Source: an uncultured archaeon
Lineage (GTDB): Archaea > Halobacteriota > Methanosarcinia > Methanosarcinales > Methanoperedenaceae
DNA: 36,171 nt
NCBI GenBank assembly: GCA_902386135.1
Contig: CABMIB010000065.1
Location: 1-36,171, forward strand
Reading direction: 5' to 3'
The position numbers and the translations under genes are program-made. The number at the start of each line of letters is the position of its first letter. Positions within the stretch are counted from its first letter, which is position 1. Below are positions 1 to 36,171 of the stretch, one piece after another. The notes beneath the pieces were generated by a model. The model was not told where the DNA came from. It made no database searches and saw only the letters and a list, made by a program, of their open reading frames with translations.

Positions 1-5
1 GCTAC

Positions 6-58
6 ATAAAATATAAATGCTATGTGCAAGTAGTATGACAGCCCGCAATGAATGGGCT
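6..58 (+). promoter_or_regulatory. Promoter and leader hairpin of the rps13 operon
   Basis: An AT-rich TATA-like stretch (ATAAAATATAAATG) lies at 6-19. About 20 nt further on, AGCCC (40-44) and GGGCT (54-58) can form a 5-bp hairpin in the leader. The leader ends in the ribosome binding site AGGAGG at 89-94, 6 nt before the S13 ATG. Promoter assignment is inferred from spacing; the hairpin could equally be an autoregulatory site for a ribosomal protein, which is not shown. Confidence 0.45.
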
Positions 59-100
59 GCGCCGGCTAAGTTCCGGGGCTAAAGCCACAGGAGGAATAAG

Positions 101-829
101 ATGGCTAAAAAAGAAGATCCTAAAGAAATAAAAGAGATGAAAGAACCTAAACAGGAACAGAAGAAGGAAGCGCCCAAGAAAGAGGCGCCACAGGAAACAA
201 AGAAAGAGAAGAAAGAAGAAAAGAAACACGAGGGGAAAGGGGAAGCAAAAGAACAACCAAAAAAAGAGCGCAAGGGTGCTCCGAAAGAGGGGAAAAAAGA
301 AGCTTTCAAGCCCAAGGAAGGGCAACCGGAGATAAGACACATCGTGCGCATCGCCGATACAGACCTTGACGGTAAAAGAAGCGTACAGTATGCGCTCACC
401 GGCATAAAGGGTGTCAGCAGGCGCTTAGCGAAGATCATAACAGTCAATTCAGGCATTGACCCGATGAGCACTATTGGCTATCTTAACGATGCGGATACAG
501 AAAAATTACAATCATCGATAGATGCTATAACAACTATCATACCCTACTGGATGACGAACAAACAGAACGATTTCATGACAGGCGAAGACAGGCACGTCAT
601 CGGAACTGATGTATTATTAAGCGTTAACGAAGATATCAACCTCATGAAGAAGATGCGCTCATACAAGGGTGTGAGGCATGAGCGCGGTCTTAGGGTACGC
701 GGCCAGCGCACAAGATCGACAGGCCGGAAAGGAAGGACTGTAGGTGTTACCAGGGCTACTCTGGCAGCGTCCAAAGCCGCAGCGAAAGAGGGAGAAAAGA
801 AGGAAGAGAAAAAAGAGGAGGCTAAATAA
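101..829 (+). CDS. rps13: 30S ribosomal protein S13 with long charged N-terminal extension
   Basis: Archaeal S13 (uS13) of the small-subunit head. The conserved body starts near residue 76 ([20 protein letters not shown]) and includes the C-terminal [13 protein letters not shown] motif that contacts 16S rRNA. The 242 residues far exceed the roughly 150 usual for archaeal S13. The excess is a 75-residue N-terminal stretch almost entirely Lys, Glu, Gln, Ala and Pro, plus a shorter Lys/Glu C-terminal tail. The ATG at 101 follows AGGAGG at 89-94, so the extension is translated unless an internal start is used. First gene of the S13-S4-S11-RpoD operon; its stop overlaps the S4 start (TAATG). Confidence 0.95.
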
Positions 830-1443
830 TGGGATACCCGGGAAAGAACAGAAAATCCTATGATACGCCAAAACACCCTTGGCAGGCAGCCAGGATGGCT
901 GGTGAAGTCGAACTTATAACCAGGTACGGCCTCAGGAATAAAAAGGAAGTCTGGAAAGCGCACAGCGGACTTAAAAATTACAGGGAACTTGCAAGAAAAC
1001 TGCTTGCTGAGAGTGCAAAAGGAAAGCTTTCCGGAAGCATCAAAACAGATTCGGATAATATCCTGAACAGGCTAAAACGATACGGTCTGCTGAAAACGGA
1101 TGCGGTGCTTGATGACATCCTCTCGCTGGAAGTGACTAATTTCCTTGACAGGAGGCTTCAGACACAGGTGCACAAACAGGGACTTGCCAATACTGTAAAA
1201 CAGGCGCGGCAGTTCATTGTTCACGGGCATATTTCAGTCGAAGGCAAGAAGGTCACTGTTCCGGGTTATATTGTTTCCATGGATGAAGAGCAGAGATTGG
1301 ATTATTATGGCAGCTCACCATTATCGAGCGATGCCCATCCTTCAAGACCTGCACAGGTCGTCAAAGAGAAGGTCGCAGAAACGGTAAAACCTGCTCAGGC
1401 GACTGAAGGGGTAAAGGCAGCAGGGACTGGAACGGAGGCTTAA
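829..1443 (+). CDS. rps4: 30S ribosomal protein S4
   Basis: Archaeal S4 (uS4), a primary 16S rRNA-binding protein that nucleates assembly of the small-subunit body. The N-terminus [18 protein letters not shown] is typical of archaeal S4, and an S4 RNA-binding domain spans about residues 103-165 ([20 protein letters not shown], then [15 protein letters not shown]). After about residue 172 the tail becomes low-complexity (Ala, Val, Lys, Thr), making the protein (204 aa) slightly longer than usual. The ATG overlaps the S13 stop by one base (TAATG), so translation is probably coupled. Two bases separate it from rps11. Confidence 0.96.
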
Positions 1444-1445
1444 TT

Positions 1446-1826
1446 ATGGTAACAGAAAAATGGGGCGTTGCCCACATATATTCATCGTTCAACAATACCC
1501 TGATAACAGTTACCGATCTGACAGGGGCTGAGACGATTGCTAAAATAAGCGGCGGTATGGTAACGAAAGCCGCAAGGGAAGAGAGCTCCCCGTACACAGC
1601 CATGCAGATGGCTACCCAGCTTGCTGATAAGATCAGGGATAAAGGGGTTACGGGAATACATATAAAGGTAAGAGCACCAGGCGGCAATATGCAGCGCAGC
1701 CCCGGACCAGGGGCGCAGGCTGCAATACGTGCATTTGCCCGCGCTGGTATAAAGATAGGACGTATCGAAGATGTGACGCCAATCCCGCATGACGGTACTA
1801 AAGCTAAAAAGGGAAGGCGAGTATAA
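1446..1826 (+). CDS. rps11: 30S ribosomal protein S11
   Basis: Archaeal S11 (uS11), at the platform of the 30S subunit. The 126 residues match the family length. Recognisable segments are [24 protein letters not shown] near the start, the glycine-rich [22 protein letters not shown] loop, and the basic C-terminus [18 protein letters not shown], where S11 contacts rRNA. Placed between S4 and RpoD in the standard archaeal order, with 2-base spacers on both sides. Nothing unusual. Confidence 0.97.
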
Positions 1827-1828
1827 GA

Positions 1829-2617
1829 ATGGATATTGACATAATAGAATTGTCGGAACGCAAAGCCAGGTTCGTTCTATCAGGCGTTTCTGCTGCGTTC
1901 GCAAATGCATTGCGAAGAAGCATTATCTCGGAAGTGCCTGTACTGGCTATTGATGATGTGAATATCTATGATAATACGTCCGTCCTTTTTGATGAGCAGC
2001 TTGCTTTAAGATTGGGACTTATACCGCTGAAAGCCGATACCGGGAAATTTGCATTTCCCGGAGAATGCAAATGCGAAGGCCAGGGATGCCCGTCATGCCA
2101 GGTCTCGCTGACGCTGAGCGCTGAAGGTCCCAGAGTGGTATACTCCGGCGATATGGTTTCCACGGACCCTGATACGCGCCCGGCGGAAACAACAGTACCG
2201 ATCGTGGAACTTAAGGAAAAGCATAAAGTCGTGGTTGAGGCGCTGGCGCGGCTTGGAACAGGCAGGAGCCACAGCAGATGGCAGGCTGGTATCGCGAGCG
2301 GATACAAGAACATGCCTGTTATAACGATCGGAGAATGCGATACGTGCGGCGAATGCATCAAAGTATGTCCCCGCGATATTTTGAAACTGAACGGGGACAG
2401 GGTCAAGGTCGTTGATGTGATAGATTGTTCGATGTGCAAGTTATGCGAAAAAGCCTGCGATATGAACTCTATTAAAGTAGGCGAGGACACGGAGTCCTTT
2501 GTGATGACCTTTGAGACAAGCGGTTCCATGACCGCGGCTGAGCTTGCTGTTTCAGCGGCTGACAGTATTAAGAAAAGAGCAGAACAGTTAGGCGAGATAC
2601 TTGAGACGCTTGGATAA
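1829..2617 (+). CDS. rpoD: DNA-directed RNA polymerase subunit D (Rpo3) with two 4Fe-4S motifs
   Basis: Archaeal RNA polymerase subunit D, the counterpart of half the bacterial alpha dimer; it pairs with subunit L to start polymerase assembly. The N-terminal dimerisation motif (FANALRRSIISEVPVLAID) and a Cys loop C80-x-C82-x4-C87-x2-C90 are present. A ferredoxin-like insert follows with two complete motifs: C170, C173, C176, C180 followed by Pro, and C200, C203, C206, C210. Each can bind a 4Fe-4S cluster, as known for Methanosarcina; in many archaea one or both motifs are lost. The 262 aa are normal for the cluster-bearing form. Last gene of the operon; a strong terminator begins inside its stop codon region. 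Confidence 0.97.
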   Translation: MDIDIIELSERKARFVLSGVSAAFANALRRSIISEVPVLAIDDVNIYDNTSVLFDEQLALRLGLIPLKADTGKFAFPGECKCEGQGCPSCQVSLTLSAEGPRVVYSGDMVSTDPDTRPAETTVPIVELKEKHKVVVEALARLGTGRSHSRWQAGIASGYKNMPVITIGECDTCGECIKVCPRDILKLNGDRVKVVDVIDCSMCKLCEKACDMNSIKVGEDTESFVMTFETSGSMTAAELAVSAADSIKKRAEQLGEILETLG

Positions 2618-2644
2618 GGAGACTTCGTCTCTTTATCATTTTTT
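2613..2644 (+). terminator. Terminator of the rps13-rpoD operon
   Basis: GATAAGGAGAC (2613-2623) and GTCTCTTTATC (2627-2637) form an 11-bp stem with one G-T pair around a TTC loop. A run of six T follows at 2639-2644. The stem starts within the last rpoD codon and stop. Confidence 0.8.
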
Positions 2645-2739
2645 GTATCCATTACAAAAATATATCTTAGGGTTCTGCTATAAAGGACGTGCGCTCACAT
2701 ATCAGGTAAACCGAAAAACGGTTTCATAAATGCGGTTTT

Positions 2740-2780
2740 GCGGAGGTTGCCCAGACCGGTCAAAGGCGCCAGCTTGAGGG
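2740..2780 (+). pseudogene. 5' half of host tRNA-Leu(GAG), cut in the anticodon loop (attL)
   Basis: Bases 2740-2780 read as tRNA-Leu from the acceptor strand GCGGAGG through D arm and 5' anticodon stem CCAGC (2769-2773) to the loop TTGAGGG (2774-2780), then leave tRNA sequence abruptly. The missing half is at 15805-15855: loop TTGAGGG, stem GCTGG, variable region, T arm, and acceptor CCTCCGC, which pairs exactly with GCGGAGG. Joining the halves gives one standard tRNA with anticodon GAG. The position after rpoD fits the tRNA-Leu found there in some archaea (established for haloarchaea, from memory). A tRNA intron or a trans-spliced split tRNA is the alternative reading. Confidence 0.85.
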
Positions 2781-2852
2781 TTATACTCAAAACATGGCAC
2801 AAGATTTAAGTCTGAGCACCACGAAAAAGAGCACAAAAACATAGGTGATACG

Positions 2853-2884
2853 AAAATATAAAACTTACGCAATTTATGGCGTAA
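2853..2884 (+). promoter_or_regulatory. Promoter and hairpin before the element tRNA-Leu
   Basis: AAAATATAAAAC, preceded by CG (BRE-like), lies at about 2853-2864, roughly 28 bp before the tRNA at 2890, giving this tRNA its own promoter. TTACGC (2865-2870) and GCGTAA (2879-2884) form a hairpin with an 8-nt loop. A matching hairpin, TTGCGC-8 nt-GCGCAA, adjoins the other att core at 15783-15802, so both element ends carry the same kind of inverted repeat. Confidence 0.5.
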
Positions 2885-2889
2885 ACATT

Positions 2890-2977
2890 GCGAGGGTTGC
2901 CCAGACCGGTCAAAGGCGATAGCTTGAGGGGCTATTTCCGTAGGGATTCGTGGGTTCAAATCCCATCCCTCGCACCA
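2890..2977 (+). tRNA. tRNA-Leu(GAG), complete copy inside the element
   Basis: Complete cloverleaf: acceptor GCGAGGG/CCCTCGC, D arm GCC/GGC, anticodon stem ATAGC/GCTAT with loop TTGAGGG (anticodon GAG, reads CUC/CUU), a long class II variable region, T arm GTGGG-TTCAAAT-CCCAT, discriminator A and an encoded CCA (2975-2977). The body is nearly identical to the split host tRNA, with compensatory changes in acceptor and anticodon stems. By position it lies inside the element, so it most likely replaces the host gene that integration destroyed. It has its own TATA box at about 2853. Confidence 0.93.
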
Positions 2978-3014
2978 TTTTACTGACTATTCCAAGTATC
3001 CATAAAAACAAAAA

Positions 3015-3042
3015 GGGATACACAGCCTGAGCCATGTATCCC
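3015..3042 (+). terminator. Hairpin after the element tRNA-Leu
   Basis: GGGATACA (3015-3022) and TGTATCCC (3035-3042) form a perfect 8-bp stem with a 12-nt loop, 38 nt after the tRNA. Only a weak T content follows (TTCCT), so it may be a processing or termination signal. Confidence 0.4.
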
Positions 3043-3065
3043 TTCCTGATGACGGCAAAGCCGCC

Positions 3066-3097
3066 TAACAACCGATCTTAATCGGTGGTTCTCATCC
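3066..3097 (+). repeat. tRNA-like fragment or hairpin matching the downstream tRNA
   Basis: ACCGAT-CTTA-ATCGGT forms a hairpin that is followed by GGTTCTCATCCA. The last 16 bases (CGGTGGTTCTCATCCA) are identical to the anticodon-stem/variable-arm junction of the tRNA at 3178. It looks like a partial, decayed copy of that tRNA's anticodon and variable arms. A subterminal hairpin of a lost IS200/IS605-type element is an alternative. Confidence 0.4.
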
Positions 3098-3177
3098 AAT
3101 AGTTTGTATATATCTTTGAGGTCTTAAAACATTCTATCGAAATACCTATAAGGGAGGGAAACCTATTCTGCGCTTGT

Positions 3178-3266
3178 GCCGGGATGGTAGAGCGGCTTAA
3201 TACGCCGGTCTTAAAAACCGGTGGTTCTCATCCAGAATCACATGGGTTCGAATCCCATTCCCGGCG
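3178..3266 (+). tRNA. Class II tRNA, anticodon UAA (Leu) with serine-like body
   Basis: Acceptor GCCGGGA/TCCCGGC, short D stem GTA/TAC with a GAGCGGCTTAA loop, anticodon stem CCGGT/ACCGG with loop CTTAAAA (anticodon UAA, codon UUA), long variable arm GTGGTTCT-CATCC-AGAATCAC, T arm ATGGG-TTCGAAT-CCCAT. The discriminator is G (3266) and CCA is not encoded. By anticodon this is tRNA-Leu. However, G73, the GAGCGG D-loop and a CCGGTCTT.AAAACCGG arm are serine-tRNA features, and archaeal LeuRS is known to need A73. A TATA-like CTATAAG sits about 30 bp upstream (near 3147). The fold is certain enough; the amino acid it carries is open. Confidence 0.8.
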
Positions 3267-3283
3267 CTCTCTGGATGTGGTCC

Positions 3284-3312
3284 GGGGCACCATAACGCCC
3301 CATGTTATTTTT
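3284..3312 (+). terminator. Terminator after the UAA tRNA
   Basis: GGGGC (3284-3288) and GCCCC (3297-3301) pair around an 8-nt loop and are followed by TTATTTTT (3305-3312), 18 nt after the tRNA end. Confidence 0.6.
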
Positions 3313-3333
3313 GCCTGGCCTTCTGTCATCCTT

Positions 3334-3448
3334 GGGCTGAAATGCAACACCTGACAGAACATGCTCTGCATCTGGATACTAATAGATACTAATAGATACT
3401 AAATTAGTAGGGCTGAAATGCAACACCTGACAGAACATGCTCTGCATC
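3334..3448. repeat. Pair of 39-nt direct repeats around a tandem-repeat spacer
   Basis: The same 39-nt unit occurs at 3334-3372 and 3410-3448; it begins GGGCTGAAATGCAACACC and ends CATGCTCTGCATC. The 37-nt spacer (3373-3409) is AT-rich and holds three tandem copies of GATACTAATA or GATACTAAAT. The unit contains ATGCA and TGCAT near its two ends. Repeat-spacer-repeat geometry resembles a minimal CRISPR, but there are only two units and no cas gene. An iteron-like replication or partition site of the element is at least as likely. Confidence 0.75.
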
Positions 3449-3845
3449 CCCGCCCCAAAATTACACCATTCTTTCTTACTGGAATAGGCTTGTTTTAACA
3501 CATCTCTATTCGGCTCCTGTCTTTGTACCAATCCCGGCAAGAATCGCTTAAATCGTGTTTAAATCGTTCTTTTTACAATCCCGTAACGGAAGCGGCTTAT
3601 CAGGATGCGATATAAGGCATTTTCTTTAAGCGGCTAATGGTTTTATACATAGTTTCAGAGGCTAAAAATAGAAAAAATCAACATCTGCCTAATTGACGCC
3701 CGTTACTTCGGAGGAGAGCTAACAGCATATCGTATCATGGCAGTCAACTTTGTAATAATAGGTCTATAGATGCAAGTTTCTGAGAATTAGCGCCCGCCGA
3801 TTAATCCAAAAAGAACATAAAGACAATGAAAAAAACCAACTGAAT

Positions 3846-3876
3846 AAAGAAGGGTCGGTATGCCGACCTCTTCTTT
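3846..3876 (-). terminator. Terminator hairpin for the leftward gene pair at 3968-4422
   Basis: AAAGAAGGGTCGG (3846-3858) and CCGACCTCTTCTTT (3863-3876) form a 13-bp stem with one bulge around the loop TATG. Read on the minus strand, a T-rich tract follows (TTGGTTTTTTTCATTG), consistent with termination of the genes ending at 3968. Confidence 0.6.
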
Positions 3877-3967
3877 ATAGGCCGTAGATGCGGGAACTAT
3901 TAAAAAACTGGATAAGTCATTGCTCGACCACTTCATGAGTCGATAGTACTTTATTGTTTTGCATATC

Positions 3968-4273
3968 TTACCTCACGTCAGGGGCTTGGTTTATCTCTCT
4001 TATCGCTTCCTCCGCCTCAAGTTCGGTAAGCTCTCCAAAAGACCTGAGTTCTCTTATCGCCTCCTCGAAGTCGCATCTGGTTGTTTCATACCTCAGGTCG
4101 TTGATTACATCTTGGACGATGAAATTTATTAGGTCCTCGCTCAGCTTCGGATTCAAAGCCTTGATTTTGTTTGACCCCCTCAGGTCTCTCCAGGTATCGG
4201 CATAGACCTTTGGAACTTCCAGGGGCACATTAATGATTGAACTCTTCGGGGCGGGCTTCTTTGAAGGTTTCAC
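3968..4273 (-). CDS. Hypothetical acidic protein of the element
   Basis: 101 residues, not recognised. The N-terminus is basic (KPSKKPAPKS); the rest is predicted helical and acidic, ending with a Glu-rich segment (ELTELEAEEAIREI). No catalytic motif, Cys cluster or membrane segment. The start is GTG at 4273, which overlaps the stop of the upstream small gene (GTGA) and is preceded by a GGGGGTGA ribosome binding site, so the two are translationally coupled. Probably an accessory or regulatory factor of the element; function unknown. Confidence 0.65.
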   Translation of the reverse strand: MKPSKKPAPKSSIINVPLEVPKVYADTWRDLRGSNKIKALNPKLSEDLINFIVQDVINDLRYETTRCDFEEAIRELRSFGELTELEAEEAIREINQAPDVR

Positions 4274-4422
4274 AGGTTCACCCCCATGTTTTGCAATGTT
4301 AGCTCGTAGCCGACCATTGTAAAGGTATATTCTTCCCAGGTGATTTTTCCTTGGGATAGTAATTCCTCCCCGGCGATTCTGGCTTCATGGAAAGCCTTTT
4401 TTACTTGCTCGATTGTTTTCAT
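4270..4422 (-). CDS. Small hypothetical protein (50 aa) of the element
   Basis: Start chosen at the ATG of MKTIEQVKKAF (4422), because AGAAGG lies 9 nt before it. An ATG at 4431 touches that ribosome binding site, and an upstream start at 4494 has none. The protein is short and helical (IEQVKKAFHEARIAGEELLSQ, then KITWEEYTFTMVGYEL) and resembles short helical SHOCT-like modules only in general pattern. Its stop overlaps the GTG of the next gene. A TATA-like TATATTATG lies near 4504-4512. Not recognised. Confidence 0.6.
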   Translation of the reverse strand: MKTIEQVKKAFHEARIAGEELLSQGKITWEEYTFTMVGYELTLQNMGVNL

Positions 4423-4595
4423 ATTGTTCATCCTTCTTGAGAGGATGAGCCGCGCCTCTGGGTGCTCGTAACACCGCAGGGGCAATCTGCTCATTTCTTC
4501 AATCTATATTATGCGCTAATTCCCCTTATACTTTGTGGTACTCAGTGGGAATAAGTAGGTATTATTATATACGCAGGGGGATATAGTAGGATAAT

Positions 4596-4736
4596 ATGGC
4601 GAAAGCAACAGTTCAAGTTAATGATCCAAAATTCAGGATAGTTATTCCCCAAGATATACGGACTTTAGAAAATATCAATTTAGGTGACTTTATCGAGATT
4701 GATGTTAAGAAGATTGAAAAGCCAAAGACTACATGA
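4596..4736 (+). CDS. AbrB/SpoVT-like small DNA-binding protein (46 aa)
   Basis: A 46-residue frame with the AbrB swapped-hairpin pattern: KATVQVNDPKFRIVIPQDIR, then INLGDFIEIDVKKI, where the IVIP..IR and LGD.IEI elements are the family hallmark. Such proteins bind DNA as dimers and often act as antitoxins or transition regulators. The ATG at 4596 has AGGATA just upstream, and a TATA-like TATTATTATATA lies at about 4559-4570. Its stop overlaps the next ATG (ATGA), which couples it to the 82-aa gene, an arrangement typical of antitoxin-toxin or regulator-effector pairs. Residues after 40 (EKPKTT) form a short tail. Confidence 0.75.
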   Translation: MAKATVQVNDPKFRIVIPQDIRTLENINLGDFIEIDVKKIEKPKTT

Positions 4737-4981
4737 GTTGTATGCGTTTTATAATTTCAAACGTAACGGATAAGATGGACTGCAGTTACCTCGGATTAAC
4801 GGCTGTCATAAAGGACTGGTTTGTAAAAAAAGAAGGCATTGCAAACAGTAAAGAAGCTACCTTGAAACTGCAAACTGATAAGGGTATGCTATTTTCTTTT
4901 AAGAACGGTCAGGAACACTGGATACCGAAATCGCTAATAACATTTCGTAAAAGAGTTGAACAATCTTTACAGAATTATTAA
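4733..4981 (+). CDS. Hypothetical protein coupled to the AbrB-like gene
   Basis: 82 residues, not recognised. The predicted structure is mostly beta: ISNVTDKMDCSYLGLTAVIKDWFVKK, then EATLKLQTDKGMLFSFKNGQEHWIPKSLI, then a basic helix FRKRVEQSLQNY. This could be a small OB-like or SH3-like fold, which is inference only. It starts in an ATGA overlap with the AbrB-like gene and ends 4 nt before a further candidate start, so the three genes form a rightward mini-operon. If the first gene is an antitoxin, this would be the toxin by position, but no toxin family motif is visible. Confidence 0.65.
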   Translation: MSCMRFIISNVTDKMDCSYLGLTAVIKDWFVKKEGIANSKEATLKLQTDKGMLFSFKNGQEHWIPKSLITFRKRVEQSLQNY

Positions 4982-4993
4982 AAAGTGGTCGAA

Positions 4994-5281
4994 ATGCCAG
5001 ACCGTAACGAATCTTTTTCGAATGTGGACCGCAGGGTTCTGGCCAGGCTGCAAGGCTGCAAATTGAGTAATGGTACTTTTGAAGGGGCGCTTTGTACTAA
5101 ACACTGTCAGCATCGTGAATCATGCAAGGTGAAAAGATTCAAGTTTCTCATCCAGGCGAGGAATATAAAGGCTAAATTTGAAAGGAATACCCGGGTTGAT
5201 GGGGTTCATGTGAGCATCTATCAGCTTCTTGATTCCAGGCTCGATGAGTATATTGATGAGCGTACCGGAGCGGTGGATTAA
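4994..5281 (+). CDS. Small Cys-containing hypothetical protein
   Basis: About 95 residues from the ATG at 4994; a GTG at 4985 in the same frame is possible and overlaps the weak GTGGT ribosome binding site. It has a cluster C-x3-C-x5-C (CTKHCQHRESC) plus an earlier Cys and several His, which could bind zinc. A basic segment (KVKRFKFLIQARNIKAKFER) and an acidic C-terminus (LDSRLDEYIDERTG) follow. The Cys/His cluster next to a basic helix suggests nucleic acid binding, but the family is not recognised. Third gene of the 4596-5281 group. Confidence 0.6.
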   Translation: MPDRNESFSNVDRRVLARLQGCKLSNGTFEGALCTKHCQHRESCKVKRFKFLIQARNIKAKFERNTRVDGVHVSIYQLLDSRLDEYIDERTGAVD

Positions 5282-5554
5282 GCGCATTATCCAAAGTAAC
5301 GCCCGATACTCTATACTGTGCTTTTTTCTTTCAGGTGTTAAGCTCCATAGATGCGTTATAACGTATTTTTCTATACGTGGTCAAGATAATTGTACCCTGT
5401 TTTCCAACTATTTTCACTTCGCTGAGACCTTTTCTTTCAATGTCGATGACAAAGTAACGTCCATTTATTTTTTCAAATCAGATAGTTTAAAGAAGTCTAA
5501 TAAAATTTAGTAAAGTTTAAATAATACAGGATTGATAGATTAGCAAATAGGGGG

Positions 5555-5561
5555 GGTGAGG
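5555..5561 (+). promoter_or_regulatory. Ribosome binding site for the gene at 5570
   Basis: GGTGAGG, inside a seven-G run region, lies 8 nt before the ATG at 5570 and fixes that start. The upstream AT-rich sequence (TTTAGTAAAGTTTAAATAAT, about 5506-5525) is the likely promoter. Confidence 0.6.
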
Positions 5562-5569
5562 ATGGTAAC

Positions 5570-6181
5570 ATGAGTTTAGCTGAAAAATTGGGAAAAATGG
5601 GAGTCCCAGGATTCCGAAGCGGGAGACGGTGGAAGATGGCAATAGCGACAGCAGCATATCTCTTTATAGGGTTCCTGATATTGGCGTTCTTTGTCGGGTT
5701 ATCAACTCAGATGCTGCAGGAGCCAGCCAGTGCAGCCATGCAGCCAGAACAAAATAAGCAGCTAACGCAACCACCGGGTCCGGAATATGAATCATATGAA
5801 CCCACGCCGCTACCTGAGAAATATATCAGTATTGAACATTCATATAAAACTCAAAAAAAAATACAGGGTCATACCGCACCAGCAGGGAAGACCTTTCTAA
5901 TAATAGACTTCAACATAGAAAATCATGGATACCCAGTTTTTCGCATCAACCCTTTGTACTGGAGCGTATACGTGAATACTTTTGAAAATCCCAACGCATA
6001 TATATTGGTTTCATATAGAATTGAAAGTATTTACTTAGAGGATGAATTGCCGGTGGCCGAACTATTGAACGGCGGCTCGATAAAAGGAAGTGAGGCTTTT
6101 TTAGTACCTGAGGACTGGGATAATTATGAGATTCAGTATAATGACCTTAGAAATGAGAGATATAATATCATTTGGAAGTAA
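5570..6181 (+). CDS. Membrane-anchored extracytoplasmic protein, DUF4352-like
   Basis: 203 residues. One membrane segment spans about residues 23-45 (MAIATAAYLFIGFLILAFFVGL), a Pro/Gln-rich linker follows, and an outer domain starts near residue 85. That domain has the layout of DUF4352/telokin-like folds: APAGKTFLIIDFNIENHGYPVFRINP, then YWSVYVNT, and a late GS...GSEAFLVPEDWDNYEIQY. Such proteins are usually displayed outside the cell on a membrane anchor. In this element it may be a surface or entry-exclusion factor, which is inference. Its stop lies inside a copy of the GGAAGTAACGGGC repeat. Confidence 0.7.
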   Translation: MSLAEKLGKMGVPGFRSGRRWKMAIATAAYLFIGFLILAFFVGLSTQMLQEPASAAMQPEQNKQLTQPPGPEYESYEPTPLPEKYISIEHSYKTQKKIQGHTAPAGKTFLIIDFNIENHGYPVFRINPLYWSVYVNTFENPNAYILVSYRIESIYLEDELPVAELLNGGSIKGSEAFLVPEDWDNYEIQYNDLRNERYNIIWK

Positions 6182-6186
6182 CGGGC
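6174..6186. repeat. GGAAGTAACGGGC intergenic motif, copy at 6174
   Basis: GGAAGTAACGGGC at 6174-6186 also occurs, on the other strand, at 8483-8495; GAAGTAACGGGC occurs on the minus strand within 3695-3710, and a variant AAGTAACGCCCG lies at about 5294-5305. Most copies sit at or just after a gene end. Confidence 0.6.
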
Positions 6187-6234
6187 TATAGCGCTACAAA
6201 CCAGTTAAATCACATTTTTATAAAGTCGGCTCGC

Positions 6235-6252
6235 CAGGATGCGTTATAAGCC
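6235..6252. repeat. CAGGATGCGTTATAAGCC motif, one of three copies
   Basis: CAGGATGCG(A/T)TATAAG(G/C)C occurs at 3601-3618 and 6235-6252, with a shorter relative ATAGATGCGTTATAACG at 5347-5363. All three are in intergenic parts of the left half of the element. Confidence 0.55.
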
Positions 6253-6328
6253 GCTTTTCCCAGGCAGCCCTTATGTTTATATCTGGATGCATGAAATTAA
6301 TAGGTGCTACAGATAGTGATTTTAAAGG

Positions 6329-7903
6329 TTATCCTCCCAGGCTCTTGATGTTCCAGTTGAGTCTATCTAACGCCCGCTGTAATGCAGCGTCCAGGTCATC
6401 CACGCCGTAGATGGGCGCGTTAAAGTGCATGTTCACACTTATCCTGTTCCCGACCCTCCCGCCTTTGGGAACCACGAACTCGCCGGGGGTCAGTCTTGCA
6501 GGAACAGTATCGCCCGTTCCTATTCCCTTCACTTCTCCGCCAGATGCGAATGTCTGAACCTCAATGTTTTGGTCCCCTGACCCGTAATAGCCCTGAGACG
6601 GCAAGTCCCCGGACGCTATGCCTGCGCTGATTGCATTTGCATCGCCTTCCAGACTCGCAAACTCAGAGCTGGTCGGACTGATTGCGTGTAGCGTGCCGCC
6701 ATAACTGCTTTGGTTATATCCTGATATCGGGGATGCTTCCGGGAGCCAGGATGTTAATGGCGTCAGGTTTTTAAGTATATTGTATGCGTTAATAATATTA
6801 TTAAACGCAGATATATATGGGCTTTCTATCCCTGCCTGTATATCGGCTTCCTGTCCGTTCCAGGGATTTGAAGCTATCGTATATAATCCCTGCATGAGAT
6901 TATCGAATGCTGTACCTATTGATGCAACTGCTCCCCAGGCCGCAGTACCTACAAAACCTAAAGCCTCCGAGAAAGCATCTTTCCAGTCCCTAACCCCTAC
7001 TGAACTATCGCCCATGCTGATATTGGCGCCTTCTGTAGCGGTTTTTAAATCTTTTAGTTTCTGTTCAAGTTCGCTGACCACGCGGGCCAGTTCTTCATAT
7101 TTTGCTTTGGCAGCCTTAGCTTCCGGGGAATCGGGGCCGAACTCTTTTACTGCATCAATCCACTCTTTTAATGCCTGTTTCATCTGAACCTGCTTAGTAG
7201 CCAGTTCTCCTTCGGCTGCTGTGAGCGGGTCAATGGCTGCTGTGAGCGGGAACATTGACGCCGTGGTATTCGCAAGTGAGCTGCTGAGAGCATCCTGCTC
7301 AGTCCTGAGATTATACGCGGATTCAGTGTTCTTTTGGTGCCAGTAATATAGCGCACCCAGACCCGCGCCGATAACTACCAGCCAGGGCGCCAGGGTGCTC
7401 ATGGTCAATGTTAGCCCGCCTATGGCTAAGGTTCCAGTCTTGGCAAAATCTACTATCGCCTTACCAAACGACATGACCTGCGGTATCATAGATACTGCCG
7501 AGACTCCTATGAGCACCATTGATGACGTAGACCTGATATTCGCCCGTTCCAGGTTGTTCTGGGCTACCTCTAAATCCCGTGCTGCAGATACCGCCTGGGC
7601 GCTGTGCTCCCCGAACTTGGTCACTACCTCGTTATACCTCGCCTGGGAATTTTGAAGGCGGTTTACGGCATTATCTACGTTGAGCTGGGATATCTCGTAC
7701 CTGTCCATCATATTCATGGCGCGGTCCACGAAATGTCCCATCTCTCCGAACTTCCCGCTCAGTATCCCGATTTTATCTGCCAGGCTTTTCCCCGTTGCCT
7801 GAGTGGTATTCATATCCTCATTAACCTGGTTTAATACAGAACTTGCCTGGTTGCTCACGCCAAGAGATATGAACATTGAAGCTATTGCGCCTTCACCCGG
7901 CAT
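6329..7903 (-). CDS. Phage-type tail tape measure protein
   Basis: 524 residues. The last 75 residues carry the signature of tape measure proteins: FASGGEVKGIGTGDTVPARL followed by TPGEFVVPKGG. The rest fits: helical coiled-coil N-terminus (about 1-125), two to three hydrophobic segments (about 127-190, MVLIGVSAVSMIPQVMSF and LAPWLVVIGAGLGALYYW), then an Ala/Lys/Glu coiled coil (about 225-285). Tape measures fix tail length and help deliver DNA. At about 0.15 nm per residue this one would give a tail of roughly 75-80 nm (inference). Last gene of the leftward block; its GGAGGT ribosome binding site lies in the end of the preceding gene. Confidence 0.88.
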   Translation of the reverse strand: MPGEGAIASMFISLGVSNQASSVLNQVNEDMNTTQATGKSLADKIGILSGKFGEMGHFVDRAMNMMDRYEISQLNVDNAVNRLQNSQARYNEVVTKFGEHSAQAVSAARDLEVAQNNLERANIRSTSSMVLIGVSAVSMIPQVMSFGKAIVDFAKTGTLAIGGLTLTMSTLAPWLVVIGAGLGALYYWHQKNTESAYNLRTEQDALSSSLANTTASMFPLTAAIDPLTAAEGELATKQVQMKQALKEWIDAVKEFGPDSPEAKAAKAKYEELARVVSELEQKLKDLKTATEGANISMGDSSVGVRDWKDAFSEALGFVGTAAWGAVASIGTAFDNLMQGLYTIASNPWNGQEADIQAGIESPYISAFNNIINAYNILKNLTPLTSWLPEASPISGYNQSSYGGTLHAISPTSSEFASLEGDANAISAGIASGDLPSQGYYGSGDQNIEVQTFASGGEVKGIGTGDTVPARLTPGEFVVPKGGRVGNRISVNMHFNAPIYGVDDLDAALQRALDRLNWNIKSLGG

Positions 7904-7904
7904 T

Positions 7905-8264
7905 TTACGCTACCTCCATGCCGACATCTTTACCTTTGCTTAGAACCTGCGGCGCGAAATCCGCAAAGATGGTCTCCAACTGCTTGCAGAGCTGTTGTTC
8001 ACGTTCAAACGAGGCGGATATTTCAGTAGATAATGCAGGAAGGCGGTTAACGTCTTGCACAGTTTTAACCCGCTTCCTTTCCGGGAAAAAGCGAGTGCTT
8101 TTCGATATTTCAGAGGCTGCTTTGCAAATTCGCTGCATCTCCCTGAGTTCGGATAAACTTCGCTCATGTTCTTCTACCATGAGCTTCAGGGTCGTAGCTG
8201 CACGTTCGAATCTTTGAGATATAGCTGTTATTTCCGCCTGTGCGCTCTCTTTTTCTTTTAACAT
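7905..8264 (-). CDS. Coiled-coil protein upstream of the tape measure
   Basis: 119 residues, almost fully helical with a charged heptad-like pattern (ITAISQRFERAATTLKLMVE, then EHERSLSELREMQRICKAAS). No family is recognised. It sits directly before the tape measure gene, where tailed viruses usually encode tail assembly chaperones or small tail proteins, so a tail assembly chaperone role is a reasonable guess from position only. The ATG at 8264 has GGTGA 7 nt upstream, inside the end of the preceding small gene. One base lies between its stop and the tape measure ATG. Confidence 0.7.
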   Translation of the reverse strand: MLKEKESAQAEITAISQRFERAATTLKLMVEEHERSLSELREMQRICKAASEISKSTRFFPERKRVKTVQDVNRLPALSTEISASFEREQQLCKQLETIFADFAPQVLSKGKDVGMEVA

Positions 8265-8266
8265 AT

Positions 8267-8422
8267 CTATTTCACCTTTCCCTTAGAAGCCGAAGCCATA
8301 TGTGATTTTATGGCTGCCGCAGTCTCCTCTTTTAATGCGCCCCGGATTTTCCCATGCTTTCCAAGCACGAATTGTCGAAATTCTTTGCCTATTCCCGGGT
8401 CGACTGTTAAATGGTCTATCAT
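8267..8422 (-). CDS. Ribbon-helix-helix-like small protein (51 aa)
   Basis: Read from ATG 8422 (MIDHLTVDPGIGKEF) to TAG at 8267. The pattern of a beta strand, then F-x2-F-V-x2-KHG, then G-A-L-K-E-E and an Ala-rich helix ending IKSHM matches a CopG/ribbon-helix-helix-like archaeal module. A second member of the same family is in this element at 13858-13998; they share the D-x-GI, E-x2-x-F, KHG and AI-K-x-H positions. Such proteins usually bind operators as dimers. Lying inside the morphogenesis block, it could regulate late genes. Its end overlaps the ribosome binding site of the next gene. Confidence 0.75.
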   Translation of the reverse strand: MIDHLTVDPGIGKEFRQFVLGKHGKIRGALKEETAAAIKSHMASASKGKVK

Positions 8423-8480
8423 AATTTAATTAATGCATCGAGAGTTTATAAATAAAGGTTAACTCAATGTATTTTTATCA

Positions 8481-8495
8481 GCGCCCGTTACTTCC
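8481..8495 (-). repeat. GGAAGTAACGGGCGC motif after the terminase gene
   Basis: Minus-strand copy of the intergenic motif also found at 6174-6186 and within 3695-3710. It lies between the terminase stop (8511) and the start of the ribbon-helix-helix-like gene (8422). Confidence 0.6.
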
Positions 8496-8510
8496 TTTTA
8501 ACCAATTTGT

Positions 8511-9881
8511 TTAGCTATAGAGAATGCCCGATTCAACCCCTCCTATGAATACGCCTCCGGCTGTTTCCTCGGAGTCTTCACTCACTGTTACTGCAAAATC
8601 AAAGGCGTCAAAGGTATCGTCATGCGCTGCATCGGGGAATAAGCAAAGCTCATCTATCAAAGCAGTCATGTCTTTTCTCAGGTACACTTTCTTATTCTCA
8701 AAGAGTGCGCTGCGCCTTTGGGCGCGGGTTACTTTGTCTTTGATGGTCTGAAGCTCTTTTATTGGGAGGTTTGTTGTTCTTATCAATTCCTGAGATAGCG
8801 CGCGCTGATACTGATTAACCTCGATTCCAACAGAAATAGGCTGAAACTGAGTTCCTTTAATCTTGATTATCTCCAACTGACTTTTGAAGGTTAATCGCTC
8901 TCGATATATATCCAGGACGTAGATGTTGCTATTTGGGTCAATCCCTATTGTGCATACAACAAAATAATCTGCCGTCTCTCTCTCGGATATCGCCAGGTCA
9001 ACGCCCTGGTAAATCTTGAGGCCGTTCGGACCTTGCTCGTAATATTGCATCCATTCAAACCTGAATATTCTTCCCTGTTTTGCCAGGGTTATATCGTTCT
9101 GAAACTGGAGGTCAAAGATGATGCTGCCTATTTCATTCTTCTTTTTGATTAAAGACTCAAGCGGGAATTTTGAAGGCCACAGGCTGGTATTATTGGGCTG
9201 GATGGCGCGCTGGACCTGGGCGCTGTATTGCTGACTGTTCATTATCTCTTGATAAAGGTCGTTCGGATGATAGCGTGTGCCGATTAAATGAAGCTCTCCA
9301 TGAGGTTCTAATGTTGGTAATAGCGCCGTCCTGTACCACTCGCTGAGCTTCTTTCTTTGTAGCTCAGTCCTGGCATTCTCAAAATCAACTATGTCATCGG
9401 CTATGATTATATCGAAGTGCTTAGTGATGACGGCGCCGCTGGCTCCCAGGGCTGTGATTGTAGCCTCTTTGGCTACCATAGTCCTCCCGGTTACAAATAA
9501 TTCGCTCTCAGTCCATTTGTCAGATTTGAAGCTGCCGAAGAGTTCTAAGAGCTTTGTATTGCCCTCCAGATGCGCCTTGATCTCACGGAGGAAGGCTTCT
9601 GCCTGCATCTGGGTATTGCTCACAACTAAAATTCTAATATTCCTGTTCTGTGCTATCCTCCAGAGGCAAAAGGCGATATCACCGATGGTTGACTTTCCGA
9701 AGCCCCTGGGCGCAAGATCGAGAGTTTTCTTGTTTCCTGTGATATGCTGCATGATCCGCTGATGATGTGGTTCTGCCTGGTATCCTAAAATCTTCTCTGC
9801 GAAATAAACAGGGTCCAGCAGAGCCAACGCCTTAGTAGATAGCGTTCGCTCTAAGTTTTGTGATGATTCTGGCTCTATCAA
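8511..9881 (-). CDS. terL: Terminase large subunit
   Basis: 456 residues, the DNA-packaging motor and nuclease of tailed viruses. The ATPase half has Walker A APRGFGKST (57-65), the adenine/coupling region VVSNTQMQAEAFLREI, and Walker B IIIADD (158-163). The nuclease half shows the acidic residues expected of an RNase H-like fold: YQGVDLAIS, VGIEVNQYQ and DDTFDAFDFAV. The start is TTG at 9881, chosen because GGAGGTGA lies about 7 nt upstream and no ATG occurs before residue 44. This start overlaps the small-subunit gene by 50 nt. The sequence appears intact, arguing that packaging is still under selection. Confidence 0.92.
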   Translation of the reverse strand: MIEPESSQNLERTLSTKALALLDPVYFAEKILGYQAEPHHQRIMQHITGNKKTLDLAPRGFGKSTIGDIAFCLWRIAQNRNIRILVVSNTQMQAEAFLREIKAHLEGNTKLLELFGSFKSDKWTESELFVTGRTMVAKEATITALGASGAVITKHFDIIIADDIVDFENARTELQRKKLSEWYRTALLPTLEPHGELHLIGTRYHPNDLYQEIMNSQQYSAQVQRAIQPNNTSLWPSKFPLESLIKKKNEIGSIIFDLQFQNDITLAKQGRIFRFEWMQYYEQGPNGLKIYQGVDLAISERETADYFVVCTIGIDPNSNIYVLDIYRERLTFKSQLEIIKIKGTQFQPISVGIEVNQYQRALSQELIRTTNLPIKELQTIKDKVTRAQRRSALFENKKVYLRKDMTALIDELCLFPDAAHDDTFDAFDFAVTVSEDSEETAGGVFIGGVESGILYS

Positions 9882-10320
9882 CTTCGTTCACCTCCGATAA
9901 AATAACTTTTATAAAATCATTGAACTGCTGATTTAACTGGATATTCACCTGGGGCGCGCGGTTAATATCACCAAGCAGTTCTGAGAGCGTCTCAAGGCCC
10001 TTTATCCAGTTTGTATACAATGGCGCCAACCTCTCAGGACTAACACCCGCTACTTTTGCTTCCTGGATGCTTGCCTTTACTGCTTCCAATATGTTCATGG
10101 CTTCCACAGTTACATTAACCGTATGATTAGCTAGAGCGCCCGCTGCTTTTTCATTTGTCTTAGCGATATTGTGGAGCTTAGCCTCCCATTTCTTGACATG
10201 GTATCTTACGGTAGCTTCATCCAGCCCAAACTTTTTCCCGATTTCTTCATTCGTAAGATTTTGGCCAGGGTCTTTCGCAAGTTCGTAGATTTCACGGCTT
10301 TGCTCGTTACTGATTTTCAT
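9832..10320 (-). CDS. terS: Terminase small subunit (probable)
   Basis: 162 residues directly before, and overlapping, the large-subunit gene. The N-terminus is a helix-turn-helix (LTNEEIGKKFGLDEATVRYH, about residues 22-45), as expected for the packaging-site recognition domain of small terminase subunits. The middle is helical and suited to ring formation; the C-terminus (FNDFIKVILSEVNEVDRARII) would contact the large subunit. Identification rests on HTH plus position rather than close family similarity. The ATG at 10320 has GAGGCG 8 nt upstream. Confidence 0.72.
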   Translation of the reverse strand: MKISNEQSREIYELAKDPGQNLTNEEIGKKFGLDEATVRYHVKKWEAKLHNIAKTNEKAAGALANHTVNVTVEAMNILEAVKASIQEAKVAGVSPERLAPLYTNWIKGLETLSELLGDINRAPQVNIQLNQQFNDFIKVILSEVNEVDRARIITKLRANAIY

Positions 10321-10322
10321 GT

Positions 10323-10520
10323 TTATACGCCTCGTGAATTTCGGGAAAAATCGGGAATTCCTTTGATTGGTGCGCCAGCAAAAGGGCAGGTCTGCTTATG
10401 AGGGCAAACCTCACAGACGTCATCCCCTGTAGATGCGATAATGTATGTCGCACCCTTCAGTAAGGCGGAATTTAATTTTACTTGCCAGCAGCGATGGTCC
10501 GGGTAGAAAAAATTCTCCAT
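10323..10520 (-). CDS. Small Cys-rich protein, probable zinc binder
   Basis: 65 residues with CEVCPHKQTC (C-x2-C-x5-C) at about residues 36-45 and another Cys at 11 (HRCWQ), enough for one zinc site. It ends in a basic tail (DFSRNSRGV). It starts at the ATG at 10520 with GGGGT about 6 nt before it, and ends 2 nt before the terminase small subunit start, so it belongs to the packaging operon. Small zinc proteins near terminase genes are often packaging helpers or HNH-like factors, but no HNH motif is present. Function unknown. Confidence 0.6.
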   Translation of the reverse strand: MENFFYPDHRCWQVKLNSALLKGATYIIASTGDDVCEVCPHKQTCPFAGAPIKGIPDFSRNSRGV

Positions 10521-10531
10521 ATACCCCTAAC

Positions 10532-11134
10532 TTATGCCATCCATTGGCTGTTCACAAATTGGCCAACGGTCCATGGCGATTTTTTGCTTGCACCAATTAC
10601 TGGAGTTTCTGCGGGAGTTTCAGCGCCCGCCCATTTACCTCCGACAAGCCGCCCAACTGTCCAGCGCTCGCTAGTAACTCTCTCACCCGAACACTCATCT
10701 GAAGCTCCTGCAGACAGGGCAAATCCGGCCCCAGGATATGCCGGGTCTCTGACCAGTGTTAGAGCGCGCGGTTTGACACTCTTTAGCATGCCCTGACTTA
10801 AGCTATTTTTATGTGTCACGAAGATAGACCACTTCTTTTTCCATGTTCCATCTTTTATCTTTTGAGCGGCCGCTGAATCCGTTACCTCTGCCAGGGCATA
10901 TATCCAATCGCCCACGCGGAGAGCGGTTCTTACTGCCCCTATTTCGGATTTGGGGTCCCAGTTGTAATCGCATGCATGGGAATTGGCGATTGCTGCCTCC
11001 CCGCTGCATATCTTTAAGGGGACGCCTTGAAGGCCGGATATGATATTATCAGCCTCCGCGCTCGGGATGCCCCATTTATTTGAATTAAGGATGTCCAACT
11101 GCAGAACGGGACCAGCTATGCTCAGAGGCATCAT
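10532..11134 (-). CDS. Prohead-protease-like protein with C-terminal WTVG tags
   Basis: 200 residues. The first 140 resemble U35/S78-type prohead proteases: PLSIAGPVLQLDILNSNKWG, a GV-P-L-K segment, His53 (SHACDY), then AEVTDSAAAQKIKDGTW and Ser103 (KKWSIF). The His and Ser are 50 residues apart, as expected for this fold, but the assignment is tentative. The tail holds two copies of a short motif, WTVGRLVGGKW (about 157-167) and WTVGQFVNSQW at the very end; a third copy ends the 11953-gene product (FTIGRVVGKNW). No capsid gene is nearby for such a protease to act on. The ATG at 11134 follows GGGTG. Confidence 0.55.
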   Translation of the reverse strand: MMPLSIAGPVLQLDILNSNKWGIPSAEADNIISGLQGVPLKICSGEAAIANSHACDYNWDPKSEIGAVRTALRVGDWIYALAEVTDSAAAQKIKDGTWKKKWSIFVTHKNSLSQGMLKSVKPRALTLVRDPAYPGAGFALSAGASDECSGERVTSERWTVGRLVGGKWAGAETPAETPVIGASKKSPWTVGQFVNSQWMA

Positions 11135-11138
11135 TTAT

Positions 11139-11741
11139 CTACACCCTTCCCGGCACTCTACAATGCATTTTCTTTTTCTGCGGAAGCGGCATGAATCCGC
11201 GATTTAGCACTTGCGGGTTTGGCAAGTTCTCGAACGCCTTTTGGGCTTCTTTATATCCTCCCTCCAGGATTTCAATCTGTTTAGGGATGGTTAAAATCTC
11301 CTCTCTCAGCTTCCCAGCCTGTTCCTCTTTTTCAGGAGGTATTTCAGGCATGAATGTTGTGGGATTGATACTGTTTAGTCGCTGTAGTTCTTCAATCGCC
11401 TCGCTGCGCCTTTTCTCGAGTGAGGCGATTGCGAGACTGAGAGCTGCAATAGGGTCGTCTGGTTCTCGGCTATAAATAAGACTTTTAACAAGTTCATTCT
11501 TACCTAAATTTGCATATACCTGTCTTGCCTGTTCAAGAGCAGCCCATACGGCGGTGTTGGCTGCCTGGAGTTTCTTGATTTCTTCTAAAAAGGGCTTGAC
11601 TTCGGAGACATATATTGGATCAATCTGATATGTCAGGGCATCGCCTGGAACTGCGAAAGCAAGTAGTGCTTCGTGGATTTCGCTTATCCTGTCCTCGCGC
11701 CTTTTTATGGCTTCGTTTAGCTCGTTAATGTTCACGTTCAT
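11139..11741 (-). CDS. Coiled-coil structural or scaffold-like protein
   Basis: 200 residues, largely helical with long charged coiled coils (NELNEAIKRREDRISEIHEA near the start; LASLEKRRSEAIEELQRLN and LREEILTIPKQIEILEGGYK later) separated by Pro-containing breaks. No family is recognised. The composition and place between the tagged small protein and the protease-like protein fit a scaffolding or virion-assembly protein. The start overlaps the upstream stop (ATGA) and uses a GGGAGG site inside the previous gene. Basic C-terminus (PLPQKKKMHCRVPGRV). Confidence 0.6.
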   Translation of the reverse strand: MNVNINELNEAIKRREDRISEIHEALLAFAVPGDALTYQIDPIYVSEVKPFLEEIKKLQAANTAVWAALEQARQVYANLGKNELVKSLIYSREPDDPIAALSLAIASLEKRRSEAIEELQRLNSINPTTFMPEIPPEKEEQAGKLREEILTIPKQIEILEGGYKEAQKAFENLPNPQVLNRGFMPLPQKKKMHCRVPGRV

Positions 11742-11953
11742 GCCTCCCAGTTCTTCCCAACAACTCTACCTATAGTGAATCCCTTGCTTCCAGCCTGTTT
11801 AGGTTTCGTTCCTGATGATTCCCGGATTTTATCTTGAAATTCTTTATCCTCTGCAAAACGTTTGTTCACGGTCTCCTGAATAAAATCTCTCATTTTCTCC
11901 CGTTCCAACTCCTGACGGACGATTTCACGGGTTTTTTCTGATTCTTCACTCAT
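11738..11953 (-). CDS. Small helical protein ending in the FTIG...W tag
   Basis: About 71 residues from the ATG at 11953 (MSEESEKTREIV), chosen because AGGAG lies 12 nt upstream; an in-frame ATG at 11992 has no ribosome binding site. It is a highly charged helix (VRQELEREKMRDFIQETVNK) followed by a flexible Gly/Lys-rich stretch and the terminal motif FTIGRVVGKNWEA. That motif recurs twice in the protein of the gene ending at 10532. First gene of the leftward morphogenesis block. A tag shared by two neighbouring proteins suggests binding to a common partner such as a capsid shell. Confidence 0.6.
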   Translation of the reverse strand: MSEESEKTREIVRQELEREKMRDFIQETVNKRFAEDKEFQDKIRESSGTKPKQAGSKGFTIGRVVGKNWEA

Positions 11954-12105
11954 ATTTTTATTCGTCTCCTTTGATTTTTTTATTTTTGTCATAGAAATGA
12001 CTGTAACGAATTGAGCGGCTGTAAGGATTTAGGCGGGCGCTACTGTGGGTTATGCCGTGAAGCTTCCGGCGCCGGATTTTACGGAGGCGGTGATATCGGG
12101 AGGAT

Positions 12106-13305
12106 TCAGGCATACGCGATATCCTCCCGGGCGCCCTTCTCCCTGGTCTGAATGGGCGGGGGCTCAGATTCACCTAAATTTGATTCAGGTGTAAGTTGCT
12201 TTTGGTTGCTATCGGTTGCTTTTGTGTAATCCGATTCTGGTTTTGATGTTGCTAACCCTTTATTCGCTGCTTGCAATATACCTAATAAAAGCGGGACGAA
12301 ACCACCTAGATTTAAGTTACCATCCGGATGAAAATTTCTAAGTTCTACCCGGGTTTTATTTCCTTTACCATAAACAGCAAGACATGTACTGGCAACATCT
12401 CCTAGAATCAATTGATTTGGGCTGAGCGACACCGGTATATCTCCATTGAGGTCAAATTTTGTGAGCTCTGCCTTAGAAACAGCTTCGCCAAATAATGTTT
12501 TAAGGAATTCGTACATCCAGAGAAATTCCTTCAGCGTGAGGGCGTTCTCACTGGCTTTGATCACAATCATAAATTTATCTGAATACTCTGTGATTGTCAC
12601 TCTTTGACCAGGAATGAATTCTAAAACTTTCTCCCGAATTTTTCCATTTTCTTTGTTCGGATTTGAACTATCTGAAATGGTTGCTTCTGGTTGCTGTTGG
12701 TTGCTTTTGAAGCTGTCTAAAGACGTTGCTTTGGGTCCCACGGTGGGTAAAAACAACTCAAAGTTTTTCAGGAGTGTAATGTCGTTGGATAACATGGATT
12801 TGTATATCGCAATACTTGCGCCATGAACTCCAACTTCAATTGTTTTTTCTATTTTCCGTATCTGATGTTTGTCCAGTGTGCAATCGATGGCATAAAAACC
12901 ATGATGGGGCTTCCAAATTTTGCCCGCCTTGTATAGTTTAGAAAGGGTAGCTGTTACTATATTGTACGGAATCCCCAGTAGCTTTGAAATCGATGTTGCA
13001 TTGAATTCTTCCTCAGGATGATCACCTAGAAATTCAAGAATTCTATCCTTGTGGTTACTACTGAAAGCAACGTTGTTGTTCTGGCCGGTTGCTGTTGGTT
13101 GCTTCTCGTTGTTGTTGGATGGGTTGGACGTTTCTGGCGAGGAATTTGGTAACAAAAGCTTCATGCAATCCCGCATGGTTACTTCTTCTGATCTTGTAGC
13201 CTCATACTCTACTATTGCGAACTCACAAAACCTTGGCTCTAAGTACCGGGGGCATTTTGGACATTCAGATAGTGCCACATTAGATTTGAGCGTACTCGCT
13301 TCCAT
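12106..13305 (-). CDS. Winged-helix protein with N-terminal Cys cluster, probable regulator or replication factor
   Basis: 399 residues. The N-terminus has C15-x2-C18-x8-C27 (CPKCPRYLEPRFC), perhaps a zinc knuckle. A winged helix-turn-helix lies at about 84-140 (FNATSISKLLGIPYNIVTAT, then KLYKAGKIWKPHHGFYAID). Asn/Gln/Ser-rich linkers separate this from a second folded part at about 225-355 (KIREKVLEFIPGQRVTITEY, then SLSPNQLILGDVASTCLAVYG) and from a disordered tail. The layout suggests a sequence-specific DNA-binding protein of the element, either master regulator or initiator; no helicase, primase or Rep motif is seen. The ATG overlaps the stop of the upstream gene (TGATG) and is preceded by GGAGGG. 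Confidence 0.65.
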   Translation of the reverse strand: MEASTLKSNVALSECPKCPRYLEPRFCEFAIVEYEATRSEEVTMRDCMKLLLPNSSPETSNPSNNNEKQPTATGQNNNVAFSSNHKDRILEFLGDHPEEEFNATSISKLLGIPYNIVTATLSKLYKAGKIWKPHHGFYAIDCTLDKHQIRKIEKTIEVGVHGASIAIYKSMLSNDITLLKNFELFLPTVGPKATSLDSFKSNQQQPEATISDSSNPNKENGKIREKVLEFIPGQRVTITEYSDKFMIVIKASENALTLKEFLWMYEFLKTLFGEAVSKAELTKFDLNGDIPVSLSPNQLILGDVASTCLAVYGKGNKTRVELRNFHPDGNLNLGGFVPLLLGILQAANKGLATSKPESDYTKATDSNQKQLTPESNLGESEPPPIQTREKGAREDIAYA

Positions 13306-13610
13306 CAGCCCTCCGAAGAGGGATTTTCTAGTTTCTCTGACTCGCTTGGGACTATCCTCAAGCCCCGGTATGGCACAACCTCGAGTAGACCGGAATCCCG
13401 CATTTCTTCAAAAACAGTAATGGCCTCATCCTTCGATAAATGAAAAATAGTACCTAGAGTTTGGTAGACGACTGGGAAAGTGAGAATGCTATTTTTAAGG
13501 GGTGCTTTCTGTGCAGCGCGCTTCAAAGATAGATGGGCTTTTTCATATAATTTTAGCTTTAGCAGTTCTCTTTTTCGCTCTTCCTTATTAGCTGGTAGAT
13601 GTATATCCAT
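13305..13610 (-). CDS. Small winged-helix-like protein
   Basis: 101 residues. The second half looks like a winged helix with an Arg/Pro-rich wing: SILTFPVVYQTLGTIFHLSK, then DEAITVFEEMRDSGLLEVV, then PYRGLRIVP. The first part is a basic helical segment (EERKRELLKLKLYEKAHLSL). Such small proteins in archaeal proviruses are usually repressors or co-regulators. It is coupled to the 399-aa gene by a TGATG overlap, so they probably act together. No specific family assigned. Confidence 0.65.
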   Translation of the reverse strand: MDIHLPANKEERKRELLKLKLYEKAHLSLKRAAQKAPLKNSILTFPVVYQTLGTIFHLSKDEAITVFEEMRDSGLLEVVPYRGLRIVPSESEKLENPSSEG

Positions 13611-13699
13611 GTGCTATCTGGGCGCATCAACCTCTGCGCCCCTCTCATTTCTTTATTTTTGCATCCAAGCCTTATAAATAAAAGTTAAAAACCGCCCCA

Positions 13700-13861
13700 T
13701 CAGGCTGGCACTTGCATACTTGGAGCATTACTTTCGTTTTTTGCCATTTTTTTCAGGGCTATGATTACCGCTCGCTCCAGTGGTGGAAAGAGTGGGAGCA
13801 GATCATCTGATGTCTCTGCTAGGTTGGCTGCCTTCTCTGCGATGGCTGGTGAGAGGATCAT
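13700..13861 (-). CDS. Small hypothetical protein (53 aa) coupled to a ribbon-helix-helix-like gene
   Basis: Read from ATG 13861 (MILSPAIAEKAANL) to TGA at 13700. The frame starts in a 4-nt ATGA overlap with the gene at 13858-13998, which strongly supports translation. Composition is helical and Ala-rich with Asp/Leu/Pro in the middle (DDLLPLFPPLERAVIIALKK) and a polar tail. Not recognised. The coupled pair (DNA-binding protein followed by a small helical partner) has the shape of an antitoxin-toxin or repressor-anti-repressor pair. Confidence 0.6.
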   Translation of the reverse strand: MILSPAIAEKAANLAETSDDLLPLFPPLERAVIIALKKMAKNESNAPSMQVPA

Positions 13862-13998
13862 TCAGCCCCAGTTATGTGTTTTTTAATAGCTTCTTCTGCC
13901 TCGGTCTTCACGGATCCATGCTTGAAGCCGTGTTTTTTTTCTGCAAACTCAGCAAGCTCGTTCGCGATTCCGCGATCAATGGATATTGATTTTCTCAT
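13858..13998 (-). CDS. Ribbon-helix-helix-like small protein (46 aa), second copy
   Basis: Read from ATG 13998 (MRKSISIDRGIANEL) to TGA at 13858. A beta strand KSISID is followed by helix ANELAEFAEKKHG, a turn, and helix VKTEAEEAIKKHI. It is related to the protein at 8267-8422 through shared D-x-GI, KHG and AIK-x-H positions. The strand-helix-helix order fits a ribbon-helix-helix DNA-binding dimer. No ribosome binding site is seen; the divergent AT-rich promoter region at 14018-14062 suggests a leaderless or short-leader transcript. It faces the gene at 14087, so it may regulate that shared promoter. Confidence 0.72.
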   Translation of the reverse strand: MRKSISIDRGIANELAEFAEKKHGFKHGSVKTEAEEAIKKHITGAE

Positions 13999-14017
13999 AG
14001 TGCGTGCATTCGCCTAC

Positions 14018-14062
14018 AGTCACATATATTTGATTTGTGACCATTAAACATATATATTTACA
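14018..14062. promoter_or_regulatory. Divergent promoter region
   Basis: ACATATATTTGATTTGTGACC and ACATATATATTTACAG contain TATA boxes on both strands. The right-hand one (about 14049-14060) is about 27-35 nt before the ATG at 14087; the left-hand one serves the leftward gene starting at 13998. The TGTGACCATTAAAC stretch between them could be an operator. Confidence 0.5.
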
Positions 14063-14086
14063 GATTAATCATAAAACGTGATTATT

Positions 14087-14590
14087 ATGTTATCAAATGA
14101 GCAAAGAACATACCTGAAACAATACCGTGAGAGACACGAGCAGGCTGAAAAGCAGGCGGACACCAAGGAACTGGACGCCCTCAGGCAAATGAATAAAAGG
14201 ATATGTGATAAGGCGAAAGAGGCAATCTGTGACCTGGCCCTTATAGCAGAGTCCATGCCGGAAACTCAGAAAGAGAAAATATTTACAAAGGAGTCTTTGA
14301 GAGATTTTATTAAGTTTGCACTCCGGCCAGGTGATAGAAAACCTTTTGGATGTGCTATTAGGGATGAAGAGATAAACGCCGATCTGCCAGAGCCTATTTA
14401 TAATGCGCGGATATTCGAACTTGGCGCATTCCTTGCTGATTTTGGGTTGAGTTCAGCCTACGGAGAGATTTCATGGAGGCAGCGTATTATAGATATAAAC
14501 AATCCTCCAGGAAAAGCGAGGATGTGGGAATTGGTTGATGTTTTAGACAGTTATGGGTATAAGCTTGCTAAAAAGAATAAACGAAAATAG
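14087..14590 (+). CDS. Hypothetical helical protein beside the integrase
   Basis: About 167 residues from the ATG at 14087 (MLSNEQRTYLKQYRER); an in-frame GTG at 14078 is possible, but TATA spacing favours a leaderless ATG. The N-terminal 70 residues are a charged coiled coil (YLKQYRERHEQAEKQADTKE). The C-terminal part has mixed structure (IYNARIFELGAFLADFGLSS, then MWELVDVLDSYGYKLAKKNK). Not recognised. It is convergent with the integrase gene (stops 5 bp apart), a place where archaeal proviruses often keep excisionase-like or regulatory genes. That role is inference only. Confidence 0.65.
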   Translation: MLSNEQRTYLKQYRERHEQAEKQADTKELDALRQMNKRICDKAKEAICDLALIAESMPETQKEKIFTKESLRDFIKFALRPGDRKPFGCAIRDEEINADLPEPIYNARIFELGAFLADFGLSSAYGEISWRQRIIDINNPPGKARMWELVDVLDSYGYKLAKKNKRK

Positions 14591-14595
14591 TTAAT

Positions 14596-15750
14596 CTATG
14601 TTTTCCCCACCTTTGATATAGCCTCTGCAAACCATTTTTGAAACTCTGGGTTACTCTGCATGGCCGCGAATACTTCAGGAATAAGCTTGCTCTTATCCTC
14701 TATTTCTTTGGCCACATTCTTATCGAGGACTAGTCCACATGTGGCGCAATACTTCGCATCAACCGGATTATCGGCAGCGCAACGAGGGCACTTCCCAGGC
14801 TTCAAAGTCTTGAGTACTATCTCTTCATCATCAGTAATCAAACCATTTTTTATGAGGAGCTTCTTATCCACATCAGCGCCCGCTAAATGAACATAAGTCG
14901 CAGGCATGTTGCTCTCTTTTTCCCAACCAGCAAGTATCCTCAGCTCAGATTCAAGGAACCCCTGTCTTACAAAAACGGTTAACCTACCGTGCCTGAGCGC
15001 GTGAGGATGAACATCTTTATTGATCCCAGCTAATTTACCCACAGTTTTGAGCATGTTCTGAACTGTGCGATCCTCAACCCTGCGCACCTCCATGACCTTG
15101 CCCCCTTTATGGTCATAGCGCCTTTCTGTAACGAATAATGGCGCGTCAGGATTGTTTTTAAGTGGGTGCTGGTTAAGCCAGAGCCTCACATCAGGCAGGG
15201 AATCAATCAAACGAACTTTACGCATCCCGGTTTTCCCGTTTACTATCATTGTGGCGCCGTGCTCATCCGGCTGGATGTGATTGATATTTCGGCTCATGAC
15301 CTCATTTAATCGGCAGCCTGAATCCCACAGCAACATGATAATAGCGCGGTCCCGCTGGCTCTTGCATACTGATAACATCTTCTTGACATCATCCGGAGTT
15401 ATGAGTTGCTCAACCGGTAAATAATTCTTAGGTTGCTTTACTTTGATACCGACAAATAGATCATTTCCTGGCTTCAGCCAGTCGTAGAATTTCCGCAGGG
15501 CGATGATATCACCATTTACGGTCCATTGAGAACTTGAATAACGTCTCTTGATAATATAATCCTGGATATCGGTCTTAGTAACCTCGGCTGCAGGTTTGTT
15601 ATACTGCAATAGGGCCTGGTAATTCTTCCAGAGGTAGTTGTTAACTGTCCGATTACTTAGCTGCTGCAATTCAAGGGCGCGCTTAAAATCGTTCAATACC
15701 TTGGCATTATCGCCAAGTTCCTCGGTTGTAATTTTAGGTGGGTGCTTCAT
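14596..15750 (-). CDS. int: Tyrosine-family integrase with C-terminal zinc ribbon
   Basis: 384 residues from the ATG at 15750 (MKHPPKITTEELG). This start has a TATA-like TTTATTAACTTT 20-30 nt upstream, making a leaderless transcript likely. The frame stays open upstream into the tRNA 3' half (TTG at 15840), but that start would need the tRNA sequence. A SAM-like core-binding domain occupies about 12-105. The catalytic set is Arg147 (SGCRLNEVM), His250-x2-Arg253 (HPHALRHGRLT), Trp276 (LAGWEKES) and Tyr286 (PATYVHLAG). C321, C324, C335 and C338 form a zinc ribbon. It presumably cuts the TTGAGGG core at the tRNA anticodon loop 55 bp away. Confidence 0.93.
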   Translation of the reverse strand: MKHPPKITTEELGDNAKVLNDFKRALELQQLSNRTVNNYLWKNYQALLQYNKPAAEVTKTDIQDYIIKRRYSSSQWTVNGDIIALRKFYDWLKPGNDLFVGIKVKQPKNYLPVEQLITPDDVKKMLSVCKSQRDRAIIMLLWDSGCRLNEVMSRNINHIQPDEHGATMIVNGKTGMRKVRLIDSLPDVRLWLNQHPLKNNPDAPLFVTERRYDHKGGKVMEVRRVEDRTVQNMLKTVGKLAGINKDVHPHALRHGRLTVFVRQGFLESELRILAGWEKESNMPATYVHLAGADVDKKLLIKNGLITDDEEIVLKTLKPGKCPRCAADNPVDAKYCATCGLVLDKNVAKEIEDKSKLIPEVFAAMQSNPEFQKWFAEAISKVGKT

Positions 15751-15780
15751 ATTGCTTAGATTGCTTTGAAAGTTAATAAA

Positions 15781-15802
15781 GTTTGCGCCATACATTGCGC
15801 AA
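15781..15802. repeat. Hairpin arm beside attR
   Basis: TTTGCGC (15782-15788) and GCGCAAA (15797-15803) are inverted repeats with an 8-nt spacer, 2 nt from the att core. GTTTGCGCCAT here is also nearly complementary to ATGGCACAAG (2794-2803) beside attL, so these are probable integrase arm-binding sites. Confidence 0.5.
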
Positions 15803-15804
15803 AG

Positions 15805-15855
15805 TTGAGGGGCTGGTTTCGTAGGAATTCGTGGGTTCAAATCCCATCCTCCGCA
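15805..15855 (+). pseudogene. 3' half of host tRNA-Leu(GAG) (attR)
   Basis: Begins with the anticodon loop TTGAGGG (15805-15811), then stem GCTGG (15812-15816), variable region, T arm GTGGG-TTCAAAT-CCCAT (15831-15847), acceptor CCTCCGC (15848-15854) and A at 15855. It completes the half at 2740-2780. CCA is not encoded. Without the 5' half it cannot form a tRNA alone. Confidence 0.87.
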
Positions 15856-16170
15856 TATCTTTTCTCAGATACTGGTAAAACAAAGGACATTAATAGTATT
15901 AATACCGAAGAATTTCGTAAGTTCTTGCAAGTACAAAAGAATTTATCTAAACGAGCCATTGAAAACCATATACTAAATGTTAATGTATTTCTTAAATCAG
16001 ATAAATATATTCAAGACGTTTTATATTCGATCAAACGAATCAGAAGTTCATCAACTGTACAGGACACGATTAGCATAGATATAGTAAGGAAATAACTATT
16101 GAGCCTTTGCAGGAAAGGTATTGTAAATTCTTTCACAGGTAAACGCAACAGGCAGTTTTACTATAGGGTG
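15856..16170 (+). pseudogene. Broken integrase-like N-terminal domain next to the tRNA 3' end
   Basis: Directly after the tRNA, the frame reads INTEEFRKFLQVQKNLSKRA and IENHILNVNVFLKSDKYIQ, the pattern of a SAM-like core-binding domain of tyrosine recombinases. It runs to a TAA at 16093-16095. The same frame then continues as a plausible short C-terminus (LLSLCRKGIVNSFTGKRNRQ followed by FYYRV) before a second stop at 16170-16172. There is no proper start codon and no catalytic domain. This looks like the remnant of an older integrase gene whose attachment site overlapped the tRNA end. Alternatively it is a decayed winged-helix gene. Confidence 0.5.
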
Positions 16171-16386
16171 TAAAATGCAAATTTCAGTTTGGACAGGCGA
16201 CGCATCTTGTTTGGATAGTTTGGATTTTTGGTTATCCAAGGTTAAACGCTATGTATCGCCTTAATCTTTTCAGTTTGGATGTTTGGACGGAAAATGAAAG
16301 GGAAAAAGCAAACTTTTGTTGGGAATTTTTAACAATTATAACTTTCAAGTTAAAATTCTAAAATCAATTTACTCGTACCCAACATT
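16171..16386. other. Non-coding stretch after the integrase remnant
   Basis: AT-rich, with repeated GTTTGGAT words (for example near 16188, 16209 and 16281) and no credible reading frame. Probably decayed mobile-element sequence. Confidence 0.4.
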
Positions 16387-16848
16387 CTATGATGTCTGGG
16401 AGCATTGTGTGATATTGTTTGTAGCTTGTGGTTGGTTAGATTTTATACTTTGATATTGAATTCTCCTTTCAACTTCCAAAATGATTCCTTGGCACCTATT
16501 AAATCTTTCATTTATAATCAACTTATAAACAAGCCAAGTGCCTATAATTAAAACTACGGGAATAATTATTTTCCATGAGATGTCTTGAATAAAGACAGAA
16601 AACAAAAGATTAACGCCTATAGCAAAAATAAAAAAAGCCAAAGTATTCAAATTTTGATAAAATTTACCCCTAACTTCAGCAACCCTTTGCTGATATTTAC
16701 ACTCTTCTATTCCTTTAAAATCGATAGGGTATTTTCTATGTATATACCTATCAACTTCGTCATCTAAGTTATCCCAATATTTTCTATCATCTGGAGATAC
16801 CATATGTTCGACCCATGCATTAATTGATGAGATGATATAAAGATGCAT
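16387..16848 (-). CDS. Small membrane protein with two transmembrane segments
   Basis: 153 residues from the ATG at 16848; an in-frame ATG at 16803 (MVSPDDRKYWDN) is an alternative, since TATA-like sequences precede both. A soluble acidic N-terminal part (DDRKYWDNLDDEVDRYIHRK) is followed by two hydrophobic helices (LNTLAFFIFAIGVNLLFSVF and IIIPVVLIIGTWLVYKLII) and a polar C-terminus. No family is recognised. It is divergent from the gene at 16895, with only about 46 bp between them, and may share regulation. Low GC compared with the flanking host genes suggests acquired DNA. Confidence 0.6.
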   Translation of the reverse strand: MHLYIISSINAWVEHMVSPDDRKYWDNLDDEVDRYIHRKYPIDFKGIEECKYQQRVAEVRGKFYQNLNTLAFFIFAIGVNLLFSVFIQDISWKIIIPVVLIIGTWLVYKLIINERFNRCQGIILEVERRIQYQSIKSNQPQATNNITQCSQTS

Positions 16849-16894
16849 CGGAAGTTATTTGATAAATAGAAGTTAATGCTTGTCATGTGGAATA

Positions 16895-17245
16895 ATGGAA
16901 AGATTAACTAAACTGCAAAATTTGATACTTAAGCGGCTGAATAAAGATAGTACAAAGTATATTGAAGAAACTGTTTTATTTGGTTATATAATGGAGCCTG
17001 CAATGAATAAAGGAGTAGTACATCATCCTGATGACTTTCAAGAAGCGATACGAAGCTTAATGCAAAGGAAATTAGTTATGTGGGATAATAGACCAAATAT
17101 GAGCATAAGAATAACTGAAGAAGGAATGGAGAAACTCAAATTTATTTCGTTGATAAAGGATATTGCTACTGATTATAAAGAGCTTTTGACTGTGGTGGCT
17201 ATTATCATATCAGTTATTTTTGGAATTATCACTCTTAGGAAATGA
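16895..17245 (+). CDS. Winged-helix protein with C-terminal membrane anchor
   Basis: About 116 residues from ATG 16895 (MERLTKLQNLILKRL); a TATA-like TTGATAAATAG lies about 30 nt upstream, so it is probably leaderless. The N-terminal 75 residues look like a winged helix (FQEAIRSLMQRKLVMWDNRP, then MSIRITEEGMEKL). A C-terminal hydrophobic segment (LLTVVAIIISVIFGIITLRK) would fix it to the membrane. Membrane-bound winged-helix proteins of this size can be sensors or effectors in accessory regions. Family unknown. Confidence 0.6.
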   Translation: MERLTKLQNLILKRLNKDSTKYIEETVLFGYIMEPAMNKGVVHHPDDFQEAIRSLMQRKLVMWDNRPNMSIRITEEGMEKLKFISLIKDIATDYKELLTVVAIIISVIFGIITLRK

Positions 17246-17351
17246 AGCTACTGTTGCGATTACTTTCGCCCCGCTCCCAAAATTTTGATGAGGAAACTGA
17301 GCATACAGGGGCAACAAGGAGACTATATTAGTGAATTAAGAGGTAGCTGAA

Positions 17352-17942
17352 ATGTTTTTAGATAGAAAAGATTTAGAAGATATGGCTTTATTTAATGATA
17401 AAGCAGAAAAATTAAGAAATCACAATTTTACTAAAAAAGTTACTGATGGTTTTGGGGTAACAGTCTCTGCTAAAGAAGGCGAGCCCATTAATGTTGAGAA
17501 AAGATTCCCAACAGATGAGTCGATTGAATCTTTTGTATTAACACTTAGATTTTTTATCCAAGAGAATGAGGCACCTAGCTTTAAGAATATGACCAAAATG
17601 TATTCAAAGTTACCAGATTACAGTAAAGAAAAGAACTCTTTCCTAAACGTTCGTAAAGGGCTCAATGATTACCTTAATTCACCTGATAAGCAGTTGAATA
17701 TCTCTGAAGATGGTGAAACATTTACAAATAGGCGAATTTTTGAAATATTCTTATATGGTGGACTAGCTCATGCAAACCAAGCTAAGAAGAGAAAATATGA
17801 TAAATGGATGGCTAACCCTTTAGTAGGCACGATATTGCAAGAAGAATTTATTAATATAATATGTTATATATTGAGATGCGTGTTATACGTTCAAGAGCTA
17901 AATGAATCGCTCATAAAAGATTTTACTTACTTCAGATTATGA
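17352..17942 (+). CDS. Hypothetical accessory-region protein
   Basis: 196 residues, start fixed by GAGGT at 17340-17344, 7 nt before the ATG. Mixed alpha/beta N-terminal half (FTKKVTDGFGVTVSAKEGEP, then SIESFVLTLRFFIQ) and a helical C-terminal half with hydrophobic helices (EEFINIICYILRCVLYVQEL). It is low-GC and rich in Lys, Asn and Phe, unlike the host operons. Proteins of this general type occur as stand-alone cargo in accessory islands, but no named family is recognised. The sequence appears intact. Confidence 0.6.
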   Translation: MFLDRKDLEDMALFNDKAEKLRNHNFTKKVTDGFGVTVSAKEGEPINVEKRFPTDESIESFVLTLRFFIQENEAPSFKNMTKMYSKLPDYSKEKNSFLNVRKGLNDYLNSPDKQLNISEDGETFTNRRIFEIFLYGGLAHANQAKKRKYDKWMANPLVGTILQEEFINIICYILRCVLYVQELNESLIKDFTYFRL

Positions 17943-17947
17943 AATCT

Positions 17948-18110
17948 CTAAATTATTGCTGATTTTTTTTTCAGTAATAGAGGTTCAATAACTTCGCATA
18001 CAGGCAGCGTATTCACAATATCAAATACTTCCTCTACTTTTGAGGGCTCAGTCGGATTTTACTACGATTTTGCGAAGTTCTTCTATAGCGGTTTTAGAGA
18101 TGCATTCCAT
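17948..18110 (-). pseudogene. Small ORF broken by one frameshift
   Basis: On the minus strand, ATG at 18110 reads MECISKTAIEELRKIVVKSD and stops. Shifting frame there continues as EPSKVEEVFDIVNTLPVCEV, then IEPLLLKKKSAII and a stop at 17948. Both parts have a protein-like composition, and together give about 54 residues. A single-base indel near 18050 would explain it. The family is unknown; size and setting would fit an antitoxin-like gene. Confidence 0.35.
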
Positions 18111-18381
18111 ATAACCTCAATGAGATGAAAGCGAGGGGCAGGTAATTTTATAGGATGATTGATGATACCCTCGCAATCTTTGTCATTGTTAGTTGAATAC
18201 AAAAGGCACGGCGGGCGCTGGCGACATCTGGATTTCCGCGTTTCGCATGGCAAGAATTTCCTCGTATGTTTGAGATATTGGTTTCTGCTCTGTGTCCTCT
18301 GCGCACTCTGTGGTTTATATGTTAATATAAGACATTATGCAGGAGACTATAAATAAACAATACTCTTTTTAGAAAGTATCT
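18111..18381 (+). promoter_or_regulatory. Intergenic region and nmd3 promoter
   Basis: No gene seen. TATAAATA at 18348-18355 lies 27 nt before the nmd3 ATG, indicating a leaderless transcript. The stretch CTGTGTCCTCTGCGCACTCTGTGG (about 18289-18313) resembles the CTTTGCGnnCTTTGCG family of dispersed repeats seen at 29013-29083. Confidence 0.55.
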
Positions 18382-19443
18382 ATGGCAGAAAGACGCACTC
18401 AAAAAACAGACAGGGACCTCAATGACATGTCCTTCCCGGAATTCCTGGAGCATATAAACAAGGGAAAAACCAGCTTTATCGGAGATAAAAAACTTCTTGA
18501 ATGCCCGCTTGTTGTTTATACTCGAATATGCCCGACATGCGGCTCGGTCTTCAAGAAGGGAAAGTGGCAATCAAGGCAGGATGAAAGCGATGTCATTATC
18601 GAGTGCGTAAAAGATAATCTGATTGTAAATAAACTGGCGCAGGATATTGAACTGGAGATAACTCCGAAGCAGCTTGATTATTCCAGGTACGCGGTGCATG
18701 TCAAAGCAAAAGCGAATATCGAAGGCGTGCAGACAGAGGCGGCGCTGGATACGGAAGTGAGGATAAGCTGGGAGACATGCGACACATGCAGCAGGATATC
18801 GGGAGGCTATTTTGAAGGTATCGTGCAGATCCGCGCCGATAAAAGGCTCCCAACGCAGGAGGAGCTTGAAAGGTGCAGGGAAATTGCGCAGGATGTGGCA
18901 ACGCGCTCGCAGGAAAAAGGGGAGAGGCTTGCGTTCATTGCAAAGATCGTTGAACTTGATGAAGGCATTGATATTTATGTAGGGCTTAGCAAGCTTGGAA
19001 AACAGATATGCAGGGCAATAACCGATGCATTCGGAGGCAGGTTCTCAGAATCGCCAAAACTTGTAGGGCAGAAGAACGGCGAAGACCTTTACCGGATCAC
19101 GTTTGCCGTCCGGCTGCCTGAATTCGTGCGGGGGGATATTGTAAGTGCGGATGATACGGTGATAGAGGTGCAAAGCTGCGGAAAGCATGTTAGCGGCATC
19201 GACCTTGAGACCGGCAGGAGATTTATCGAGAACTTTAACGACCTGATGGATGTTAAGAAATTAGGCAGGCGCCAGGATGCGGTTCCTGCAGTGCTGGTTG
19301 CGGAGGAGGATAAAGTGATCCAGGTGCTTGACCCTGAGACCTATGAGACTGTTACTGTTAAAAGACCTGAGTTCCTGAGCGCAGAGCCGGGGGATGAGAT
19401 AAAGATAATAAAAACGGCGAAAGGGATTTATGTGCTGCCGTGA
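18382..19443 (+). CDS. nmd3: Ribosomal export/assembly protein Nmd3, first zinc finger lost
   Basis: Archaeal Nmd3 homologue, thought to bind the 60S/50S subunit. Recognisable blocks are ECPLVVYTRICPTCGSVFKKGKW, CDTCSRISGGYFEGIVQIRA, and a C-terminal OB-like part (VPAVLVAEEDKVIQVLDPET, then FLSAEPGDEIKIIKTAKGIYV). Archaeal Nmd3 normally begins with a zinc finger of two C-x2-C pairs. Here the matching segment reads AERRTQKTD...NDMSFPEFLEH, with none of the four cysteines, while the following sequence is well conserved. Start: ATG at 18382, 27 nt after TATAAATA. 353 aa, normal length. Confidence 0.88.
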   Translation: MAERRTQKTDRDLNDMSFPEFLEHINKGKTSFIGDKKLLECPLVVYTRICPTCGSVFKKGKWQSRQDESDVIIECVKDNLIVNKLAQDIELEITPKQLDYSRYAVHVKAKANIEGVQTEAALDTEVRISWETCDTCSRISGGYFEGIVQIRADKRLPTQEELERCREIAQDVATRSQEKGERLAFIAKIVELDEGIDIYVGLSKLGKQICRAITDAFGGRFSESPKLVGQKNGEDLYRITFAVRLPEFVRGDIVSADDTVIEVQSCGKHVSGIDLETGRRFIENFNDLMDVKKLGRRQDAVPAVLVAEEDKVIQVLDPETYETVTVKRPEFLSAEPGDEIKIIKTAKGIYVLP

Positions 19444-19565
19444 GCGGTTTTTAATTACCTGTTCGCTCTGTGGGTGTGTTTACCGGAGAAGATACGCTGT
19501 ATAGAGTGGTGGCAAGGGGTATATAAAAAGAGTATGGCTTGCAGGCAGTAGCATAAAAAGCAGGT
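19444..19565. other. Convergent intergenic region
   Basis: Between nmd3 and the leftward histidine kinase gene. GGTTTTTAATT follows the nmd3 stop and may act as a weak T-rich terminator. No gene is seen. Confidence 0.35.
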
Positions 19566-21389
19566 CTATTTCGTGCTTAGAACGTCGTGTATAGTTTTCA
19601 ATAAGCTCTCAGCAGTGTAAGGTTTTGGCAAAAAGGCATTTGTATAGTCAGCCATATTCGCATGTCTATCTTTCTCTGCTAATCCGCTGACTGAGATAAT
19701 TTTGACTTCAGGATTAATTCTGCGAACTGCCCGGATGCTCGCATGGCCATCCATAACCGGCATCATCATATCCATAAGGATAACCTTGATTTTATCCATG
19801 TTTTGAGCATACATTGCTACTGCCTGCACACCATCTTCGGCTGTAAGCACTTTATACCCGTATGTTTTCAACATTGAGCTGGTAATCTCACGAATTGAGC
19901 CTTCGTCTTCAGCAACAAGAATCAATTCCCCATACCCGACGGGTAATTCAAGCTTATGCTCTTCTATTCTTTGTATCTCTGTTTTAATCGCAGGCAAATA
20001 GACTCTGAATGCCGTTCCTTTATCAACTTCGCTTTGCACATCTATAAATCCACCGTGGCTCTTCACAATTCCAAGAGATGTTGAAAGACCGAGTCCTGTT
20101 CCTTTTCCATGTTCTTTTGTCGTAAAAAATGGTTCGAAAATCCTGTCCAGTATTTTAGGAGGAATACCTGTCCCCGTATCAGAGACCGTGATGACAATAT
20201 ACTGACCAACTCTGGATTCGATATACATCCGTGCATAGCTCTCATCAACATAAAAATTCCCAGCAGATATACTTAAGCTACCGCCATCTGGCATTGCATC
20301 ACGTGCATTCACACACAAGTTCATTAAAACCTGATGTAATTGCGTGGCATCCCCCGAGATCATCCAGAGGTCTTTTTGTATATCAGCTCTGATTTCGATA
20401 TTTCTTGGAAATGTCTCTTTTATGACCTTCTCAATTTCAGATACGATGTATGGTACTTGAAGAGGTTTGCATTCACCCTCTACTCCTCGTGCAAATGACA
20501 TGACTTGCTTTATTAAATCAGCTCCTCGCTGGGCGTTCTTTTCGAGGATAATAAGCAATTTCTGGCTCTGTCCGTCTTTGAATTTTTCTTTTAACATTTG
20601 GATAGACAGTGTTATCGGCGTCAGCACATTGTTGAGATCGTGCGCTATTCCGCCTGCAAGCATGCCTATGCTCTCCATCCTTTGAGCACGGAGAGCCTGC
20701 TCTTCGAGCTTCTTCTTCTCAGTGATGTCCGTATTTATGACAAGTATTGATTTTGGTTTTTCTTCGCCATCACGTATTAGAGTCCAGCGGCTTTCGACAA
20801 TGATTTCTTTACCATCTTTTGTCACCTGATGCAGTTCGCCTATCCACTCTCCCTTCTCAAGGACAATCCTTTTTGCCTCAATAAGCTGGGGTGGCTCTTC
20901 TTTATCTTTAAAAAGAAACTCAATAGGATTTTTGCCTATAGCTTCCCCTTTTGTCCAGCCATACAGGCGTTCAGCGCCTTTGTTCCAGTAGATGAGGCTG
21001 TGATCTAAACTTCTGACTCCTATAGCCTCCTGTGCATTATCAAGAAGTGTAGCTTGTTCAAGTATTTTATCCTCTGCCAGCTTGTGTTTCATTATGAGGA
21101 TTACTGTTACCCATAATGTGCACACTGCCAAAAAGCTATTGAAAAGTTCTATCTCTGATTTAATACTTGGAGGAGAGTATATAAAATCCAGTACAATAAA
21201 TGCGGTACAGGTCGCTGCAAGAGCATAAACGAACCATCGCTGTAACTTCCATGATGCGATTATCAGAGGTAGCAGATATCCCAACCATACTGCATAGCCA
21301 AGTGGTGTCAACAGGTCAAGGATGAATATCCCTGCGGCTATTACAATAGATAACGCATAAACAACAGTAACATTCTTTGTCACCTTCAT
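19566..21389 (-). CDS. Membrane-bound hybrid histidine kinase (PAS, HisKA, HATPase, receiver)
   Basis: 607 residues. Four membrane segments at about 8-97 form the sensor or anchor. PAS domain 105-225 (ITEKKKLEEQA marks its end). HisKA has phospho-acceptor His250 (GGIAHDLNNVL). HATPase has the N box LHQVLMNLCVNARDAMP (351-367), the G boxes SDTGTGIPP and GKGTGLGLST, and the F box FEPFFTT. The C-terminal receiver has the acidic pair VAEDE, phospho-acceptor Asp540 (ILMDMMMPVMDG), a late Ser and Lys (SVSG, FLPKPYT). Phosphate would move from His250 to Asp540. There is no output domain and no partner regulator gene nearby, so its target is elsewhere. Single-gene unit, leftward. Confidence 0.93.
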   Translation of the reverse strand: MKVTKNVTVVYALSIVIAAGIFILDLLTPLGYAVWLGYLLPLIIASWKLQRWFVYALAATCTAFIVLDFIYSPPSIKSEIELFNSFLAVCTLWVTVILIMKHKLAEDKILEQATLLDNAQEAIGVRSLDHSLIYWNKGAERLYGWTKGEAIGKNPIEFLFKDKEEPPQLIEAKRIVLEKGEWIGELHQVTKDGKEIIVESRWTLIRDGEEKPKSILVINTDITEKKKLEEQALRAQRMESIGMLAGGIAHDLNNVLTPITLSIQMLKEKFKDGQSQKLLIILEKNAQRGADLIKQVMSFARGVEGECKPLQVPYIVSEIEKVIKETFPRNIEIRADIQKDLWMISGDATQLHQVLMNLCVNARDAMPDGGSLSISAGNFYVDESYARMYIESRVGQYIVITVSDTGTGIPPKILDRIFEPFFTTKEHGKGTGLGLSTSLGIVKSHGGFIDVQSEVDKGTAFRVYLPAIKTEIQRIEEHKLELPVGYGELILVAEDEGSIREITSSMLKTYGYKVLTAEDGVQAVAMYAQNMDKIKVILMDMMMPVMDGHASIRAVRRINPEVKIISVSGLAEKDRHANMADYTNAFLPKPYTAESLLKTIHDVLSTK

Positions 21390-21725
21390 GATAACTATTT
21401 TTTCATCATTGGTGCAATTCCTCTAATTAATTTAAGAGCTGCTCTTTTATCTTGTCCACATTTCTCATCGTTTTTATTTCTTGAAGTTGGTATCAATTTC
21501 AACTAACCTGTTCCATCTTTTATCTGAATTCAACTTAATTTGCATCATTTGCTTGAACTCGACTTTATTGATTGATTTTTACTCGCACTCTATTGCCATC
21601 ACAAAATCCACTTATATTATATTAACCTAACGCTCCCGCACTGTGAAAAGCTGTACTTGTGTGGAACTGCGTGTAACCCTTGCTTATTGCTTTGTGATTT
21701 TTAATTAATGGGGAGGATTTAAACC
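21390..21725. other. Intergenic region between nfeD-like and histidine kinase genes
   Basis: AT-rich, no gene supported. A TATA-like TTATATTATATTAA is at about 21612-21625 and a near-palindrome AAGAGC-T-GCTCTT near 21430-21444. Either could belong to the kinase promoter. Confidence 0.4.
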
Positions 21726-23021
21726 CTAAATTTTTACCTGACGCCGGTCGCTCAGCCCTCCTGATTTCCTGACTATCAGCACAGGCCCATCTTTTCCTGT
21801 TATTACGACCTTTGTTTTAGGCTCGATTTTCTCCTCTGATTTTGCTATCCAGTACTCGCCCTGGTACCTGACATAGCCCGTCGTGCCCGGAATTAGCTCG
21901 TCTATAGTCTCAGCCGTGTCTCCTACTATTCCTCCTATCGCAGGTTTTCTCCTCCTCACCTCCATCATTTTGTATATCGCAAATGCGAGGAACCCGCCGA
22001 AAACGATAGCAGGCGCAAGCAGGCTGAGAAGCATTGTTGTCTGGAACTGCGGGGAGTATAATCCCGGATAACCAATAGGCACAAGCAGTATGCTTCCAAG
22101 CACTATGCAGACAATCCCTGCTACGCCGATAAGCCCGAAAGTAGAGATATGCAGTTCGAAAAGTAACAGCGCCATCCCGAGCGCGATAAGGAATATGGCT
22201 GCGATATTTATCGAGAAACCAAGTCCGATAAGCCCGAGACTTATGGAAATGACGCCGAATATCTCCGCGCCGTAGCCAGGGCTTGTAAGCCCGAATACCA
22301 GCGAATATATGCCGACGAGCAAAAGCAGCGATGCAAGAATGGGATTTGAGAGCAGCTCCAGGATCGACAGCCGGACAGACGGCGAATAATAGGTGATACC
22401 GGCTCCGGATGTCCTAAGCACTTTGCCTTTTACGGTCATCCCATCCACTTTTGTTAATAGATCCTCTACGCTTGGTGAAACTACTTCTATTACGTTTGCC
22501 TCTTTCGCCTGCTCCGCGTTCAGGTTCAGATTTTCAGTGATAAAATCTTTTGCAGCGGTCACGTTCCTTCCGTGCTGCTTTGCTTTATCCTGGGCAAGCG
22601 CAACAACAGCATTTACGATTTTTTCTTCCGTAACAGGCTTTAGCCCCTCTGAGGTTACCTCTACAGGCTGCGCAGAGCCGATTATCGTGTTCGGGGTCAT
22701 GGCTGCAATATCCGTGCCGAGAAGTATGAGCGTGCCGGCAGACCATGCAGTTGCGCCCTTGGGGTACACGTAGCCGATAACCGGTACAGGAGAGCCGTCG
22801 ATATGTTCGATTATGCTCTTGGTCACATCAAGCCCTCCTCCTGGAGTGTCCAGTATGATTACCAGCGCCTGCGCGTCCTCGCTCCTGGCAGCATTAAGCG
22901 CCTCAGCCACGATCTCATCGCTGGCAGAGGATATGGTATCTTTCAGTTCAACTACAAGCACCTGTGCGTTCGCTGTCTGTATGAAGATGAGAAAAAATAA
23001 AAGAGCCGGCAGGAGCCTCAT
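21726..23021 (-). CDS. nfeD: NfeD-type membrane serine protease (1510-type)
   Basis: 431 residues, a ClpP-class membrane protease known from the Pyrococcus PH1510 family, which cuts the C-terminus of its stomatin partner. Signal peptide 1-19 (RLLPALLFFLIFIQTANA). The protease domain has TPGGGLDVTKSII and nucleophile Ser94 (TAWSAGT); Lys134 is the likely base, 40 residues on, as in the Ser-Lys dyad of the family. Several membrane segments lie at about 225-350, followed by an OB-fold NfeD tail (GTTGYVRYQGEYWIAKSEEK, then VLIVRKSG). Its ATG overlaps the stop of the stomatin gene by 4 nt, so the two form an operon. Confidence 0.93.
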   Translation of the reverse strand: MRLLPALLFFLIFIQTANAQVLVVELKDTISSASDEIVAEALNAARSEDAQALVIILDTPGGGLDVTKSIIEHIDGSPVPVIGYVYPKGATAWSAGTLILLGTDIAAMTPNTIIGSAQPVEVTSEGLKPVTEEKIVNAVVALAQDKAKQHGRNVTAAKDFITENLNLNAEQAKEANVIEVVSPSVEDLLTKVDGMTVKGKVLRTSGAGITYYSPSVRLSILELLSNPILASLLLLVGIYSLVFGLTSPGYGAEIFGVISISLGLIGLGFSINIAAIFLIALGMALLLFELHISTFGLIGVAGIVCIVLGSILLVPIGYPGLYSPQFQTTMLLSLLAPAIVFGGFLAFAIYKMMEVRRRKPAIGGIVGDTAETIDELIPGTTGYVRYQGEYWIAKSEEKIEPKTKVVITGKDGPVLIVRKSGGLSDRRQVKI

Positions 23022-23818
23022 TTCTTTTCAGCCTTCGATTTAGCCTCTGCAAAAGCTCCTGTCAGTCCTGCAATATTGCTCATATCGCTTCCGGGCGCGC
23101 CTGTCGTGACAACGATCAGGTTCTTCTCCCTTGCTATCTCGGCAAGAGTCTGAAGCTCCCTGAGTTTCATGGCGATCGGCACTTTCTGGTATAATTCAGC
23201 AGCTTCCATCATCTTCTGGCTTGCCTGGAATTCACCGTCTGCAAGTATTATCCTTGACCTGCGTTCCCTCTCTGCCTCTGCCTGTTTGGCTATTGCACGC
23301 ATCATCGATTCTGGCAGGCTGACATCGCGTATCGTGACCGCAGTGATCTTTATGCCCCAGGGCTCGGTAGCCACATCCAGTACCGCCTGGAGCTTCTTAT
23401 TAAGCTCTTCCCGCTTTGAGAGCAGGTCGTCCAGTTCTATCTGCCCCAGGATATCTCGCAGCGTTGTCTGCGCAAGCAAGCTTGTGGCTATCCTGTAATT
23501 CTCGACTCTTATTATTGCGTTCGTCGGATCAACGACGCGGTAGTAAATGACGGCATCAACGTCCACGCTCACGTTATCCCGTGTTATTATTGTTTGCTTC
23601 GGCACATCGATCGTAATTACCCTCAGGTCTACTTTTACCGGGCTGTCAACAATAGGGATTATAAGGAATATCCCCGGTCCCTTGGCTCCGAACAGCCTCC
23701 CCATCCTGAAAATCACGACGCGCTCGTACTCCCTCACTACTTTTATTGATTGCGAAAGGATTATTACTACTAATATTATTATGATCAGTGTTGATATTAT
23801 ATCTACCATATACTGCAC
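23018..23818 (-). CDS. Slipin/stomatin-like SPFH protein
   Basis: 266 residues from GTG 23818, or 263 from ATG 23809 (the latter has GTGGGTG about 6 nt upstream). One N-terminal membrane segment (IISTLIIIILVVIILSQSI) is followed by an SPFH/Band 7 domain (VREYERVVIFRMGRLFGAKG, PGIFLIIPIVD, DVPKQTIITRDNVSVDVDAV) and a helical oligomerisation part (KQAEAERERRSRIILADGE). These proteins form membrane microdomain scaffolds, and the C-terminus is the substrate of the 1510-type protease encoded next. TATATAAATA at 23841-23850 is the likely promoter. Confidence 0.94.
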   Translation of the reverse strand: MQYMVDIISTLIIIILVVIILSQSIKVVREYERVVIFRMGRLFGAKGPGIFLIIPIVDSPVKVDLRVITIDVPKQTIITRDNVSVDVDAVIYYRVVDPTNAIIRVENYRIATSLLAQTTLRDILGQIELDDLLSKREELNKKLQAVLDVATEPWGIKITAVTIRDVSLPESMMRAIAKQAEAERERRSRIILADGEFQASQKMMEAAELYQKVPIAMKLRELQTLAEIAREKNLIVVTTGAPGSDMSNIAGLTGAFAEAKSKAEKK

Positions 23819-23840
23819 CCACTTTTTTATTAGGGGAGGT

Positions 23841-23850
23841 TATATAAATA
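23841..23850 (-). promoter_or_regulatory. TATA box of the slipin-nfeD operon
   Basis: TATTTATATA on the minus strand, 23 nt before GTG 23818 and 32 nt before ATG 23809. Confidence 0.6.
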
Positions 23851-23876
23851 GTTTGGTGATTGTGTATACTCTCTTC

Positions 23877-26800
23877 TCAACCCCAACCTAACCTTAAATT
23901 TTTACAATACTTACCAATCAAATCTTTGAAACAGTCCTGCATTCTCAAGTATTCCAAATTAGGTTCTGTAAATGCAAAATTTATGCACTCTCGATTTAGA
24001 TATATAGCTCTCTCCAACGATTTGGTAGATTTCTCTATATCCTTATTAATCGATGCAACACCCGCTTTTAAAAACCATAAGATATGACTCTCTGGAAATT
24101 CTGTAAGGCCATTCTCAACTGATTGCTCAGCATCATTTATTCTATTTAATCTTAAAAATACACTTGTTTCTCTTATGAACAATTCTACTTTATCCGGACA
24201 TTGTTCAATAGCTCTCTCCATATATTCTTTTTCTTTCACATTATCATCTAATATTTTACTGGATATATATAAATTAGCCCAAGCTTTCCAATTATTTGGA
24301 TTAATATTCATTGCATCAAGATATTCGCTAATAGCCTTTTCGAACTCATTGGTAACATTGAAATAAATATCTCCAGTATGTAGCCAGGGTTCGCTTGAAG
24401 TTGGGTCTAAGTTCTTTAGTTTTTGGAATGTTTGGATAGCTTTCTGATAATTACCGCTTTTTGAGTATTGAATTCCTAAGGCATAGTAGAGACCTTTTTC
24501 AGAATCATTCAAAGAAATTGCTCTCTCTAAGCACTCTATTCCATTTTTGAAGTCATCATTGTCTCCATAGGTAACACCTAGATAAGACCAGAATTCCCAA
24601 TCGTCTGGTCTTAATTTGAGATATTCTCTCCACCAATCAATTGCTTCCTTATATCTCTTTAAGTTTCTGAATGGAAAGCCACCTGATCGTAAGACCTCTG
24701 GATAATCCGGTTTATATCTTCTAGCATGTTCAAAATTTGTGATTGCATCTTCATAATTCCCCATCAAATTATAATTGTTTCCTATAATTAAATAGAGCAT
24801 CATATTGTTAGGATTATGTGGTTCTTTCTCAGTGCCCTTTTTCGCCCAATCAATTGCTTCTTGGCTTTGTTCTTTGTTGTTATATAAAAACGCTAAGCCA
24901 AGCATAGTGAGATAATTATTTGGATTTAATGACAACGCTTTTCTTAAATTCTCGCCTGCAGTATCATATTGTTCTTTGAATAACAAGGCCAGACTCTCGA
25001 AAACTAATGCTTCTATATTTTCGGGTTCTTTATTAATGATGTCTTTGCAATATCTAATACATTTATCAAATTCTCTGATGTTGAGGTAACATGTAGCAAG
25101 AGCCAATTTTATACGGGAATCCTCCCTACCAAGCAAGATTGCCTTCTCGTAGCAAATTATTGCGCTATTAAGATCATTCATAACTTGGTTATAGAAATCG
25201 CCCATTACTGCTAGCATCTCAGCATTTAAAGGCCCATACTGAAGGGCTGACTCAAAACATTCTTTTGCCCTAAGTTTGTTCCCAAGTTTATTATACGCGT
25301 CTCCAAGATGGAACCAGCCTGCCGCATTATTTTGGTCAATTGCAATGTATTTTTCGAGAAACTCTACCGCTTTATATGGGTTATTCTTGGCAAGATAATT
25401 TATGCCCATTTGATGGAGCACTGAGGAGTTCTTTGGATTTAGCATAAGTGCTTTTTCGTAAGATCTACCCGCCTCTTGGTGCTTCCCTAACTGAAGATAA
25501 ATATTTGCCTTTTCTATATGGAATATATCCCGTTTAGAATCTGCATCTATAGCTTTGTTCAGGTAGTAAATAGCTTCTCCAAGTTTACCGCATCGCCTCA
25601 AGATACTACTGATTTCAAATGGGACTTGCGGATCACCATTGCTTTCTTTCATAAGTTTTTTGAATATTTTTTTTGCAGTCGGCATTTTCCCTAAGCTAAT
25701 ATAAACACCACTTAATCCAAGAATTGCACCTCTGTTATTCGGTTCAAACTTCAGAAGCTTCTCATAGTAACGAATGGATTCATCATAGTTTCCTTCCAGT
25801 CTGTAAGCTTCAGCTATGTAGAAATGTGCAGCGGTATGCGATGGTTCTAATGCTAAGATCTGCTCAAACTTTTTAATTGAATCACCAAATAATTTCAAAT
25901 TTAGGCATGTAACACCCAGGCCTTCAAGAAGCAGAGGATTATTAGGTTCAATTTCTAACCCCTTCTCGAAGTATTGCTTGGCTTTAGAACTATTAGCAGT
26001 ATTCACATAAATTTTGCCAATCGTTAGCCAGCTATAAACATTCTTGGGATTAAGTTTGATGGATCGCTCAATGAGCCCAATAGCCTTTCCATAAACTCCT
26101 TTATTGGCATATACCGCTCCTTCTACTAAAAGAACCTCGCTATCCTCAGGTGATTCATTCTCTGCATGAGACAGGAGTTTTAGAGTCCTATCATAATTTC
26201 CCTCATTGCTAAGTATTTTGGACAACTCTAAGAGTACCTTTATATTGTCAGGATCAAGTTTTAAGGCATCTTCGTAGAGCTTTTTTGCATCTTGCACATT
26301 TTTTAAAGCATTGGTAGCCATGGCTTTCCCATAAATAACACTCGGCTGAGTTGGGTCGATATCTAAAGCTTTATCGAAAAATTCAATTGCCTTCTCGAAT
26401 TTCTTTGCATTATTGTAGGCAACCCCAATACATTCCAGTGCTTTAACATTCTTGGGATCTTCCTTAAAAATCTCTCCACACCACTTTTCACACTCCTCAA
26501 CTATGCCTTTATTCGCATAAAATGCCCCAAGTCCCAGTAAAGCAAATTCACTCGATGGTTCTTTCTCTATTGCTTCCTCTATACATTTTTTTGCTTTTTC
26601 ATGATTACCCAAGCCATCATATGATTGAGCGAGTGCTACCCATACATTTGGATTTTTTTCATTGATTTGAATGGCTTTTTCATAGGATTGTATTGCATTG
26701 GGGAAATCACGAAGTTGAATATATAAATCACCTTTGCCTAACCAAGCTTGTTCACACAATGGGTTCAGTCCGATTGCTTTATCAAGGGCATTTAATGCAT

Positions 26801-28682
26801 CATCGATATTGCCAAGGTTCTTATGAATAATTCCTATTTCTGCAAGTATATAATCCGAATTAGGCTTTAGGCGATTAGCTTGTTCAAATAATTCTAAGGC
26901 ATTTCCGAACATTTTTAAGCCTTTATAAACATTACCGAGGTTCATGAGGCTTGGGACACTTTCTGGCTTTATTTTATATAATTTTTCAAGATAGGATTGC
27001 GCAGCACTAAAATTCCTCTTCGAAATGTGACCAATAGCCATGGCATTTAGGGCAGTAGGTTCATTTTCATTTTTCTTTAAAGCAAGTTGCGCATTAAAGA
27101 TAGCACTGTTCAAATTACCAAGAAAAATAAAAGCGTTTGATAATGTTGCGATATACAGCGCATTCTCCTGATCCATATCGCATGCTATCTCAAGAAGCCT
27201 CTTTGAATTTTGAATTTCATTTTTGTCTATAATATTCCGATCAATAATCACTCCATCTTTTGTGTTCTTTAACAGCAATGCGCTCCCAAAGTTGAAATAG
27301 GTTCTATGGTCATGTTCTCTTTCTTTATCCTTTGATAGAATCTCTTCCCCTAATTTTGCCAGAGAGTGATCCTTATGAGAGAAACGACTTGCAAAGTAGA
27401 TAGTAGACCTGTTCTGGTTTTGAAGAACGTATGTTAGTAAATCCCTTCGTTCCGCCTCATCAAGCTCATCATACTTTTCATTGATAATAGAAAGAATCAG
27501 AGGAACACTTCCACTGCATACATTCAGTGCTTTTATTAAGACGCTATTAATTTCTTTCTTACCTGTCTGGGTAGTCTGTGAAAGATGGCACTGCGCTTCA
27601 TCAATTATCTGAATTTTCTCAATTGTAAAACTCGCTGGAAGATTCAGTATCTCTTTTTTGTATAAAATAAACTCTTTTCCTTTTATAGCCTCAAATAATG
27701 TCTCATCTAAACCTTCTACAGCCATGATGCATTTTAGAGCGTTCTCATCAATCCCATTGCAATAATTCAGAATATTTACTACTTTTCTTTCTGGTTCAGA
27801 AAGAGATTCCAGAGCATCCTTTAATTTCTGAGATAATTCTAGTGATGGAAGTGGTCTGTCTTTAGGACTTGTTTCTCCTATAGATTCCGATTGAAAAGAC
27901 ATTCCCGGAATAATACTTATTCTTGTTGTGTCCCTCTGAGTAATTTCTCTGTAATAGAGAAGTTGACCTTTTCCAGTATCTAAAGGTATCGTTTTTGAGA
28001 ATTTGCTTTCTTCGACTTTGACAATTTCCTTATCATTTTCTGGTAATTTACCTTCTCTAATCCCTTCATTCAGCTTTTTTAAATCTTCCTCCACCGCTGC
28101 TTCCCATGATAACTGCTTGGTTTTTTCAACCATAAACTCAGGTGAAGAAGAGATATTTGATGGGATTTTTTCTGAGGGTACGGTTGCAGCAGTTTGAGAG
28201 ATATCAAATTTGCATACATCTTTTTTCGTCTGTTCTACTAAACCTATTAAAAATTCTCCATCAAATAAGTTTATGTATCGTCTGTCAGGAATCATATGGG
28301 AAAAACGAGTCCTAGCATCATCCGAGACATTACCAGAAGTTATAACCTGCACGTAATCAACTTTTTTTTCAATATTTGAAGATGGATCTATGAATGGAAC
28401 ATCAAATGCAGCCTTAGCTTGGTCGATTATTTTACCCACATTATTAATATTGATAGTTACAGCTTTGGCTTGAATTGCATAATCTGTGGGTTTAGGAAAA
28501 TCCGCTTTTCTAAAAATAATATCCTTGCCATGCTCCCCAGGGCCGTGTGAGGGCCTGTTGATGAGAAGAAAATTTCTTTTTTGATAAAGAGGAATAATTA
28601 CTTTTTCTATAAGAGTATCTTCATCTAAATCTTTGATATATTCTCGTATATCTGAAACCTCGAAGATATCTTTTGGTTCCAT
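23877..28682 (-). CDS. Giant TPR protein with N-terminal PD-(D/E)XK-like nuclease domain
   Basis: 1601 residues. The first 100 resemble a restriction-endonuclease fold: Glu26 in LIEKVIIPLYQKRNF, the Gly-rich turn GPGEHGKDI with Asp54, and Gln71-x-Lys73 (IQAKA), matching an E...D...QxK active site of Mrr-like enzymes. A linker follows. Residues about 285-370 look like a winged helix (SEPERKVVNILNYCNG). From about 500 to the end are about 30 tetratricopeptide repeats (NPNVWVALAQSYDGLGNHEKA style). No Walker A or signal peptide is seen. Start: ATG 28682 with GGAGA 8 nt upstream. It looks like a nuclease effector with a sensor array, as in anti-virus STAND-type proteins but lacking the NTPase. 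This function is inference. Confidence 0.8.
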   Translation of the reverse strand: MEPKDIFEVSDIREYIKDLDEDTLIEKVIIPLYQKRNFLLINRPSHGPGEHGKDIIFRKADFPKPTDYAIQAKAVTININNVGKIIDQAKAAFDVPFIDPSSNIEKKVDYVQVITSGNVSDDARTRFSHMIPDRRYINLFDGEFLIGLVEQTKKDVCKFDISQTAATVPSEKIPSNISSSPEFMVEKTKQLSWEAAVEEDLKKLNEGIREGKLPENDKEIVKVEESKFSKTIPLDTGKGQLLYYREITQRDTTRISIIPGMSFQSESIGETSPKDRPLPSLELSQKLKDALESLSEPERKVVNILNYCNGIDENALKCIMAVEGLDETLFEAIKGKEFILYKKEILNLPASFTIEKIQIIDEAQCHLSQTTQTGKKEINSVLIKALNVCSGSVPLILSIINEKYDELDEAERRDLLTYVLQNQNRSTIYFASRFSHKDHSLAKLGEEILSKDKEREHDHRTYFNFGSALLLKNTKDGVIIDRNIIDKNEIQNSKRLLEIACDMDQENALYIATLSNAFIFLGNLNSAIFNAQLALKKNENEPTALNAMAIGHISKRNFSAAQSYLEKLYKIKPESVPSLMNLGNVYKGLKMFGNALELFEQANRLKPNSDYILAEIGIIHKNLGNIDDALNALDKAIGLNPLCEQAWLGKGDLYIQLRDFPNAIQSYEKAIQINEKNPNVWVALAQSYDGLGNHEKAKKCIEEAIEKEPSSEFALLGLGAFYANKGIVEECEKWCGEIFKEDPKNVKALECIGVAYNNAKKFEKAIEFFDKALDIDPTQPSVIYGKAMATNALKNVQDAKKLYEDALKLDPDNIKVLLELSKILSNEGNYDRTLKLLSHAENESPEDSEVLLVEGAVYANKGVYGKAIGLIERSIKLNPKNVYSWLTIGKIYVNTANSSKAKQYFEKGLEIEPNNPLLLEGLGVTCLNLKLFGDSIKKFEQILALEPSHTAAHFYIAEAYRLEGNYDESIRYYEKLLKFEPNNRGAILGLSGVYISLGKMPTAKKIFKKLMKESNGDPQVPFEISSILRRCGKLGEAIYYLNKAIDADSKRDIFHIEKANIYLQLGKHQEAGRSYEKALMLNPKNSSVLHQMGINYLAKNNPYKAVEFLEKYIAIDQNNAAGWFHLGDAYNKLGNKLRAKECFESALQYGPLNAEMLAVMGDFYNQVMNDLNSAIICYEKAILLGREDSRIKLALATCYLNIREFDKCIRYCKDIINKEPENIEALVFESLALLFKEQYDTAGENLRKALSLNPNNYLTMLGLAFLYNNKEQSQEAIDWAKKGTEKEPHNPNNMMLYLIIGNNYNLMGNYEDAITNFEHARRYKPDYPEVLRSGGFPFRNLKRYKEAIDWWREYLKLRPDDWEFWSYLGVTYGDNDDFKNGIECLERAISLNDSEKGLYYALGIQYSKSGNYQKAIQTFQKLKNLDPTSSEPWLHTGDIYFNVTNEFEKAISEYLDAMNINPNNWKAWANLYISSKILDDNVKEKEYMERAIEQCPDKVELFIRETSVFLRLNRINDAEQSVENGLTEFPESHILWFLKAGVASINKDIEKSTKSLERAIYLNRECINFAFTEPNLEYLRMQDCFKDLIGKYCKNLRLGWG

Positions 28683-29142
28683 TTATCAATCTCCAAGACC
28701 TAAGTACATTTAAGGTCACATATATATGAAGGTGTTAAAATTAATTTTGGTGCTTCTAATGAAAGTATATATGAAAAGTTTTATAATCCAAAATCATCCG
28801 AGATTTTGAAAACGCTAGCAAATATAAATCCTTCAACACCATTTGCCAGCTCAACATTTTATGTAGTGCTCTTTATGATTTAGATACACCACCAAAAGCG
28901 GTAGAGCGGGCGTACATTAATCACCTACAGTAACTAACCGTAAATTATGGCATGTATTACAACTTCTAATATCCCACACTCTTTGAGTATATTCTGAACC
29001 GATTTAATCAAACACCGCAAAGTTCGCAAAGAGCGCAAAGCGTAGCTACATTTTTCTTTGCGAACTTTGCGTCCTTTGCGGTGGGTTCTTTGTATGCTAC
29101 AACAGATTGACGGGCATTAAAGTTAAATTTTGTAGTTAATTA
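28683..29142. other. Intergenic region with TPR-gene promoter and an inverted repeat
   Basis: No gene supported. CATATATATG at about 28719-28728 is the probable TATA box for the leftward TPR gene. The CGCAAAG inverted repeat is at 29013-29083. A GAGCGGGCGTACATTAATC stretch near 28906 loosely resembles the GCGGGCG motifs elsewhere in the window. Confidence 0.5.
29013..29083. repeat. Inverted repeat of CGCAAAG units
   Basis: Left arm 29013-29040 and right arm 29056-29083 (28 nt each) pair with four mismatches around a 15-nt loop. Each arm is three 9-bp units ending CGCAAAG (for example ACCGCAAAG, TTCGCAAAG, AGCGCAAAG). Similar CTTTGCG-type repeats are dispersed in many archaeal and bacterial genomes (from memory). 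It may serve as a bidirectional terminator for the methyltransferase gene ending at 29143. Confidence 0.7.
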
Positions 29143-30171
29143 CTATAATTTCCTGACCTTCTCCCCCACCACAACCTCATCCCCGAAACCAAAAACATGC
29201 AGCGTCCTTTCTCCTCTTAACCCCTCCTCAAGTTTTCTCCTGACATCCCAGTATCTCTCAGGTTCGATATCAAAACGCAAAACAACTTTCCCTGCTTTTC
29301 CCGACCTTAAAATTTCTTTTATCCTGCGAATATCCTTTTCGGTTTTACCAAGAACCCGGTAAGTATCTTTAAAAAAAGGCGAGCTAACAAGCTCCGAAGA
29401 CGTAAGAAGCGTGCGCCGCTCATCTCCTTTATAAAAGAAAATCCCGCCGCCGGCCTCTGAAATCGTCTGAGCAAGCTCGTTCAGAAGCTCTGCCTTCACA
29501 ACAGAAGGCTCAGGCTCATGAACATACTCCCTCAGGTCGCCGGTCTTGATCGCAGGCGCACCTGAAGAGCAAAGCTGCGCCTCTCCCGGAAGAACAACAG
29601 CGCTTCGGTCGCATCGTTTGAGCGCGCCGAAATAAAGAGTGAGCCTGTTCAACTGCCCATTAAGCGAAAGGTACTCGCGCTCGCAGTCAAAGGTTATGCG
29701 CGAGGGCGGCATCTGGGGCGGCGCGTGGAACGCAAGCTGCTGCGTGATGTCGGAATATAGCTTTATTATCTCGGTAATCGGCGGCTCAAGATTTTCCAGT
29801 GTCCTTTCTTTCTCAGCCAGTGGGCGCGCCGGGTCTGAGAAGATGATATCCGCATCGCTCACTTTTTCCTTGATGCTCTCAGAAAGTGCATCGCCAGGTA
29901 TGAATTCCACGTTCCTGACACCGTATAGTTCGCAGTTTTTCTTTGCGTATTCAAGTTTCTCAGGATTCCTCTCGACTGCATATACTTTCTTACATTCTTT
30001 TGCAAAGAAAATCACCTGGCCGCCAATCCCGCAGCCCAGGTCTGCGATTATATCTGTCTTCAACCTTTTCGCTATGTAACTGGCAACTATCTCTGGAGTG
30101 GAAAGCTGCAAACCCTCCTTATTTGAGAAAATCGGTTTTGTGAATTTAATCGTGCGTTTATCTCGTGTCAT
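29143..30171 (-). CDS. Class I SAM methyltransferase with THUMP-like C-terminal domain
   Basis: 342 residues. The SAM-binding motif I is ADLGCGIGGQVIFFA, motif II is VYAVERNPEKLEYAKKN, and motif IV is IIFSDPARP. The last replaces the DPPY/NPPY of base methyltransferases with DPARP, as in THUMP-like-domain methyltransferases. The C-terminal domain (about 235-342: GGIFFYKGDERRTLLTSSEL, then FGFGDEVVVGEKVRKL) fits the THUMP-like family. Substrate not known, RNA likely. It is the last gene of a leftward cluster; the ATG at 30171 lies 27 nt after the preceding stop with no clear ribosome binding site. Confidence 0.82.
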   Translation of the reverse strand: MTRDKRTIKFTKPIFSNKEGLQLSTPEIVASYIAKRLKTDIIADLGCGIGGQVIFFAKECKKVYAVERNPEKLEYAKKNCELYGVRNVEFIPGDALSESIKEKVSDADIIFSDPARPLAEKERTLENLEPPITEIIKLYSDITQQLAFHAPPQMPPSRITFDCEREYLSLNGQLNRLTLYFGALKRCDRSAVVLPGEAQLCSSGAPAIKTGDLREYVHEPEPSVVKAELLNELAQTISEAGGGIFFYKGDERRTLLTSSELVSSPFFKDTYRVLGKTEKDIRRIKEILRSGKAGKVVLRFDIEPERYWDVRRKLEEGLRGERTLHVFGFGDEVVVGEKVRKL

Positions 30172-30197
30172 GTATAAATCTTAAAATATCTTCCCCA

Positions 30198-30995
30198 CTA
30201 TTTTCTCTTCACCTTAAAAACGTATATCAATATAATTATCACAACTGCAGCTATTATAATAGTCGCATTTCTTGCCTTTGATGTAATTTCCTTCGTAGAT
30301 TTCGTAAAGTTCATTGTAAGGTTCTCTGTCGGCACGGGCGAAGTAACATTTGATGATACATTGATCTCAGGAACCTTGTACGAAGTATTTTTCGCAAGAT
30401 ACAGGGTAACCTCTCCCCTGTCCATTGTCATCCCTTTAAAGAGCCCTGCAATCTCTGAATGGTTAGTAACATTTTTAGAGACATTGTTCATGCCGCTGCT
30501 ATTAACCACATCAACCCCCGGTGGCATAACTATGGTCACAGGGGAATTTGCCTGCCCGAGGAACCAGATGCTGCTCGAGTTAAGGATGTTCTCCTTAAAC
30601 CTGTAGGTGACATTGTACCTGTTCACAATTGCATCCATGGAATGTGTTTTTCCGATGGCGTCAGGCGACAACGTTGAGTCCACATCAAGCACCTCAACCC
30701 CGCCGGTCCCGTTGTTTATCCTGACGTCCAGCTCCTTATCTATCGCGCTTTTAAGGCTTTTGCGCGTCTCCCTGTCAGCATTCAGAAGTTCCCATGCACT
30801 GACAAAACTATCATTATTGCCAAGCCCCGAATCGATGCTCACCCTGTATGCTATTGAATCTGCGCCCGTAAAAGTCTCAGTATAGCTCCAGGTCATGTTG
30901 TAGTCGTTCACTGCGATATTATTTACCCACAGATGCGCCGCCGAGCCCGTACCTGCGCTCATAGCTATGGCAACAAGGGCAAGAAAAAGCTTCAT
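30198..30995 (-). CDS. Secreted, membrane-anchored protein
   Basis: 265 residues. Signal peptide 1-19 (MKLFLALVAIAMSAGTGSAA), a long outer domain rich in Asn and Thr with many N-x-S/T glycosylation sequons, and a single C-terminal membrane helix (ATIIIAAVVIIILIYVFKVK) ending in a basic tail. The outer part includes a run of polar repeats typical of archaeal surface stalks (VPEINVSSNVTSPVPTENLT). Function unknown; cell-surface role inferred. The ATG overlaps the map stop codon (ATGA), so it is translated with the peptidase genes. Confidence 0.75.
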   Translation of the reverse strand: MKLFLALVAIAMSAGTGSAAHLWVNNIAVNDYNMTWSYTETFTGADSIAYRVSIDSGLGNNDSFVSAWELLNADRETRKSLKSAIDKELDVRINNGTGGVEVLDVDSTLSPDAIGKTHSMDAIVNRYNVTYRFKENILNSSSIWFLGQANSPVTIVMPPGVDVVNSSGMNNVSKNVTNHSEIAGLFKGMTMDRGEVTLYLAKNTSYKVPEINVSSNVTSPVPTENLTMNFTKSTKEITSKARNATIIIAAVVIIILIYVFKVKRK

Positions 30996-31867
30996 TGCGT
31001 TATAACCTCACAGCCGTCCTGTGTAACTATAACCGTATGTTCCGCCTGGGAGATAAGCCCGCCTTTAACTTCTTTAAGTATCGGGTACGGCCGGATTATG
31101 TTCGCTTTAACGAGCTGTACCATCGCAAAATCAATATTTTCCCCGAGCCATCTCTTTGCGAACGGCAGTGTCTTATACGTCTCAATCTTCTGCAGCAGGG
31201 CTCTGGCAGTGGGGTGACGCACAGGTTTTTCGGAGACAATATGGTATATCTCGGCATTCCCGGCATCGTGTATCTTCCCCGCGCCGTCAGTGGCGAACGG
31301 TTCGATAGCTATTATATCCCCATCCTCGATTGTCACGCCATGCGGCATCCTTTTGTTGGGAATGGCAGGCGGAGCGTGCTGGACATATTGTTCAAGACCG
31401 TGACCTGTAAGATTGATTATCGGTTTATACCCGAACGATGTTATGGCATCTTCGATAGCTCCTCCGATTTCGGTGGTGTTCACGCCAGCATGCATTATTT
31501 TTATCGCATCCGAGAGAGCCTTTTCAGCAGCTTTTACAAGTTCGGGATTGCCTGAGAGGTCAACAGTTACAGCCGTATCCGCTATGTAGCCGTCGATATG
31601 TACCCCGATGTCCAGCTTGACCATATCCTTCCCGAAAACAGCAGTATCGTTAACAGACGGGGTCGAGTGAGCTGCTTCATCATTCCTGGATATATTCACA
31701 GGGAAGGCTGGCTCCCCGCCTTTTTCGCGTATCAGGTTCTCTGCGAACTCGGCGACCGAAAGTAAGCTTGCGCCCTCCACTACCTTTTTAGCCGCTTCGG
31801 CGCGTACTTCGGAGAGGATTTTTCCAGCCTTCCGGTACTTTTCCAATACTTCTTCTGTTTCTTTCAT
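30992..31867 (-). CDS. map: Methionine aminopeptidase, type II
   Basis: Removes the initiator Met from nascent proteins; a two-metal M24 enzyme. About 291 residues from ATG 31867, chosen because it overlaps the pepQ-like stop (ATGA); a longer in-frame start at 31909 would run far into that gene. Metal and catalytic residues are visible: AFPVNISRNDEAAHS (substrate His), KLDIGVHIDGYIADTAV (two Asp), NLTGHGLEQY (His), IAIEPFATDG (Glu) and SQAEHTVIV (Glu). The insert between the last blocks (ETYKTLPFAKRWL) marks the type II form used by archaea. Nothing is missing. Confidence 0.95.
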   Translation of the reverse strand: MKETEEVLEKYRKAGKILSEVRAEAAKKVVEGASLLSVAEFAENLIREKGGEPAFPVNISRNDEAAHSTPSVNDTAVFGKDMVKLDIGVHIDGYIADTAVTVDLSGNPELVKAAEKALSDAIKIMHAGVNTTEIGGAIEDAITSFGYKPIINLTGHGLEQYVQHAPPAIPNKRMPHGVTIEDGDIIAIEPFATDGAGKIHDAGNAEIYHIVSEKPVRHPTARALLQKIETYKTLPFAKRWLGENIDFAMVQLVKANIIRPYPILKEVKGGLISQAEHTVIVTQDGCEVITQ

Positions 31868-33027
31868 TTCAGCACCAGATTCTTCTCGAACATAGTTAAA
31901 TTCTTGCATCCGCCCTGCGTTACCACTACAACGTCCTCAATCCTTACGCCGCCTGTGTTTTTGTAATATAGGCCCGGCTCTATCGTGACCACACATCCTG
32001 CTTTCAGTTCCCTGCCGCTCTCGCTCAGGTTCGGTCCTTCATGGATATCAAGCCCAACGCCGTGTCCAGTCGAATGTATGAAGCCCTCTGTGAACTCCCC
32101 GCTTTTGCCTCTTGCTGTCCCGTATCCTTTCTCTTCCAGCACGTCGCAAACGACATTATGGATCTCACTGCCGCTGACGCCTGCTTTGATTTTACTGATC
32201 GCCGCAACTTGCGAGTCAAATACAGCCGAATACATGTCTTTCAGCTCATCCTTCGGGGTCCCGCGCACTACCGTGCGTGTCATATCCGAATAATATCTCT
32301 CACTTTTCGAGCGCGGCACCATGTCGATGACGATCGGTTCATCTGCAAGCAGCTCGCCCTCCCCCTGCCAGTGTGGGTCGGAGCTGCCTTTCCCGCATGC
32401 AATAATGATGTCCGGCGCTTCACATCCCTGCAAAAGAAGAGCCATCTCGATTATCGCCCTTACGTCCTCAGCTTTCAGCGGTGAGTTCTCCCGGTACAGG
32501 ACTCCGCGTCTGGACTGGGCGCTCTTTATTGCGCTGATACCTTCAGCGAGCGCGCGTTCACCTGCCCTCTGCGCCTTTTCGATAGCAGCAATTTCCTGTT
32601 CGCTCTTTACTTCGCGCATTTCACGAAACGGGCTTTTTATGGGAGTTACCTCAAGACTGTTCTTTCTCATGCAGTCTGCAAGCTGCACGGAGAAATTATA
32701 AGGTACTGCAATATGCTTTACATTCTCAGAGCGCAGGAACTCAACGATCATTTCGCAATATGCGGCATCGATATCCCTGAGCTTCCTGAGTTTTCCCATA
32801 AGCCCGTACCTGGAAGCTGGGATCACATCCTTTACCCTGGATTCTTTTTTTGCCCTGCCAAGTTCCATATCGGACACGAGAAGCTTCTCGTTTTTGGAGT
32901 TGAAGTATATGAAAGAATCTACAGCCAGGAATTTTGTGGCGTAGTACATGTCAGCATTGTGCTCGCTTTCGCTGACCATCAGGAAAGCATCTGCATTTGG
33001 AAGATTCAGTTTCATTCTATCCATCAC
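31864..33027 (-). CDS. pepQ: Xaa-Pro dipeptidase/aminopeptidase (M24)
   Basis: 387 residues from GTG 33027; ATG at 33024 and 33015 are equally possible and no strong ribosome binding site decides. The N-terminal creatinase-like domain (VSESEHNADMYYATKFLAVD) is followed by the pita-bread catalytic domain with metal ligands VIDMVPRSKSERYYSDMTRT (two Asp), HSTGHGVGLDIHEGP (His), TIEPGLYY (Glu) and GVRIEDVVVV (Glu). It cleaves dipeptides or N-terminal residues before proline. First gene of the leftward set with map, the surface protein and the methyltransferase. A TATA-like AATATTTATATTG at about 33096-33108 is its likely promoter. Confidence 0.9.
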   Translation of the reverse strand: MMDRMKLNLPNADAFLMVSESEHNADMYYATKFLAVDSFIYFNSKNEKLLVSDMELGRAKKESRVKDVIPASRYGLMGKLRKLRDIDAAYCEMIVEFLRSENVKHIAVPYNFSVQLADCMRKNSLEVTPIKSPFREMREVKSEQEIAAIEKAQRAGERALAEGISAIKSAQSRRGVLYRENSPLKAEDVRAIIEMALLLQGCEAPDIIIACGKGSSDPHWQGEGELLADEPIVIDMVPRSKSERYYSDMTRTVVRGTPKDELKDMYSAVFDSQVAAISKIKAGVSGSEIHNVVCDVLEEKGYGTARGKSGEFTEGFIHSTGHGVGLDIHEGPNLSESGRELKAGCVVTIEPGLYYKNTGGVRIEDVVVVTQGGCKNLTMFEKNLVLK

Positions 33028-33142
33028 ACATCGGGGGAAACGATTAAACCTTCGATTATCCGATCATCGGGCACTTTGGGTATTGTTTGGGAAAATCAAT
33101 ATAAATATTAAAAACATACGCATCCATGTGGAAAAGAGACCC

Positions 33143-33198
33143 TTGCAGAAAAGATAAAAAAGAGGATAAGGTGGTGGTGGTTTTTTTCCTTTCTGCAA
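33143..33198 (-). terminator. Long inverted repeat after the GAF-PAS gene
   Basis: TTGCAGAAA (33143-33151) and TTTCTGCAA (33190-33198) are perfect inverted repeats, extended on the inner side by A-rich against T-rich tracts (roughly 20 pairs with mismatches). It lies downstream of the leftward GAF-PAS gene and could terminate it. Confidence 0.5.
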
Positions 33199-33237
33199 AG
33201 GTTACCTACATTTTTAAGTTATCAATATAAAAACTTT

Positions 33238-33253
33238 TTCAATTTAAATTGAA
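33238..33253. repeat. 16-bp perfect palindrome
   Basis: TTCAATTTAAATTGAA at 33238-33253, between the GAF-PAS stop and the pepQ promoter. It may be an operator for a dimeric regulator, or part of an AT-rich termination region. Confidence 0.5.
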
Positions 33254-33286
33254 GAGAATTTATTAAAATATTTGTATCGGATATGC

Positions 33287-35731
33287 CTACCTATTATGCT
33301 GCTTAAGCTCACGATTGACCTCATTTAAATTCACTTTCATGTTCTTTGAAAGAAAATATATCGCGGTATATCCGTTGCTTTCCTTTGTGACTATTTCGTT
33401 TTTTACTAAAACACCAAGATGATGCCTGGCAGTTTTATAATCTATATCCAAGGCTTCAGCTATTTGATTTGCATTATGTGGTTTATCAACGAGCTGTTTC
33501 AGGATTAATGCACGTGTGCCCCCTCCGCGTGTTCCACCGATCAAATACCATAATAGCTTCAGTTGTTTATTGGATTCCTTTAATTCATTCTTCAGCCTCT
33601 TATTTTCTGTTATGTCCCTGGCTATCCCATGGATTTCACCTTCTTTGATATCCCTGATATTTATCTCAACCCATCGATGTTCACCATTCTTGCACACTAT
33701 CTCAAGAATGTCTATCGGTTTCACGGCTTCTCCCGAGCGGCGCTTTTTCCGGCGCTCTTGAATGATTGCTCTACCCTCTGATGTGAGCCATTTTGAAATG
33801 TTACTGCCAATAACTTCCTCTTTTGGACAACCGAGTATTCGAAGCCCGATCTGGTTCATTTTCAAAACTTTACCTTCAGTATCGACCACATACATGACGT
33901 CCTGGGCGTTTTCAAAGAGTTCCCGGTATTTTGCTTCAGACTCCCTGAGTTCCTTCTCCAGCCTTATTTTCTCAGTTATGTCCCTGACTATGCCATGGAC
34001 TCCTGTTATCCTGTTCCCGTCTCTGATGAGCCTTGTTCTTACTTCGCCCCATTTATGTTCTCCATTCCTGGTTATCACTTCTATTACAACAGGCTGCTCT
34101 AAAGGCTGGTTTACGCAAATCTTCCTGACACGGTCTTCAAATATCTTATAACTTTCAGAAGTCAGCCATTTTGATATATGTGACCCGATTATTTCTTCTT
34201 CCGTCCCGCCGAGCGTTTTCAATCCGACCTTATTAATAGTCAGGAAATATCCCTTCAAATCGTGTGTATACATGGGGTCATCGGCATTTTCAAACAGGTC
34301 TTTATATAATGCCTCAGATTCTTTTAGTTTTTCTTCCAGCTTCCATTTTTCAGTTATGTCCCTGGCTATGCAGTGGAGCCCGATTGCCTTATCACCTTCT
34401 TTGATAACCCGGCTTCTAATCTCCGCCCATCTGTGCTCTCCATTTTTGCTGATGAACTCATGTATTACCGGCTGTTTCACAGGTTCACCTCCCAGGTATT
34501 TTCTCTTGTGATCTTGAGCATTTCGGATGCTCTCAGGCGTGAGCCAGTCGGAGAAATGTGTCCCTATGACCTCGCCTTTTGTGTTACATCCAAATCCTTT
34601 GACTGTTGCATCATTCGCTGTTAAAATATAGCCTTCAGCATCGCTGGTGAATATCACATCATTGGCATTCTCAAAGAGGTCCCTGTATTTTGCCTCAGAT
34701 TTTTCGAGTTCTTCATAAGATTTTTCTAATTTTTTACGATATTCCTCAAGCTCTTGCTCCAGCTTCCTTTTTTCAGTTATATCCCTTCCTATCCCATGTA
34801 CTGCTACTACCCTGTCATCGCCTTTGATTAACCGCCTTTTTATCTCCATCCATCGGTGTTCCCCGTTCTTACAGATCACCTCAAGGATGATTGGCTTTTC
34901 CATAACTTCCCCTGAGATTTGTTTTTTCAGGGTATCCCGGGTGGTTCTAAGGCTCTCCGGTGTGATCCATTTCGATATATGAGTGCCGATTATTTCTTCC
35001 TTTGTACATCCAAGCAGCTTGAGTGCCGTAGTGTTTACTTCCTTAAAGTAACCTTCAGAATCGTAGATGTATATCGAGTCATTTGCATTCTCGAAAAGTT
35101 CCTTGTATCTTTCTTCGGATTCGTATAACTCTTTATAAGCATTTTTTACTTTATCCTCAAGGTGCTCTTTATACTCGTTAAGTTCCGTAATATTATTTCT
35201 AAGTTTGCCGCAAATCCTGGCATTCTGGACCACAGACGATGCCTGTGAAGCGGCAATTGTCACAAAATCGACCTCTTCATCCGTAAACTGATGCACCTGC
35301 GCCATGTAAACGTTCAACATGCCGATGACTCCCAATCCTCTTTTCATAGGCGTAAATATCTGGGATGAAAATCCAAGTTCCTTTGTTAAATTATACCATG
35401 GTTTATCTCTGGGTTCCTCGAACACGTTCGGAACGATGTAGTGTTTGCCGGCCCTTAACACAATGCCGGAAGGGCTGTATGTTAGAGGTACCCCTGCTTC
35501 TTTTGCTGCTTCGTGTACCCTTTTGGGGTAATCCTCTCCTAATCCATACGAAGCTGCCATCCTGAGTTCGCCGGTAGTTTCATCGACCAGCATAATGGTA
35601 CCTGAGTGCGCCTTCATAGTTTCGCAGGTGATCTCCAGGATATTTTGCAGGATCTTATCAAATTCCTGATCAATGTTTATTGATGCGATGTCTGATAATG
35701 CTTTTAATTTCGATTTTTCATTTTCTGGCAT
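33287..35731 (-). CDS. GAF-4xPAS sensor with C-terminal winged-helix DNA-binding domain
   Basis: 814 residues. A GAF domain (about 15-170: GTIMLVDETTGELRMAASYG) is followed by four PAS/PAC modules (about 205-325, 340-460, 465-585, 590-705). Each opens with YKELFENANDSIYI-like and closes with a GIGRDITEKRKLE-like sequence. The C-terminus (about 730-814) is an ArsR/IclR-like winged helix (NANQIAEALDIDYKTARHHL, then GVLVKNEIVTKESNGYTAIY). There is no kinase, so it is a one-component, soluble sensor-regulator. The PAS copies are close to each other, indicating recent internal duplication. The ATG at 35731 has GGAG 9 nt upstream. Probably autoregulated through the palindrome at 35787-35813. Confidence 0.9.
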   Translation of the reverse strand: MPENEKSKLKALSDIASINIDQEFDKILQNILEITCETMKAHSGTIMLVDETTGELRMAASYGLGEDYPKRVHEAAKEAGVPLTYSPSGIVLRAGKHYIVPNVFEEPRDKPWYNLTKELGFSSQIFTPMKRGLGVIGMLNVYMAQVHQFTDEEVDFVTIAASQASSVVQNARICGKLRNNITELNEYKEHLEDKVKNAYKELYESEERYKELFENANDSIYIYDSEGYFKEVNTTALKLLGCTKEEIIGTHISKWITPESLRTTRDTLKKQISGEVMEKPIILEVICKNGEHRWMEIKRRLIKGDDRVVAVHGIGRDITEKRKLEQELEEYRKKLEKSYEELEKSEAKYRDLFENANDVIFTSDAEGYILTANDATVKGFGCNTKGEVIGTHFSDWLTPESIRNAQDHKRKYLGGEPVKQPVIHEFISKNGEHRWAEIRSRVIKEGDKAIGLHCIARDITEKWKLEEKLKESEALYKDLFENADDPMYTHDLKGYFLTINKVGLKTLGGTEEEIIGSHISKWLTSESYKIFEDRVRKICVNQPLEQPVVIEVITRNGEHKWGEVRTRLIRDGNRITGVHGIVRDITEKIRLEKELRESEAKYRELFENAQDVMYVVDTEGKVLKMNQIGLRILGCPKEEVIGSNISKWLTSEGRAIIQERRKKRRSGEAVKPIDILEIVCKNGEHRWVEINIRDIKEGEIHGIARDITENKRLKNELKESNKQLKLLWYLIGGTRGGGTRALILKQLVDKPHNANQIAEALDIDYKTARHHLGVLVKNEIVTKESNGYTAIYFLSKNMKVNLNEVNRELKQHNR

Positions 35732-35786
35732 ACTCCAGAGCTCCGGTCTCAGAGTGCTGTTATGACCGTATCTACGATAAACCTAC

Positions 35787-35813
35787 GAAAGGTTTAATGA
35801 TATAAAACCTTTC
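35787..35813 (-). promoter_or_regulatory. Operator-like inverted repeat over the TATA box of the GAF-PAS gene
   Basis: GAAAGGTTT (35787-35795) and AAACCTTTC (35805-35813) form a perfect 9-bp inverted repeat with a 9-nt spacer. The minus-strand TATA box TTTTATATCATT (35797-35808) lies inside it, about 70 nt before the ATG. A dimer bound here would block TBP, so it is a good candidate site for autorepression by the winged-helix regulator. Confidence 0.65.
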
Positions 35814-36052
35814 TTTTTTAGCTCTATGAATTAGTTGTGTTGATCTCTCTGTATGACCTTAGTGATGTCTCATTAAAACAGAGGGTGAGGGGCAGGGGTG
35901 AGGATTTGGTGGTGTCCGTACGATTAAAAGATTTCAACACAATCTGTATACACGCCTGCCCACAATATCTAGTTTTAGTTTATTAATATATAAAGACATA
36001 TGTAGCTTTGGTATATACTCAGCGCATGTACACGCAGTACAGTCCTTAGAGC
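35814..36052. other. Intergenic region between GAF-PAS gene and IS fragment
   Basis: No gene supported. It contains a GTGAGGGGCAGGGGTGAGG purine-rich stretch near 35884 and a TATA-like ATTAATATATAAAG near 35981-35994. Confidence 0.4.
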
Positions 36053-36171
36053 CTATCCGAAAAGCCCTGCTGCTCTGAAAGTTATCCATGCACATGCGAA
36101 ATGTAGCATTGCAATATAATTCTGAAGCCTTTTCTCCCATCTTATAAATAATCTTCTGAATCGGTTCAGCC
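36053..36171 (-). CDS. IS5-like transposase, C-terminal part (runs off the window)
   Basis: On the minus strand, from the window edge to TAG at 36053, the frame reads LNRFRRLFIRWEKRLQNYI followed by AMLHFACAWITFRAAGLFG. This is the typical end of an IS5-family DDE transposase, where the C-terminal E-containing helix continues into RFRRL...W..R..NY.AM..LACA. The start and most of the catalytic domain lie beyond 36171. Sequence around the stop (TTTTCGGATAGGCTCTAAGG on the minus strand) looks like a terminal inverted repeat, placing the element end near 36043-36047. Confidence 0.72.
   Translation of the reverse strand, partial: LNRFRRLFIRWEKRLQNYIAMLHFACAWITFRAAGLFG

Follow-up and report, generated by a model that had tools for sequence, protein, structure and literature searches.

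According to the main review of archaeal tyrosine recombinases, integration events in general end with an intact tRNA gene being restored (PMC8371274). In tRNA-dependent lysogeny, described for the actinobacteriophages Fionnbharth, LeBron and Gaia (Guerrero-Bustamante and Hatfull 2024, PMC10865867), the tyrosine integrase uses an attB site within a host tRNA gene, no tRNA is rebuilt and the virus carries a cognate tRNA of the same isotype. In the mycobacterial system the need for this tRNA was shown experimentally: deletion of the phage tRNA abolishes normal lysogeny (PMC10865867). The Lj965 prophage of Lactobacillus johnsonii and some rhizobial prophages, which are bacterial and are likened here by description only, from the passages of PMC10865867 and PMC12429752 that cite them, are also reported to leave the tRNA unrebuilt and to carry a cognate one. 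No archaeal case of tRNA-dependent lysogeny was found in the literature searched, subscription papers lying outside it.

Islander-type genomic islands (PMC4383910) combine a tyrosine integrase with a crossover in the anticodon loop and are bounded by tRNA sequence; in the archaeal SSV1-type integrases (PMC8371274) strand exchange borders the tRNA anticodon loop. The element described here shares these features. It differs from the Islander-type islands in having tRNA fragments at both ends, no working tRNA at the junctions and a separate whole tRNA gene as cargo, and from the SSV type, in which the integrase gene contains attP and is split by integration and the tRNA is restored, in its whole integrase gene and unrestored tRNA.

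The element lies in a window, i.e. the whole stretch of DNA analysed, of 36,171 nucleotides (contig CABMIB010000065.1, from an uncultured archaeon of the Methanoperedenaceae). The window comes from a 120-contig assembly, and most of the genomes compared are drafts or fragmented assemblies. Its left end carries the archaeal genes rps13, rps4, rps11 and rpoD, and the 5' half of a tRNA-Leu gene directly follows rpoD. An earlier note on this DNA had proposed that a host tRNA-Leu(GAG) is split between 2740-2780 and 15805-15855, and both halves are present there:

1829..2614, + strand: host rpoD (archaeal RNA polymerase subunit D), left flank (Pfam; synteny with all relatives).
2740..2780, + strand: 5' half of the host tRNA-Leu(GAG), part of attL (sequence; the joined gene folds; collinear with the empty site of G008).
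2774..2780, + strand: left copy of the 7-nt crossover core TTGAGGG, the anticodon loop (sequence).
15805..15811, + strand: right copy of the core TTGAGGG (sequence).
15805..15855, + strand: 3' half of the host tRNA-Leu(GAG), attR (sequence; aligned to relatives).

As the earlier note had described, TTGAGGG is the sole sequence common to both halves (core-to-core distance 13,031 bp) and the stems pair between them: when the halves are joined at the core, ARAGORN recognises one canonical tRNA-Leu(gag) with every stem paired. The comparison that the note had suggested, with an element-free relative in which position 2780 is joined to 15812, is provided by G008, the closest relative. Its alignment runs unbroken through the joined site (93% over 1,005 bp), giving an empty site with both flanks, and host synteny picks up at NMD3 past the insert. 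An uninterrupted tRNA-Leu(GAG) stands right after rpoD at every other rpoD-linked locus of the genus that was recovered, except in G018, which has the same left junction as the window and its own tRNA-Leu(GAG) at an equal distance. The collinearity of G008 through the joined site and the intact gene in relatives exclude a chance origin of the split site; the insertion into tRNA-Leu(GAG) is real and precise.

The target is rebuilt at neither junction. No tRNA follows the left core, as had been noted before, and ARAGORN found no functional tRNA at attL or attR of the window element. The earlier statement that the host gene is "truly disrupted" stands for the gene but not for the cell, since an intact isoacceptor with the same anticodon begins 109 bp inside the left end of the element:

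2856..2861, + strand: TATA-like box ATATAA, 29-34 nt upstream of the replacement tRNA (presumed function).
2890..2977, + strand: complete element-borne tRNA-Leu(GAG), the replacement (ARAGORN; Rfam RF00005, 45.3 bits).
3178..3267, + strand: second element-borne tRNA, tRNA-Leu(TAA), with a long variable arm (ARAGORN; Rfam, 60.5 bits).

The earlier note mentions neither of these two tRNA genes.

The tRNA inventory combined covariance and DNA searches with typed loci. In the whole-genome covariance search, with long tRNAs typed, 2890-2977 was the only intact tRNA-Leu(GAG) of this draft genome; the other intact Leu tRNAs were TAA, CAA, CAG and TAG, plus the extra TAA of the element, which is unlike host tRNA-Leu. 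In standard archaeal decoding the CUC and CUU codons depend on the GAG anticodon, so that the cell should need this tRNA. The host tRNA-Leu(GAG) gene is cut but not lost: where the usual scheme would reconstruct it, a replacement is supplied here. A TATA-like box is found about 30 nt upstream of several replacements, those of relatives included, and is the probable promoter of the replacement tRNA itself.

The same arrangement was found in related elements. An intact tRNA-Leu with the same anticodon follows the broken 5' half in 22 of the 22 left ends in which a 5' half is recognisable. Twelve of these are from Methanoperedens, with the anticodons GAG (G000, the genome of the window, and G018), TAA (G014, G019, G010, G003), TAG (G017, G007, G018, G002), CAG (G046) and CAA (G005); G014 is Candidatus Methanoperedens nitroreducens (record NZ_JMIY01000001.1), of the same genus as the window. 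The ten others, each with a same-anticodon replacement, are from other Methanosarcinales (G095, G096, G099, G103, G109, G115, G138, G140, G153 and G162). All five Leu anticodons are represented among the 22 target/replacement pairs, which are related and not all independent. Where both ends were recovered, the elements measured about 13.0 kb (G000), 13.9 kb (G014), 19.5 kb (G017), 15.0 kb (G005) and 45.2 kb (G019). No other tRNA of the replaced anticodon was found in G014 (TAA), G017 (TAG) or G005 (CAA), an absence that is not absolute in draft assemblies.

At 29 of the 29 loci examined for the high-scoring subfamily in Methanosarcinales, Methanoperedens included, the neighbour of the integrase gene is a tRNA-Leu 3' half severed at the anticodon loop, and the most parsimonious reading of the integrase tree has about eight target changes, all within leucine. 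In G012, used as a control for its distant integrase, the displaced 3' fragment of a classical element was not found within 14 kb. The replacement scheme is common to a whole integrase subfamily and not a one-off accident.

The integrase gene, the putative arm-type sites and the remaining recognisable cargo of the window element are as follows:

2863..2886, + strand: putative arm-type site ACTTACGCAATTTATGGCGTAAAC, an inverted copy of 15781-15804 (1 of 300 shuffles as good; presumed role).
6329..7903, - strand: ORF of 524 aa with weak tape-measure similarity (PHROGs, E=4e-6; weak TelA match below the cut-off).
8511..9881, - strand: terminase large subunit of the head-tailed virus type, phrog_38 (PHROGs, E=9e-93; Pfam PF17289).
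14596..15750, - strand: tyrosine integrase, 384 aa, intact, with a C-terminal zinc ribbon (Pfam PF00589, E=5.5e-17; alignment; uninterrupted frame).
15781..15804, + strand: putative arm-type site GTTTGCGCCATACATTGCGCAAAG beside the core (presumed role).

The integrase matches PF00589 and phrog_1, and its catalytic positions are conserved in the alignment; its frame is whole and the core lies 54 bp upstream of its start codon. The earlier note was right in assigning the insertion to a tyrosine integrase with the anticodon loop as the 7-bp overlap. Sequences resembling GTTTGCGCCATACATTGCGCAAAG occur in G014, G017, G023 and the virus vir524 described below, and the inverted arm-site match is convincing in the window, fair in G017 and not convincing in G014 or G019. 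No capsid or portal gene was recognised in the window element with Pfam and PHROGs, and for this reason the element may be a satellite, or else a provirus in decay. The integrase is the only gene common to all the elements compared. The remaining cargo varies from element to element: G005 has an MCM helicase, G017 a primase-helicase and G019 a Prim-Pol. The unit of integrase, attP and tRNA thus behaves as a module moving between backbones. A scan of genome contigs with the window integrase gave matches only in M. nitroreducens and one other contig.

The module was also found in viral sequences. The virus vir524 (Caudoviricetes sp., BK063669.1; host Methanomicrobiales) is a circular head-tailed virus of 38.5 kb, with an integrase 40% identical. 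Its complete tRNA-Leu(CAG) gene and its integrase gene are divergently oriented, with a second TTCAGGG between them. In contig L213 the integrase gene, the core TTCAGGG and a complete tRNA-Leu(CAG) are arranged as in vir524, and contig L214 matches vir524. The vir524 arrangement is the uninterrupted form that the integrated elements had led one to expect. In contig L212, whose integrase is a close one, a tRNA 3' half stands directly after the core, in what looks like a classical reconstructing attP; the replacement and reconstruction strategies would thus both occur among close relatives. A profile scan of IMG/VR gave one weak match, and a scan with the vir524 integrase gave three. The integrases of the pleolipoviruses GacPV1 and ThalV2 are about 30% related, and no tRNA is carried with them.

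The comparison of targets with replacements used the 5' half, the part present for every pair. Their anticodon loops are identical except for the decayed target of G002 and one base in the replacement of G007. Differences affect 43 of 95 positions of the anticodon stem but 43 of 545 in the rest of the 5' half (19 gap-free pairs). Every replacement departs from its target in this stem, beside the crossover, and the stem of the replacement still pairs in all 22. In G018, G162 and G153 target and replacement differ at two positions only, both of them within the stem. Combining 15 distinct pairs by Fisher's method gave p about 1e-7 for the stem divergence, a value that ignores shared ancestry. The window replacement has the anticodon stem ATAGC/GCTAT where the host gene has CCAGC/GCTGG; for GAG, CCAGC was found in all intact host genes examined, and ATAGC and TTAGC in the two replacements.

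The stem adjoining the anticodon loop has been reported to be necessary for such integrases (PMC8371274), and on that ground the altered stem probably protects the replacement from the integrase. Another possibility is that the replacements are simply derived from other tRNA-Leu genes: that of the window is 93% identical to the CAG genes of G004 and G019. Furthermore, tRNA-Leu genes with a replacement-type stem but no adjoining half gene occur in a number of genomes, so that stem variation is not exclusive to elements. Replacement-type stems (TAG, CAG, TAA) were considered as marks of past elements, and this use was rejected, many of them having no half gene nearby and apparently standing at the ancestral locus.

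Between these readings we lean slightly towards the replacement as an integrase-resistant rescue copy. Its stem would have been selected to differ while loop and anticodon were kept, and the element could then break an essential gene and yet escape attack by its own integrase and by related ones. Over repeated rounds, tRNA-Leu genes of the Methanosarcinales would have been permanently exchanged, and the decayed halves beside replacements in G002, G003 and G014 would be fossils.

We consider it highly probable that the window element is a provirus practising tRNA-dependent integration, which splits the sole host tRNA-Leu(GAG) and supplies its own replacement. The element (2781-15811 plus the cores) would be an integrated, probably reduced provirus of the head-tailed-virus type in a methane-oxidising Candidatus Methanoperedens archaeon. 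Recombination by its integrase would take place between a 7-bp core in attP and the anticodon loop of the host's only tRNA-Leu(GAG) gene, leaving the gene split at attL and attR without reconstruction, and survival of the host would then depend on the complete tRNA-Leu(GAG) of the element, 109 bp from the core, which is presumably both needed and expressed. In the circular form the integrase gene, the attP core and the replacement tRNA would be adjacent (about 1.4 kb), so that targeting and rescue would travel together. Upon retargeting of the module to another Leu isoacceptor, the carried anticodon would change likewise. With its loop kept and its anticodon stem different but paired, the replacement would probably remain uncut by the integrase.

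The carried tRNA could instead serve mainly lytic growth or the evasion of a tRNA-cutting host defence, with compensation as a side effect. Both roles have been proposed for phage tRNAs generally (discussed in PMC10865867), and the window element also has the unmatched tRNA-Leu(TAA). This explanation is unlikely, however, since the anticodon tracks the target through the roughly eight retargetings and the tRNA adjoins attP, whereas other cargo is unrelated between elements.

It is very improbable that the element is a classical one, in which an attP tRNA 3' half rebuilds the host gene and the extra tRNA is incidental cargo. In the window no tRNA follows the left core and the attP/attB identity is 7 bp, and the unreconstructed arrangement with a same-anticodon tRNA is seen in 22 of 22 left ends; this is so even though elements that integrate into tRNA genes as a rule rebuild them (PMC8371274, PMC4383910) and the core followed by a tRNA 3' half in L212 indicates that the integrase family can work in this way.

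An equally small chance is given to tandem host genes, with the tRNA at 2890 as an ancestral neighbour and not cargo. This tRNA is near the split gene and resembles Methanoperedens tRNA-Leu (the CAG type of G004 and G019, 93%), but it is situated within the insert, with one half on either side, and none of the element-free relatives examined in the genus has two tRNA-Leu genes after rpoD. In addition, an equivalent tRNA is present in the circular virus vir524, and the same pattern is found at four other tRNA-Leu loci. Least credible is a misassembled or chimeric contig as the source of the two halves, which the earlier note had named as a possible refutation: the 120-contig origin of the window would allow it, but the same attL occurs independently in G018, the empty site with both flanks in G008, and both ends at other tRNA-Leu genes in G014, G017, G005 and G019.

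For the tRNA-dependent provirus, tRNA-dependent lysogeny is the closest known system, with nearly every testable feature matched. The type of integrase, the attB in a host tRNA gene, the lack of rebuilding and the cognate tRNA of the same isotype are shared, and the disrupted tRNA is non-redundant, here in draft assemblies. The core is short in both (8-17 bp there, 7 bp here), and both have relatives with a classical attP (Boilgate there, L212 here). The systems differ in that the hosts here are archaeal, the integrase belongs to a subfamily with a C-terminal zinc ribbon, the replacement adjoins attP, all five tRNA-Leu isoacceptors are used and the stem difference is consistent; the need for the tRNA is experimental there and inferred from sequence here. 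The carriers in tRNA-dependent lysogeny are temperate; the window element has a terminase without recognised capsid or portal, and vir524 is a circular head-tailed virus. New here are the archaeal hosts, the compact module of attP and tRNA, the shifts of target between isoacceptors and a changed stem, which may shield the replacement.

These findings identify an integrase family that breaks the rule of tRNA restoration across an order of archaea, and extend to archaeal elements tRNA-dependent lysogeny, which in the literature searched has so far been described in bacterial phages. Tools that seek a reconstructed tRNA plus a fragment would overlook such elements. Since the small module of attP, integrase and rescue tRNA has moved among five isoacceptors and unrelated cargo, it forms a natural series in which to study how site-specific integrases change target; the series also bears on how mobile elements become indispensable, and the scheme provides a concrete mechanism for the exchange of essential tRNA genes in genomes.

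Insertions, deletions or altered loops were found in the broken tRNA-Leu 5' halves of three related genomes, Candidatus Methanoperedens nitroreducens (G014), G003 and G002 (loci L092 13882-13945, L156 and L169). Such changes are to be expected in host tRNA genes that have been abandoned. In G003, a decayed tRNA-Leu(GAG)-like 3' half lies on contig C7 (locus L207, near record position 43402), approximately 30 kb past an intact tRNA-Leu(GAG); no related integrase was found near this decayed half.

The related genome G018 appears to carry replacement-type junctions, in which a broken 5' half is followed by an intact tRNA-Leu of the same anticodon inside the element, at two distinct tRNA-Leu genes, GAG and TAG (loci L080 and L195; contigs C45 and C55). 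For G023, a further relative, an attR with the GAG 3' half was found on one contig and an intact tRNA-Leu(GAG) after rpoD on another, the downstream flank of which is unlike that of the attR contig (loci L081 and L090). The two contigs could represent a strain mixture.

The element in the window contains a second tRNA gene, with short sequences and repeats near it:

Window 3065-3105: short stretch ACCGATCTTAATCGGTGGTTCTCATCCA, similar to two parts of the tRNA that starts at 3178, its anticodon arm and its variable arm
Window 3178-3267: tRNA-Leu(TAA), whose variable arm is long
Window 3328-3450: direct repeat GGGCTGAAATGCAACACCTGACAGAACATGCTCTGCAT

The tRNA-Leu(TAA) is dissimilar to the host tRNA-Leu, and a separate host tRNA-Leu(TAA) is present elsewhere in the genome. 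When the element's gene was searched against a phage collection, the top matches were tRNA-Ser genes of bacterial phages (approximately 79% over 69% of the query). The stretch at 3065-3105 is perhaps a tRNA remnant. Between the GGGCTGAAATGCAACACCTGACAGAACATGCTCTGCAT copies lies a short repeat, ACTAATAGAT.

The distance from the right side of the element to NMD3 (window 15864-18341) is approximately 2.5 kb, compared with approximately 1.4 kb in G008, the closest relative, and the two stretches differ, indicating that the downstream side of the host tRNA-Leu(GAG) is variable in its own right.
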